Source: Arenicellaceae bacterium (GTDB lineage Bacteria; Pseudomonadota; Gammaproteobacteria; Arenicellales; Arenicellaceae). From it: a stretch of DNA of 52,440 bases. A program made the translations under genes and the position numbers. Below, in pieces: positions 1 through 52,440 of the stretch. The notes under the pieces were generated by a model, which was given only the letters and a program-made list of their open reading frames with translations, made no database searches and had not been told where the DNA came from. Each line of letters begins with the position of its first letter. Position 1 is the first letter of the stretch. Location of the stretch: contig JAQWNC010000025.1 of assembly GCA_029246505.1 (NCBI GenBank), forward strand, positions 1-52,440, in the 5' to 3' direction.

Positions 1-84
1 AGAATCTTTGTTCCAAAAATCTTCCGACTGCCAATCAATTGGATGTCGGGTAGGTGCTTCTAAACTGCCTTCTCGAACCGCCAT
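1..84 (-). CDS. Fe-S binding oxidoreductase (GlpC/heterodisulfide reductase-like), N-terminal fragment
   Basis: An ATG at 84 reading leftwards opens a frame that runs off the window edge after 28 codons, without a stop. The peptide begins MAVREGSLEAPTRHPIDW. This matches my recollection of the start of GlpC-like 4Fe-4S proteins that often sit beside rubrerythrin in proteobacteria. A purine-rich GGGGTGGGA stretch precedes the ATG. The gene lies downstream of rubrerythrin on the same strand, so a shared role in oxidative-stress electron transfer is likely. No cluster-binding cysteine is inside the window, so the family call rests on the N-terminal signature and the neighbour. Confidence 0.6.
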   Translation of the reverse strand, partial: MAVREGSLEAPTRHPIDWQSEDFWNKDS

Positions 85-149
85 ATTCCCACCCCAGATA
101 AAGGTTACCGAAACTAAGCTGGTCTAACTCAAAATGTAAAACAACGGTT

Positions 150-184
150 TAAACAAACCGGGCACCCATGGAAGCGCCCGGTTT
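150..184 (-). terminator. Rho-independent terminator after rubrerythrin
   Basis: A perfect 9-bp stem (AAACCGGGC at 155-163 against GCCCGGTTT at 176-184) has a 12-base loop. On the minus strand it is followed by TTTGTTT, as expected for an intrinsic terminator. It lies 21 bases past the rubrerythrin stop codon and before the Fe-S gene, so the second gene may depend on read-through or its own promoter. Confidence 0.7.
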
Positions 185-205
185 ATAGAACATTTAACCG
201 ACTAT

Positions 206-625
206 TTAGTCATCCAAACTATCTAAAGTCTTTTGAAACTTATTTGCATGTGAGCGTTCGGCTTTAGCCAAAGTCTCAAACCAGTCAGCAATTTCATCAA
301 AACCTTCATCACGCGCATTTGCAGCCATACCTGGATACATATCCGTATATTCATGAGTTTCACCAGCAATGGCAGATTTTAAATTATCTTCAGTTCCACC
401 TATAGGCAAACCGGTAGCCGGATCACCGGATTCTTCCAAATACTCAAGATGGCCATGGGCATGCCCAGTCTCACCTTCTGCGGTTGAACGAAATACTGCA
501 GCAACATCGTTATACCCTTCAATGTCCGCCTTTGCAGCAAAATATAGATATCGACGATTGGCTTGTGATTCACCAGCAAATGCTTCTTTAAGACTGTCTT
601 CGGTCTTAGAACCCTTTAATGACAT
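206..625 (-). CDS. Rubrerythrin (diiron domain only)
   Basis: A 139-residue cytoplasmic diiron protein of the ferritin-like superfamily. Rubrerythrins reduce hydrogen peroxide using electrons from rubredoxin-type partners. The expected iron ligands are visible as paired E and ExxH motifs: [13 protein letters not shown] near residue 15, [15 protein letters not shown] near 50, [12 protein letters not shown] near 87 and [12 protein letters not shown] near 120. The C-terminal rubredoxin-like domain of classical rubrerythrins is absent, so the protein needs an external electron donor. The Fe-S protein gene that follows is a candidate. A good ribosome site (AGGAG, about 8 bases before the ATG) fixes the start. 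A hairpin terminator follows. Confidence 0.93.
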
Positions 626-849
626 TTTGTTCTCCTGTAAGTATCAATTATGTGCACTGCTTCCACAGGTACACGCGTTATATATGTGCACGGTACGTAC
701 ACAAATAAATCCAATTAACTACGGCCAACTTTTATAATCGCAGTGCCCTACCATAATGTTTTGCCAATACGTTATCAAATAGATAATTTAAAGCTAATTC
801 ATTTGTAAAAACTATATATTCATTCCGAATATCCTTTCTAAAATCGAAC

Positions 850-1899
850 CTATTCTTCCAGCGACCAATAAAGGTCAAACATAGGGTCAAATACCCTAAT
901 TTCTCCATTTGTAGTGCGAACACGGTCATTGAACCGAACTGGCGTGTCTGATTTAACCAATGTTAAGGAGCCTTTGTTTAGCTTCAACCCATAGAATACT
1001 GCGCCGTTTACTGAACAAAACGCCTCCAGCTTATCCAATGCACCTGCGGCCTCAAATATATGCGCTAAAACTGATAAGGCCACAGGAACATTAAAGATGC
1101 CGGCACAGCCACATGCCGATTCTTTAGTATCTATCGTATGGGGAGCCGAATCCGTACCCAGAAAAAATTTTGGACTCCCTGATACTGCCGCATTTACCAG
1201 CGCTGCGCGATGCGACTCACGTTTAGCCACTGGTAAACAGTAATAGTGAGGACGCATACCGCCAACCAACATGGCATTTCGATTAATCACTAAATGGTGT
1301 GGGGTAATAGTAGCAGCAACTTTTTTCGAAGCCGAAGCTACAAAGTCTACGCCTTCTGCACTGGTAATATGTTCGAAAACAATGGGTAAATCAGGGAAAC
1401 GCTCGACAAGTTTTATCAATGTGCGTTCGATAAAAACAGCCTCTCGATCAAATATATCAATCGCCGAATCAACCACCTCGCCATGTACTAACAACGGCAT
1501 ACCCAGTTCCTGCAAAGTTTCAAGCACTGGGTATATCTTTTCAATGTCTTGAACACCTGCATCGGAGTTTGTCGTCGCACCGGCAGGATAAAGCTTAGCT
1601 GCAGTAATGATTCCACCTTCGAAGCCTTCACGAATATTTTGGGGATCACTGGTCTCTGTCAAATAAAGTGTCATCAGGGGATCAAAATTAGGCTGACCTA
1701 CCGCTGTAGCAACTGATTTAATTCTAGCCTTATAAGAACTCGCATCCTGATGCCGAACTATAGGAGGAGTAAGGTTCGGCATAATAATCGCACGCTCAAA
1801 ATTTTGTGCTGTAAAGGGTAATATTGCCTCTAACACAGCACCATCGCGCACATGCAAATGCCAGTCATCGGGACGCCTTAACGTAATACGTTTAGTCAT
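850..1899 (-). CDS. pyrC: Dihydroorotase, class II
   Basis: Catalyses the reversible cyclisation of N-carbamoyl-aspartate to dihydroorotate, the third step of pyrimidine synthesis, in the cytoplasm. At 349 residues it has the usual length for PyrC. The binuclear zinc site is visible: DDWHLHVRDG (His14 and His16), the lysine in AAKLYPAGATTNSDAGV that is normally carbamylated, His in PLLVHGEV, His in IVFEHITSAEG, and the catalytic Asp in FFLGTDSAPHT. The start is the first ATG after an in-frame break and aligns with the family N-terminus. The upstream ribosome site is weak. It appears monocistronic. Confidence 0.97.
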   Translation of the reverse strand: MTKRITLRRPDDWHLHVRDGAVLEAILPFTAQNFERAIIMPNLTPPIVRHQDASSYKARIKSVATAVGQPNFDPLMTLYLTETSDPQNIREGFEGGIITAAKLYPAGATTNSDAGVQDIEKIYPVLETLQELGMPLLVHGEVVDSAIDIFDREAVFIERTLIKLVERFPDLPIVFEHITSAEGVDFVASASKKVAATITPHHLVINRNAMLVGGMRPHYYCLPVAKRESHRAALVNAAVSGSPKFFLGTDSAPHTIDTKESACGCAGIFNVPVALSVLAHIFEAAGALDKLEAFCSVNGAVFYGLKLNKGSLTLVKSDTPVRFNDRVRTTNGEIRVFDPMFDLYWSLEE

Positions 1900-1941
1900 A
1901 GTTTAAATAATTACGGAATCAATCAAGGTTCTATCGCTTGA

Positions 1942-2515
1942 CTAAGCCACCCGCCTAAGCTCGTTTTGATCACTATGAGGAAAAATCTTGCCGTAGATAT
2001 CTATTGCAGTGACTTCAACATACTTGAGTGTGTCACCACCAACAACCAGGCTGTGGGTAAATTCAATAGTACGCGCATTTTCACACATAAATGGTGATTG
2101 GATAATCTGCCAGTCGTTGCTTTCCAGACTAGCCGCCACATTCAACACAATATTGCCATCGGCGTCAGGACTCCCATCATACCTGCCACCAGCAAGTACC
2201 GACACTGCTCGTGTAATCGTAAGGAAATACATAACCGTGTAATCTGATGGATCTCACATCCAATACCCGGTTTGATCGTGAAAAATACGGTCGTCGCTTT
2301 GTTTACTAACGACCTGGTAATAGCAAACAGCCTCCATATCTTGCTTATCCGCATTATCTATGACGCCGACTACAGCAAAATCAATCGTTTCATGAAGCGG
2401 GTTTTTATCCGGGCCTTCCGGTTCAGGCGCAATATCCATACCTTTTATCACCGATCCAAACACCTATGAGGAAGCCCAGGGGCTCGCACTCTGTTTTATT
2501 TGCTTGTTTTATCAT
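1942..2515 (-). pseudogene. Heme-binding beta-barrel (nitrobindin/FABP-like) protein, broken by a frameshift and a stop
   Basis: Three pieces rebuild one protein of about 190 residues, the usual size of this family. An ATG at 2515 with an upstream AGGGG reads MIKQANKTECEPLGFLIGVW then IGDK. There a run of four A (near 2451-2454) throws the frame; removing one A gives GDKGMDIAPEPEG in the frame that continues to 2254. That frame reaches FHDQTGYWM, where the family has a Trp, and finds TGA at 2254-2256. After the TGA the same frame continues through PRAV-like TRAVSVLAGG to the family's C-terminal H-D-N-L-R-V pattern (PHSDQNELRRVA). Two independent lesions argue for a true pseudogene rather than one read error. 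The call as a heme-binding beta-barrel is from motif memory. Confidence 0.8.
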
Positions 2516-2559
2516 CAACCCCTATCACCATAAGCTAGTCCGTTTCTAAGTAATGTAAA

Positions 2560-2585
2560 CGGCTAGAAATCTAGATTTCTAGCCG
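2560..2585 (-). terminator. 26-bp perfect palindrome, likely terminator of the Rid lipoprotein gene
   Basis: The arms are CGGCTAGAAATCT and its exact complement, meeting with no spacer, so 13 bp pair when the centre opens as a loop. On the minus strand it is followed by TTTACATTACTT, and it lies about 60 bases after the Rid lipoprotein stop. A terminator is the simplest reading. A dimeric protein-binding site is possible because the palindrome is perfect. Confidence 0.5.
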
Positions 2586-2645
2586 TGTCCGTGAAGATAT
2601 CAAATCCTCGTACTGATTTACGAACCCGAAAATACAAATTAAATA

Positions 2646-3170
2646 TTAATCTTTAACAGCAATAACGTTAATCTCTAGCAGTAATCTCGGATCTGTTGCG
2701 AGACGAACCACTTGCACTGTCGTTGTCGCTGGAGTGTGCTCTCCAAAATATTCTTGCCACACTCTAAAAAAGTCTTCCTGCTCTGTCGTGTCAGTAAGGT
2801 AGCGAGTGGAAAAAACAACGTCAGAAAAACTGGCTCCAGCAGCATCCAATCCTCGCTTAACATTCTCCATAGCTAGCCGCGCCTGCCCTTCCATATCGGT
2901 AGGGATTATATCGAATTCCTCTGCCACATGCGGGTGCTGATGATAAGTAGGCGCTGCTGTTACTCCAGCTAAGTAGACAGTAGTTCCTCCGGTTACTGAA
3001 ATTGCCGGCGCATAGGGTATCCACGTATCCGGGGCTTCCGGATAATGTATCACCTGCATTTCCTTTGCTAGTAACGTCATTTGACCGTTGTTGGTAGGCT
3101 CAGACACCTGATTGCATGAAGTTAGTAATCCAATCGAGGCAAATAGTATTAAGAGTAAATATGGTTTCAT
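2646..3170 (-). CDS. Exported Rid-family (YjgF/UK114) lipoprotein, copy 1
   Basis: Rid proteins normally deaminate reactive enamines and imines in the cytoplasm. This one starts with a lipoprotein signal (hydrophobic LLLILFASIGLL then lipobox LTSC), so it should be anchored in the cell envelope. The Rid core follows, with VYLAGVTAAP, a His-rich YHQHPHVAEEF stretch, and the C-terminal VQVVRLATDPRLLLEINVIAV. That segment holds the Arg expected at the RidA ligand site and the conserved Glu. A GGAG motif lies 7 bases before the ATG at 3170, making that start better than the one 12 bases upstream. Two more exported Rid genes occur in the window. The substrate is unknown. Confidence 0.85.
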   Translation of the reverse strand: MKPYLLLILFASIGLLTSCNQVSEPTNNGQMTLLAKEMQVIHYPEAPDTWIPYAPAISVTGGTTVYLAGVTAAPTYHQHPHVAEEFDIIPTDMEGQARLAMENVKRGLDAAGASFSDVVFSTRYLTDTTEQEDFFRVWQEYFGEHTPATTTVQVVRLATDPRLLLEINVIAVKD

Positions 3171-3333
3171 TAAATTCTCCATAGAATATAAATAATTAAA
3201 TTAAGATTCGAGAGACATTCTAGGACAGAATCTCAAAATGTATATACAGTTGATCGAGTAATTTGCAATAAACCACCAATTCAATGAATAATCCTCACTT
3301 ACAATCGAAATCTTTTAATAAAAATACAATAAC

Positions 3334-3951
3334 ATGTTGGACTACTTATTTTTAATCCCGATATCAGTTTCTTTAATTTTGGGTGTCATTAGCCCTGGAC
3401 CTAGCTTTGTTTTAGTTTCAAAAACGGCAATGTCCAGTTCAAGGCCCGTAGGGATCGCGTTATGTCTAGGCATGGCCCTCGGCGCAATGATTTTCGCGCT
3501 GTTAGCGTCAGTTGGCCTGTACTTAATTCTTGAGACCGTTCCGTGGTTATACACCTTGCTCAAGATATTTGGCGGCTTATATCTAGGCTTTCTTGCCTTC
3601 AAGCTATGGCAGTCTGCTAGTAAGCCAATGCCTAGCCGTTCTAATGTAAGTTCAAACAAGCTATTCAGGTCATTTATTCTTGGGCTAATTACTCAGTTAA
3701 GTAATCCAAAAACAGCCATTATCTTTGCAGGTGTTTTCGCAGCCTTTATGCCGCAAAATCTACCACCTTTTTCCTACGTATTGTTATGCACATTAGCGTT
3801 TATTATTGATCTGGCTTGGTATTCACTAGTGACAGTTGCGCTTTCGACCCGTAAGGCCCAAAGTATTTATACACGCTATAAAACTCAAATTTGTAAAGTC
3901 TCAGCCGGCTTTATTGGACTTATCAGTATCAAATTAGCCGCCAGTCCGTAA
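3334..3951 (+). CDS. LysE/RhtB family amino-acid exporter
   Basis: A 205-residue inner-membrane protein with about six hydrophobic segments. The family signature is visible near the N-terminus as LGVISPGPSFVLVSKTAM, and ITQLSNPKTAIIFAGVF falls in the middle, both typical of RhtB-type carriers that export amino acids such as homoserine or threonine. The length is normal. It is transcribed away from the Rid lipoprotein gene across a 160-base gap that should contain both promoters, though I see no strong promoter match. The ribosome site is weak. The specific amino acid exported cannot be read from the sequence. Confidence 0.9.
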   Translation: MLDYLFLIPISVSLILGVISPGPSFVLVSKTAMSSSRPVGIALCLGMALGAMIFALLASVGLYLILETVPWLYTLLKIFGGLYLGFLAFKLWQSASKPMPSRSNVSSNKLFRSFILGLITQLSNPKTAIIFAGVFAAFMPQNLPPFSYVLLCTLAFIIDLAWYSLVTVALSTRKAQSIYTRYKTQICKVSAGFIGLISIKLAASP

Positions 3952-4040
3952 TCACTGTAGCGCGGCACAATAACGAATTGACGTTGGCGGTATGCCTGGG
4001 TAAGAACCGTGAACGACTATCTCCTGCAGAACACCTGAAA

Positions 4041-4541
4041 ATGAATGAAACATTATTGTTTACAGATGGCAGCGTAAACACAAACTCAGGTATTGGCTGC
4101 GGGGCTTATCTAGTAGTCAAGAATCTCGATTACATAAATTTGGAGAGTTTAAAGGATTCCGTAAAGATAAAGCGATTTGACTCTACTTCGTCAACCAAAC
4201 TCGAATTGGAGACACTGCTGTGGGCGCTCAACAAAGTTATACCCCAGCTAGGCAAACTTAATAATGAGCTCAAGATATATACTGACTCACAAAATATTAT
4301 CGGTTTACTAGGTAGACGCGAAGTTCTAGAGCAAAATGACTATTACTCCAAAAATAATAAACGGCTACTTAATTACCAGCTCTACAAAAAATTTTACGAA
4401 ATGTCTGATCAGTTAAACTTTAAATTGATTAAAGTAAAAGGGCATAAAGCATTAAGTCAAAAAAATGAAACTGACCGATACTTTGCACTTGTTGATCGAG
4501 CGGTAAGGCGTGCCATGAAAGAAAATCAAACTCTAAAATAA
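4041..4541 (+). CDS. RNase H-like domain protein
   Basis: A protein of about 166 residues with the ribonuclease H fold pattern: Asp in LLFTDGSVNTNSGIGCGAYL, Glu in STKLELETLLWAL, Asp in LKIYTDSQNIIGL, and a final Asp in ALVDRAVRRA after a KGHK motif. These are the four acidic positions expected for two-metal cleavage of RNA in RNA-DNA hybrids. It is divergent from RnhA, so an RNase HI-like or unassigned role is safer. I start at the ATG at 4041, because the domain begins directly after it; a longer frame opens at 3978 but adds 21 residues with no domain content. It follows the LysE gene by 89 bases. Confidence 0.7.
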   Translation: MNETLLFTDGSVNTNSGIGCGAYLVVKNLDYINLESLKDSVKIKRFDSTSSTKLELETLLWALNKVIPQLGKLNNELKIYTDSQNIIGLLGRREVLEQNDYYSKNNKRLLNYQLYKKFYEMSDQLNFKLIKVKGHKALSQKNETDRYFALVDRAVRRAMKENQTLK

Positions 4542-4733
4542 ATAAATCGAACCTCTACCTTGCAATAGAGCCCACAAAAACTGTATTTATTTTAACGCTA
4601 AATCAATAAAGCATATTCCCAGCCGTAATATGCCAAGCCCCCTATCTTCATGCTATTGTCAGCCTCAAATCTGTAACAGCTATATTCGCACAGACGTTAC
4701 CAAATGGCGTGACTCAACAAGAAGAGTTCTAAA

Positions 4734-5072
4734 TTGAAAATCGATATCTATACCAGCACCAAAGATGGTGAAAAATACCTATCCGTTAAAGCCGGCGTTA
4801 AGCTTGAAACACTGGAATTAAACGACACAATGGACTCAGACATGATGAGCTTGTCTCCGTTCAGAACTCGTCTTGAAATTGATCCTAGCAAACCTCATAA
4901 AGCACTCCAGGCGAAAGCAATCCTCAAGCAAATTGAAACGTATGGCTTTGCCCTGCATGGTGCAAAAACCCGAATTAAGCTATCCACGAAGAAAAAGCGC
5001 AAAGCCCCATCAAAAGCTGCTACGAAGAAAGTACCTATTAAAAAAGTAGGCGCCAAAACAAGTAAAAAATAA
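4734..5072 (+). CDS. Small hypothetical protein with Lys-rich tail (possibly DUF6139-like)
   Basis: A 112-residue protein with two parts. Residues 1-83 form a compact acidic-to-neutral domain starting MKIDIYTSTKDGEKYLSVKAG, which resembles my memory of DUF6139 proteins that begin MKVDIY. Residues 84-112 are almost entirely Lys, Ala, Pro and Thr (KKKRKAP, KKVPIKK), a low-complexity basic tail like those of nucleic-acid-binding proteins. The start is TTG, chosen because GAAGAG lies about 8 bases upstream and the domain begins there. It precedes yehS by 22 bases and is probably cotranscribed with it. The function is unknown. Confidence 0.65.
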   Translation: MKIDIYTSTKDGEKYLSVKAGVKLETLELNDTMDSDMMSLSPFRTRLEIDPSKPHKALQAKAILKQIETYGFALHGAKTRIKLSTKKKRKAPSKAATKKVPIKKVGAKTSKK

Positions 5073-5094
5073 CTAACAAACCCAAGTAATCTCA

Positions 5095-5577
5095 ATGAAT
5101 AATAATGATGTACTTCGGCGGGTTCGCTATATATTTGATTTTAATGACTCAAAAATGATTGCTATATTTGCAGTTGGAAAACCAGAAAATGAACAGGCAA
5201 TAAGCCGAGCCCATATTAGCGATTGGCTAAAAAAGGAAGATGACCCCTCACACAAAGTCTGCACAGATATGATGCTGGCTACATTTTTAAATGGACTAAT
5301 TATTGAAAAACGTGGTGTAAGAGAGGGTTCTATAGCGCTACCGGAAAAACGCTTAACAAACAATACTGTGTTTACCAAATTAAAAATAGCGCTAAACTTT
5401 AAGGCAGAAGATGTACTTGGAGTATTGGAGTCAACTGGTCACACTTTAAGCAAACACGAATTAAGCGCTTTTTTTCGCAATACTGGCCACAAACACTACC
5501 GCGAATGCAAGGACCAAGTTCTTCGAAATTTCCTTAAAGGTTTGCAGCTTAAATATCGTAAAGCAAAATTAGATTAG
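5095..5577 (+). CDS. yehS: DUF1456 family protein, YehS-like
   Basis: A 160-residue cytoplasmic protein matching E. coli YehS in length and motifs. It holds two copies of the DUF1456 helical repeat. The first is NNDVLRRVRYIFDFND with ISDWLKKEDDP and ATFLNGLIIEKRG; the second is TVFTKLKIALNFKAEDVLGVLE with SKHELSAFFR and GHKHYRECKDQVLRNFLKGL. The molecular function is not established. The basic GHKHYRECKDQ segment is family-typical. The gene sits directly after the Lys-tailed small protein and no terminator hairpin is obvious afterwards. Confidence 0.92.
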   Translation: MNNNDVLRRVRYIFDFNDSKMIAIFAVGKPENEQAISRAHISDWLKKEDDPSHKVCTDMMLATFLNGLIIEKRGVREGSIALPEKRLTNNTVFTKLKIALNFKAEDVLGVLESTGHTLSKHELSAFFRNTGHKHYRECKDQVLRNFLKGLQLKYRKAKLD

Positions 5578-6058
5578 GAGATATTGCACGTATGAAAATT
5601 CAAGTTCTTTGAGCTCAAATAGCGCCGCATGGTATATTTTAGCCATAAAATAGTAAATTAATCAAAACTAGTTAAAGTTATTTGAATTTAATTTTTATCG
5701 ATTAATTCCGATATTTCGAAATTTTAACTACGATTTTATTTACGAAGGATTTATTTTTTCAAATTAAATAGCGCCTGCTCCCACGACTCCAATAGTACCC
5801 CAAACCTATACCTATTAAGGGTTTTAAAGATATTACTGGTTTTTTTTATAAGGGACCCAACCGATTGAATACTTTTAGAGTAGGCTTAAAAACTCAAAGG
5901 AGTTCCCTCCAGTTCATAATTCGATATGCCAACCCAGCTCCTTGTGAATTTGCATGGCTTTCATAATCGTGTATCCTGCGCGCTGCATATCTTTTAGCAA
6001 AAAGGTATGTATGCAGATACCTGCAAACAATTTTTTATTTAACAAAGAGAACAGTAGT
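5578..6058. other. 481-base gap upstream of the cold-shock gene
   Basis: AT-rich non-coding stretch with no convincing ORF, RNA gene or repeat. The right half probably contains the cold-shock promoter and the long structured 5' leader usual for CspA-type genes, but I cannot point to a defined promoter or cold box. A frame open from 5954 runs into the cold-shock gene but has no family content before 6059. Confidence 0.5.
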
Positions 6059-6265
6059 ATGAGCAAAGGTACAGTTAAGTGGTTCAACGCAGATAAAGGT
6101 TTTGGTTTTATTACTCCGGATGACGGTGGTAAAGACCTTTTTGTACACCATTCAGAAATTCAAGCTGGCGGCGGTTACGCAACGCTAAACGATGGCCAAG
6201 CAGTAGAATTTGAAGTTGGTGAAGGCCAAAAAGGCCCATGCGCCAACAACGTTGTTGCGGTTTAA
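6059..6265 (+). CDS. Cold-shock protein, CspA family
   Basis: A 68-residue single OB-fold protein that binds single-stranded RNA and DNA. Both RNA-binding motifs are present: RNP1 as KGFGFITPD (residues 15-23) and RNP2 as DLFVHHSEI (near 30). It begins [16 protein letters not shown], the standard start, so the ATG at 6059 is preferred over the longer frame opening at 5954. AAAGAGA lies upstream as ribosome site. The family includes both cold-induced and constitutive members, and which one this is cannot be told from sequence. Confidence 0.95.
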
Positions 6266-6322
6266 TTTAAAAAATAAACACTGCAATAAAGCGTAGTGCA
6301 AGTAAATTGTAATTACGCTGGT

Positions 6323-6351
6323 CTGCCAAACTGTTAATCGCAGTTTGGTAG
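6323..6351. terminator. Hairpin between csp and the convergent ABC operon
   Basis: CTGCCAAACTG (6323-6333) pairs with CAGTTTGGTAG (6341-6351) across a 7-base loop, with one G-T pair. It lies 58 bases after the csp stop and 60 bases before the end of the convergent minus-strand operon. The following tract is only moderately T-rich (GTCTAGTGTT), so termination may be weak or bidirectional. Confidence 0.5.
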
Positions 6352-6410
6352 GTCTAGTGTTGGCCTCTAGTTTAAGCCAATCTAGGTATAGTCAATACAT
6401 ACGGACTAAA

Positions 6411-7562
6411 TCAGTTGTAGCCCATCAATTCCATATATCCTCGCCCGACTTGCCGTCGGAGCAATGAATAATCTTTGGAATCGAAAGCGAATATCACACC
6501 TTCCCAGTAAGGTAGAAATCCGCTAATAAACTGCTGATCGTGTAGTGGCTCGATCGTAAGGTCAATATCATATTTAGGAATCGATACGTGCCAGCGTAAC
6601 GGTAGTTCCCGGTTGTCTAGAGTTTTGGTTGTCAGAACCTCCAGCTGCACTTCATCCTGCAGAATATTTATTTTAGATCCGTTTTTTGCAACTAAGCTGC
6701 CACTTACCCAATATTCGTCTTTATTTTCATCTCCAATCTCTCGCATTTGGTAAAGCATTAGGGCCCGCCCATCATCGAGATGTAAAGAAAACCAATCCCA
6801 ACCAGATTGATTTTCAGCCAAGGGCTGTGAACTCCATTCACGATCTAACCAGGCTTGCCCGGTAACCATCACCGGCTCGCCTTGCCATACTATTTGTCCA
6901 CTCACTTCTAAATGAGGTTGGCTATAGTAGTAACTAGCCTGTCCGCTGGCAGACTTCTGGCTATATCCGTCTAGGCCATTTAAAACCATAGGAGTCCCTG
7001 CTGTTAACTGCAGATTTGCAGCGTATTCTCCATTATCGTTTATGCTAAATCTCAAATCCAAAGGATAAAGATCATTGCTCCGACTGCTCAAAGAGGTGCC
7101 GAGTGCCCAGTGATCTATCCATGCGCTAAAGGGCTGTGCATCCACACCTGCTTGTCCAATACCGCCACGCGCCATTTTTTGCCAATGTCTATGCAACTTC
7201 TCGTTAGTTATCGCGGCATGCGCTAACCAGACCTGATTACTACCCCAATCCGATTTCTCTCCGCCTTGTTCATCACTAGTACTAATTAGCGGAGATAGCG
7301 ACTGCCGAAACAACGTCCACTGTACACCGTAGTGCGAGCCATCAACATCTTGTAAATTAGCAGTTACGTACCACCATTCAATTCGAAATTCAGGATGCGC
7401 TCCATTATCACGAGGAAACTCAAGCTTGTGATCTGATAATACCTCGGCGTATCCACTGGCAGCGTTACGCAAAAAAACGTACGGGTCCCCAGACTGAGCC
7501 TGCACTGGAATATCCCAGACCAACATAGCCAGCATTGTGGGCATCAAGACTAAAATTCTCAT
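6411..7562 (-). CDS. AttH-like secreted lipocalin-fold protein of an ABC system
   Basis: A 383-residue exported protein of the CrtC/AttH 'predicted secreted hydrolase' group. A signal peptide covers roughly residues 1-22 (ending VQA). The first lipocalin-like domain holds FRIEWWYVTANL, YGVQWTLFRQSL and WLAHAAITN; the second half contains VTGQAWLDREWSSQPL and GWDWFSLHLDDGRALMLYQMR, all family-typical. It overlaps the permease gene by 4 bases (ATGA), so the two are translationally coupled. In AttEFGH systems this protein is the periplasmic partner of an FtsX-type exporter. The transported molecule is unknown, and the hydrolase label is historical rather than proven. Confidence 0.87.
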   Translation of the reverse strand: MRILVLMPTMLAMLVWDIPVQAQSGDPYVFLRNAASGYAEVLSDHKLEFPRDNGAHPEFRIEWWYVTANLQDVDGSHYGVQWTLFRQSLSPLISTSDEQGGEKSDWGSNQVWLAHAAITNEKLHRHWQKMARGGIGQAGVDAQPFSAWIDHWALGTSLSSRSNDLYPLDLRFSINDNGEYAANLQLTAGTPMVLNGLDGYSQKSASGQASYYYSQPHLEVSGQIVWQGEPVMVTGQAWLDREWSSQPLAENQSGWDWFSLHLDDGRALMLYQMREIGDENKDEYWVSGSLVAKNGSKINILQDEVQLEVLTTKTLDNRELPLRWHVSIPKYDIDLTIEPLHDQQFISGFLPYWEGVIFAFDSKDYSLLRRQVGRGYMELMGYN

Positions 7563-10108
7563 CTGGTGTACTTAGCCATTGCCAGCCAATGACGTAAGGG
7601 TTTACGCCTAACCAGCCAAAGTACGGGAATAGCACTCAAGATCAAAACAAAACCTGATAACAATCCGGCACTGATTATCGACTGCGCTTGCCATAGCAGC
7701 GGCATAGTCCAACCAAAACTTAAAATATTTATTTTTTCAATCAACACCCAAGCCAATATGTACCCTAACGGTATTGCCAGGATAAACGTAACAGTAAATT
7801 TAAACAGTAACGTCGCGAACATACCTGTAATAAGTTCAGATCGATGCAAGCCTATAGATAGCAAATTACCTATAAATCCTGATCGTTCCATTTGTAATGC
7901 CAGTAGTGCGCATAACATCGAAACCCCTGCAATTATTAGGGTTAACGAGTTGAGTGCAGCAGTTATGAGAAAGGTACGCTCAAAGACCGTGCTTGCCACA
8001 CGCTTGATTTCAGATTGCGAACGAATACGTTCGGCAGGGACGCCTAAATTCTCTAACTTTTCGATAACCGATAGTTCACTCCTTGTACCATCTAACATTA
8101 AAGCCCAGCCCGAGCTATTTGCCTCGGGCCAGTATATTTTCAGTGTTTTCAAAGGCAAATAAATTTGAAATTTAGTGTTTCCGTAATCGTGAAGTGTTGC
8201 CAATACATGGTAATTTTCGGATCCAGTCGAGGTGTCGAGCGTAATTTGTTCACCTGGTAGAATACCCTGCTTGTGCCGAAATTGTTCATTAATGAACACG
8301 CCAGCACCGGTAAACCATTGCTCTTGTACATCCGCGATCGAATCTGATGGAATGGTTTCCGCTACCAAACGGCTAAATGTGCCAATATCGTTATACGCCG
8401 GATCTTGACTATCCACTGCCCTTAGCGAAATGCTATGACCTTGCCAGCGAATAGTTTGCTGTGCAGATAAAGAGAGTGCGGCCACACCACTTAAATTCTT
8501 TGGTATGACTAATTGATCATACTCTCCAACGACATAGATATCCGCTGCAAGTCGATAATCTATCCAATCGTTAAACGCAGCACGAAAACTGTTAACCATT
8601 AAGTTAACGCCAATGTTAGCGACCAACGCCAACAAAATAGCCATAAATGCAATTCGCGTTCTTGGCAGTTGAAGTCTGATATCTGATACTAGCCAACGCG
8701 TCATGTACCAACTGTTTGGTAGGAAAGTTTTACCTAACCATACAAACCACATCAGGACTTTCGATAGAATTAATGTCCCGGCGAGTAGTAGCGCAGCTAA
8801 GCCTCCAAATGCGCCAATCAATGCTTGCTTCTGATTCAGTAGATTACTATTTAATAGTATCCAGGCTAAAACCAGTAAAATCGCAATGGGTAAAACACTC
8901 TGCCAATTTGCTCCATACGTTAGCTCATCTTGGTTTGTAAATGGTTTATTTATCGACGTAGTGAATAATAAGCTCCGCATTGGCACAGCGATTGCCAGCC
9001 CCATCCCCGCGAAGGCAATCAAAAAAGTCTGCCATAGCCAATCGATATTAAATATAGCGCTAGCCGAAACTGACGCACCATATAGGCCGTTTAAAGTTGC
9101 GCTAACACTGGGCAGTAAGTTGTTCCCTAACCAATAACCCAAACCACAACCAAAAATAGTCCCAATGATAACCCAGACCAGATATTCGACGGCCAACCCG
9201 AAACCTAACTCGGCTAAATTCACACCGCAGGCTCGAAGGGTCCTTATGCTCGCGCGGCGATATAAAATCGAAAATTGAGCAGCGTTATAAATAATAAATA
9301 AACCTACGGCTAACGAAAGCAAGCTCATCGCGGTTAAATTAATGTGAAAGCTATCGGTTAATTGAGTTAAATCCAGAGCCTCGGCGTTACTCACAAATTG
9401 AAAATTCTCAAATGCTGGAGAATCTAATAAACCCGCAAGTAATGCTAACTGCCTCTGATCACCCGATGTTACCGCTATATAATCAAAGCCATCTTTGTTG
9501 AAAACAGCCATTGCAGCGCCAACATCCATAATCAGCTTATTACCCCCTTGCTGGTTAGTAATAATATGGCTAGGTGGGAGTAAGAATCCCTCACGGGTAA
9601 CTATTTGATCGCCCTCTTCGACCACAAGACTACTGGCTAACTCTGAGGGTATATAAACTGAATACGGCGGCTGTATAAAGCTTAGCCACGCCTCGCCCGA
9701 GAATGAGTTACCTATAATAACCGGGTCGATATCTTCAGTTTTAACGTCGCTGCTTTTTGTAGAACTTCCACCGAGTGCAAATAAATCTGTCGCAATAATC
9801 TCCAGAAACCTACCTTTACTATCTCTCAGACGACGCTCCAATACCGGCACTAAACCGTCGTATCCAGCCCGACGTAGTCTCGCATAAACCTCTAGTGGCA
9901 CACCCTGCGGCAAATTGGTGGTAATCAAATGAGTAACTTGATAATCGAGCAATTGGCTTGCTTGCTGATAGCTCGACTTAGCGGTTTCGTTGATCACCTG
10001 CACTGCTACCCATAAAGCCAAACCCGCAACTAGGCCGGTTAATAAAAATAGAGACTGGCCCAAATTTCGCCAATGATAACTAAGCAGGGTTTTCAGAATG
10101 ATCGCCAT
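7559..10108 (-). CDS. ABC transporter permease, FtsX/MacB type (fused AttF-AttG-like)
   Basis: An 849-residue inner-membrane protein. An N-terminal helix (residues about 15-40) is followed by a large periplasmic domain. Then come three helices typical of FtsX domains (about 260-380), a central helical pair, a second periplasmic domain (about 505-690), and three more helices near the C-terminus. This duplicated layout matches the fusion of two FtsX-type permeases seen in AttFG-like systems and in LolCDE-type mechanotransmission transporters. It lies 9 bases after the ATPase gene and overlaps the AttH-like gene by 4 bases, giving the order ATPase, permease, secreted partner. Substrate is unknown; envelope lipid or lipoprotein handling is one possibility. 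Confidence 0.88.
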   Translation of the reverse strand: MAIILKTLLSYHWRNLGQSLFLLTGLVAGLALWVAVQVINETAKSSYQQASQLLDYQVTHLITTNLPQGVPLEVYARLRRAGYDGLVPVLERRLRDSKGRFLEIIATDLFALGGSSTKSSDVKTEDIDPVIIGNSFSGEAWLSFIQPPYSVYIPSELASSLVVEEGDQIVTREGFLLPPSHIITNQQGGNKLIMDVGAAMAVFNKDGFDYIAVTSGDQRQLALLAGLLDSPAFENFQFVSNAEALDLTQLTDSFHINLTAMSLLSLAVGLFIIYNAAQFSILYRRASIRTLRACGVNLAELGFGLAVEYLVWVIIGTIFGCGLGYWLGNNLLPSVSATLNGLYGASVSASAIFNIDWLWQTFLIAFAGMGLAIAVPMRSLLFTTSINKPFTNQDELTYGANWQSVLPIAILLVLAWILLNSNLLNQKQALIGAFGGLAALLLAGTLILSKVLMWFVWLGKTFLPNSWYMTRWLVSDIRLQLPRTRIAFMAILLALVANIGVNLMVNSFRAAFNDWIDYRLAADIYVVGEYDQLVIPKNLSGVAALSLSAQQTIRWQGHSISLRAVDSQDPAYNDIGTFSRLVAETIPSDSIADVQEQWFTGAGVFINEQFRHKQGILPGEQITLDTSTGSENYHVLATLHDYGNTKFQIYLPLKTLKIYWPEANSSGWALMLDGTRSELSVIEKLENLGVPAERIRSQSEIKRVASTVFERTFLITAALNSLTLIIAGVSMLCALLALQMERSGFIGNLLSIGLHRSELITGMFATLLFKFTVTFILAIPLGYILAWVLIEKINILSFGWTMPLLWQAQSIISAGLLSGFVLILSAIPVLWLVRRKPLRHWLAMAKYTR

Positions 10109-10117
10109 GCGTATAAA

Positions 10118-10816
10118 CTAAACGTTATTCATAAGTGCACTTACTTCTCGGGAGTCATTCAAACGGCCAGATTCCAGAATCATAGTTCGCTCTAAAGCGT
10201 TAGCCATTTCATCGCTATGCGTGACCATAATTAGCGTACTACCGGCAACCTCAACTACGCTTAATAATAATTCGATAGCGGTATTACTATTTCTGCTATC
10301 CAAATTGCCGGTCGGTTCATCGGCAAGTATTAACTGCGGCTTGTGAGCGATTGCTCGAGCGATTGCGACCCGCTGTTGTTGTCCGCCAGACAATTGCGTT
10401 GGCAATTTCGACAGACAGTCTTTCAAATCCAATTTTCTAACAATATCTTCGATAAAATCAGGATCTTGGTTTTGCGCCAGTACCGCCTGAAAACAGATAT
10501 TGTCTCTCACGCTCAACGTGGGAATAAGTTGATAATCCTGAAAGATGTAACTGACTTTAGACCGTCGCAATCGCGATAACGATAATTCATCCATTTTGTG
10601 TACCGGCTCTCCATCAAACCAGATTTCACCAGTGTCCGGTTTATCTAAGCCGCCGATCAAATGTAATAAGGTTGATTTACCGCAACCACTATCGCCTTTT
10701 ATGGATAAACTTGAGCCTTTATGTAACTCAAAGCCAAGATTGGACAGCACAGCCTGTGAACGACCGTTCACCTGATAAGCTTTATTTAATCCTTTTATGC
10801 GCAATAATAAATTCAT
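10118..10816 (-). CDS. ABC transporter ATP-binding protein (LolD/MacB-type)
   Basis: A 232-residue ATPase that powers the FtsX-type permease downstream. All motifs are visible: Walker A GDSGCGKSTLL near residue 41, Q-loop in YIFQDYQLIPTLS, signature LSGGQQQRVAIARA near 142, Walker B LILADEPTGNLDSRN near 162, and the switch His in IMVTHSDEMA. TGNLDSRN is typical of the LolD/MacB/FtsE group. The start ATG has a poor ribosome site and lies only 21 bases after the stop of a DUF6152 gene. The operon's original promoter may therefore have been displaced by the G+C-rich block upstream. Confidence 0.95.
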   Translation of the reverse strand: MNLLLRIKGLNKAYQVNGRSQAVLSNLGFELHKGSSLSIKGDSGCGKSTLLHLIGGLDKPDTGEIWFDGEPVHKMDELSLSRLRRSKVSYIFQDYQLIPTLSVRDNICFQAVLAQNQDPDFIEDIVRKLDLKDCLSKLPTQLSGGQQQRVAIARAIAHKPQLILADEPTGNLDSRNSNTAIELLLSVVEVAGSTLIMVTHSDEMANALERTMILESGRLNDSREVSALMNNV

Positions 10817-10837
10817 CCAAAGGTTTAACCATAATTC

Positions 10838-11839
10838 CTACGTATCGAAACAATTCCACGGCTCGACCTGTTCGCCGGGGATCCACACCCAATTCCGGCG
10901 GCCGACCAAAGGCTCGATAAACGTCGCCGGATCGGTGACCGTCTGCGTGTAATCGAGCCGGCTCTCATTCGGGCTCAGCGTGAAGCGCTCAAGGAGTTCT
11001 GCGTCGGCACTCAGAGGAATACCGGAACCGAAGTGCATGAAGTTGATATGGGTAGTGGTGATAATGAGGTCACCACCATCCCAGTGACCCACCGAATAAC
11101 CCAATGGCGATCGCAGCGGTTCATTTGTCACAGGCTCCATATGAATGACGCGCACGAGATCGTATTCCTCGATGCGCAGATGAATCTCATCCCCCTGGTC
11201 GACGAACTCGAATGGATAAGGATTCGTCATGATCATCGGCATCCCTTTCGGTGTGCAACCTGGGATCGGGTTGTCGGCGACCGGGTCGTATGCCTCTCTC
11301 GCAGCCTGAGCGGATTCGGTCAATGGATAACCATTCTCCAGGACGAGCCTAATACCTGCATCGCGGCTCCAGACGCGGAATACTCCATTTGCTGCCTCTT
11401 CGGCTGCGCTCACTTCGACCGCCGAGAATTCGGTCGCTACAAGAGCGATCGCGCCCTCTGACCAGCGCGGTTTAGCTGCTGGCTGGATGAGCACTTCTTC
11501 ACCGCCGGGAAGCTGCAGGTTGCTGACCTCCATGGCGTCGGCGGCTGAGCGCGCGGGCGGGCCTGCCACCCGTACCCGTGTCCCAACCGTCAATACGTCA
11601 GGACCCACCCCGCGGCGCGACAACATCGCGGGCGGCGTGGTCTCAAGTGTCCATTCGTTGCCCTGATCATCTTCGAGCCAGAATCGAGTATGTGGGTTTC
11701 GAAAGATCACGCGGGTGATTACGCCCTGCGTTTCTATGACCTTGGTCATGTCATAGAAAGTCGCTCTTGAATGATGTGCCGCAGACTCGAAAACAGCGCA
11801 ACTGAGCAAGAGCGCGGCAAAGAGACATCGAGTGATCAT
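10838..11839 (-). CDS. DUF6152 family exported protein, copy 1
   Basis: An exported protein of about 333 residues. A signal peptide (LFAALLLSCAVFESAA) is followed directly by HHS, so the mature chain probably begins His-His-Ser. The N-terminal domain has VIETQGVITRVIFRNPHTRFWL, a DUF6152 OB-like pattern with an Asn-Pro-His motif. The C-terminal domain carries PGCTPKGMP, PYPFEFVDQGDEI, YSVGHWDG, ERFTLSPNESRLDYTQTVTDP and a final WNC. The two cysteines could form a disulfide. I start at the ATG at 11839, with AGAAGAAA upstream, instead of the longer TTG start at 11869. It follows an ASST gene in an apparent operon and is unusually G+C-rich. Function is unknown. Confidence 0.85.
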   Translation of the reverse strand: MITRCLFAALLLSCAVFESAAHHSRATFYDMTKVIETQGVITRVIFRNPHTRFWLEDDQGNEWTLETTPPAMLSRRGVGPDVLTVGTRVRVAGPPARSAADAMEVSNLQLPGGEEVLIQPAAKPRWSEGAIALVATEFSAVEVSAAEEAANGVFRVWSRDAGIRLVLENGYPLTESAQAAREAYDPVADNPIPGCTPKGMPMIMTNPYPFEFVDQGDEIHLRIEEYDLVRVIHMEPVTNEPLRSPLGYSVGHWDGGDLIITTTHINFMHFGSGIPLSADAELLERFTLSPNESRLDYTQTVTDPATFIEPLVGRRNWVWIPGEQVEPWNCFDT

Positions 11840-11855
11840 TGTTAGTTTTTTTCTT

Positions 11856-13274
11856 CTACTGTGGCTCAATGCGAAATTCGCTCGGGTGTGGTGGTACCAC
11901 GGCCCGCTCCTCCGGTATATCTAGCTGCGGAACCCAATCATAAGGGACACGGAAAGCGCGATAGATGTTGTGCCGTGTATTGTCAGACGCATAGAAATAC
12001 GGGTTGAGGTATTCCCAAACGATCTCGCCATCAACGGTAACCTCGAAGGCCCGACCAGCCGATCCTTCGGTTATCAGCGTGTTGCCATTGGGCAAGCGTT
12101 GCGCCGCACCGACATTCCAACTAAGAAATCGAAAACTGCTATGACCGGACATTGAATACTCCCAGACGATTTCTATTGTTACCGGATCAATCTCGAGCAC
12201 CCTTGAGCTGCGTCTCGCGACATTGTTTCGACCATCTGGGGCAACTGGAGTCGGCTCACCGTAGCCTGCTGCACCGCCGTTATCGAACACCATAAGATTT
12301 CCCGCTCCGGGCAGGCCGGTGGGGATAATATGCGGATGGTGCTGGCCGATCACCTGACCAACTTCCAGTAGTGCCTCGGTTTCTCGGAAATCAGGACCCA
12401 TCCGCCAGACAATCTCGCCATTGCGGGCGATAATGGCGACGATATTGGCGTGGCGGGCGGAGATGAGCACATTGTCTGGATGAAAACGCTCATCGCCTTT
12501 GTCGTACCAACGATTGGGTCCAAGGTAAGTCGCAGAATTGATGTGTAGCCAATCCTGGCTTCGAATGACAACATCCATGTCTACTCCTGTTGTAAGCGGT
12601 CTGCTGTCGGCACCGCTTTGTCGAATGGCACGCCTGGCTGCCTCGGAAAGACCCATCTCTTCGATATGATCGCTGGCCAGCCAGTCCCAAAGCACCTCGC
12701 CATCCCAGGAGACTTCCAGGATGTAATCGTCATTGAGACGTCTACCGCTGATCTCTGGTACCGTCACATTCTTATGTGCGAGAATAAGTGTTTTGCCATT
12801 CGTAATAGCGGGGCTACTGCCAGGGGCGTAATATCCCGCATGAAAACCTTCGCGTTGCCAGTCATGATGCAACCGTGCGGACCAAATGGTGGCCGCGTCT
12901 TCGGTTTCCATTTGTTCGGTTTTATTAAAGCTCCAGATAACATTGCCTTCCCAGTCCACCTGAACCAGCTCGGCCCCGTCATTACCGTTGGGAGATTCCT
13001 CCGCTGCCACCCCTATGATGTACCCTTCTGGCAAAATTCTGCCCAGGCCGACGACGTCAGCCCATCGCCGGACGATGTTGCCGTTCATATCGATTAACAC
13101 CACACCCTTGTCGTCGGGAGTTCGATAGACTGTGTAACCGTTCCAGGCCTTGTCCGGGTGGTAGATTGTCGTGCCGGTCGGGTAGATGGTGGGGGCCGCT
13201 AGAGTGGCCGAGGAAATCATCCCCGCCATGCACAACCATGACAATGAGAACAGCCAGCCTTTTTTTCGAGTCAT
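11856..13274 (-). CDS. Arylsulfotransferase-like (ASST) beta-propeller protein, exported, copy 1
   Basis: A 472-residue protein with a signal peptide (residues 1-26, ending TLA), so periplasmic. ASST enzymes pass sulfate from one phenol to another without PAPS, using a histidine in a six-bladed propeller. Repeated blade motifs are visible: GVVLIDMNGNIVRRW, AELVQVDWEGNVIWSF, YILEVSWDGEVLWDW, IVAIIARNGEIVWRMG and AFEVTVDGEIVWEYLNPY. Conserved-looking histidines include ARLHHDW, DWLHINSATYLG and GQHHPHIIP. Which is catalytic cannot be assigned without alignment, and sulfotransfer is inferred from family only. GGAG lies 8 bases before the ATG. Its stop lies 16 bases before the start chosen for DUF6152 copy 1. 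It belongs to the G+C-rich block. Confidence 0.8.
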   Translation of the reverse strand: MTRKKGWLFSLSWLCMAGMISSATLAAPTIYPTGTTIYHPDKAWNGYTVYRTPDDKGVVLIDMNGNIVRRWADVVGLGRILPEGYIIGVAAEESPNGNDGAELVQVDWEGNVIWSFNKTEQMETEDAATIWSARLHHDWQREGFHAGYYAPGSSPAITNGKTLILAHKNVTVPEISGRRLNDDYILEVSWDGEVLWDWLASDHIEEMGLSEAARRAIRQSGADSRPLTTGVDMDVVIRSQDWLHINSATYLGPNRWYDKGDERFHPDNVLISARHANIVAIIARNGEIVWRMGPDFRETEALLEVGQVIGQHHPHIIPTGLPGAGNLMVFDNGGAAGYGEPTPVAPDGRNNVARRSSRVLEIDPVTIEIVWEYSMSGHSSFRFLSWNVGAAQRLPNGNTLITEGSAGRAFEVTVDGEIVWEYLNPYFYASDNTRHNIYRAFRVPYDWVPQLDIPEERAVVPPHPSEFRIEPQ

Positions 13275-13294
13275 TTCGTCTCCAAAAATTTAAT

Positions 13295-14395
13295 TCAATT
13301 CTGCGGCCCGGGCGAAGGCTGGCAATCGTAGGTTTGGATTTGCTGCAGCTCTGCGGGTCGGAAGAAGCGCTCCCAACTTATCGGTTCCGAAAAAGTCACT
13401 GGGTCCTCAACCGTGAAAATGGCCTCAAGGAGCGGTCCTTCTTCCAGTACCCGGTAGCGTTCCGTGACAAGAAGCTCATCACTGTGTGGCGGGCCACCCA
13501 CCCTCAACGTGTAGCCGGCCGTGATATGGCTAGTCTGGATAAGTACCTCACCACCGACGTATCGACCAGTTGAGAATCCATTAATAGTATGTGGGGTTTC
13601 AGACGGCGGCGTACGCCCATCCATATAGATTGTCCGCACCGCATCCCAGTGCTCCGTAAGTACCCTTAGGTGATCGCCATCCTTGGTAATCTGTATCGGC
13701 GTCGGGCTGTTCATCGATACCGTCAAGGTAGGTTTCTCGCAGCGCAGCCCGGGGTCATCTGTGGGCAGGCGATTCGCCCACGCCTCGCGCCCTGCTTCCG
13801 TCAGAGGCGCATCTCTGAAGTTCATCCGTGGGGCGGGGATATCTAGCACATTACGCGATGAGCCGGTGTTCGGTTGCCAAACAATATCAAGCCCGGGCCA
13901 TTCCCCATCGGTCCTCAGGGCTATATCGACCGTCGTTGGCCTTCCGTGGAGGTTGTCGTTTTCGGAACCCAACCCCGCTGGAGGAGTAGGCGAGCGAATT
14001 TTGCCAGTTGCTAAGTCGTTGAATAAATGTCGTGTCCAGCCGTCAGGCATCACGATATCGTCCGCCCGAATGAGCGTTTCGTCATTGAAACGCGCGGGCG
14101 CCCCAACGATCGCGATATGGTCACCCGGCTTAAGGTCATCGGCCAACCATCCTCGGCCACGGCGCATGCCGACCCAACCGGGCATCTCGGCTCGCCATTG
14201 CTCCAACTCGCCTTCCTCATTGACCACGTTGAGAACAACATAGCCATGGGGGTTCTGTGCCATGAACTTCTCGACCACACCCTCTATTCGGATTCGTTCA
14301 TCCACCTGGAAGAACGAGATATACGAGTGATGAGCCTGTAGCGGCCAAGCACCTCCCAATAGCGTTGCGAAAACACCCATCAAAACTCTCTTCAT
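13295..14395 (-). CDS. DUF6152 family exported protein, copy 2
   Basis: About 366 residues. The signal peptide ends LQA and the mature chain would start HHSYISFF. The N-terminal domain has IRIEGVVEKFMAQNPHGYVVL and later DHIAIVGAPARF, the conserved G-P-A-R end of the OB-like domain. The C-terminal half is more divergent than copy 1 but keeps the first Cys (GLRCEK), a FSTGRYVGGEVLIQTSHI segment, ERYRVLEEGPLLEAIFTVEDP and a final YDC. GAGGAG a few bases before the ATG at 14395 supports that start over the TTG one codon earlier. It lies 20 bases ahead of the ASST gene. Function is unknown. Confidence 0.82.
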   Translation of the reverse strand: MKRVLMGVFATLLGGAWPLQAHHSYISFFQVDERIRIEGVVEKFMAQNPHGYVVLNVVNEEGELEQWRAEMPGWVGMRRGRGWLADDLKPGDHIAIVGAPARFNDETLIRADDIVMPDGWTRHLFNDLATGKIRSPTPPAGLGSENDNLHGRPTTVDIALRTDGEWPGLDIVWQPNTGSSRNVLDIPAPRMNFRDAPLTEAGREAWANRLPTDDPGLRCEKPTLTVSMNSPTPIQITKDGDHLRVLTEHWDAVRTIYMDGRTPPSETPHTINGFSTGRYVGGEVLIQTSHITAGYTLRVGGPPHSDELLVTERYRVLEEGPLLEAIFTVEDPVTFSEPISWERFFRPAELQQIQTYDCQPSPGPQN

Positions 14396-14478
14396 CAACT
14401 CCTCAACCGAGCATTATCTTCTCACGCCGATACTGATTGTATACGGATTGGAACCCTAACGATCATCCTCGTTTAGCA

Positions 14479-15522
14479 TCAGCTAGCTCTATCTGGGTGG
14501 ACACAGTTATATTCTCCGACGGGGTCGGACGTAGCGCCCCGACGCAGACTACCTGTCACGACCTCAGTGAAATACGGCGAATCGTCGGCTACCCATGACA
14601 CCTCGAGAACCTGGCCGTCATCGCTCGGGGTCAAGCGCTCCACCGTGTGCAATTGGTTACTGTGGGGCAGCCCGGGAAACTGGAAGAGCACGCCGGCCTC
14701 ATAGCCAACGGTATCGATCATTAGCGTATTTCCTTCATACCGGCCAATCGAGTGCCCGAGCGGAGTGTCGGCAATGTTCTGTGGATGCTCACTCTGATCC
14801 AGATGTACGATCCGTTGCACATCCATAAATTCGTGATGAATCAACACGGTATCGCTAATTTCCTGTATCTGCATTGGGCTGCCATGGCCCCACAACCGCG
14901 CGATACTGACGGGTTTACACTGCAAGCTCGGGTCATCGGTGATCGGGTCATACGCTTCCAGTGCACTGCGTCCTAGGTCGGAGAGTATCGCTGCGCGGCG
15001 ATTCGGTTCGCCTGGCAAGGGCGGACCGCCACCACCGGCATTTTCTCTTATGACCGATCCCCAGGTGCGACTGAGACTCGGGTTACCGCCTTCGGACACG
15101 CGCGCCTCGCCTGCCGGGTTGGGGCCATCGGCGAGGGCTTCTTCTGAGAAACGCTCGACTCGCGCAATACGCGTGCCATCCTCCAAAACGCCGGAGAGGT
15201 AGTAGCATTCGTTTTCGTTTGTTGTTGGGGGATTGGCGTTGATGACGATGCGCTGTCCAGGCTGGAATAAGTCTTTCGTCCACCCATATCGAATTGCAGA
15301 CGCCGCATTGATAAGATCGCAATTCCATGTGACGGTATTGCCATCGTCATCGGTGGCGTCTACGAACAGGCGTGAATGAGGATTGACGAATTGATATTCT
15401 TTGACGACTCCCTCGATGGTGATCTCAGCATCGATGTCAAAATGCCAGGTCCTCGAATGGTGTCCGTAGGCCGCAGTGACGAACCCAACTGTTAATAAAA
15501 AACCAAAAATCAACTTATCCAC
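14479..15522 (-). CDS. DUF6152 family exported protein, copy 3
   Basis: A 347-residue exported protein starting at GTG, supported by GGAG 7 bases upstream. The signal peptide ends AYG and is followed by HHSRTWHFD. The N-terminal domain shows ITIEGVVKEYQFVNPHSRLFVDA and TWNCDL. A long loop rich in Gly and Pro (about residues 130-175) precedes the C-terminal domain: SLQCKPVS, GSPMQIQEISDTVLIHHEF, GHSIGRYEGNTLMIDT, HTVERLTPSDDGQVLEVSWVADD and the final YNC. It is the first gene of the G+C-rich block in transcription order. The extra Cys in TWNCDL is not seen in the other copies. Confidence 0.82.
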   Translation of the reverse strand: MDKLIFGFLLTVGFVTAAYGHHSRTWHFDIDAEITIEGVVKEYQFVNPHSRLFVDATDDDGNTVTWNCDLINAASAIRYGWTKDLFQPGQRIVINANPPTTNENECYYLSGVLEDGTRIARVERFSEEALADGPNPAGEARVSEGGNPSLSRTWGSVIRENAGGGGPPLPGEPNRRAAILSDLGRSALEAYDPITDDPSLQCKPVSIARLWGHGSPMQIQEISDTVLIHHEFMDVQRIVHLDQSEHPQNIADTPLGHSIGRYEGNTLMIDTVGYEAGVLFQFPGLPHSNQLHTVERLTPSDDGQVLEVSWVADDSPYFTEVVTGSLRRGATSDPVGEYNCVHPDRAS

Positions 15523-15669
15523 TAATCTCTCCTCTTGTGAAAAGTTATGGCATTAAAACTCACAGAGTCATTCTAGATTACATTATCTAGAGCAGTTCAA
15601 AATAAACTTTTATTTAGAGATGCTAGCAGTAATTGGTCGAATTAGCGTAAATTCGCCAAAAACTCATGA

Positions 15670-16938
15670 TTAAATAACTTTAAATGCTTGGTCTATATCC
15701 AAGATAATATCGTCAATATGTTCGATACCAATACAAAACCTTAGCATTTCCGGCGAAATACCAGCCTGGGCTTGTTCTACCTCGGTCATTTGACGATGCG
15801 TGGTCGATGCCGGGTGACAAGCAAGACTTTTTGCATCACCAATATTGACCAAACGCTTAATCATTTTGAGTTCGTCATAGAACTTAACCCCGGCGTCAAA
15901 GCCACCCTTAATGCCAAATGTCATTAACGAAGACGGCTTACCATTAAAATACTTTTGCGCAAGATCATGATACTTATCACCTTCTAAACCAGCAAAACTA
16001 ACCCATTCAACTTTGTCATGATCTTTCAGATACTTGGCAACAGCCATTGCATTGTCACAATGTCGTTCCATGCGCAGCGGTAATGTCTCCAATCCCTGTA
16101 ACAGCAAAAATGCGCTCATCGGTGCTAAAGCTGAGCCTGTGTTTCGTAATGGCACTGTCCGTGCCCTCGCTATATAGGCAGCCTCACCCATCGCCTCAGT
16201 ATAAATTACACCATGATACGCTGGCTCAGGCTCATTCAACATCGAGAATCGTTCTTTATGGTCTTGCCAGGGAAATTTTCCTGAATCGACAATGATCCCT
16301 CCAAGTGTTGTGCCGTGGCCACCAATATATTTTGTCAATGAGTGCACGACGATATCAGCACCGTATTCAATCGGATTCATCAGTGCCGGAGTGGCAACCG
16401 TACTATCGACGATTAATGGCACGCCATACTCATGTGCCACCAGAGCTAGTGCTTCGATATCTGCGATATTGCCAGCCGGGTTACCAATAGATTCACAAAA
16501 AATTGCTTTGGTTTTACTATCAATATGTTTCGCTATATCAGCTGCGTTGTCACTATCAGAAAACCGCACATCAACGCCTTGTTTAGGCAGCATATGTGCA
16601 AAAAGAGTAAAGGTGCCACCATATAATTGAGGGGTACTAATTATGTTGTCCCCCACCTCGGTAATTGTTTGTATCGCATAATTAATAGCAGCACTACCAG
16701 ATGCCACCGCCAATGCAGCCAACCCGCCTTCCAAAGCCGCCAAACGCTGCTCAAGAACGTCCCATGTGGGATTCATAATCCGAGTATAGATATTACCGGG
16801 CACCGCTAAATCGAAAAGATCAGCCCCATGCTGGGCGTTATCAAACTCGTAAGCGACCGTTTGGTGAATAGGTACCGCACAAGCATTAGTACTATCAGAT
16901 TCATACCCAGTATGAAGGCAAATTGTTTCTTTTTTCAT
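15670..16938 (-). CDS. metY: O-acetylhomoserine sulfhydrylase (aminocarboxypropyltransferase)
   Basis: A 422-residue PLP enzyme of the Cys/Met metabolism class. It makes homocysteine from O-acetylhomoserine and sulfide in the cytoplasm. The PLP lysine lies in VVHSLTKYIGGHGTTLGG near residue 209. Other family motifs are YTRIMNPTWDVLEQRLAALE near 51, GNPAGNIADIEALA near 152 and a C-terminal LVNIGDAKSLACHPASTTH block. The length is typical of MetY and longer than MetB/MetC/MetZ, which favours MetY. It stands alone with gaps on both sides. No S-box or SAM riboswitch is recognisable upstream. Confidence 0.93.
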   Translation of the reverse strand: MKKETICLHTGYESDSTNACAVPIHQTVAYEFDNAQHGADLFDLAVPGNIYTRIMNPTWDVLEQRLAALEGGLAALAVASGSAAINYAIQTITEVGDNIISTPQLYGGTFTLFAHMLPKQGVDVRFSDSDNAADIAKHIDSKTKAIFCESIGNPAGNIADIEALALVAHEYGVPLIVDSTVATPALMNPIEYGADIVVHSLTKYIGGHGTTLGGIIVDSGKFPWQDHKERFSMLNEPEPAYHGVIYTEAMGEAAYIARARTVPLRNTGSALAPMSAFLLLQGLETLPLRMERHCDNAMAVAKYLKDHDKVEWVSFAGLEGDKYHDLAQKYFNGKPSSLMTFGIKGGFDAGVKFYDELKMIKRLVNIGDAKSLACHPASTTHRQMTEVEQAQAGISPEMLRFCIGIEHIDDIILDIDQAFKVI

Positions 16939-17427
16939 TTTCTTATTACCAGTTTTTTGACTTTCTAAGTATAGCTTAGCTTTTGGAGTTCATATGAAAG
17001 AGTATGCGGTATCTGCAGCCTACTGAAAGCCTCCCCTACTCTAGGGCATCTGTACTGTGAAAGCGCAGCTCTTGATTTACGTTGCGTAATACTCATAACA
17101 GTCATAATAAGGAAAATATCCTGCCCGGTAAAATAAGGTATTTTTATATACTTATTACTTTTTACACCGGAAGGTTCATAGGCATATTATGCTATAAATA
17201 TGTACCGTCAAGGTCTAAATCGTTCTAACTAAAGCCTCCATCCTTTTCTAAACGCCTCACGTTTTTAAACTCAGAAAAGGACCTACAAGCGAGTTAACCC
17301 ATACCAAGCCTATATCTGCTAACTATACGAATCGCAAAGCGTAGCTCATACCTATTAGACATCTATATTGTTCCAAACCTTACTTATAATCAACTTTTAC
17401 TAGCAACAGTTCCCTTTAATTTCTATA
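16939..17427. other. 489-base gap between TctAB and metY
   Basis: AT-rich and non-coding on both strands. The right-hand edge relative to the plus strand is the downstream side of the TctAB gene, and the left edge carries the metY promoter region. The only structure I see is the nested inverted repeat at 17242-17280. Confidence 0.5.
17242..17280. repeat. Nested inverted repeat in the TctAB-metY gap
   Basis: Outer arms CCTTTTCT (17242-17249) and AGAAAAGG (17273-17280) enclose inner arms AAACG (17250-17254) and CGTTT (17260-17264). The result is a stem with an internal bulge. It lies 148 bases past the end of the TctAB gene and could be a weak terminator, but it has no clear T-tract. Confidence 0.35.
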
Positions 17428-19452
17428 TTAAAATAGAAGCCAATCCGGAAAACCGATCGAAAATTTCGATTGTAAATTGAGTTCCAGTAGCGAAGGATAA
17501 AATAGCAAACTCATCACTTGATCGTAGAAAAATACCATTATCGCCCAGCATCCTAATGCATATGAAATGGCCACCAATTTGGAGTAATGTCCCCAACGCG
17601 TAAGATATACGCCAATAAATATTGGTAATGCAATCTTTTGGCCAACCAACAATGTTAAACCTATCATACACAGCAGATAGCCAAAGAATGGCAAAGACTC
17701 AGCTAACCAGGCGTCTTTCGCGGCTGAATTTAAAAGTACTTTCCAGCTACCGCTGCTTCTTTTCCTTTCGTGTAAATGTAGAAAATCCTGAATCACAACT
17801 ACTAATGAAAGTAGCGCTCCGGGTACCGATATAAGCAATGGGAATTGACTAACTACCGGCGACCAAGCTAGTGCGGTATAAGCTGCCCAAACGAACGTTA
17901 CAAGTAAAATCAGCGATATAGGAAAAGAAACCGCGGGATTTCTCTCCGAAGCTTCCCCCGCGAGCACCTTTCCAGCAAGCTTGTCTCTGGCAACTCCACG
18001 CACGGCCAGAAAAATAGTAACCGCTATAATCAGCACCAGAACAATAACGATAGGTCGTCCAAGCCATCCAACCCCTTCGTGAATTCGTGTACTAATTTGA
18101 AACGATCGCTCCAAAATACTGCCTAAAACCAGTGCCAATATAACCGGTGGTCTTGGCCACCCTCCACGTTTCATAAAAAATCCAATAATACCGAACGCGG
18201 CACAGCTAAACCAAGCACCAATTGATGCACCACCTAGCCAGGCTCCCATAAATACAAATAGCAGCACTCCCGGCACTACTATCTGCCCAGGAAGCAACGC
18301 CACCTTGGCAACCTGATTGACTGTCTTCAGCAGAATCAGCGTCGCGACAACGCTGGCTATCGCGATCATCCAAACGAAGCTAAACGTCATGGGTAGATTT
18401 TCTGTGAGCATGCCAGGGCCCGGACGCAGGCCATGCATTATCAACGCCCCCATCAGAATGGCAGTTCCAACGCTACCGGGGATCCCGAGGGTCAATGTAG
18501 GAATCAAAGCACCTCCGCGTAAAGCATTATTAGCCGCCTCTGGCGCTAGCAAACCACGCACATCACCTTGTCCAAATTTTGAATCGTCCTTTACGCTTTG
18601 TTTAGCATGCGCATAAGTAACCCAACCGACGATTGATGCACCAAGTCCGGGTAGCATGCCAATATACGCACCAATCACACTGCAACGTACGACCAACCAC
18701 CAGTGTTTAAATGCATCGCGAACCCCATCAAACAAACCATTTTTTGTATCTTCGGTATTGCTGGTCCTAGCGATCGAAACGTCTTTTATCGCTAATTCCA
18801 TAACCTCCGGAATCGCGAATAATCCTAACAGCACTGGTATTAGTGGCAATTGATCTAATAGATACAAGGTACCAAACGTGTATCTAGGCACTGCTTGAGA
18901 TTCAGGCAAACCAATCGTCGCTAGCAGTAAGCCAAACAATGCTGCAACCACTCCCTTTATGATCGACTGTCCAGACAAAGACCCGACCATGGCCAGCCCT
19001 AACAGGCCTAGCATAAACTGCTCAGGAGACTCGAACGCGAGAATCACCGGCAAAATCAAAGGTAAGGAAATACCCAATGCAGCAGCACCACAAACACCAC
19101 CCATAGCAGACGAAGTAAAAGATGCTCCAAGGGCGCGTGCAGCCTCACCACGTTTTGCCATCGGGTAACCATCCAAAACGGTGGCCTGTGATGCTGCTGT
19201 GCTTGGCACACCAAGCAGAACAGAAGTAATAGCCCCACTGGTCGAAGTAGAAGCCCAGGACGCTAGTAGAAGGGCAAACGCAGCGACCGGCTCCATACTA
19301 AAGGTAAATGGCAACAATAGAACAAGGCCAATGGCACCACCCATTCCCGGAACCGCACCCATTAAAATGCCGATAACGCAGCCAAGAGCGAAGTAAATAA
19401 GAACGTGCCACTGAAAAATAAGGCCGAGACCTTCGAGTAGTGCTTCTATCAT
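17428..19452 (-). CDS. Tripartite tricarboxylate transporter, fused TctA-TctB membrane protein
   Basis: A 674-residue inner-membrane protein. Residues 1-490 are TctA: GILMGAVPGMGGAIGLVLLLPF near the start, and the hallmark GMLPGLGASIVGW, LLAPEAANNALRGGALIPTL and TLGIPGSVGTAILMGALIMHG in the middle. Residues about 515-674 add four more helices with a VLLNSAAKDAW linker, matching a TctB small subunit. TctA is usually near 500 residues and TctB is usually separate, so this is a fusion. No other tctB gene is nearby. It follows the substrate-binding gene by 181 bases on the same strand. Such systems take up carboxylates or small aromatic acids. The true ligand is unknown. Confidence 0.88.
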   Translation of the reverse strand: MIEALLEGLGLIFQWHVLIYFALGCVIGILMGAVPGMGGAIGLVLLLPFTFSMEPVAAFALLLASWASTSTSGAITSVLLGVPSTAASQATVLDGYPMAKRGEAARALGASFTSSAMGGVCGAAALGISLPLILPVILAFESPEQFMLGLLGLAMVGSLSGQSIIKGVVAALFGLLLATIGLPESQAVPRYTFGTLYLLDQLPLIPVLLGLFAIPEVMELAIKDVSIARTSNTEDTKNGLFDGVRDAFKHWWLVVRCSVIGAYIGMLPGLGASIVGWVTYAHAKQSVKDDSKFGQGDVRGLLAPEAANNALRGGALIPTLTLGIPGSVGTAILMGALIMHGLRPGPGMLTENLPMTFSFVWMIAIASVVATLILLKTVNQVAKVALLPGQIVVPGVLLFVFMGAWLGGASIGAWFSCAAFGIIGFFMKRGGWPRPPVILALVLGSILERSFQISTRIHEGVGWLGRPIVIVLVLIIAVTIFLAVRGVARDKLAGKVLAGEASERNPAVSFPISLILLVTFVWAAYTALAWSPVVSQFPLLISVPGALLSLVVVIQDFLHLHERKRSSGSWKVLLNSAAKDAWLAESLPFFGYLLCMIGLTLLVGQKIALPIFIGVYLTRWGHYSKLVAISYALGCWAIMVFFYDQVMSLLFYPSLLELNLQSKFSIGFPDWLLF

Positions 19453-19633
19453 TTATTAATTTCTCGTATTTAGTGCCTGTAGCACAGTCTAATATTTAAT
19501 TAGCAATGGAGTTAGAGCTTCGCAGCCATATTCCAAGTTTTAAAGGAAACCGAAGGACCTAGTTATTGATCAAAGCATCGCTAAAATGGCCTGATCAAGC
19601 CATACTAGACTTTGCAATCCCAGTAATCACTAT

Positions 19634-20770
19634 TTAATACCCACTAATTCTCTCGATATGGCCTTTGATATATTCAAGTACTTCCGGGGTAACATTCTCT
19701 GTCGCGCCCAATATTTCAGCCTGTCGCTGATAATCCACATACTCAGGAATATAACTTAAAATTTGTTGCCCCTCTTGCGCGTACTCAGCCGTTGCCATTG
19801 CTTGTTCAAGACCAGTCCTAAAAGTTTCTGCTGCCGCCGCATCCATTCCAGGAGGGCCTAAAAAGACATGCTGCATAGTTTGATCCAGCTCTACCATGGC
19901 AGCAATAGAATCCCATAAAATGCCAGATGGCATCGTACCATTTAAGGTCTGATATAGATCGGGCAAGGATGGAATTTCCGGCACTAAAGAATTCTGTACT
20001 AACCCTCCCTGTGCATTCAATACCGGCAGACTGAAAACTGGCAAGGCATCCCCCTGCTCAACAAGCACCGGCACCACCTGATTAAGATACGCATGGGCAG
20101 CATCTGTTGCAGTATTAACCTCACCGCTAATAATAGAGGCTCGAATATTGCCGCTACTAGGATAACCACCAATATATTTATAATTTATATTCAGCAAGTC
20201 TAGTCCCATAGTGCTAATGATCATCCTACCATGTGTTGGTGGCATTCCTCCAAACAGAAGATCCTCAGAGGCAACAAGTTCACTCGGCTGGGAATATCCG
20301 CCCATTAATGAATCAGTACGTGCATATACAACTAAAGCAGCGATTTGCACTCCACCTAGCGGTGTAAATTGGCTGTATTTAAAAGTAAAACCCGGATACT
20401 CAAGTAATTCCCCTAACGAAGAACGTGGGCCGTAATACACCGTGGTGCCATCGTTTGGCGCTCTTAACAAAACATGCAAATGGGCGTTCAGTGAAGAAGC
20501 ACCTGGCATGTTATTGACGATAACCGTCGGATTACCCTCAAGGTTTGCCTCCAAATGCTTGGCTAATAGACGACCTACTGTAGTGCCGCCCGCGGAAGCA
20601 TCTAAACCAATTACAAGAGTAATCGTTTCACCAGCATACGAATGCGGCTCGTCAGCGGCGTCAATACCATCATTATTGGTTGTGTCAGATGCATTACAAG
20701 ACACTAACGTCATAGCAATTGCAAATATTGCAAAAACTCGAAAATGCCGCTTTATCGCGAAACTCTTCAT
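19634..20770 (-). CDS. TctC/Bug-like solute-binding lipoprotein
   Basis: A 378-residue periplasmic binding protein for the TctAB transporter that follows. A lipoprotein signal (IFAIAMTLVSC, Cys25) anchors it, whereas most Bug proteins are soluble. The Bug fold is recognisable from ITLVIGLDASAGGTTVGRLLAKHLEAN, which contains the A-G-G-T-T-x-x-R ligand loop, and IVNNMPGASSLNA, the second conserved loop. It is longer than typical Bug proteins (about 320). AGGAG lies 9 bases upstream of the ATG. Upstream on the same strand are OsmC and an exported amidohydrolase, so the ligand may be a product of that hydrolase. Confidence 0.85.
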   Translation of the reverse strand: MKSFAIKRHFRVFAIFAIAMTLVSCNASDTTNNDGIDAADEPHSYAGETITLVIGLDASAGGTTVGRLLAKHLEANLEGNPTVIVNNMPGASSLNAHLHVLLRAPNDGTTVYYGPRSSLGELLEYPGFTFKYSQFTPLGGVQIAALVVYARTDSLMGGYSQPSELVASEDLLFGGMPPTHGRMIISTMGLDLLNINYKYIGGYPSSGNIRASIISGEVNTATDAAHAYLNQVVPVLVEQGDALPVFSLPVLNAQGGLVQNSLVPEIPSLPDLYQTLNGTMPSGILWDSIAAMVELDQTMQHVFLGPPGMDAAAAETFRTGLEQAMATAEYAQEGQQILSYIPEYVDYQRQAEILGATENVTPEVLEYIKGHIERISGY

Positions 20771-20818
20771 TACTTATACTCCTAGTTAACCTTTACAGTT
20801 ATTCTTTACAGTTATTCT

Positions 20819-21310
20819 TTATAGCTTGCTTTCAGATAGAGGAAGATTATTCCAAACAACAGCTGTTTCTACAGCAGCGTCATCTAGCAGCGCGCCAATT
20901 GGGCAGCGATCAATTGCCAATGTTTCAAGGCGCGCGAGTTTAGCATCAGAAGCACTAGACTCAACATTAATAACCATTTTAGCCCCAACAAAACGAATTA
21001 TGCGCGTATCGTTCTCTCTGCCCACACTGCGGGCAGTATCTAGCGTTACATCAATTTTTATCTGACCATACTCAATCCGCATAGCCTGAGCTACTTTTGC
21101 GACCTGGATCGCCTGGCAGGATGCAAAAGACGCTGCAAAATGTAGAAGGGGAGTGGCCCCATCATCTTCGCCGCCTCTCTCAGGCGGTTCATCAATAATC
21201 GCCGAATGATTATCCATCGTAATATCGCAATGCAGACTTCTTGATGTAGTCACCGCCGTCGCGGTTCTAGTGTTGCATTCGAATTGTTCTTTTAGTCGTA
21301 TTGATGCCAT
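20819..21310 (-). CDS. OsmC/Ohr family protein
   Basis: A 163-residue cytoplasmic protein. OsmC and Ohr reduce organic hydroperoxides with two cysteines; both are present, in FAASFASCQAIQVAK near residue 68 and AIDRCPIGALL near 137. The surrounding pattern is closer to general OsmC-like proteins than to Ohr, so peroxide reduction is likely but not certain. A GGGAGTGA motif lies about 12 bases upstream. It sits between the amidohydrolase (54 bases) and the Bug lipoprotein (48 bases) on the same strand, probably one operon. Confidence 0.87.
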   Translation of the reverse strand: MASIRLKEQFECNTRTATAVTTSRSLHCDITMDNHSAIIDEPPERGGEDDGATPLLHFAASFASCQAIQVAKVAQAMRIEYGQIKIDVTLDTARSVGRENDTRIIRFVGAKMVINVESSASDAKLARLETLAIDRCPIGALLDDAAVETAVVWNNLPLSESKL

Positions 21311-21364
21311 TTTCTTACGTCACTCCCTATCTATAAATTTCAATATTAAATCCAAAAAACACAA

Positions 21365-22993
21365 TTAATCATCCAGTTCAGTATAGACGATCCGCCCACC
21401 CAGTATGGTTAGAACCGACGACAAATCAATAATTTCATCTTCAGGGACTTCGAAGTAATTATCGCTTAGTACCGCTAAATCAGCTAGTTTACCGACCTCA
21501 ATCGAACCAATAGTGCTTTCGTCGCGAGAGAACCAGGCGCTACCCAGAGTATATAATCGTAACGCTTCAATTCGATTTATCTTCTGATCAGCATTTACCG
21601 GGTTTCCCACAACATTCTTCCCACTCACCATGTAATAAATCGAATACCAGGGGCTCATAGGCTGCGCGTTAGTACTATCAGTTCCGGCTCCTACCGGCAA
21701 TCCACTATCAACCAACATACGCAGAGGCGGGCCTGCTAATTTGCTATCAACATTACCTCGATTCAAATATCGATGATCTTGAACCGTAACCCCTGCCCCT
21801 AGCGACTGTAAACGTGAAATTATATCCGGGGTAATTTGATGCACATGAGTTAAAGACCAGCGTAGGTCCCCAATAGACGCGATTTCATTCGCCTGCTCAA
21901 AAGCCGCAAGATGTGCCAAGTTTTCCTCGGAAGAACTTGAATGTTGCTGCAGTGACCAGCCATTTCGAGCCGCAAGCGCTGTAGCGGCAATAAATGGTGC
22001 ACCCTTGTTGTTAGAGACAGTATGTTCACCCAAGGCAACTACACGCAGCATATCATCGCCAAAACCCATCACTGAGTTGCGCACTCGCTGCTCAATTTCT
22101 GAATCGCCACTACCGTCGCCAACGTTGTCGTCCCAACTCATATACATTAAGCGCAATCGGACACTAGTCTGATTTTCACGCCAGAGTTGATAAATAGTTT
22201 TGTAGTCCTTGTCAGATTCAAATAGCTGCGCGCCCGGACGATTAGTGCCTGCAGCATCAATAATTGTGGTTAGGCCTAAACTATTAGCATGGCTCATAAA
22301 CTCAGTAGCACCGCGCCGGAGATCAGCCTCAGTCTGACTAGCTTTAAGCACATCCCATGCAGCAATTGCATTACCCGGGCCCCTACCCATAGTAATCATT
22401 CCATCAGTAGCCACGGCGATACCTTCAGCTTCTAATAAAGCTTTACCCGTTGAATTGGTAACCCCTGGCCCGTTTGCTCGAAGGTGCATATAAACCGGAT
22501 GATCCGGCGCCGCACCGTCCAGCTCGATAAGTGTAGGAAATCGATTCTCGCCTAAGAACTGTACTGGATCCCACCCGCCTACTATTGATATTAACTCTCC
22601 ATCAGGAACACCCACCGCCCGTAGGGATATAGCCTGCAACAATTCGTCAATTGAACGCGTGCTTTCAACCGTCCGCAGATCATGCCCAGGACGCAAAGTT
22701 CCACGTACAAAATGCATATGCGAATCAACTAAACCAGGCACTACAGTTCGACCATTCAGATCAATTACCTGGGCGTCAGGAGCAGTAGCCGGAGAGATAT
22801 CACCCACCGAAACAAATCGGCCATCTTCAATTAGTACGCTATTCACAACGGTATTCTCACTATCCAAAGTGATGATGTTTCCGTTTACCAGCAAGATAGG
22901 CTGGGTGTCTTGCGCCAACAATGTATTACTGCTTAGGCTGAAGCCTATGCAGCACATAACACTTACAAATCGACTAACCGTGAATATAGACAT
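21365..22993 (-). CDS. Exported amidohydrolase, YtcJ-like (amidohydrolase family 3), copy 1
   Basis: A 542-residue metal-dependent hydrolase with a signal peptide (about residues 1-27, ending LLA), so periplasmic. The TIM-barrel metal site appears as VDSHMHFVRG near residue 90, with further His residues in LGEHTVSNN, LQQHSSSSEENL and LTHVHQITPD, and the Asp in VGAGTDSTNAQPMSPW. The C-terminal composite domain carries IGSIEVGKLADLAVLSDNYFEV. Family members hydrolyse amides or act on N-acyl and cyclic compounds; the substrate is unknown. GGAG lies 9 bases upstream. It appears to be the first gene of an operon with OsmC, Bug and TctAB. A second gene of the same type starts at 41255. Confidence 0.9.
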   Translation of the reverse strand: MSIFTVSRFVSVMCCIGFSLSSNTLLAQDTQPILLVNGNIITLDSENTVVNSVLIEDGRFVSVGDISPATAPDAQVIDLNGRTVVPGLVDSHMHFVRGTLRPGHDLRTVESTRSIDELLQAISLRAVGVPDGELISIVGGWDPVQFLGENRFPTLIELDGAAPDHPVYMHLRANGPGVTNSTGKALLEAEGIAVATDGMITMGRGPGNAIAAWDVLKASQTEADLRRGATEFMSHANSLGLTTIIDAAGTNRPGAQLFESDKDYKTIYQLWRENQTSVRLRLMYMSWDDNVGDGSGDSEIEQRVRNSVMGFGDDMLRVVALGEHTVSNNKGAPFIAATALAARNGWSLQQHSSSSEENLAHLAAFEQANEIASIGDLRWSLTHVHQITPDIISRLQSLGAGVTVQDHRYLNRGNVDSKLAGPPLRMLVDSGLPVGAGTDSTNAQPMSPWYSIYYMVSGKNVVGNPVNADQKINRIEALRLYTLGSAWFSRDESTIGSIEVGKLADLAVLSDNYFEVPEDEIIDLSSVLTILGGRIVYTELDD

Positions 22994-23036
22994 ACGCGTT
23001 CTCCAATAATCAAAAATACTAATGCTGGGTTTCCTG

Positions 23037-23084
23037 CCCCTACCCTAACTCCTACCCCTACCCTAACTTCTGCTCCTAGGAGCA
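23037..23084. repeat. C-rich direct repeat plus short palindrome
   Basis: CCCCTACCCTAACT occurs at 23037-23050 and again at 23055-23068, 18 bases apart. It is followed by the 14-bp palindrome TGCTCCTAGGAGCA at 23071-23084. The element lies upstream of the amidohydrolase start on the minus strand, so it could affect that promoter. No terminator-like T-tract follows. Confidence 0.55.
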
Positions 23085-23287
23085 GGGCTAAACATCAAGA
23101 CAGTACGCAGGGAACTAGACAATCAAAATTTAGTGACACAAATCATCGATCACTTTCTATTTCAACTAGCAAACTGTTTAGTTGGTTTAATAACCCATGC
23201 TTATCTGCCTGAACCAATCAGAAATAAAATAGACATAATTCCCAAATGAAGAAATAGCATTTAACCGATATCTACCAGAATAAACTA

Positions 23288-23839
23288 CTACATAGGTACA
23301 ACTGCCACAGCTTCAACTTCCAGTAGAAATCTTGGGTCAGTTGCTAGTCGCACGATTTCGACTGAAGTACTTGCAGGACGATGATCATCTCCCCAATAAC
23401 TATTCATTACGCGATTAATTTCATCTTGATTCTCGCCAATATCGACCACAAAACGAGTCACCTGGATAATATCTGTCAGCTCCCCACCAGCGGTTTCCAT
23501 AGTTAGCTTTAAGCGCTTCATAATAGATTCAGCTTGCGCCGCAGCACTAAAGTCGAGGCCATCAAATTCCGCAGCCACATGTGGATGGCTATGTGGAACA
23601 GGAGCTGCAGTTATACCCGATAAAAATACTATATTTCCTTGTCGAACTTTTATAGCTGAAGTAAATGGCATATTTACGCCAGCCGCTGGCTCAGTACCAG
23701 CCAAATGCACATATTCAAAATCCACACCTTCCACACTGCCTACACTTTCCACAATCTCTACGCTATCGCTACTACAGCTAGCCAGGAATATAGGAAATAC
23801 GACGAGTAGACCGGCACCAAATTGATTAATTCTTTTCAT
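23288..23839 (-). CDS. Exported Rid-family lipoprotein, copy 2
   Basis: A Rid protein of about 183 residues with a lipoprotein signal (GAGLLVVFPIFLASC). The start at 23839 is chosen because GGAG lies 9 bases upstream and the signal peptide begins there; a longer frame starts 30 bases earlier. The Rid core contains IVFLSGITAAPVPHSHPHVAAEF and VEIVRLATDPRFLLEVEAVAV, with the RidA-type Arg and Glu retained. The HSHPHVAAEF stretch closely matches HQHPHVAEEF of copy 1, so these two form a subfamily. It is on the same strand as, and downstream of, the TonB receptor gene, but a strong terminator separates them. Confidence 0.85.
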   Translation of the reverse strand: MKRINQFGAGLLVVFPIFLASCSSDSVEIVESVGSVEGVDFEYVHLAGTEPAAGVNMPFTSAIKVRQGNIVFLSGITAAPVPHSHPHVAAEFDGLDFSAAAQAESIMKRLKLTMETAGGELTDIIQVTRFVVDIGENQDEINRVMNSYWGDDHRPASTSVEIVRLATDPRFLLEVEAVAVVPM

Positions 23840-23935
23840 TTGTATATCTCCAAGTTTAAAGGAATTCATATATAGGCTACTAAGTATGCATTCATAACAC
23901 TAATTTATAATTACACTTATTTTATTACTTAAAAT

Positions 23936-23966
23936 AAAAAAAGGCACCTCCAAAGAGGTACCTTTT
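23936..23966 (-). terminator. Intrinsic terminator of the TonB receptor gene
   Basis: On the minus strand AAGGTACCTC pairs with GAGGTGCCTT with one mismatch and a 4-base loop, followed by a run of T. It lies just after the receptor stop at 23998 and is among the clearest terminators in the window. Confidence 0.85.
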
Positions 23967-23997
23967 ACAAGGTGCTACTTAGTAGAAATACTACTTA

Positions 23998-26538
23998 TTA
24001 TCTACCAAAATGCATATTGAACTCTACACCAATATGACGCGGGCGTTGTAGACGTCTACGCCATACACTGCGAGAGGTGTCGGCTGTTTCGATAATTCGC
24101 TCATCAGTTAGGTTATTAACATAACTAGCAATTTGCCAATCACCTTCAGCAGGAACAAACGTTAGCCTTAGATCTGTTTTAGCAACACCCGGTTGATAGA
24201 CAGAAGATTTAGGGGAACTAAGTGGATAATCACCAATTTGAGCCGCCCAATCAAGACCACTACGGTAATAAACATTAACTCGAGGCGATAATGTTGCACC
24301 GCTTGCCAAATTCACAGTGTGCTCAATAGCCAAGTTTGCAGTAAAATCTGGAGTCATATCGTTGATTAGAACATTTGAGAAATCCTTCAGCGCGCCTGAA
24401 GTAGGATCAACATAACTGTAGTTGTCATATTCATTCGACAAATAGCCAACATCCAATGACATGTAGCCACCGTCCCAAGGAACTGCTCTCATTTCAAATT
24501 CAACACCGTAGATAGCTGAAGACGCTACGTTTTGCACTACGCCTATAGGATCGTCTGCACCAAATGCAAAATCTGGGTTTGGAAGATTTTGTGAACGTTG
24601 TTGGTTAGTGTAATCCATGTAGAATATATCAGCACTGATCTGCACAGCGCCATCACGCATCGAACCTTTGTAGCCAAGCTCATAGTTAGCAACGTTCTCA
24701 GGGTTATAAGTAAGTAAAGAAGCAACTGCCGGAAGACTAGAGTTGATTTCAGTGTTGAAACCACCAGTCAAGAAACCTTCAGAATACAAAGCATAAATCA
24801 TGCCGTTATTAAAATTACGTTTCAGGCTGACCATCGGAGTGAATGAAGTAAACGTTTCTGACGCAGTATTGAAGAAGCCGTCTCCAATAACCGTTGAATA
24901 GTTCGCAACCGGACTGAAAGCACAATGATTACGTGGATCCTTTGTAAAATCACATCCAGTAGACGGGAATTCAATATTATCGAATGTACGATCGTCTGAA
25001 GTATATCGACCACCAAAGTCTAAAGTGTAATCATCGTTAAAGTCGTAAGTACCGTTAAAAAAAACGGCAGAAGACTTATTCCAAACATCAACATTATTAA
25101 AGAATGGGCCAGGACCGAATGCATTTCGACGCGGACCATTAGGCCACTGACCTGTACCTGAAGCATTCGGCACCATTTCAAAATGCAATCCGTTCTGCGA
25201 GCACACAACACCAGGGCTAGCTGGGTTAGTAGCCGCTCCACTAGCAACAAATGCTGGATAACAGCTATTGTTACCATTCATCGCGGTTTCTTCAAAATAG
25301 TTGACGCCAAAAGTAAATTGAAACTGATCATTTACCTCTGCTTCCATCAATACTTCAACGCTTATAGTATCGTTGTTTGCACCACCGGGACCTACCGTGC
25401 CAATAGCATCAACTGGGATAGATACGTAATCACGATCTGCGAAATATCGTAATTCCATGTTTCGGAGTGAAGCTCGAGTCGTGAAACCAACTGCATTCCA
25501 GTAACCTGCATCCTCTAGGTTATGCTGGATTCCTAACGAACCACCTCTAGTATCAACATCTGAAAATGTGTTCTTTTCAGATGAATTAACAAAATCGCCG
25601 GCCGCGATGTCAGCATCACACAAGTCAAACATCGCCTGCTCAGCGCCCTCATATAAACGCCTCTCAAGGTTACCTGCTCCACCACCCCATCTTGGTGCGT
25701 CTTTCAGTGGGCCTTGGCCATAACAAGAGCCACCAGCGTTGTCGTCACGTTTATTAGCAGCTTCCAAAACCAAGTCAACTGTGGTGTTGTCACTAGGAAG
25801 ATAGCGAAAAGCTGCGCGAATTGCTTTCTGGTCTGTGGAACCTGAATCTTTGTTCAACAATTGATTACGGTAATAACCGTCAAACTCTTCAGAGCCTGCA
25901 CCGATCCGGGCAAAAAACTTATCCGAAAGAGGAATATTAACCATCGCCCGCACGTCTTGCTGGCCATCATCGGTTATGCGAGTAAGAATACTGGAGTCGA
26001 ATTCAGCTTGTGGTTTTGTAGAAATTATATTTACCGCACCACCAGTCACATTTTTGCCAAACAAGGTACCCTGAGGTCCTCGAAGCAACTCAATACGCTC
26101 GATATCTGTAGTGCTCATAAAGCCACCTAAAGAACTCGGCATATAGTGACCATCAACGTACATACCTGACCCAAAAGCAAAAACCGGATCCGGATGTCCA
26201 CCACCAATACCTCGAATTACTACTCGATTTTGATTGGCACGATTTGAAGTGGTTAAAGTTACATTTGGAACAAACTGTGCTGCCTGATCCACGCTATATA
26301 TACCTTGAGTTTGCATTTGACTTGCGGTGATAGCAACAATCGATAGCGGCAAAGACTGAAGACTTTCCTCTCTTCTACGGGAAGTTACGACAATCTCTTC
26401 AAGTACTCCACTAGCACTAACTACTTGACCAGCTTGTGCTGCGGCTTGGCCGGAAGATAGTAGTAGTGAGATTCCACACGCTGCTCCTACCGTCACACCT
26501 TTCTTATTAAAATGAATAAAACTAGGTTTACGACTCAT
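23998..26538 (-). CDS. TonB-dependent outer-membrane receptor
   Basis: An 846-residue outer-membrane protein that imports a scarce or large substrate using TonB energy. The signal peptide ends near residue 36 (AAAQA). A TonB box (EEIVVTSRR) follows near residue 47, then the plug with SVDQAAQFVPNVTL, RVVIRGIGGG, GMYVDGHYM and RIELLRGPQGTLFGKNVTGGAVNIIST. The rest is a 22-strand barrel with typical YALYSEGFLTGGFN and VANYELGYKGS motifs. The chain ends HIGVEFNMHFGR, lacking a terminal Phe. This is the type common for catabolic substrates rather than a named siderophore. Ligand is unknown. GGAG lies 8 bases before the ATG. Confidence 0.95.
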   Translation of the reverse strand: MSRKPSFIHFNKKGVTVGAACGISLLLSSGQAAAQAGQVVSASGVLEEIVVTSRRREESLQSLPLSIVAITASQMQTQGIYSVDQAAQFVPNVTLTTSNRANQNRVVIRGIGGGHPDPVFAFGSGMYVDGHYMPSSLGGFMSTTDIERIELLRGPQGTLFGKNVTGGAVNIISTKPQAEFDSSILTRITDDGQQDVRAMVNIPLSDKFFARIGAGSEEFDGYYRNQLLNKDSGSTDQKAIRAAFRYLPSDNTTVDLVLEAANKRDDNAGGSCYGQGPLKDAPRWGGGAGNLERRLYEGAEQAMFDLCDADIAAGDFVNSSEKNTFSDVDTRGGSLGIQHNLEDAGYWNAVGFTTRASLRNMELRYFADRDYVSIPVDAIGTVGPGGANNDTISVEVLMEAEVNDQFQFTFGVNYFEETAMNGNNSCYPAFVASGAATNPASPGVVCSQNGLHFEMVPNASGTGQWPNGPRRNAFGPGPFFNNVDVWNKSSAVFFNGTYDFNDDYTLDFGGRYTSDDRTFDNIEFPSTGCDFTKDPRNHCAFSPVANYSTVIGDGFFNTASETFTSFTPMVSLKRNFNNGMIYALYSEGFLTGGFNTEINSSLPAVASLLTYNPENVANYELGYKGSMRDGAVQISADIFYMDYTNQQRSQNLPNPDFAFGADDPIGVVQNVASSAIYGVEFEMRAVPWDGGYMSLDVGYLSNEYDNYSYVDPTSGALKDFSNVLINDMTPDFTANLAIEHTVNLASGATLSPRVNVYYRSGLDWAAQIGDYPLSSPKSSVYQPGVAKTDLRLTFVPAEGDWQIASYVNNLTDERIIETADTSRSVWRRRLQRPRHIGVEFNMHFGR

Positions 26539-26974
26539 TACAAAACTCCTGTAACTAAATGGTTAAATATAATCAAAAACTGCAGTCAACAATACCGCAA
26601 ACCATTCTATTTAAGGTTAATTAGTATAAACGTGAGGTTTTTTAGGTAATTAATACAGACTCACTAGATGAACCAATAGTGCTATAGAGGCATTAGTAAT
26701 TAGAAATACACCATGTAAACCTATACGGACACATAACTCTATGGTGTTCTGCTAAAACAATGCTTACATACAGTAGCCATGTGACCCTGTCTACAGCGGC
26801 ATTAGAGCATAGGCGATGCCGCAAGTTAACTTAATTCTTTATATTAATGTAACTATTGATAAAATCTGGTCTATATTACAACGTTCAGTACAGTGCCCTT
26901 TTCGCCTTAAATCTAAAAAACTCTCTGCTGGACCTTTACTAATAGGCACCAACGTTGTGAGCCATAGTAACCTG
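26539..26974. other. 436-base gap upstream of the TonB receptor
   Basis: AT-rich and non-coding on both strands. It should hold the TonB receptor promoter near its left end. I see no convincing -35/-10 pair, hairpin or repeat. Confidence 0.5.
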
Positions 26975-28057
26975 CTACTGAGCGGCGCTTGTTAGGACGC
27001 AGTCGTATTTAACCATACCCTCATTAAGATCAACCCAAACTCCTGTTTTAATAAAGGGTGCGGTTAGCATTACCGGGTCCGTAATGGTGACCTTATAATC
27101 CATTCGTGATTGGTCTTCACTTAGCGTATAGCGCTCCTTAAGCACCACCTGCTCGCTTTGACCATATCCGCCTAAATCTAAATACGGGTAGTTTATTCGA
27201 GTAGTCTCTACTAGCAATGTGTGTTCGTTTTTCCAGTTAGCTATTGAATAGCCTAACGGAGAAAATGGCTGTTCAAGCGGGTTTTCTACCGACTGTAAAT
27301 GCAATGTTCGAGTTACATTATATCCTCCAGACACAAATAAAATTTGATCACCACCATCAATAAACTGATGCGGATGCGGTCCATGCATAACTTTTGGTAA
27401 ACCAGGTAATTCGCAGGCAGCGTCGAACACGTAGGGATCCCAAGTTTCCTTAACCGCTTTAGCAGCTGCAGTAGCAATCTCAGCTAAAGGAAGTGCGTTT
27501 GGGTCGACAATTGCAGTTACCGAATTAGCCCCTGGAGGGCTCCATACTCTGAAGAAGCCCTTACCCTTTTCGATTCCAGATGAATCGCGGAAGGCTGTAT
27601 CTGACCATTTGTCACGCCCGCCAACCAGCTCGTCAGCCCAACGAGGATTACCACGGGCAACTACTAATACTTCTACCCGCTCTTCAGACAAACGCCCTGC
27701 GGGTAACAGAACATTAGTTAGCCAAAACTTATCCTCAAATAAAGTAGAACGATTACCGGCTACACGCAACTCATCTCCAATCTCAAACATATCACGGGTT
27801 ACGCCTGCGCGACCAAGCATATAAACAGTACCTGCCTCCATTTGCCATGTGACTTTTTCACCGTTGTCCTCGGTAACTTCTAACACAAAGTATATATGCG
27901 GATATCTCCAACGCAGTTCGACCAAAGTACCTTCCATTTCAGTAAATTCTTTAGAGAAATGGGTAGTTGAATGATGAGCTAGTAAAAAACTAGCCGGCAA
28001 CGCAGTCAAAGCTGCCATGATAGAAAGCATTAAAGCTATCGACTTTAATTTTCTCAT
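26975..28057 (-). CDS. DUF6152 family exported protein, copy 4
   Basis: About 360 residues. The signal peptide ends SFLLA and is followed by HHSTTHFS. The N-terminal domain shows MEGTLVELRWRYPHIYFVLEV, so the N-P-H motif is Y-P-H here, and DELRVAGNRSTL. The C-terminal domain holds DAACELPGLPKVMHGPHPHQFIDGGDQI, YSIANWKNEHTLLVETTRI, ERYTLSEDQSRMDYKVTITDP and a final VKYDC. I start at the ATG at 28057, with GGTGA upstream; a TTG-initiated frame overlapping copy 5 by 16 bases is less likely. It is the last gene of an operon with DoxX, a VOC protein and copy 5. Base composition is like the bulk of the window, unlike copies 1-3. Confidence 0.83.
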   Translation of the reverse strand: MRKLKSIALMLSIMAALTALPASFLLAHHSTTHFSKEFTEMEGTLVELRWRYPHIYFVLEVTEDNGEKVTWQMEAGTVYMLGRAGVTRDMFEIGDELRVAGNRSTLFEDKFWLTNVLLPAGRLSEERVEVLVVARGNPRWADELVGGRDKWSDTAFRDSSGIEKGKGFFRVWSPPGANSVTAIVDPNALPLAEIATAAAKAVKETWDPYVFDAACELPGLPKVMHGPHPHQFIDGGDQILFVSGGYNVTRTLHLQSVENPLEQPFSPLGYSIANWKNEHTLLVETTRINYPYLDLGGYGQSEQVVLKERYTLSEDQSRMDYKVTITDPVMLTAPFIKTGVWVDLNEGMVKYDCVLTSAAQ

Positions 28058-28086
28058 TAGTTCACCTAGCTCCTTCACCAAGCTTA

Positions 28087-29112
28087 TTAATCTAGCTGGC
28101 AATTATAAATCGGCAACGTGTGCCCTAAGGCGAGCCAATAGCCTTTAAGCACGGCTGGCTGCTGTAGATTTGGAGGATCGGTTACGGTAGTCTCGAAATC
28201 TAGCCTGCCTTGATCATCACTTAAGGAAAACCGCTCTACTATTTTTACCGCTTCACTTTGCGTACTGCCCCGATTATCAAAGAATGGCCAGCTTATATTG
28301 GTAGTGGTAACCACTAGAGTGCTGCCTTCCCACGCTCCTACTGAATAACCCAACTTTGTCGCTAGTGTATCCGCTGGTATAGCTGTATTGCCCATATAAA
28401 CGGTACGCTCCGTATCATATAACTCAGCCCTAAGCTTTATTTCGTCGCCTTGGTCTTCAAATTCAAAAGGATGTGGGGTTAGCATAATTCGGGGCATTCC
28501 TTCACCTTCGCAACGGGTAGCAAAGTTATCCAGCATATCGAATGATGCTCGATTGGCGATAGATACTTCGGTTAATGGCTGATTTGCCATTTGTTGCCCC
28601 CAATAAATCCCACGGGGTGAACTCCACACACGAAAAATACCTTTATTTTCAGATATAGTGTCAACTACCTCTTCTGTAGCTTCAGCCACCAAAGTCGCTT
28701 GGTCGCTAAATCTGATAGATCGGTTTTCCCAAAGCAGTATTTCTTGCCCACCCGGTAGCAACATATTAGCTCCTTCAAGAGAATACTTATCCCTCGAAGA
28801 CCGAAAACCAATAACCGTTACAGAAGCGTTGATCGGAAATAGTGTGCGAGTAATCCCGCTTCTAATGTAATTGAATATCGAGTTGCCTTCGATCTTCCAA
28901 ACAACTTCTTCACCATCGTTGTCTTCAGACCTTACAAAAAACATACTATGTGGATTGCGCCAAGACACTTCGATAAGTTCACCTGTGATCTCAACCATTT
29001 CATCGGTATAAAACGCATTAGAATGGTGCGCCCCTGCCGGACCAGTTGTAGCGATCAAGCACAGCAAAGCTATCAGGTAGCTATTTTTTATACCCGTATT
29101 AAAGAACCTCAT
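28087..29112 (-). CDS. DUF6152 family exported protein, copy 5
   Basis: About 341 residues. The signal peptide ends GPAGA and is followed by HHSNAFYT. The N-terminal domain has VEITGELIEVSWRNPHSMFFV and VTVIGFRSSRD. The C-terminal domain has ATRCEGEGMPRIMLTPHPFEF, EDQGDEIKLRAELYDTERTVY, YSVGAWEGSTLVVTTTNI, ERFSLSDDQGRLDFETTVTDP and a final YNC. The ATG at 29112 lies 4 bases after the VOC gene stop, with AAGG overlapping the junction, which indicates translational coupling; a longer frame into the VOC gene is rejected. It shares ITR-F and QSE-V motifs with copy 4, so the two look like a tandem duplication. Confidence 0.83.
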   Translation of the reverse strand: MRFFNTGIKNSYLIALLCLIATTGPAGAHHSNAFYTDEMVEITGELIEVSWRNPHSMFFVRSEDNDGEEVVWKIEGNSIFNYIRSGITRTLFPINASVTVIGFRSSRDKYSLEGANMLLPGGQEILLWENRSIRFSDQATLVAEATEEVVDTISENKGIFRVWSSPRGIYWGQQMANQPLTEVSIANRASFDMLDNFATRCEGEGMPRIMLTPHPFEFEDQGDEIKLRAELYDTERTVYMGNTAIPADTLATKLGYSVGAWEGSTLVVTTTNISWPFFDNRGSTQSEAVKIVERFSLSDDQGRLDFETTVTDPPNLQQPAVLKGYWLALGHTLPIYNCQLD

Positions 29113-29116
29113 TACC

Positions 29117-29611
29117 TTAGTAATCAAGAAACTTTCCTTGTAATGAATCCGCTGGATACTCGGACAGTTCAATACGATGCCCGTTCAATTCAGTAACATT
29201 GGACAAGACCGCATTAGTTCCACCACTACGAATTTCAGATACGTCCGCACCAAACCCAACAAACCTTTCTCTAACTACTTCCATATTAGCAACCTGTAAT
29301 CCAAAATGATTAATGCCGGCGGGACGGTTTTCATTTTCTGGCTGCAACTCAACAAACGTGTCCGCGCTTATTTGCATATATACAAGCGCTGTTTCACCCG
29401 CTGGGTTGGTTACCCTAAAGGCCTCTGGAAACCCCAGGGTAGTTTCATAATAGCTTACCGCAGCATCTAAATCCGGCACACTAATCCCAACATGGTTTAG
29501 CTTGAACTCACCATCACCAGGAGCGACTGCGTTCCCTTGTGATTGTGCAACGGCCAATTGCACAGCAAACCCAAATACGGCACCACCAACAAATAAATAT
29601 AATCCTCGCAT
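29117..29611 (-). CDS. Exported VOC (glyoxalase/dioxygenase superfamily) protein
   Basis: A 164-residue protein with an N-terminal signal (FVGGAVFGFAVQLAVA) followed by one VOC module. Likely metal ligands are His in KLNHVGISVPD, Glu in TFVELQPENE, His in INHFGLQVAN and Glu in HRIELSEYP. VOC proteins include lyases, isomerases and ring-cleaving dioxygenases; an exported copy is uncommon and its reaction cannot be read. GAGAGG lies before the ATG. It is 33 bases after the DoxX gene and 4 bases before DUF6152 copy 5, strongly suggesting a shared transcript. Confidence 0.82.
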   Translation of the reverse strand: MRGLYLFVGGAVFGFAVQLAVAQSQGNAVAPGDGEFKLNHVGISVPDLDAAVSYYETTLGFPEAFRVTNPAGETALVYMQISADTFVELQPENENRPAGINHFGLQVANMEVVRERFVGFGADVSEIRSGGTNAVLSNVTELNGHRIELSEYPADSLQGKFLDY

Positions 29612-29644
29612 GCTATACCTCTCTAGAAATTGATTAAATTAAAA

Positions 29645-30073
29645 CTATTCAAAAAACCAGTTCGACTTCGAACTAGCTGAGACCTTGTATCGACCTGGTC
29701 CAGTGAAAAATAACCCGGCACTGACAAACCAATATATCAATTGAGTTTCGATCGATATTGCTCCCTGTGGAGTCAAGCTTACACTGGTTCTTACTTCAAT
29801 ATAGACGACCACCGTCATCGTAACGAACAACGCGAGTGCCGACAATCGAGTGAATAAGCCAAGCACAATTAATATGGGAGCAACAACCTCCGAGAGGTAG
29901 GCAAAGTACATGAGAAATCCCGGTAGGCCGTGCGATGCCATCCTCGCCATCGGCATATCAATCCCATGCATGACTTTATGCCAACCATGAAAGAGAATAA
30001 GAACACCAAACATTACCCGCAGAAGTAAAAGTCCCTTATCCCCGTCTGCCCAAAAAATTTTCTCGCTACTCAT
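29645..30073 (-). CDS. DoxX family inner-membrane protein
   Basis: A 142-residue protein with four hydrophobic segments. The family pattern is visible in LLLLRVMFGVLILFHGWHKVMHGI, GLPGFLMYFAYLSEVVAPILIVLG and FTRLSALALFVTMTVVVYIEV. DoxX proteins are thought to pass electrons between quinone or thiosulfate metabolism and redox partners, though most members are uncharacterised. It heads the apparent operon DoxX, VOC, DUF6152 copy 5, DUF6152 copy 4. The ribosome site is weak. Confidence 0.88.
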   Translation of the reverse strand: MSSEKIFWADGDKGLLLLRVMFGVLILFHGWHKVMHGIDMPMARMASHGLPGFLMYFAYLSEVVAPILIVLGLFTRLSALALFVTMTVVVYIEVRTSVSLTPQGAISIETQLIYWFVSAGLFFTGPGRYKVSASSKSNWFFE

Positions 30074-30189
30074 AAAATTTCACTTAGTCCCTAAAAGTTA
30101 TAGCTATAAAACTCTCAAAAAATATATTAATGCCGCTTTATTTGCAACCAATTCACGGAACCAGTTGCGTAACTCAATTTCCAAACAAC

Positions 30190-30804
30190 TCAAGATGGAC
30201 GTTTCGCGGTCATTATCTTGCCAAAGTTGGCATATTCACCAGCACCTAATCTCGCCAGTGGTTGAACTATATTGGCATCGATAACTACTCGGCCATTGTT
30301 ATTGATTTCAACACAACCATCATTAACGTAAATTTCGTTTACCTTAGCAAATAGCAGGGAGTCTCCGTTGTTTCCAATAGTCTGGATATCATACCGGTCG
30401 CAAAAGAATGCCACTTTGCACTCGGTAATTCGTGGAACTGGAAACCCATCTATCAACGTTGTTTTTAATCCAATTTCGTCGAGTTCCGAAACCCCTGGAG
30501 GCAATGTTTCAGCGGACTGGTTCAACTCGTTCAATTGATCACAACTGGCGATGTGTACCACAAACTTTGATCGAGCTTTAATATTACGGATAGTATCTTT
30601 TTCCCGTCCGTCCGTTTGCTTCCCAATAGATACCATCAATAGTGGAGGATCACTACACACAGCATTAAAATATGAAAACGGTGCGAGGTTAAAATTACTC
30701 TCTTGGTTTTCGGAAAGTATCCAGGCCACCGGGCGCGGTAATACTGTCTGGGTTAAAGTAAAATAGGTCGCTGAAGTCGAGAGCTGGTCTAATTTGATCT
30801 GCAT
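30190..30804 (-). CDS. Flavin reductase family protein (DIM6/NTAB type)
   Basis: About 204 residues, cytoplasmic. It carries the FMN-binding split-barrel pattern: LTQTVLPRPVAWILSENQ, FNLAPFSYFNAVCSDPPLLMVSIG and KDTIRNIKARSKFVVHIAS. Such proteins reduce FMN for partner monooxygenases or act as flavoprotein oxidoreductases. The ATG at 30804 is chosen because the domain begins right after it; a frame open to 30891 adds 29 residues without domain content. It lies upstream of DoxX by about 117 bases on the same strand. No monooxygenase partner is visible in the window. Confidence 0.85.
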   Translation of the reverse strand: MQIKLDQLSTSATYFTLTQTVLPRPVAWILSENQESNFNLAPFSYFNAVCSDPPLLMVSIGKQTDGREKDTIRNIKARSKFVVHIASCDQLNELNQSAETLPPGVSELDEIGLKTTLIDGFPVPRITECKVAFFCDRYDIQTIGNNGDSLLFAKVNEIYVNDGCVEINNNGRVVIDANIVQPLARLGAGEYANFGKIMTAKRPS

Positions 30805-30958
30805 GATTTGCGTACTGTGATCTGGCCCAGTTGGTGAAGTAAAACCACTTATATCTAATAAAAGGCCAGCGTGAAAAAATTGGAAAATCAATCTTCCTGC
30901 GCTGCTCCCGGTTAAAAATATTAGTACCTAAAATATTACCAAATACTACGACCTTGAA

Positions 30959-31261
30959 TTCTCTGGTTAATATGTTGTACATATCATTAATGTTCGATGC
31001 ACGGAATTCATCGTAACTGATCCAATCGGCATACTCTTCCATAAAGATAGCAGCTTGTAGCTGTTCAATCGTTTAACCCGTAGCGATGCCTTCCTCAGTT
31101 ACCAATAACACGGTTCGGTGCGAATCATTCGCCGCCCTATACACATTTTCGGTGATCTGCTCAAAGTTAAAATCTGATTGTTCTTGCGCCTAACTGCTAG
31201 TTGAAAAAGCTATTAATACCAAAATACCGAATAATTTCAAACTGAAGTCACACCGCATCAT
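30959..31261 (-). pseudogene. MBL-fold metallo-hydrolase remnant, catalytic core deleted
   Basis: An ATG near 31261 starts a frame with a signal peptide (LFGILVLIAFSTSS), then TAG where a Trp may have stood. The frame continues FNFEQITENVYRAANDSHRT and VLLVTEEGIATG, the usual start of exported MBL-fold proteins. A TAA follows. The very next residues, TIEQLQAAIFMEEYADW and ISYDEFRASNINDMY, match the usual C-terminal end of the same family. The middle of the protein, which would hold the HxHxDH metal site, is missing. All pieces are in one frame. The frame stays open to about 30695 and overlaps the flavin reductase start, but that part shows no family content. Confidence 0.72.
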
Positions 31262-31369
31262 GATTTCTCTATGTTGTTACATCGAACCCAATAATTATTC
31301 TAAACACCTATCTCGTAAATTTGTGCTTCCCCTCTCTATTAAGTTGATGCTTCCAACGCTATGGCATGC

Positions 31370-32440
31370 CTAATCAGGCAATTGAGCATTCAACGTTGAG
31401 CGCAGCGAAATATCTTTATCACACGGGAAATCGTAGAATGGCGTTTCCGCAGACACACGATAATAGACGAGCGTATCGGTATAGGGCTCCCTGAGGTACA
31501 CGGAATCTTCAACTGTATAGCTAATCGCCAACTCACTGCCATCGGCATTCAAGCTGTATCGCTCCACTATTCGCTTTTGATCGCTTGAGGGTATATCTGC
31601 TCCATTACCATTCGCATCAAGATTACCGGCCAAGCCAGCTAACATCGCAGAGAATCCGGAGCTATCCACAATAAGCGTATTTTCTTCAAATCTACCACTG
31701 CGGTAACCGTACTCAGATACCTCAGATGTTGGCTGAGCTGACACTCCAAGTACAAATGGACGCGCCACATCATAATATTCGTGATGCAGAACTACTTGAT
31801 CACCATCAACCCTAATATCAAAAAGATAGGGTGGATAAAAAATCGATGGCAGATTCGGTGCGATGCAATTCATTCCTGGCGTATCATGAACATTAAATTT
31901 GGCCCGCGCACCCATACCAGCATCGGTTAAAAGCATTGGCGTATGACCTATCCGCTGGCTGCCTCTGGTGGTGCCAAGGTAGCGTCCAGCAAACCTATCT
32001 AACCCAGTCACGCCAGAACGCGCATCAAAAATTCGGTCCTTTGACCCTCGCCTTAGTGCATTCATGGTATGAAAAACAGTACCATCTGCCGCTTGAAGGT
32101 TCGAGCCAAATAAAAGATTCTTATCTTTGCGGCGACCCTTGGGCCCTGAAATAGTAACCACGTCGCCTACCAAAAACGTGGTATCTGATATCCCCTCTCT
32201 TCGTAGCAGCCCCACAGCATGGCCTTCGACTTCCCAGCTTTCAACTGAACCTTCACCGCTGCGCACGTTAACCATAAAAAATGAATGCGGATTACGAAGC
32301 TCTATCGAAGTCAAAACACCACTTACTTCAACGATATTGCTCGCATCGTAATGCGTGGCGAAGCTATGGTGCGCTAATACGCTAGTCGACAGAAACCCAA
32401 GTAACGGCAGAACCAACACGGCCAAATATTCCCTATTCAC
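31370..32440 (-). CDS. DUF6152 family exported protein, copy 6
   Basis: A 356-residue protein starting at GTG, supported by AAGG 9 bases upstream and immediate coupling to the Rid gene before it (15-base gap). The signal peptide ends STSVLA and is followed by HHSFATHYD. The N-terminal domain holds VEVSGVLTSIELRNPHSFFMV and VVTISGPKGRRKDKN. The C-terminal domain keeps GMNCIAPNLPSIFYPPYLFDI, YGYRSGRFEENTLIVDSS, ERYSLNADGSELAISYTVED and a final Cys in DFPCDKD. The segment SSDQKRIVERYSL resembles SSTQKHVTERYSL of partial copy 7 at the right edge, so these two are close relatives. Confidence 0.83.
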   Translation of the reverse strand: MNREYLAVLVLPLLGFLSTSVLAHHSFATHYDASNIVEVSGVLTSIELRNPHSFFMVNVRSGEGSVESWEVEGHAVGLLRREGISDTTFLVGDVVTISGPKGRRKDKNLLFGSNLQAADGTVFHTMNALRRGSKDRIFDARSGVTGLDRFAGRYLGTTRGSQRIGHTPMLLTDAGMGARAKFNVHDTPGMNCIAPNLPSIFYPPYLFDIRVDGDQVVLHHEYYDVARPFVLGVSAQPTSEVSEYGYRSGRFEENTLIVDSSGFSAMLAGLAGNLDANGNGADIPSSDQKRIVERYSLNADGSELAISYTVEDSVYLREPYTDTLVYYRVSAETPFYDFPCDKDISLRSTLNAQLPD

Positions 32441-32455
32441 CGTATGTTACCTTCG

Positions 32456-33031
32456 CTACTGATCGTCGTTTATAACCGCGGTGGCTTTAATCTCTAAATC
32501 GATTCCCGGTAATGCGAAACCAGCAACTGTAATCAAAGCGCTCGAAGGGTAATGACCGGGCTCGAATTTAGTCGCTCGAATATCTACAAAGGAATTACCA
32601 TATCGGGTATCACCAATAAATACGGTCATAGTAACGATATCTGCAAGCGATCCACCTAGCTCCACCAAACGACTCTCTATAACTCTAAAAGCTTCATGAG
32701 CTTGCGCATCGAAATCACCAGCAAGTGAATTACCCTCGGCATCGAATGGTGCGGTAACCCCAGCGAGCCAAACGGTCTTGCCTCCCTCCGTGACAACAGC
32801 GGGAGAAAAAGCTCGTTTATCAGTCCAGTCCAAGGTTAAATATTCCCGACCCAACCCATAACTCTTTATTAAACTCTCTGTTGAACGCTTTATTAAACTC
32901 TCTGTTGAACGCTCTGTTGAATTCTGCTGAGCAACAGAAATCGTTGGAGATGCCATCACCAACAACAAAACCATACTTAATAATGACGTACGTTTTAATT
33001 CTTTGACTTGATTTAGTATTTTGATACTCAT
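32456..33031 (-). CDS. Exported Rid-family protein, copy 3 (lacks the RidA arginine)
   Basis: A 191-residue Rid-like protein with a cleavable signal (SMVLLLVMASPTISVA) and no lipobox, so soluble in the periplasm. The core has TVWLAGVTAPF, DFDAQAHEAFRVIESRLVELGGSL and VDIRATKF. At the position where copies 1 and 2 read VVRLATDP or IVRLATDP it reads ITVAGFALPG, so the ligand-binding Arg of RidA is missing; the later Glu (LEIKATAV) remains. It is unlikely to act as a standard imine deaminase. Just after the signal, STESLIKR is repeated in tandem because of a 24-bp DNA duplication. It precedes DUF6152 copy 6 by 15 bases and is probably in the same operon. Confidence 0.83.
   Translation of the reverse strand: MSIKILNQVKELKRTSLLSMVLLLVMASPTISVAQQNSTERSTESLIKRSTESLIKSYGLGREYLTLDWTDKRAFSPAVVTEGGKTVWLAGVTAPFDAEGNSLAGDFDAQAHEAFRVIESRLVELGGSLADIVTMTVFIGDTRYGNSFVDIRATKFEPGHYPSSALITVAGFALPGIDLEIKATAVINDDQ
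32865..32912. repeat. Two perfect tandem copies of a 24-bp unit inside Rid copy 3
   Basis: Copy one is 32865-32888 and copy two is 32889-32912, identical at every base. A partial third copy (TCTGTTGAA) follows. The unit is a multiple of three, so the reading frame is kept. It duplicates eight residues in the linker between signal peptide and Rid domain. Confidence 0.9.
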
Positions 33032-33338
33032 CTACTCCTATTATTTGCCTAGCAGCCTAATAAAAAAATAACCAGCAATGCACGGTTTGATCACTTGCGT
33101 GCACTGAAACTATATTAATGATCTGGACAATGCAATCAATCAGTCTAATAGTTCCTACGCTACCCCTGGCCACATTGAGAATGTTTTTTAAAAACCATAA
33201 TATGCTGATTCAATAGATAAAACATTAAAGACCCCAGCCACCCATATTACCTTGCCAATAATCTGACAAAATATTCTAGATATATGGTTATTATGTAAAA
33301 GCTATCTTCTTACCGGATGATCTATTTGAGGAAGTCTC
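33032..33338. other. 307-base divergent gap between Rid copy 3 and the PutP-like symporter
   Basis: Non-coding and AT-rich. It should carry promoters in both directions. I see no clear operator palindrome or -35/-10 pair. Confidence 0.5.
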
Positions 33339-34913
33339 ATGTTTGAAAAGTATACGATGATCGCTACATATTTTAGCATTCTAATTTACTTGGGCTTTTT
33401 AGCCTCTAAGCGTGTTAGGAACATGAATGATTTTGTGATTGGCGGCAAATCACTTGGATTCTGGGTCGCGGCTTTTTCGGCACAAACCACTGGTGAATCG
33501 GCGTGGCTTCTTCTCGGGCTTACCGGTATGGGTGCGATGCTCGGTTTTAGTACTTACTGGGTAGTCTTGGGTGAAGTTTTAGGGGTCACTATTGCCTGGT
33601 TCTTTATGGCAAATCGATTTAAGCAGCTAACCGACAAATATGATTCGATGACGGTAATCGATTACCTGGTTAGCCGTTTCAATGCCAAAACCAATGTTTT
33701 GCGCATCGTTTCAGCCCTCGCTCTTTCCATTTTTGTTTTGATTTATATTTCCGCCCAAATAGATGCAACTGGTTCAGCATTCGAACGATTTCTGGGCTGG
33801 GATTATCAAGTCGGCGCAATTGTTGGTTTCGTTGTAGTCGCGAGCTATTGCATCGCAGGTGGTTTCTTGGCGGCTGCTTGGACAGATATGTTTCAAGGCG
33901 CAATAATGCTTATTTGTTTGATGTTATTACCCACCGTGGCTTTTCTCTCAATATCCAATAGTGGCGCTATCTACTCGGGCTTAGTTACTCTGGACCCCGG
34001 ATTAGTAAATATTTGGGGCTCTGGCGGGTTCACTTTGCTAAATGTCTCTGTTGTGATTGGCATGATGCTTATTGGACTTGGATTTCTAGGCTCACCTCAA
34101 GTATTCGCACGACTAATCGCGATCAGAAGTGAGCAGCAAATTAATCGCGGTAAGTGGGTTGCCATATTATTCACACTTTTAGCCGACTTTTCTGCCGTTA
34201 GCATCGGTGTGCTAGGACGCTACATCTTCACTACTCAGGGTATTGAACCTGATGCCGTGCTGGGCAATGGTGCCCAAAACGTATTGCCTGAACTGGTTGA
34301 ATACACATTCCCTCCATGGATGGTCGGACTTTATGTTGCAGCTGTCTTGTCAGCGATCATGTCTACGGTATCTTCATTGCTGGTAATGGCTGCTGGATCA
34401 GTTACACACGATCTATACGAACGAATTATTAATCCCGCACTTACTGACCTTAAAGCAGCCCGATTGTGCAGAATTATTACCGTGGCGATCGCCGGGCTAG
34501 CATTAGGTTTATCGGTTATCGTATCGGTAGTAGCACCTGATCGGGTTATTTTCTGGTTCGTGATATTTGGCTGGTCAGGAATAGCAGCAACTTTTTGCCC
34601 GATGATAATACTCTCTCTATTTTGGGTTAGATTTACAGAAAAAGCCGCCATCGCTTCAATGATCACCGGGTTTTCAATGACCATGATAACTAAGTTCATT
34701 ATTCAAGATATGGCAGGCATCGGACCTTACTTCACTGCCCTTGAGACAATGCCTCCATCATTTATCTCAGCACTATTAATTGGCTATCTCGTAACGATTA
34801 TTGCGCCAGATAAGGAACTTGAAAATCGATATCGTTCCGAACTAGCCAGTCTGGATAAAAGCCCTAAAAAAAGTACCAAGCACTTGAATAAGTACTACAA
34901 AGGAAACTTTTAA
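33339..34913 (+). CDS. Sodium:solute symporter, PutP-like
   Basis: A 524-residue inner-membrane carrier with about 13 hydrophobic helices. It shows MNDFVIGGKSLGFWVAAFSA then QTTGESAWLLLGLTGMGAM, very close in pattern to the sodium/proline symporter PutP, with a later GGFLAAAWTDMFQGAIMLI and LSAIMSTVSSLLVMAAGSV typical of the SSS family. It moves a small solute with Na+; proline is not assured. GAGG lies 8 bases before the ATG. The stop TAA shares its last A with the ATG of mmsA, so the two genes form a coupled operon. The solute may feed MmsA metabolism. Confidence 0.93.
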   Translation: MFEKYTMIATYFSILIYLGFLASKRVRNMNDFVIGGKSLGFWVAAFSAQTTGESAWLLLGLTGMGAMLGFSTYWVVLGEVLGVTIAWFFMANRFKQLTDKYDSMTVIDYLVSRFNAKTNVLRIVSALALSIFVLIYISAQIDATGSAFERFLGWDYQVGAIVGFVVVASYCIAGGFLAAAWTDMFQGAIMLICLMLLPTVAFLSISNSGAIYSGLVTLDPGLVNIWGSGGFTLLNVSVVIGMMLIGLGFLGSPQVFARLIAIRSEQQINRGKWVAILFTLLADFSAVSIGVLGRYIFTTQGIEPDAVLGNGAQNVLPELVEYTFPPWMVGLYVAAVLSAIMSTVSSLLVMAAGSVTHDLYERIINPALTDLKAARLCRIITVAIAGLALGLSVIVSVVAPDRVIFWFVIFGWSGIAATFCPMIILSLFWVRFTEKAAIASMITGFSMTMITKFIIQDMAGIGPYFTALETMPPSFISALLIGYLVTIIAPDKELENRYRSELASLDKSPKKSTKHLNKYYKGNF

Positions 34914-36442
34914 TGACCACTCAGAAACAAACAAATACGTCTAAAACTGTAAATATAATTGGGCACTACATAAATGGTCAGGAATTCGTGGCAGAGGAAC
35001 CAACTAATGACGTTTTCAACCCGGCCAGCGGCAAGGTAACAAAAAAAGTTAGCTTGGCGAGTAAGTCTACTATTGAGCAAGCCATTAAGGCTTCTCAAAA
35101 CATTTTTCCTGAATGGCGTAATACGCCACCGCAAAAACGTGCACGGATTATGTTTCGATTTAAACATTTACTGGAAGCACGTAGTGATGACATATGCAGA
35201 CTAATAGCATCCGAACATGGAAAAGTGCTGGACGATGCACAGGGTGAACTAAGCCGGGGAATCGAAGTTGTCGAATACGCTTGTGGAATTTCTGAGCTGT
35301 TAAAAGGAGAGCATTCAAAAAACGCAGGTCCAGCTATAGACTGTTGGTCGGAGTTTCAGCCCTTGGGGGTAGTGACTGGTATCACGCCATTCAATTTTCC
35401 AGCAATGGTGCCTATGTGGATGTTTCCAATAGCCATCGCCTGTGGTAATTCCTTCATTTTAAAACCATCTGAAAGAGACCCGAGCACTGCAATGTTATTA
35501 GCTCAACTTTTAACCGAAGCTGGGCTTCCCAATGGCGTATTTAACGTTATTAATGGCAACAAAGATGTCGTCGATATACTGATAAAAGACCAACGTATTC
35601 AAGCGGTAAGTTTCGTCGGCTCTACGCTAATCGCGGAATCCATTTATCAACGCGCTTGCAACTCAGGCAAACGTGTACAAGCCTTGGGAGGAGCCAAGAA
35701 TCACGCAGTGATTATGCCCGACGCGGATATTAATACTACCGTGAATGCATTAATGGGTGCAGCATATGGATCTTGCGGAGAACGTTGTATGGCGATCTCG
35801 ATCGCGGTGTGCGTTGGCGACGATACGGCAGATCAATTGGTGCAACAGCTAAAAACTCGTGTTCAGAACCTTAAAATCGGTCCCGGAACCGACATCACAA
35901 ATGATATGGGGCCATTAATATCGCGACAGGCTCACACACGGGTTAGTTCCTATGTGAAACAAGGTGTGGCACAAAATGCTAAATTGATCGTCGATGGCCG
36001 TGACCTCATGGTAGAGGGTCATGAAGCCGGGTTTTTCATCGGAGGCTGTCTGTTTGATAAAGTAACTGAGGAAATGAGTATTTATCAGGATGAGATATTT
36101 GGCCCGGTACTTTGTGTTTTAAGAACAGATACCATCGACAATGCAATTGCAATGATCAATCGCCACCAATTCGGCAATGGTGGGTGCATATTTACTAAAG
36201 ACGGTGGCACCGCTCGATACTTCTCCGACCAGGTTAAAGTAGGGATGGTTGGAATTAATATCGCTTTACCTGTGCCTGTTGCTAGCCAAAGCTTTGGCGG
36301 CTGGAAGCGCTCTATGTTTGGTGATCTCTATGTATATGGGCCAGATGCGATACGCTTCTACACACGACGAAAAACCATTACACAAAAGTGGCCCTCAAGT
36401 GACAGTACTGATAAACCTTTATTCTCTTTTCCCAGTGGTTAG
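34913..36442 (+). CDS. mmsA: CoA-acylating methylmalonate/malonate-semialdehyde dehydrogenase
   Basis: A 509-residue cytoplasmic aldehyde dehydrogenase. It converts methylmalonate or malonate semialdehyde plus CoA and NAD+ to propionyl-CoA or acetyl-CoA with loss of CO2. The family marks are GVVTGITPFNFPAMVPMWMF near residue 150, GAKNHAVIMPDADINTTV near 260 and the catalytic Cys in YGSCGERCMAISIAV near 285. MPDAD and GERCMAIS are specific to MmsA rather than to other aldehyde dehydrogenases. It is coupled to the symporter upstream. Such an enzyme closes valine, inositol, beta-alanine or malonate-semialdehyde routes. Confidence 0.93.
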   Translation: MTTQKQTNTSKTVNIIGHYINGQEFVAEEPTNDVFNPASGKVTKKVSLASKSTIEQAIKASQNIFPEWRNTPPQKRARIMFRFKHLLEARSDDICRLIASEHGKVLDDAQGELSRGIEVVEYACGISELLKGEHSKNAGPAIDCWSEFQPLGVVTGITPFNFPAMVPMWMFPIAIACGNSFILKPSERDPSTAMLLAQLLTEAGLPNGVFNVINGNKDVVDILIKDQRIQAVSFVGSTLIAESIYQRACNSGKRVQALGGAKNHAVIMPDADINTTVNALMGAAYGSCGERCMAISIAVCVGDDTADQLVQQLKTRVQNLKIGPGTDITNDMGPLISRQAHTRVSSYVKQGVAQNAKLIVDGRDLMVEGHEAGFFIGGCLFDKVTEEMSIYQDEIFGPVLCVLRTDTIDNAIAMINRHQFGNGGCIFTKDGGTARYFSDQVKVGMVGINIALPVPVASQSFGGWKRSMFGDLYVYGPDAIRFYTRRKTITQKWPSSDSTDKPLFSFPSG

Positions 36443-36642
36443 CATAGGAGTAACGTAGCACTGATTTATGCAAATGTATGCCGTCAGGAAGTACCATCAA
36501 TATACAAGAGCCTGTATGTTGGCTAAAGTTAATACTACTAACTATCTCGGCGCAGTTTTTTTGCGTCTTGGTTAGCCTTTCGCTGGGCACCAAACTACAC
36601 ACCTAACTACACCTCTAATTTACACTCAGGGAGCCTAATATC

Positions 36643-37613
36643 GTGACTTTCATACCAAAAATATTCGCTTTATCTATCGAGGTTGTACTCACAATTGGTG
36701 TTTCTTCGCTTGCGCATTCAGATGCTGAAAAAATCGCTGAACTATCTGAGTCAATTCAAAAATATGCTACCGCCCAAAACTGAGATACAGTAGACACAGG
36801 TTATATGGAGCTTTATTCGGTTTACCAGAGTGACCATGGTGCAGCTAGCTCACAAGCTCTGGAAATGTCGGGAGTAACGGGCAAGTGGAGTAACAACATG
36901 GTACCGGCACTTCAGGCTTAATTGACCCTCTTTATGGCCAAGCTTTGGTGAAATACCATCTACTCCAGCTAGAGACGAAAAAACCAACTAACTCTTACGA
37001 TGGAATTGGCCCAGAACTTATTTTTGAACAGATTTATGTCGACTCTCCGGATAGGGACGAGCGGTTTTTTGTGACGATACGACAGTACCCCCGATACTAT
37101 ATCGATAGCCAGATGGCAGCGAAACTGTAGGTAACTACAATGCATTGGGATGCGAGCGGAGCCTCTTTGCAACAGATCATTACTATCTGCAAGCAAAACG
37201 AGTATTTACTAGATCAGGCTTAAGCCATAGTTCACCTGGGTGGCTATCATCTCGCTGGTAACGAACAGCCCACTGCTATTGACTCTTACACCGGCGCTTA
37301 TCAGCTGTTAACTAGCAGTGCCGATCCCTACGCGGTTGCATGGATGCAACCACTATTTACAACGATTACGATTGCCCCAGAATTAACGATATCTTTTCCA
37401 GGGGCTGCACCAACCTCGATTACTACCCAAGGAATACAATTTGGCTTTAATATAAATTCGAACGGCAAAACTGCGAATGTTGAGGTTGTTGATGGAGCTA
37501 GTCGTAGTAATCGAACCGGACAGCAGAATATAATAAGCATTATATCCGCAGCGTTGTTTAGGCCTCACTTCGATAAGAATGGGGTAGTGGATTCAGCTGA
37601 GGTAGAAATCTAA
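36643..37613 (+). pseudogene. Decayed periplasmic TPR protein with TonB C-terminal-like domain
   Basis: A GTG at 36643 with AGGGAG upstream starts a signal-peptide-like sequence (VVLTIGVSSLAHS), then AEKIAELSESIQKYATAQN and TGA at 36781. The same frame continues DTVDTGYMELYSVYQSDHG to another stop near 36919. A second frame continues GTGTSGLIDPLYGQALVKY and beyond, to a stop near 37130. A third piece reads YHLAGNEQPTAIDSYTGAYQLL, a TPR-like helix pair, and a final frame ends FGFNINSNGKTANVEVVDG then ALFRPHFDKNGVV, the end typical of TonB-C domains. At least three stops and two frame changes make this non-functional. It lies after mmsA on the same strand. Confidence 0.7.
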
Positions 37614-37671
37614 TTTGGAATCAATCTGCTAGCTGTAGATAGCTGGCACCGCTATTTAAGATCGACAATTA

Positions 37672-38418
37672 TTAATCAAGCGTACTTATCAATTCGTTAC
37701 TGATCGCTCTAGCCGTAGCTTTAGCCTTAGTGGCGATAATTTTAGAAGTGGTTTCGGTCAAACGAGTGATCGGACCACGAACTACAACTGCGGCCGCGGT
37801 ATTACCCAAGCCGTCATAGATTGGCACTGCAACCGATGATAGATCGGGTTCTACTTCACCCCCTATGTAGGAGTAACCCGCTAGCCTGACACTTTCCAAT
37901 TTCTGAATATATGCCTCGCTGTCGATATCATCTCCATCTATAAAAAGTGTTAACTCTTCATCACCTAAAAGGTTCCGAACCTGACTCTCTGATTTACTCG
38001 CCATAAACACTCGACCAGATGACCCAAGATATACTGGTACAGCACGTCCAATCGGAGCAACTATTCTCAACTCTCGATCAGGTTCGATTACTTCAATGCA
38101 TACCCGTTGTTTCCCACGCAGTACGATAAGACAAATTGTTTCTTGCGTATTTTCCATGAGAGCTTGAAGATGTGGGCGGCAAATCTTACGGATTTCGCTC
38201 GGCCAAAAATTGTAAATCCCCGCACCAGGAACGTAACGTTTCGTATCCAATTCCTGACGAATCAGGTCTGAATTCGCCAAGGTATTTAAAATCCGCAAAG
38301 TGGTCGCCTTATCCAGACCGACACCTTGGCTAATTTGGGTAAGTCCCATCGGTTTTCCATCGCGACAAATAAACATCATAAGCGCAATTGCACGCTCAAC
38401 AGAACGATTTGTTCTCAT
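37672..38418 (-). CDS. IclR family transcriptional regulator, copy 1
   Basis: About 248 residues. An N-terminal winged helix (SVERAIALMMFICRDGKPMG then LTQISQGVGLDKATTLRIL) is followed by the IclR ligand domain with VCIEVIEPDRELRIVAPIG, VYLGSSGRVFMASKS and YSYIGGEVEPDLSSVAVPI. IclR proteins usually control catabolic genes in response to an aromatic or small acid ligand. The ATG at 38418, with AGAGG 8 bases upstream, is preferred to a TTG at 38436. It is divergent from the nitroreductase-ASST-GST operon, so it probably regulates that operon from the shared 130-base gap. Confidence 0.92.
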   Translation of the reverse strand: MRTNRSVERAIALMMFICRDGKPMGLTQISQGVGLDKATTLRILNTLANSDLIRQELDTKRYVPGAGIYNFWPSEIRKICRPHLQALMENTQETICLIVLRGKQRVCIEVIEPDRELRIVAPIGRAVPVYLGSSGRVFMASKSESQVRNLLGDEELTLFIDGDDIDSEAYIQKLESVRLAGYSYIGGEVEPDLSSVAVPIYDGLGNTAAAVVVRGPITRLTETTSKIIATKAKATARAISNELISTLD

Positions 38419-38459
38419 TAAAAAACCTCTATACAATACGAGAATAATACTAATCTTGG

Positions 38460-38493
38460 TTCAGTAAGTAAAATTATTATTGTTTATATTGAA
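38460..38493. promoter_or_regulatory. Imperfect 34-bp dyad, candidate IclR operator
   Basis: TTCAGTAAGTAAAAT on the left resembles TTCAATATAAACAAT on the opposite strand of the right arm; the dyad starts TTCA at 38460 and ends TGAA at 38493. It lies between the IclR start (38418) and the nitroreductase start (38549), where a divergent regulator would bind. AT-rich sequence produces such dyads by chance, so confidence is low. Confidence 0.35.
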
Positions 38494-38548
38494 CTCGTAG
38501 CTGGTACTAAATTTAATCATCGCTACTTATATACGGAGTTGTTTTAGA

Positions 38549-39196
38549 ATGTCATCAGACCCACGTGCACTTGCGCAACAAGAAATCCGCAACGTCCGCT
38601 CCCGTATCACTGACCTTAGTGATGACGGAATCGATTTGATTCTGCGTGAAGCTCGATCGCACTATGGCTGGCAAGATAAACCGATAACAGATGATGATCT
38701 TAAAAATATATACGATATTACCGTCACAGGTCCGACCTCTAATAATGGCCACCCTATCCGCATTTTATTTGCGCGTACTGATGCAGCCAAGCAACGGCTG
38801 GTACCTGCGTTAAAGGGTAATAACGTTGAAAAGGTGCTTGGTAGCCCGGTTTGCGCAATCATCGGCTACGACATGAAATTCTATAAGCGATTGCCTGAAC
38901 TGTTTCCCCATGACCCGGGAAAAACACAGATGTTTATCGACGATCCTATTCGATGTGCCGACGATGCGTTTCGGAACGGGTCGTTACAAGGCGCGTACTT
39001 CATGATTGCTGCCCGAGCATTAGGTTTTGATGTTGGGCCAATATCCGGATTTATAAACGAAACCGTGGACCAGGAATTTTTTACTGGTAGCACTATCAAG
39101 TCAAATTTCTTATGTAATGTTGGGTATGGCGATGAAGAGTCAGTATGGCAAAAATTACCTCGACCATCCTTCGACAGCATTTGCACCATTCTTTAA
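38549..39196 (+). CDS. Nitroreductase family protein, RutE-like
   Basis: A 215-residue FMN enzyme. It resembles RutE/HadB-type nitroreductases, which reduce malonic semialdehyde to 3-hydroxypropionate in uracil breakdown: ARSHYGWQDKPITDDDLKNI near residue 34, TGPTSNNGHPIRILFARTD, FYKRLPELFPHD, FRNGSLQGAYFMIAARALG and FFTGSTIKSNFLCNVGYGD near the end. No other rut gene is nearby, so the role may differ, for example reduction of a quinone or nitro-aromatic. MmsA at 34913 would use the same semialdehyde if RutE activity is real. It is the first gene of the operon divergent from IclR. GGAG lies 11 bases upstream. Confidence 0.82.
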   Translation: MSSDPRALAQQEIRNVRSRITDLSDDGIDLILREARSHYGWQDKPITDDDLKNIYDITVTGPTSNNGHPIRILFARTDAAKQRLVPALKGNNVEKVLGSPVCAIIGYDMKFYKRLPELFPHDPGKTQMFIDDPIRCADDAFRNGSLQGAYFMIAARALGFDVGPISGFINETVDQEFFTGSTIKSNFLCNVGYGDEESVWQKLPRPSFDSICTIL

Positions 39197-39211
39197 AGTA
39201 AAGTAGACGAT

Positions 39212-40294
39212 ATGATTCACAGGAACACCGGGCTGCTGCAAAGTGATCGCAGCCTAGCAACACCAGGCTATAGAATATTTTCTCCGCTTGGCCTATCCAG
39301 CACATTGTTAATCAATATGTCTGGTGAGGTTGTGCATTCTTGGGATCTTCCCTACGAGCCGGGAAATTACGGATATTTGTTACCTAGCGGCAATATGCTA
39401 GCGGCTGTTCGCACCCCTGATGGCCCAAAAGGTCTGCCCGCCAAAGGCGGCTTAATGCAAGAAAGAGATTGGGATGGAAATCTCTTATGGGAGTTTCACG
39501 ACAGCTACCAACATCATGATTTTCGTCGGTGCAAGAATGGCAATACGCTTTACTTACGCTGGGAATTAATCCGCGAGGAAAATCACAAACGAATTCAAGG
39601 CGGACAGCAAGGCAGCGAACACGCCGACGGTATATGGGGTGATGTCATCCGCGAAATCGAACCTGATGGTAAGGTCGTTTGGGAATGGCGAGCAGAAGAT
39701 TGCGAAGAAATGTACTCATTTCCAATTAATCCGATGTGCCCACGTCATGAATGGTGCCACGCCAATTGCATTACCCAGCAGGATAACGGCGATATATTGA
39801 TAAATTTTCGATATAACCACTTGATGGCAATCATTGACTATAAAACCAAGAAATTTAAGTGGCATATGTGCGACTACTCATACGGTCAGCAACACAGTGT
39901 CTATATGATCGAAAATGGTAACATCATGTTTTTTGCGAATGGCGCTAAAGTTCTGGGCGTAGGGCCCGAAGGCGGCTCACGGGTAATAGAACTTGACCCA
40001 AAATCAAAGCAAGCTGTGTGGCAATACGCTGGCTCACCACGCTTTTCATTTTTTAGCTGGTTTATTAGTAGCGCACAAAGACTAGCTTCCGGAAACACAT
40101 CGATCCTTGAAGGTATTAAGGGTCGGCTGATTGAAGTAACCCCGGATGGGGAAATAGTTTGGGAATATATTTCTCCACACTATGTCACAAAAAAACACCC
40201 TATGTACACCGGTGGCAATTGCATTTTTCGAATCTATCACTATGGACCAGATTCGTTAGAAATCGCTGGCCGCTTACCTGCCGATCCCTGGTAA
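39212..40294 (+). CDS. Arylsulfotransferase-like (ASST) propeller protein without signal peptide, copy 2
   Basis: A 360-residue protein with ASST blade repeats: STLLINMSGEVVHSWDLP, GLMQERDWDGNLLWEF, DVIREIEPDGKVVWEW, LMAIIDYKTKKFKWHM, RVIELDPKSKQAVWQY and RLIEVTPDGEIVWEY. Candidate active-site His are in SYQHHDFRRC, HEWCHANCI and GQQHSVYMIENGN. Unlike copies 1 and 3 it has no signal peptide and several cysteines, so it should be cytoplasmic. ASSTs normally work in the periplasm, so this protein may do something else with a propeller scaffold. It lies 15 bases after the nitroreductase and 26 before the GST, in one operon. The ribosome site is weak. Confidence 0.8.
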   Translation: MIHRNTGLLQSDRSLATPGYRIFSPLGLSSTLLINMSGEVVHSWDLPYEPGNYGYLLPSGNMLAAVRTPDGPKGLPAKGGLMQERDWDGNLLWEFHDSYQHHDFRRCKNGNTLYLRWELIREENHKRIQGGQQGSEHADGIWGDVIREIEPDGKVVWEWRAEDCEEMYSFPINPMCPRHEWCHANCITQQDNGDILINFRYNHLMAIIDYKTKKFKWHMCDYSYGQQHSVYMIENGNIMFFANGAKVLGVGPEGGSRVIELDPKSKQAVWQYAGSPRFSFFSWFISSAQRLASGNTSILEGIKGRLIEVTPDGEIVWEYISPHYVTKKHPMYTGGNCIFRIYHYGPDSLEIAGRLPADPW

Positions 40295-40320
40295 TTATTA
40301 TAATTGGAGAAAAACTAACT

Positions 40321-41070
40321 ATGGCTGTAACCTTATATCACTGGTGGGGATCAACCTGCTCACGAAAAGCCCGAACAGCCTTAGCCGAAAAAGGCGTCGA
40401 TTGGGATAGTGTGCATATCGACTTACATCAATTTGAAAATTGGGCTCCGTGGTACGTCAAGATTCATCCTAATGGTGTGGTACCAGCAATGGACCACGAC
40501 GGTAGAATTATTATTGAGTCCAATGCGATTCTCGAGTACATCGATGAGACTTTTGATGGCCCTGAATTAAAACCCGTAAACACATGGGAACGCGCAAATA
40601 TGCGGGTTTGGATGGATAAGTCTGAGCATGTACTGCATAAAAACATGCACCTAATTTCACATAATAACCACCACGCTCATCGTTGGGGCGAATACGCAGC
40701 AAAACACGGCCAGGAAGCTTTAATGGAGAAGGTACGATCGCAACCCGACCTTCAGCGTCGAAGCGACGAAATCCATAATTCTGATGGTATCTCAGATGAA
40801 GTTGTTGCGTTTGCGGTCGAGAGGGTTAAGGACCAAATGTCTATGATCGAAAAAGACCTAGAGCGCGCCCCATGGATAACGGGTGATACCTTCTCCCTGG
40901 CAGATATTGCAGTACTGCCGTTTGTCGATCGATTCAAAGCCAACGGATACGGTGAGGAAATTTCTGAAGCCAAACGCCCGCGTTTGGCAGAATGGTTTGC
41001 TCGTATACAGGAACGTCCTAGCGTAAAAGAAGCATACTCGTTTATGGACCCTGACCTGGAAGCCTGCTAA
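40321..41070 (+). CDS. Glutathione S-transferase family protein
   Basis: A 249-residue cytoplasmic protein. The thioredoxin-like N-domain reads LYHWWGSTCSRKARTALAEK, with Cys13 and Ser12 where GSTs place their catalytic residue, HPNGVVPAMDHDG and IIESNAILEYIDE, the glutathione-binding Glu-Ser pair. The helical C-domain contains WITGDTFSLADIAVLPF. The N-terminal Cys/Ser and the long helical insert (residues 105-165, with LISHNNHHAHRW) recall beta-etherase and reductive dehalogenase GSTs that act on aromatic substrates, but this is only a resemblance. It is the last gene of the nitroreductase-ASST-GST operon. GGAG lies about 10 bases upstream. Confidence 0.9.
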   Translation: MAVTLYHWWGSTCSRKARTALAEKGVDWDSVHIDLHQFENWAPWYVKIHPNGVVPAMDHDGRIIIESNAILEYIDETFDGPELKPVNTWERANMRVWMDKSEHVLHKNMHLISHNNHHAHRWGEYAAKHGQEALMEKVRSQPDLQRRSDEIHNSDGISDEVVAFAVERVKDQMSMIEKDLERAPWITGDTFSLADIAVLPFVDRFKANGYGEEISEAKRPRLAEWFARIQERPSVKEAYSFMDPDLEAC

Positions 41071-41254
41071 TAGTATTTTTAGACTAAAGCTGTGTTATTT
41101 TAAACATTCCAATCGATATCTTAGATTAGTAAGCGAGCCCCCTTTCACGGTGAATTTTACCACGACTCCAACGGGGTAGACGACGAGATCACTACACTAG
41201 CTTGGCGAAACCCGCGTCCTGCCCGGATCTTCGTCATAAAATCTGAGGACCGAT

Positions 41255-42970
41255 ATGAGTATAAGCATATACCAGGCTACAAATTTTCAGAACACCGCTA
41301 GATTCCAATTTGTTTCAGCGTCCATTACGCTCTCTTTTGTGCGATTTATTCCAGTATCACTGCTTGCAACAGCCATTATTTTCGCCACTCCCGGGCATAC
41401 TCAGGAAGGCCCCTGCCTGGGCGAGAATGACCTTGCACTGATCAATGGCAATATCCATACACTGGATAAAAACAACACCGTCGTAGCTTCGGTACTGATA
41501 CGCAATGGCGAATTTTTAGATTTAGCAGGAACGAATTACCAAAACAGATTCTGTACCGATATTATTGACCTAGGCGAGCGTACTGTTATCCCCGGCCTGA
41601 TTGATAACCACGTTCATTTTGTAAGAATTCAAAATCGTCCGGGTCACGATACACGAGAAATAGAAACAACATTCTCGACCGCTGAAGTGCTTACTACCAT
41701 CTCATCCAAAAGCACATCTGTACCTCAGGGAGAGCTGATTACCGGCATTGGTGGATTCATCACTGCTCAATGGGCGGAAGCACGTTTCCCAAGTATAACA
41801 GCGCTTGATCAAGCTGCTCCCGAGCATCCTGTATACCTATCTGCATTCGGATTTGGCCCCGGACAAACAAATACTGCTGGCCGCGACCTAATCAACAGCC
41901 TGGGCGGGAAAGTTAGTCCAGATGGTTCTATCGCTAGCCGCGAAGATACTGCGCTGGCGTATGAAGTACTAGCTGCGTCTATAGATGACGAGCACCGGGA
42001 ACGGCAACTCGCCGATGTGATCATCTGGGCCAACAAAGTCGGGCTAACAACCGCAATGGATATGTCGGGCACGGTGCCTGGAGTGGGCTTCCTTGACCAG
42101 CGCACGGGCTACAATCCAATTGTAAATATGGCGCGAGATGGTCGGTTAAATCTAAGAACTCGTTTGTATTTTCCTGCCCTAGATGAAGACGCAGAACTTT
42201 CGCAGCTGCAAGGCAGACTAGACAATAGTTTTAATAATTTTGGCTCCGATATGCTGAAGACGGTTGGTATTGGAGAATGGTCGGTTGGCAGAACCTTATT
42301 TAATCAACAGCCTCTGAGTGAGGCCGCCGCAGACGCGCAGCGTCAGATTGCCGAACGTGGCTGGGCTTATCACCAACATCTTCATAGCCCGGAAGAATTC
42401 GATGCACATCTAGATATTTGGGAATCACTTGACCCAGAATTTGATCTGTCTTCATTACGCTGGACTGCTGGCCACATGAGTGGGGTAACGCCCGAGATTG
42501 TACAACGAATCGTTGCACTAGGTTTGGGGATTGGCGCCCACGGACAGCCATACCTGCGGCCTGGGGGAGATGCTGGCGGGCCTCCATGGCGAACCATAGT
42601 GGAAAGCGGTGCAGTAGCTCTCGGTGGTGGATCTGATGGTGCGCGAATTTCACCCTTTAATCCCTGGTCGATGATTTACTACATGGTGACTGGAATTAAT
42701 GCACAAAACCAATTGGTTAATGATGGCCAGCAAATCACTCGCAGGCAAGCAGTCAAATTATATTCATCTGCACAGCAAGGCTGGTTTACTGGTGAAGATG
42801 AAAAGCTCGGTGGTATAGCCACCGGGCGATTCGCAGACCTGGTGGTATTAAACAAAAATGTTTTTAACCAACAGCTGGTTCCAGATAGTGAGATTCGAAA
42901 CATGCAGTCTTCCCTAACGATTGTTGATGGACGTATTGTTTATACTGATGGAACATTAACCATTCCGTAG
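41255..42970 (+). CDS. Exported amidohydrolase, YtcJ-like (amidohydrolase family 3), copy 2
   Basis: A 571-residue relative of the amidohydrolase at 21365-22993. A hydrophobic export signal lies at about residues 30-50 (FIPVSLLATAIIFATPGHTQ) after an unusually long N-terminal lead. Metal-site motifs are IDNHVHFVRIQ near residue 124, His in WAYHQHLHSPEEF, AGHMSGVTPE and the Asp in LGGGSDGARISPFNPW. At GIGEWSVGRTLF the His found in copy 1 (LGEHTVSN) is replaced by Trp, so metal coordination may differ. GAGG lies upstream of the ATG. It follows the GST by 184 bases and ends at a strong terminator. Confidence 0.88.
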   Translation: MSISIYQATNFQNTARFQFVSASITLSFVRFIPVSLLATAIIFATPGHTQEGPCLGENDLALINGNIHTLDKNNTVVASVLIRNGEFLDLAGTNYQNRFCTDIIDLGERTVIPGLIDNHVHFVRIQNRPGHDTREIETTFSTAEVLTTISSKSTSVPQGELITGIGGFITAQWAEARFPSITALDQAAPEHPVYLSAFGFGPGQTNTAGRDLINSLGGKVSPDGSIASREDTALAYEVLAASIDDEHRERQLADVIIWANKVGLTTAMDMSGTVPGVGFLDQRTGYNPIVNMARDGRLNLRTRLYFPALDEDAELSQLQGRLDNSFNNFGSDMLKTVGIGEWSVGRTLFNQQPLSEAAADAQRQIAERGWAYHQHLHSPEEFDAHLDIWESLDPEFDLSSLRWTAGHMSGVTPEIVQRIVALGLGIGAHGQPYLRPGGDAGGPPWRTIVESGAVALGGGSDGARISPFNPWSMIYYMVTGINAQNQLVNDGQQITRRQAVKLYSSAQQGWFTGEDEKLGGIATGRFADLVVLNKNVFNQQLVPDSEIRNMQSSLTIVDGRIVYTDGTLTIP

Positions 42971-42994
42971 TAAACACATAAAGCTCTACCCAAT

Positions 42995-43031
42995 AAAAAA
43001 GCCCGGACTCACCAATCAGGCCGGGCTTTTT
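42995..43031. terminator. Bidirectional terminator between amidohydrolase 2 and ASST 3
   Basis: GCCCGG (43001-43006) pairs with CCGGGC (43021-43026), flanked by six A on the left and five T on the right. The T-tracts are therefore in place for both strands. It sits between two convergent genes and can stop both. Confidence 0.88.
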
Positions 43032-43050
43032 GTTTGCCTAGTTTTACAAT

Positions 43051-44730
43051 TTAGTTAGGATAGATACTCGGTAAACGATCTACTCGATATACAGACCAAC
43101 CTAAGCCTTCGTCCTTAAACTGCAATTCCCAAACTTTCTCTCTGGCATCATCGCTAGTTACTTCAAACCAACTGGCCCAACGCTGTGCCTGACCAGGAGG
43201 TACATTCGTATTGGTTCCAGGAGCAGTTTCCCGAGCACCAGAATTAATTAGAATATTGCCAGTGGTAGGGAGCCAATCAATATCCCCTAGATATCGATTG
43301 TAATAATGCTCCTGCTCTAACCCATATGCCCAAGGCTGAGATACTTCCATAGTTTCTTCGTTCACAGCATACTCAACGCCGCGCGAATAACTATCAGCCA
43401 GAGGCATGCTGTCAGCATATGGCATGGTGCGATCTACACCATTGTCTAATAATAACAGAGTGCCACGACCGCTGTGAGAAATAGCGTGGTGTTTGTAAGA
43501 CCATTCCACATCGCCCACCGGCGTCAGTAGCTTATCCGCATATTCCTCGCTCCAGGCTTCATGAGTTCCCAATATCCAAACCAGCTCACCGCTACTCATA
43601 GATACTTTTAACACTGCATTTTGATAAGGCATAGACATAATAAAGGAGTTATCAGATTCATCGTAAATTATGGCATTACCATGGGTGTAGTCGTAAACGA
43701 TACCTTCGTAGCGGCCGTCGTAGTGGTTTGCCCAATAATCTTCACGCAGAGAACCATGCGTAATACGATAAGGATCGATAAGATCCAGAAGCTTCCACTC
43801 ATTGACAACCTCGCCATCACGGGTAATCTCAATAATGACATCACCGACCAGTTGGGCTCCATCCTGACGCGGTGCGTTTGCGTCGCGGGTACTGGTATGC
43901 CAATTGTCGTAGGCACGCACTTCTGAACTCATCACCAAAAAATTACCATTAGGGATTTCGATCATATCGTGGTGAATTGAATCGCTCTCAACGGCTATGC
44001 TACCTGGTGCAGGATCTTTAGCCGTGCCGGTAAAGTGCCAGCGGTTAACAATGTTTCCAAGTAGGTCAATCTCAACCATGCCACCAGTTCCAGGCCAGAT
44101 TTCATATAGAAAATTGCCGTTACTAATTCTTTTAATATCGTGTAGCAGGTGCCCTTCCGGCTGGTAATACCAGATGGTCTCACCTTCATTATCGACAATT
44201 ACTGCGGGCAGTGAATCGGCCCATTTTTCTGGCCAGCGTCCATTTACGTTAAAAAGATTCACGCCTGGCTCCATACGATCAGGCTGGCTCACAACAACAT
44301 GTGGTCGTGGGTAAAACTCTGGTAGTGCTGGCGTTTCGAAGACCTGAGTTTCAGTAACAGTAACATTTCCAGCCGCGTCAGTTAGCGAGGCGGTGATTGT
44401 ATGCGCAAGACTTGGCCGCATGCCCACAACTGGAAGTTCATGGGATGTAGACATATCACTACCCATACTGTGCGACCATGCTTTTGAGCCATCATCAAAC
44501 CTTAGAACTACACTAGCCGGTTCGTCCGTTGTAAAACTAAGTACTGCTGCTAACGGAACAGTAGGGTTTGGATTTTGTACCAAACTCAGATCGCTAACCA
44601 CCGGCCCAGCCGTATCAGCTGCGCCCCCTTCTGCAGTAGTCGCAGAGTCATCAAGTGAGCTACCGCAACCGTAAAGCAAAGTGGCTGACCCAAAAACTAA
44701 CGCTGTGAACAACCGTTTACCTTGAAACAT
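43051..44730 (-). CDS. Arylsulfotransferase-like (ASST) lipoprotein with N-terminal Ig-like domain, copy 3
   Basis: A 559-residue envelope lipoprotein (signal ALVFGSATLLYGC, Cys22). Residues about 40-130 form an Ig/fibronectin-like domain (VSDLSLVQNPNPTVPLAAVL, VVGMRPSLAHTITASLTDAAG), as in E. coli-type ASST. The propeller follows, with SLPAVIVDNEGETIWYY, GGMVEIDLLGNIVNRWHF, DSIHHDMIEIPNGNFLVMSS, DVIIEITRDGEVVNEW, DYTHGNAIIYDESDNSFIM and YKHHAISHSGRGTLLLLDNG. Candidate catalytic His are in IHHD, THGN and HHAISH, the pattern expected for aryl-sulfate sulfotransferase. This copy is the closest of the three to canonical ASST. No dsbL/dsbI partners are nearby. AGGAG lies 12 bases upstream of the ATG. 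Confidence 0.85.
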   Translation of the reverse strand: MFQGKRLFTALVFGSATLLYGCGSSLDDSATTAEGGAADTAGPVVSDLSLVQNPNPTVPLAAVLSFTTDEPASVVLRFDDGSKAWSHSMGSDMSTSHELPVVGMRPSLAHTITASLTDAAGNVTVTETQVFETPALPEFYPRPHVVVSQPDRMEPGVNLFNVNGRWPEKWADSLPAVIVDNEGETIWYYQPEGHLLHDIKRISNGNFLYEIWPGTGGMVEIDLLGNIVNRWHFTGTAKDPAPGSIAVESDSIHHDMIEIPNGNFLVMSSEVRAYDNWHTSTRDANAPRQDGAQLVGDVIIEITRDGEVVNEWKLLDLIDPYRITHGSLREDYWANHYDGRYEGIVYDYTHGNAIIYDESDNSFIMSMPYQNAVLKVSMSSGELVWILGTHEAWSEEYADKLLTPVGDVEWSYKHHAISHSGRGTLLLLDNGVDRTMPYADSMPLADSYSRGVEYAVNEETMEVSQPWAYGLEQEHYYNRYLGDIDWLPTTGNILINSGARETAPGTNTNVPPGQAQRWASWFEVTSDDAREKVWELQFKDEGLGWSVYRVDRLPSIYPN

Positions 44731-45222
44731 GATATAGATACTCCTAATTTAGGCCTGCTTAAATTGCACTGAATAATTCAGCATACAAGCTCGTACAAAA
44801 CTTTATTCATTCAGGTGCGGAATAAAATAGAACCACCTAAGCACTCTAAACTAATCCAATAGAATTACCCCGGCTATCCACAACCTACCTATATAAATAG
44901 CACAATTCTTGATGTCAATTATAACTGACCATAGTAGGCTATTTCGAGGCTGTAAAAGTATATCAAAGCACTTTTTATTGCAACGATTTAGCTAAACTAT
45001 AAAGGTTCACCTAAATAACCCTAGAACAGATTTTTGACGTCAAAATAACGTTTTAGTTGTTTGATTTAGGCTGGAAGCAAGAAATGCACACTCACTTTAC
45101 TGTACCGTATTGCAGTGCACCTATACCGCAATGTAATTTCACCTTGTTCCTCAACCACCAATACGCTATCTTCAGAAAATATAGCTAAACGCCCGGTGCG
45201 TTCTTTAAAGAGAGGGGTTGTA
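44731..45222. other. 492-base divergent gap between ASST 3 and the four-helix protein
   Basis: Largely AT-rich and non-coding. A frame open from 45115 runs into the four-helix gene but has no hydrophobic or family content before 45223. Promoters for both directions must lie here. I see no convincing hairpin or operator. Confidence 0.5.
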
Positions 45223-45663
45223 ATGCAGTTAGATTTTTTTATAGTGGTTGCTGTAACCGGTATGTTGGCAGCCTACCTACATTTAGTAATGGGACAATGG
45301 GCTGATCGTATAGGTCTGTTTCGGCTAGATTTTTCCCGCGTTATGGCAGATTTAACTTTCGGAAAATCTATGGAAGGAGAGGCTCCATACTGGGCAGGGT
45401 TTATGGTGGTGATCCTGAACGGGGCATTTCTAGCTTTATTGTATGCAACCGTTATTGGACCTCATTTACCTGGGGAGCCCGTATTCAGAGGGTTTTTATA
45501 CGGAATTATTCTATTTTTCTGTTCCGGACTTTTTTTTATCCCGGTATACATAAAAGAAGGGCTTTTCTTATCGCACGCCTCACCAAAGGCGTGGATCTCG
45601 GTACTTATGGTTCATTTGGTATTTGGACTTGTAGTCGGCTGGCTAAGCCCGGTTCTCGAGTAA
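45223..45663 (+). CDS. Small integral membrane protein, four predicted helices
   Basis: A 146-residue protein of unknown function with four hydrophobic segments: FFIVVAVTGMLAAYLHLV, WAGFMVVILNGAFLALLYAT, GFLYGIILFFCSGLFFIPVY and VLMVHLVFGLVVGWLSPV. The loop after helix one carries MGQWADRIGLFRLDFSRVM. The ATG at 45223 follows GAGGGG at good spacing, so the 36-residue upstream extension of the frame is dropped. It is the first gene of a plus-strand run with a symporter, two micro-proteins and the Mo enzyme; an accessory membrane role is possible. I do not recognise the family with certainty. Confidence 0.7.
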   Translation: MQLDFFIVVAVTGMLAAYLHLVMGQWADRIGLFRLDFSRVMADLTFGKSMEGEAPYWAGFMVVILNGAFLALLYATVIGPHLPGEPVFRGFLYGIILFFCSGLFFIPVYIKEGLFLSHASPKAWISVLMVHLVFGLVVGWLSPVLE

Positions 45664-45757
45664 CAATAAATTCAGAATATTTAGAAATAAACCGACATGC
45701 CTGACCGGCATACCCTAGTACTTCAAGGTCAGCGCAGTAACCATAAAGGAATTTATT

Positions 45758-47245
45758 ATGAACACAGGAATCTTGATTGCCGTACTAATCTATGAGATAG
45801 GCATTATTCTCGGTGTTGGCCTTTGGTTAGCCAGACGTGAAGCCAAGCATCCCAAACGCGAAGGTGATTTTGCTTTAGCTGGGCGCGATCTACCGGTGCC
45901 GGTAGTTGCGATCACTTTAGCGCTGACTGTGTTGGGTACAGCACATATCCTGGGCGTGTTCGAAATGGCCTGGGTATTTGGAGCAGCAGCAGTGTGGTTC
46001 AGCATCGCCCACGTAATCTTACTGGTTCTAGTTTGTCTTACTACTGGTCTTTGGGTACGTCGTTTAGGGTTGACTACGGTCCCGGAAATTCTGGACATGC
46101 TATACGGGCGCGGTACAAGGCTACTGGTTTCTTGCACTATGGCCGGAGTCATCTTCGGAATCCTGACCATTGAGACTCAAGGCATTGGCATCATTATTTC
46201 ATCAATGACAGGCTGGACCATTACAAATGGTGCGGTGGTAGGCGGCATATTAGGAATCTTCTATGTGGTACTAGCGGGCATGAAAGAAATTGGCTGGCTA
46301 AATCTGGTTAATGCCGTTGTTATGTACGTAGGTTTAATTCTTGCAACGATCTTTCTTGCTTTCAAACTACCTGGTGGGAACTATGGTTCGGTTGCAGAGT
46401 TCTACACCTCTTCTGGCGACGACTTTATGTTGAATATATATGGTACACCCGAAATATTTTTTGCCTTCGCAGTTGGCTCTGTTATTGCGGTTGTATTTAG
46501 TCAAAGTATCAATCAAATGCTCATGCAGCCATGCATGTCAGCGGCCAGCGAAAAAACCATTCGCAAAGCACTCTGGATAGCGGCCCCATTAAATGGAATG
46601 TTTGGTGTATTTGCTGTGGTTATCGGTCTAACCGCTAAAACAATCCCCGAGTTTGCAGCCCTTGGGCCCAAGGTAGCAGCGACCACCATGCTTATTAACT
46701 ATCTGCCTACCTGGTTGGCTGCAGTACTACTAGCGTCATTTTTGGCTGCTATCTTATCCACTTTTGCGATGACTAGTTTGGCGCCAGCCACGATCGTTAC
46801 CGTCGATATCTATAAAAACTTATATCGGCCCAACGCCTCAGAAGCAGAGCTAACCAGAGTAATGCGTACGCTTATTATTACACTAGCGATTATTGCCATG
46901 TCTGTCGCGTCCTTTCTGCCACCGATTCTGGCCGCTATGAATTGGCTGTTCTCTTGGCTAGTGCCGGTTTTTTGGGTAGTAGTATTTGGTTTGTATTGGA
47001 AACGAAGCAGCGCAGTTGCTGTGGCTACATTGATCGCCGCCTGGACCGCAAACTCACTTTGGTCGTTCACCTCGCTACCGACGCTGCTAAATATGCAAGA
47101 TGGCCTCAACCCCTATGTGACGCTGGCAGTTACTCTGGTTGTCATCATTGTGGGTAATTTAATCGTCAAAGGTAAACCCGGGTTTTTTAGTAGCTCTGAA
47201 TATCAGGCTCGACTAAAAGATCAATCTACGAATACCAGCGCTTAG
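45758..47245 (+). CDS. Sodium:solute symporter family carrier, copy 2
   Basis: A 495-residue inner-membrane carrier with about 13 helices. SSS marks are GDFALAGRDLPVPVVAITLAL then TVLGTAHILGVFEMAW, the loop NQMLMQPCMSAASEKTIRKAL and LAAILSTFAMTSLAPATIV. It is distinct from the PutP-like copy at 33339 and nearer to the acetate/pantothenate-type part of the family. AAGGAA lies 9 bases upstream. Two short single-helix proteins follow within 20 bases, then the Mo enzyme, so the carrier probably imports that enzyme's substrate. The ligand is unknown. Confidence 0.92.
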   Translation: MNTGILIAVLIYEIGIILGVGLWLARREAKHPKREGDFALAGRDLPVPVVAITLALTVLGTAHILGVFEMAWVFGAAAVWFSIAHVILLVLVCLTTGLWVRRLGLTTVPEILDMLYGRGTRLLVSCTMAGVIFGILTIETQGIGIIISSMTGWTITNGAVVGGILGIFYVVLAGMKEIGWLNLVNAVVMYVGLILATIFLAFKLPGGNYGSVAEFYTSSGDDFMLNIYGTPEIFFAFAVGSVIAVVFSQSINQMLMQPCMSAASEKTIRKALWIAAPLNGMFGVFAVVIGLTAKTIPEFAALGPKVAATTMLINYLPTWLAAVLLASFLAAILSTFAMTSLAPATIVTVDIYKNLYRPNASEAELTRVMRTLIITLAIIAMSVASFLPPILAAMNWLFSWLVPVFWVVVFGLYWKRSSAVAVATLIAAWTANSLWSFTSLPTLLNMQDGLNPYVTLAVTLVVIIVGNLIVKGKPGFFSSSEYQARLKDQSTNTSA

Positions 47246-47264
47246 CTGATTAGGAGAAAAAACT

Positions 47265-47387
47265 ATGTTTTGGAGTATATTTTTTAATTCTTTAATTCTC
47301 ATATTCACAATAATAATTATTGGCTGGGGAATTTCTCACTGGTTCGAAAAGCGATTAAACTCAAATAAAACCATAGGAACGGAGTAA
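47265..47387 (+). CDS. Micro-protein A, 40 residues, single membrane helix
   Basis: ATG at 47265 with AGGAGA 9 bases upstream opens 40 codons ending TAA at 47385. The peptide starts MFWSIFFNSLILIFTIIIIG, one hydrophobic helix, then WGISHWFEKRLNSNKT, a charged cytoplasmic-type tail. It starts 19 bases after the symporter stop and is 3 bases ahead of micro-protein B. The good ribosome site, tight spacing and matching topology of the next ORF support a real gene. It could be a small subunit or stabiliser of the symporter. Confidence 0.65.
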   Translation: MFWSIFFNSLILIFTIIIIGWGISHWFEKRLNSNKTIGTE

Positions 47388-47390
47388 ACG

Positions 47391-47522
47391 ATGGATGAAT
47401 TAGCAGTCACAAGACTTTGGATGTATGGCGTGGTCGCATCAATGGTGGTCTTCGGTTTATTTGCGTTAGTTGGCTACTGCCGGCTAAACAAAGAAGACAA
47501 GCAAACAAAAACCGACGATTAG
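47391..47522 (+). CDS. Micro-protein B, 43 residues, single membrane helix
   Basis: ATG at 47391 with GGAG 8 bases upstream (inside the end of micro-protein A) opens 43 codons ending TAG at 47520. The peptide reads MDELAVTRLW, then a helix (MYGVVASMVVFGLFALVGYC), then a strongly charged tail (RLNKEDKQTKTDD). The tail suggests an N-out, C-in single-span protein. Coupling with micro-protein A, and its position between symporter and Mo enzyme, suggest a complex with one of them. It is unlike any family I recognise. Confidence 0.65.
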   Translation: MDELAVTRLWMYGVVASMVVFGLFALVGYCRLNKEDKQTKTDD

Positions 47523-47604
47523 GCAATTGACTGGGTATTAGAACTTTAACTGCTGATTAATCCTCGGTGCTCCGCTAAGGCCCCAAACTGGAGAAATAGA
47601 TTAG

Positions 47605-50580
47605 ATGTACTTGTATACACTTCTTTACGGAATTGTACTCGCGTTACGATTCACCGCTCTGTTGCACCCAGACTTCAGAAAACGTTTAAAAGAGCATGAC
47701 ATGGTCGTGCAAATTAAGCTGGAAAACAACAAAGTTGGCCGCTACTACATTATCAAAGACGGAAAAATTTCTACCAAATCAGCAATTCATCCTAAGCCTG
47801 ATGTAACCATGTTTTTTAAGAACCGGAGAATCGCTCAGCGGGTTCTCACACCTCCCAATGACTATGGGGAACTAGTGCACGCCGGCAAGAACTTCCAAAT
47901 GGGAGCAACCGGTGAGGACAAATTAGTTTGCTGGTGGATGATCACACTCGGAAAACTGCTGTCATCGGGTTGGAAAGTTGGCGTTAAAATGCCCAACGGA
48001 GAAACACGACTGGTCAACAACACTAACGGCGGGCCCCTGTATGTCTATGTAAAAGACGGCAAAATTATCCGAACAACTCCAATTGAACTCGATAATGACG
48101 ATGCACCTTCTTGGACGGTTTACGCTCGCGGTAAAGAGTTTAGGCCACCACGACGAGCAACAGTACCAGCCTACTCTCTTGGTTGGAAATCAATGATTAA
48201 CTCGAAGGAACGAAACCTCTACCCAATGAAACGCGTAGATTTCGATCTAAATGGGGAACGAAACCCACAGAACCGCGGCAAATCAGGATACGAAAGGATT
48301 AGCTGGGATGAAGCGCTGGATATAGTCGCAGGAGAGTTTAAACGTGTTAAGCGAGATTGTGGCCCAGGTGCCATCGCACTTAGCCATGGGTCACATCACA
48401 ATTGGGGCAATGTAGGCTATTACCTAAGCGCCATGCTCCGGTTTTTCAATGGCATCGGCTTTACTCGCGTTATGCATAATCCAGATAGCTGGGAAGGCTG
48501 GTATTGGGGTGGTGTCCACCATTACGGCCATAGTATGCGGCTTGGAAGCCCTGAGCCCTTTGGTCAGGTTGAAGACTGTCTTAAAAATGCTGAAATGATT
48601 GTATTCTGGTCCAGTGATCCGGAAGCAACTAATGGATTGTATGCTGGCTATGAAGGCACCATACGCCGACTCTGGGCCAAAGAACTCGGAATCAAGATGG
48701 TGCATATTGATCCGCACTGGAATCAAACTGCGGGCTTTTTTGGTGGTAAGTGGATCGCACCAAAACCTGGCACCGACCCAGCACTAGCGCAAGCCCTATG
48801 CCACGTATGGATAGAGGAAGATCTGTATGACAAAAATTTTGTCGAAAACCGCACAACCGGGTTCGACGAATGGGCCGCGTATATTATGGGCCAGGGTGAT
48901 GGCACTCCAAAATCACCTGAATGGGCAGCGTTGGAAACGGGTATTCCAGCACGCGATATTCGAGCACTCGCGCGTGAGTGGGGCAAAAAGAAAACCTACC
49001 TTGGTGCTGGTGGATTAGGCGGAGGTTTTGGTGGAGCATGCCGCACTGCCACAGGAACTCAATGGGCCCGAATGATGGTCATTTTGATGGCCATGCAGGG
49101 CTTGGGAAGACCTGGAATAAATTTTGGAAACCTGCAACAAGGGGCTCCTCACGATTATACATTCTGGTTCCCGGGCTACGCAGAAGGCGGCATTTCTGGT
49201 GACCTCACGCATACAGGTAGCGCATTGGTCACCTACCCGCGTATGCCACATGTAATGAGTATGAATAACTGCAAACAAATAGTATCTCGCCTTCAATTAC
49301 CAGACGCAATTCTAAACGGTGAAGCCGAAGGCTATCTGACTGACCCAACGTCAATGCATGGACAGTTTTCATCTTTTAAATACCCTGCCCCTGGACATTC
49401 CAAGATTCAAATACTTTATAAATACGGTGGCGCGTCAATTGGCACGATGAACAACTCCAACCGGTGGATTCAGATGTATCAATCTGAAAACCTCCCATTT
49501 GTAGTAAGCCAATCAATTTGGTTCGAAGGAGAGACAAAATTTGCCGACATTATTTTACCCGCGTGTACTAACTTTGAGCGTTGGGACATAGGTGAATGGG
49601 CCTCCGCCGGTGGATACGGACATCAATTCTACAATCAGGTAAATCACCGTATAGTTACTTTGCAGGCCAAGTGTCAAGAACCTGCTGGGGAATCAAAATC
49701 TGATTACCAAATATTTCTTGAGCTAGCCAATAGAATGGGGCTTGGCTTATATTTTTCTGAAGGCTGCACCGAACTGGATTGGGCCAAGCGTATTTTTGAT
49801 GCCTCTGACGCATCCAAAATGGTCTCATGGAAAAAGTTTATCAAGAAAGGTTACTACGCTATCCCACCCGACGAACCGGAGGCTCGCGCCCCAACCGCTT
49901 TTAAGTGGTTCTACGAAGGGCGCAAAAAGGATGTGCCCGAGCCACACCCGTTGCCAGCTGATTATAGCGAAGAGTTTCAGAAGGGTTTGCAAACGCAATC
50001 CGGGAAAATTGAATTCATTCCAGAATCATTGAAGAAATTTGACGACCCGGATCGCCCGCCGCTAAACAAATACATGCCTAGCTGGGAAGGCACTCAAACT
50101 ACAGATTTACTGAAGAAATTTCCGCTGCAGTTGATTTCCTCACATGCCCGATATAGCTTTCATACATTGGGAGATGGTAAAGACAGCACGATTAACGATA
50201 TACGCGATCACCGTATGCTCATCGACGGGTACTATTATTGGATTGCTCGAGTAAACAAATCCGACGCAAAAGCGCGAGGCGTTAAGCACAGCGACTTAAT
50301 TACATTACACAACGATCGAGGCTCCGTAATTTGTGCAGCCTATCTAACCGAACGCGTCAGGCCAGGGGTTGTACAGGCCTATGAATCATCGGCGGTCTAT
50401 GAACCCGTGGGCGAGCCAGGCAAATCAACTGACCGTGGCGGCTGTGTAAATCAATTAACTAGTCAACGCTCACAGTCTAAAAAATCCTCTGCCATGGCAC
50501 CTAATGCCTGCCTCATCGACTTTAAGCCTTATTTGGCGGACACTACCACTCGCAACACTACTGCGGAGGCTCACACATGA
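47605..50580 (+). CDS. Molybdopterin enzyme, transhydroxylase-like large subunit with SCP2-like N-terminal extension
   Basis: A 991-residue bis-MGD enzyme of the DMSO reductase superfamily. Residues about 30-110 resemble an SCP2 sterol/lipid-binding module (VVQIKLENNKVGRYYIIKDG, GKNFQMGATGEDKLVCWW). The Mo domain follows from about 210 (YERISWDEALDIVAGEFKRV) and lacks the N-terminal Fe-S cysteine motif. HHNWGNVGYY (His265) and NPDSWEGW (Asp294, Ser295) match my memory of the pyrogallol-phloroglucinol transhydroxylase site, where Ser binds Mo and Asp and His act in catalysis. The SCP2-like part is not in that enzyme as I recall it. No Tat signal is present, so it is cytoplasmic. The ATG of the Fe-S subunit overlaps its stop by 4 bases. 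Confidence 0.85.
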   Translation: MYLYTLLYGIVLALRFTALLHPDFRKRLKEHDMVVQIKLENNKVGRYYIIKDGKISTKSAIHPKPDVTMFFKNRRIAQRVLTPPNDYGELVHAGKNFQMGATGEDKLVCWWMITLGKLLSSGWKVGVKMPNGETRLVNNTNGGPLYVYVKDGKIIRTTPIELDNDDAPSWTVYARGKEFRPPRRATVPAYSLGWKSMINSKERNLYPMKRVDFDLNGERNPQNRGKSGYERISWDEALDIVAGEFKRVKRDCGPGAIALSHGSHHNWGNVGYYLSAMLRFFNGIGFTRVMHNPDSWEGWYWGGVHHYGHSMRLGSPEPFGQVEDCLKNAEMIVFWSSDPEATNGLYAGYEGTIRRLWAKELGIKMVHIDPHWNQTAGFFGGKWIAPKPGTDPALAQALCHVWIEEDLYDKNFVENRTTGFDEWAAYIMGQGDGTPKSPEWAALETGIPARDIRALAREWGKKKTYLGAGGLGGGFGGACRTATGTQWARMMVILMAMQGLGRPGINFGNLQQGAPHDYTFWFPGYAEGGISGDLTHTGSALVTYPRMPHVMSMNNCKQIVSRLQLPDAILNGEAEGYLTDPTSMHGQFSSFKYPAPGHSKIQILYKYGGASIGTMNNSNRWIQMYQSENLPFVVSQSIWFEGETKFADIILPACTNFERWDIGEWASAGGYGHQFYNQVNHRIVTLQAKCQEPAGESKSDYQIFLELANRMGLGLYFSEGCTELDWAKRIFDASDASKMVSWKKFIKKGYYAIPPDEPEARAPTAFKWFYEGRKKDVPEPHPLPADYSEEFQKGLQTQSGKIEFIPESLKKFDDPDRPPLNKYMPSWEGTQTTDLLKKFPLQLISSHARYSFHTLGDGKDSTINDIRDHRMLIDGYYYWIARVNKSDAKARGVKHSDLITLHNDRGSVICAAYLTERVRPGVVQAYESSAVYEPVGEPGKSTDRGGCVNQLTSQRSQSKKSSAMAPNACLIDFKPYLADTTTRNTTAEAHT

Positions 50581-51416
50581 AAAAGTGGAATATGATTGTA
50601 GATGTTGCTCGTTGCCATAATTGCTACAACTGCTTTATTACAACCAAGGACGAATACGTCGAACAAGAGCACAAAGGTTACACTGGCCCCCAACCCTTAC
50701 ATGGACATTCCTGGGTCGATATGGAATACCGTGAAAGCGGCGAATGGCCAATAGTTGAAACCAATTTTCGCCCAGTAATGTGTAACCACTGTGATGATGC
50801 ACCTTGTATGAAGGCAGCAACCGGCGATGCGATCAAAAAACGCGACGACGGCATCGTAATAATTGATCCAAAGAAATCAAAAGGGCAAAAACAAATAGTC
50901 GACGCTTGCCCATACGGCGCAATTTATTGGAATGAAGAGGAACAGATTCCACAGGCTTGGCCATTTGATGCTCATTTGCTCGATCAGGGATGGGAGAAAA
51001 CAAAAATAGAAATATCTTGCCCTACTGAGGTTCTCAAATCGGTAAAAGTAACCGATAAAAAAATGCAGCAAATAGCGAAAGAGGAGAACCTGACCACTTT
51101 AGAACCCCGAATGGGCGCAAAACCCCGGGTTTACTATAAAAATAACCACTTGTTTGAAGCATACTTTATTGCAGGCACTGTCGTTACTAATATCGAAAAT
51201 CGAGAAGAATGCCTCGAAGGTGTGACTGTCACAGCCGTAAGAAACGAGGAAATCATCGGTAGTGCCGTAACTGATGGTTTTGGCGAATTCAAGATTAAAA
51301 AAATCTACCCTGACGCTAACTCAATCACACTAAAAGTTGAACATGAAGGAAAGATTGTCAAAACTTTGGGGGTTCCGTTAGAGGATAGTACATACATAGG
51401 TTGTATAGAAATTTAG
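50577..51416 (+). CDS. Transhydroxylase-like Fe-S subunit with transthyretin-like C-terminal domain
   Basis: A 279-residue electron-transfer partner of the Mo subunit. Cysteines sit at 13, 16, 19, 69, 72, 77, 111 and 148: RCHNCYNCF, MCNHCDDAPC, DACPYG and ISCPTE. That is enough for two 4Fe-4S clusters. Residues about 195-279 form a transthyretin/Cna-B-like beta domain (LEGVTVTAVRNEEIIGSAV, TDGFGEFKIKKIYPD), which is a hallmark of the pyrogallol transhydroxylase beta subunit. At AWPFDAHLLDQGW, where I recall a C-x-x-C in that enzyme, both Cys are missing, so one cluster may be lost. GGAGG lies 8 bases before the ATG, inside the upstream gene. Confidence 0.88.
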   Translation: MKKWNMIVDVARCHNCYNCFITTKDEYVEQEHKGYTGPQPLHGHSWVDMEYRESGEWPIVETNFRPVMCNHCDDAPCMKAATGDAIKKRDDGIVIIDPKKSKGQKQIVDACPYGAIYWNEEEQIPQAWPFDAHLLDQGWEKTKIEISCPTEVLKSVKVTDKKMQQIAKEENLTTLEPRMGAKPRVYYKNNHLFEAYFIAGTVVTNIENREECLEGVTVTAVRNEEIIGSAVTDGFGEFKIKKIYPDANSITLKVEHEGKIVKTLGVPLEDSTYIGCIEI

Positions 51417-51427
51417 TAGCTCTATGA

Positions 51428-52204
51428 ATGGCTAGTAATAACAAAAATACCGGGGCGCGTGGAATTCAAGTAATTGCACGAGCAGCCAATGTACTTCGGT
51501 CTTTGGAAAGGGAATCGGAAGGTCTCAGCTTACGTGAAATTGCAGACAAGGTTGGCCTGGCGAGATCAACTGTTCAACGTATAGTCGGTGCCCTGGTTAA
51601 TGAGCAGCTACTCATTTCAGCAACACCAAATGCCAGAGTAAAGTTGGGTCCTTCTCTGATTAGACTTGCTGCCTCAGCAAGTATTGACGTCGGCGAGCTA
51701 CTCAAACCCTATATGCAGGACCTTTCTCGTCTGGTCGAAGAAACGGTTGATCTATCAGTATTGAAGGGCAAGAGAGCGATGTTTATAAATCAGGTATCAG
51801 CCCGTAATCGGCGCTTGCAGGCTGTATCCCATATTGGTGATGCATTCCCCTTACATTGTACTGCGAACGGTAAAGCACTAATGGCAACAATGTCAGAGAC
51901 GGATCTGGATAAATATCTAAAGGCCGAATTAGAGAAATTTACACCGAACACCATAACCGATGTCATTCAGCTAATTACAGAAACCGAAGATTTCCAACAG
52001 AACTTCGTCGCAATAGATCGAGAAGAACATACAGAGGGCATATGTGCAGTGGGCACATCTTTTAAAGACCCCTTTGGTCAAGTTTTGGCGCTATCAGTTC
52101 CAATACCTTCGCATAGATTTTCTCGAGTCGAAACACTAGTTAGCCAGGCACTGATCGAATGCCGGAATGAGATAATCTTTACTTTAGGAAAGCAATCTAA
52201 TTAG
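51428..52204 (+). CDS. IclR family transcriptional regulator, copy 2
   Basis: A 258-residue regulator. The winged helix is RGIQVIARAANVLRSLERES, then LSLREIADKVGLARSTVQRI, and the ligand domain holds DLSVLKGKRAMFINQVSARN, FPLHCTANGKALMA, and EEHTEGICAVGTSFKDPFG. It starts 11 bases after the Fe-S subunit on the same strand, so it probably belongs to the Mo-enzyme operon and may autoregulate it. No clear ribosome site is seen; translation may depend on coupling. It is not close to IclR copy 1 in sequence (different recognition helix region), so the two probably sense different ligands. Confidence 0.92.
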   Translation: MASNNKNTGARGIQVIARAANVLRSLERESEGLSLREIADKVGLARSTVQRIVGALVNEQLLISATPNARVKLGPSLIRLAASASIDVGELLKPYMQDLSRLVEETVDLSVLKGKRAMFINQVSARNRRLQAVSHIGDAFPLHCTANGKALMATMSETDLDKYLKAELEKFTPNTITDVIQLITETEDFQQNFVAIDREEHTEGICAVGTSFKDPFGQVLALSVPIPSHRFSRVETLVSQALIECRNEIIFTLGKQSN

Positions 52205-52229
52205 TCGAATCGCCGCGCTTAATGTTGCG

Positions 52230-52440
52230 TTAACGCAAACTAAGAAACCGACTCGCTGACTCTAGGTCGCATTTATTCATGTACATCTCCAATTCTGGAG
52301 AGTAGATCAAACTCCTCGAATGAGACATGGGTTCAGTCAAGTACTCCGGGTCTTCCAAAATAAACTCTGCTTCAAGACGGGTTCCATTTTCATTTAAGCT
52401 ATAACGTTCAGTAACGTGTTTTTGTGTACTTGACGGCACT
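52230..52440 (-). CDS. DUF6152 family protein, copy 7, C-terminal fragment
   Basis: The last 69 codons of a minus-strand gene that continues past the right edge. It carries SSTQKHVTERYSLNENGTRL, then EAEFILEDPEYLTEP and the terminal Cys in MNKCDLE, matching the C-terminal domain of the other DUF6152 copies, especially copy 6. The apparent start at the window edge is just an in-frame GTG; the true start is outside. It converges with IclR copy 2 across 25 bases, where a 14-bp palindrome (TTGCGTTAACGCAA, 52225-52238) overlaps its stop codon. Confidence 0.78.
   Translation of the reverse strand, partial: VPSSTQKHVTERYSLNENGTRLEAEFILEDPEYLTEPMSHSRSLIYSPELEMYMNKCDLESASRFLSLR

Follow-up and report, generated by a model that had tools for sequence, protein, structure and literature searches.

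DUF6152 (PF19649) and the domain that follows it in long proteins, here called domain 2, constitute an exported two-domain protein encoded either by one fused gene or by two adjacent genes. This architecture is well supported. Its observed basis comprises an export-type signal and its cleavage context, residue conservation, the existence of both fused and split forms, co-occurrence, and expansion of the family. The preferred reading, whose chances are put at about even, is that of a putative metal-binding head on a barrel for lipophilic ligands, exported and diversified into a ligand repertoire.

According to this reading, removal of the export-type signal would leave a mature protein starting with His-His. 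Domain 1 (DUF6152) would probably hold a transition metal, most likely copper, with the N-terminal amine and its imidazole(s) as ligands, together with the near-invariant histidine of an NPH motif. The predicted barrel of domain 2, of the FABP type and probably closed by a disulphide, would probably hold a lipophilic organic molecule. Since the family has expanded in many lineages, to copy numbers per genome from tens up to what is probably well beyond a hundred, the likely role would be that of an exported repertoire capturing or processing a range of lipophilic compounds, or metal complexes of these. The resulting prediction is precise: a mature N-terminus of His-His, one metal per protein and a lipophile in the barrel. 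A more speculative and rather unlikely extension is a new class of exported metalloproteins, in which an N-terminal-His OB domain is fused to a FABP-like barrel and the metal acts on, or is recognised with, the lipophile; the approximately 100 anciently diverged copies per genome would then be a bacterial counterpart of animal odorant-binding or P450 repertoires.

Genes of the window

The window is the whole stretch analysed: 52,440 nucleotides from an Arenicellaceae bacterium (GCA_029246505.1, contig JAQWNC010000025.1). Genes were called as greedy longest ORFs rather than by a trained gene finder, and start codons may be wrong. The genes given below with a strand are all on the minus strand.

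Seven DUF6152 genes had been reported in a preliminary description. The six full-length ones all exceed the PF19649 cut-off of 27 (52-72 bits) and encode fusions with domain 2: 10838..11869 (-; 343 aa, 56 bits, also supported by a structural model and its fold matches), 13295..14398 (-; 367 aa, 61 bits), 14479..15522 (-; 347 aa, 72 bits), 26975..28102 (-; 375 aa, 52.5 bits, with a 16-base overlap into the next gene in these calls), 28087..29172 (-; 361 aa, 57.5 bits) and 31370..32440 (-; 356 aa, 66 bits). The seventh, 52230..52439 (-), encodes 69 aa of the C-terminal domain of one more copy, truncated at the contig end (own profile, E 8e-21; domain-2 search, E 6.7e-9). The DUF6152 part of that gene would fall past the contig end.

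The other genes described were likewise recovered by Pfam. Three are ASST-like: a propeller gene at 11856..13274 (-; PF14269 87 bits, PF05935 80 bits; G+C 54%), flanked by two DUF6152 genes within a GC-rich block, and 39455-40171 and 43234-44040, both PF14269. Three Rid matches (PF01042) lie at 2655-3038, 23297-23668 and 32471-32812, the last in a gene (32456..33031, -; 53 bits) adjoining the 31370 copy; the N-termini of all three proteins look, by eye, like export signals, two of them of lipoprotein type. VOC/glyoxalase-like (29117-29611, PF00903) and DoxX (29645-30073, PF07681) genes lie upstream of the 28087 copy (29117..30073, -), and 21365..22993 (-) encodes a YtcJ-type amidohydrolase (PF07969, 218 bits), a family enriched near DUF6152 (association test below).

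Domain architecture and predicted ligand sites

HH followed by PH was found in 172 of 178 DUF6152 proteins, a count made with a profile that was built from short HH-containing copies and favours HH-bearing members; nine survey genomes without domain 2 were found by the Pfam model instead, and HHGW and NPH are present in all nine of their DUF6152 proteins. An A, G or S directly precedes HH in 91/91 proteins of the window's own genome and 80/81 related ones (171/172 of the HH..PH set). The predicted signal-peptidase site, assigned by rule and without SignalP, falls exactly before His-His. Under a similar rule, 185 other signal-peptide-like proteins from the fetched stretches gave His at +1 in 2 cases and HH in none. 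In the 10838..11869 protein, HHS corresponds to residues 32-34. The third histidine (NPH) is near-invariant in DUF6152 and invariant in 54 aligned long proteins. Because the pair would become N-terminal once the signal peptide is removed, domain 1 probably holds a transition metal.

Domain 1 is predicted to be an OB fold. In the AlphaFold2 model of the 10838..11869 protein (mean pLDDT 90.8), residues 42-122 match PriB OB folds (VIA Z 9.6, rmsd 2.0, 77 aligned). A PDB sequence search gave no match below E 0.16; its top three matches are OB-fold proteins. CusF and SilF are small exported periplasmic OB-fold chaperones of Cu/Ag, and the ligands of CusF are internal His, Met and Trp residues. DUF6152 resembles them as a small exported protein of predicted OB fold and a putative metal carrier, but differs by its N-terminal His.

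Domain 2 is predicted to be a barrel resembling fatty-acid- and retinol-binding proteins. Residues 161-332 of the long model match FABPs (Z 9.2, rmsd 2.8, 112 aligned). For a standalone domain 2 (pLDDT 86.6), the best 50 matches of each list are all FABP/CRBP/CRABP-type chains, plus SAHS and UnaG, with VIA Z reaching 10.1 (113-115 of 131-133 residues aligned). Foldseek E-values are weak: PDB matches at E ≤0.001 number none for the long model and one for the standalone one. Helices are predicted between strands 1 and 2 of the standalone model, which is the lid layout of FABPs. These helices, the predicted barrel and a Gly-x-Trp start are shared with FABP/CRBP/CRABP proteins, whereas domain 2 is exported and bacterial, has two invariant or near-invariant cysteines and lacks a Pfam sequence match: no family, hence no lipocalin or FABP, was found in eight domain-2 proteins (Pfam, E up to 1), nor any in four (NCBIfam, E up to 0.1). 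Domain 2 thus merits a family entry of its own. The literature search retrieved no FABP-like exported bacterial protein, and an exported bacterial barrel of this predicted shape bears on the history of the FABP fold.

The two domains also occur as separate genes. In the fetched stretches, 17 of 22 genes for a standalone domain 2 adjoin a short DUF6152 gene on the same strand; such separate pairs also occur in Bryobacterales, Sphingomonas and gammaproteobacterial MAGs.

Several known families offer comparisons. In DUF4198, DUF6702 and the anglerases, cleavage of the signal peptide exposes an N-terminal His, and further potential ligands are conserved, as described in PMC12537917. DUF6152 shares a predicted N-terminal His and further conserved potential ligands, but is not among the four families that paper describes, and it differs by its predicted OB fold, His-His pair, fused barrel and hyper-expansion. 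CopC-CopD and YcnI are reported as exported copper proteins with a membrane partner, with an N-terminal His in YcnI and many CopC (PMC7558416, PMC8424229). DUF6152 is likewise exported, with a membrane partner and a predicted N-terminal His; however, neither CopC nor CopD was matched by Pfam in the scanned proteins, copper context was seen at one of nine loci, and domain 2 has no counterpart in those systems.

Copy number and distribution

The window's own genome contains 100 DUF6152 matches in 2.64 Mb, of which four have stop codons and two more cover about half of the model. A neighbouring copy lies within 2.5 kb of 45 of the 100 (1000 random simulations averaged 16.7 and never exceeded 33). 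A quick tree, in which 42 of 48 aligned fused proteins from relatives were included, indicates that the copies diverged anciently. The preliminary description placed the many DUF6152 copies in the periplasm, and an extracytoplasmic family of diverged copies, clustered in the genome, bears this out; the suggestion that each copy might be tuned to a variant would fit the ancient divergence.

Among 273 other sampled genomes of the class, five have DUF6152, one copy each. Within the family, 40 matches are found in the other genome of the genus and none in the remaining 19 genomes. At least 85 matches (higher numbers are not exact) were found in 10 of 45 related-locus genomes. One unstudied family thus makes up about 100 genes of a 2.6-Mb genome, and a notable share of the exported proteins of these genomes is without a known role. 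Papers naming DUF6152, PF19649 or DUF6644 were not found in the literature search, which covered text outside supplements; titles on paralogous families in Solibacter were not to the point.

Neighbouring genes and alternative readings

The simplest form seen is DUF6152 with a small membrane protein (DUF6644-like). The gene for the latter lies on the same strand, about 110 bp or less from DUF6152, in all nine single-copy survey genomes without domain 2 (six genera). Three partner proteins from single-copy or plasmid loci were compared with Pfam at E up to 5: two gave weak DUF6644 matches, at 25.9 and 18.4 bits against a cut-off of 27, the third gave none, and CopD was matched by none of the three. 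Plasmid records carry annotation for three loci and none for four others. The membrane partner and the N-terminal His-His count for the preferred reading, and would also suit a protein that handles metal only. DUF6152 would then be a periplasmic carrier comparable to CopC, passing metal to the membrane partner; domain 2 would be structural or metallophore-binding, and the many copies would serve metallophore uptake. A CopG-like gene (6WIS, E 9.7e-28), on the same strand at one of the nine DUF6644-linked loci (the neighbours of the other eight were mostly read by eye), fits both readings, and so does a HupE_UreJ_2 permease gene that lies, in divergent orientation, beside a DUF6152-domain 2 pair of S. 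paucimobilis. A TonB-receptor-like gene, assigned by eye and likewise divergent beside that pair, counts for the preferred reading; ABC transporter genes upstream of two single-copy loci of one genus, L158 (FecCD-type by Pfam) and L160 (by eye), count for metal handling alone. However, about 100 copies far exceed the expected need of metal homeostasis, it is propellers and amidohydrolases that are enriched nearby in the expanded genome, and the 25 families most frequent among neighbours include no metal transporter family other than TonB receptors (4 of 134 neighbours). Metal handling alone is therefore considered unlikely. Against the preferred reading, too, the one HupE-like gene seen in the window's own genome comes from a control stretch that has no DUF6152, and a single-sequence search of the own-genome stretches found no DUF6644-like gene.

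The N-terminal-His site might instead be a mononuclear copper oxygenase or peroxygenase centre to which domain 2 presents a lipophilic substrate. Oxygenases are described among histidine-brace proteins (PMC10952591), the copies show a substrate-like diversification and hydrolase-type genes are close; but several N-terminal-His copper proteins are described as non-enzymes (PMC8424229), and no conserved redox partner was found among DUF6152 neighbours, though cytochromes c account for 4 of 134. An enzyme is considered improbable. Less probable still, indeed very doubtful, is the module first proposed, in which DUF6152, ASST, Rid and hydrolases act together on a single substrate class. The genes are closely packed in the window, whose contig holds 3/5 ASST and 3/5 Rid matches of the genome. 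Genome-wide, neither family is significantly enriched within 6 kb of DUF6152 (ASST 3/5, P 0.12; Rid 2/5, P 0.39; five genes each give little power), contrary to the preliminary description, and both were rejected as general partners on own-genome positions. Amidohydrolases do associate: 9 of 11 strong PF07969 loci (from 12 of 25 rows; 13 weaker rows left out) are within 6 kb (random mean 2.9, P 0.0004). A propeller family also associates, NHL-type and 6-bladed rather than the ASST proposed: 13 of 19 genes (from 22 rows, less one weak one and with fragments merged; a family picked because of its recurrence near DUF6152) are within 3 kb, against a random mean of 3.1 and with none of 5000 simulations as high.

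In the neighbour tally (neighbours below 95 aa left out; 150 controls drawn from 207 genes of at least 95 aa, 134 given), sulfatases gave no clear signal (4/134 against 3/134 controls). SGL propellers, at 9/134 against at most 2/134, were set aside as the whole-genome SGL search gave two matches; our own NHL-type profile describes the propeller group better than the SGL model.

Of the proposed periplasmic module, the extracytoplasmic family and the nearby amidohydrolases find support; the ASST and Rid links and a common gene neighbourhood do not. Among 63 orthologue-like pairs, just 10 have a neighbouring gene in common (each query contributed no more than six hits, some queries enter more than once, and relatives' flanks span up to 6 kb), which makes a fixed module unlikely, led to the rejection of conserved catabolic operons and also weakens the substrate inference of the preferred repertoire reading. 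The DUF6152-ASST-DUF6152-DUF6152 cluster of the window has 54-57% G+C against 42% and 44% in the bordering genes, and this block therefore looks imported, by an acquisition separate from that of its surroundings.

Export signal, second domain and predicted folds

The DUF6152 proteins (Pfam PF19649, domain 1) carry an export signal, and 172 of 178 have a His-His pair (HH) with PH after it; the profile that collected them was made from short copies that contain HH. In 91/91 proteins of the own genome (GCA_029246505.1) and in 80/81 related ones, HH is preceded by A, G or S. With few exceptions a small or aliphatic residue occupies position -3 relative to HH, and the end of the most hydrophobic 9-mer usually falls 4-10 residues ahead of HH. 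Because of this context, the mature protein should start with His-His, a call made from sequence by rule, with no trained predictor. Under a similar rule, 185 other signal-peptide-like proteins from own-genome stretches include two with His at +1 and none with HH. A literature search for DUF6152 found no paper. A precedent for a metal-binding His bared by signal cleavage is provided by DUF4198, DUF6702 and the anglerases, according to PMC12537917.

DUF6152 is paired with a C-terminal second domain (domain 2), either fused or encoded by an adjacent gene. Gene forms called in 43 fetched own-genome stretches and the window: 63 fused, 30 short DUF6152 and 22 standalone second domain (greedy ORF calls, some of them fragments). 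Among the standalone genes, 17/22 adjoin a same-strand short DUF6152 gene. Scans of Pfam (8 proteins) and NCBIfam gave no family for the second domain. Its alignments display an invariant Arg and Glu as well as two cysteines that are invariant or nearly so; the standalone form starts with Gly-x-Trp. The whole own genome holds 89 matches. Of 48 genomes searched, the 21 that have the domain are precisely the ones with strong DUF6152; it is absent from 18 that lack DUF6152 and from nine whose single DUF6152 is weak. Nineteen of the 21 were fetched via the family, so that only the surveyed genomes G291 and G355 are unbiased positives. According to record titles, both forms occur in gammaproteobacterial MAGs, the split pair being found also in Bryobacterales and Sphingomonas paucimobilis, and the fused form also in other MAGs.

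Both folds are predicted. An AlphaFold2 model of the product of window 10838-11869 (54 sequences) has a mean pLDDT of 90.8. Its first domain (model residues 42-122) resembles PriB-type OB folds (VIA Z 9.6, rmsd 2.0, 77 aligned) and its second (residues 161-332) resembles fatty-acid-binding proteins (Z 9.2, rmsd 2.8, 112 aligned). A standalone second-domain model (pLDDT 86.6) matched FABP-, CRBP- and CRABP-type chains, SAHS and UnaG in the best 50 rows of each list, at VIA Z 9.5-10.1. By Foldseek the E-values are weak, with matches at ≤0.001 numbering zero for the long model and one for the standalone model. The favoured reading is an exported protein in which a metal-binding head (domain 1) would be joined to a lipophile-binding barrel (domain 2). 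The role of individual copies would then be specialised by ligand. The sequences themselves show the export signal, the cleavage context, the conserved residues, the pairing of the domains and the expansion; metal, ligand and role are inferred.

Expansion, clustering and history

The own genome (2.64 Mb, 30 contigs, 97.5% complete) contains 100 DUF6152 matches, of which four have stop codons and two more span about half the model. The second genome of the genus (88% complete) contains 40; the remaining 19 of 21 family genomes have none. Matches were found in 6 of 274 genomes sampled across the class (the own genome and five single-copy) and in 7 of 109 surveyed in the order (two of the genus and five single-copy). 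The 45 genomes reached via related loci, all fetched for holding the family, have from 1 to at least 85 copies; ten of them have at least 85 matches, with 93-192 first-look candidates. One MAG (loci L089 and L117) titled Klebsiella pneumoniae has 53 matches; its label looks wrong.

The copies are not scattered at random in the own genome: for 45 out of 100 another copy lies within 2.5 kb (expected 16.7; highest value among 1000 simulations 33), and the family is absent from ten contigs that add up to 505 kb. A quick tree of fused proteins (64 own, 42 related) intermingles the two sets to the same extent as shuffled labels do: it has 31 own/related changes, against a mean of 33.4 (range 23-40) after shuffling. 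For 32/64 own copies, a relative's protein is closer than every own paralogue. The repertoire accordingly looks old. Orthologue-like copies have a neighbouring gene common to own genome and relative in only 10/63 pairs. Four consecutive window genes (10838-15522; DUF6152, ASST, DUF6152, DUF6152) have 54-57% G+C between flanking genes of 42% and 44%, which suggests import of this compositional island. Directly downstream of the GC-rich island, on the same strand, window 6411-10816 encodes a CrtC/lipocalin-9 protein (Pfam), a permease-like protein (by eye) and an ABC ATPase.

Genomic neighbours and rival explanations

The preliminary description proposed a module in which DUF6152 would act with ASST, Rid and hydrolases on one substrate class. 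Its inventory of the window was borne out: the six DUF6152 genes that it named are DUF6152 by Pfam, the edge fragment at 52230 is by profile searches the C-terminal domain of one more copy truncated by the contig end, and the three ASST-like and three Rid genes have profile matches (Rid export signals read by eye). The expected hydrolase association also held, 9 of 11 strong loci of PF07969 amidohydrolases lying within 6 kb of DUF6152 (P 0.0004, with weaker rows excluded). ASST and Rid genes are concentrated on the window contig; their proximity to DUF6152 across the own genome is not significant. This 52 kb contig is about 2% of the genome and has 3/5 of the ASST and 3/5 of the Rid matches. 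Other neighbours recur. An NHL-type propeller family, picked because of its recurrence near DUF6152, has 13/19 members within 3 kb of it genome-wide (random mean 3.1). Another is a family of exported proteins of roughly 225 aa (no Pfam match for the one member scanned). It adjoins DUF6152 or a fused gene in 5/5 places in fetched stretches (L010:14541-15218, L014:5132-5860, L014:8721-9422, L018:6163-6846, L044:6112-6771), and in 3/3 related occurrences a DUF6152-family gene is at most about 210 bp away, all these loci having been selected for holding DUF6152; control stretches, which lack DUF6152, have none. Window 47605-52204 has molybdopterin-oxidoreductase-like and ferredoxin-like genes, then an IclR-type regulator (by eye only).

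There are two further rivals to the favoured head-and-barrel protein: DUF6152 would serve metal handling only, or would be a copper oxygenase. In one single-copy genome, a same-strand upstream gene matches structure 6WIS, listed in PMC7558416 as the copper protein CopG. The sole HupE-like gene observed in the own genome lies in a control stretch, which counts against a general metal link.

Single-copy form and membrane partner

Outside the genus, the class and order surveys gave ten genomes with a match, and the DUF6152 loci of every one were fetched. In 9/9 genomes that lack the second domain, spread over six genera, DUF6152 has a same-strand gene for a small DUF6644-like membrane protein no more than about 110 bp away; in these nine single-copy genomes DUF6152 reads HHGW with NPH (a motif with a near-invariant His). 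The pair also occurs on two plasmids found by search, from Azospirillum brasilense and Cupriavidus campinensis (L154-L164 for genomes and plasmids together). The Pfam DUF6644 link is firm for four sphingomonad proteins scanned and below cut-off or absent for three other partners scanned; the remaining partners are called DUF6644-like by our own profile. The partner at L158 is split into two pieces in different frames. L162:908-5152, downstream of the pair, encodes what by eye looks like an RND pump, together with a CusB/HlyD-type fusion protein (PF16576).

Beside the DUF6152/second-domain pair of S. paucimobilis, the opposite strand carries genes for a HupE_UreJ_2 permease and, by eye, a TonB-receptor-like protein. 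The N-terminus of this permease (L109:2216-3469), which the TonB-receptor-like gene separates from the pair, is also signal-peptide-like then His (ADA, then HD).
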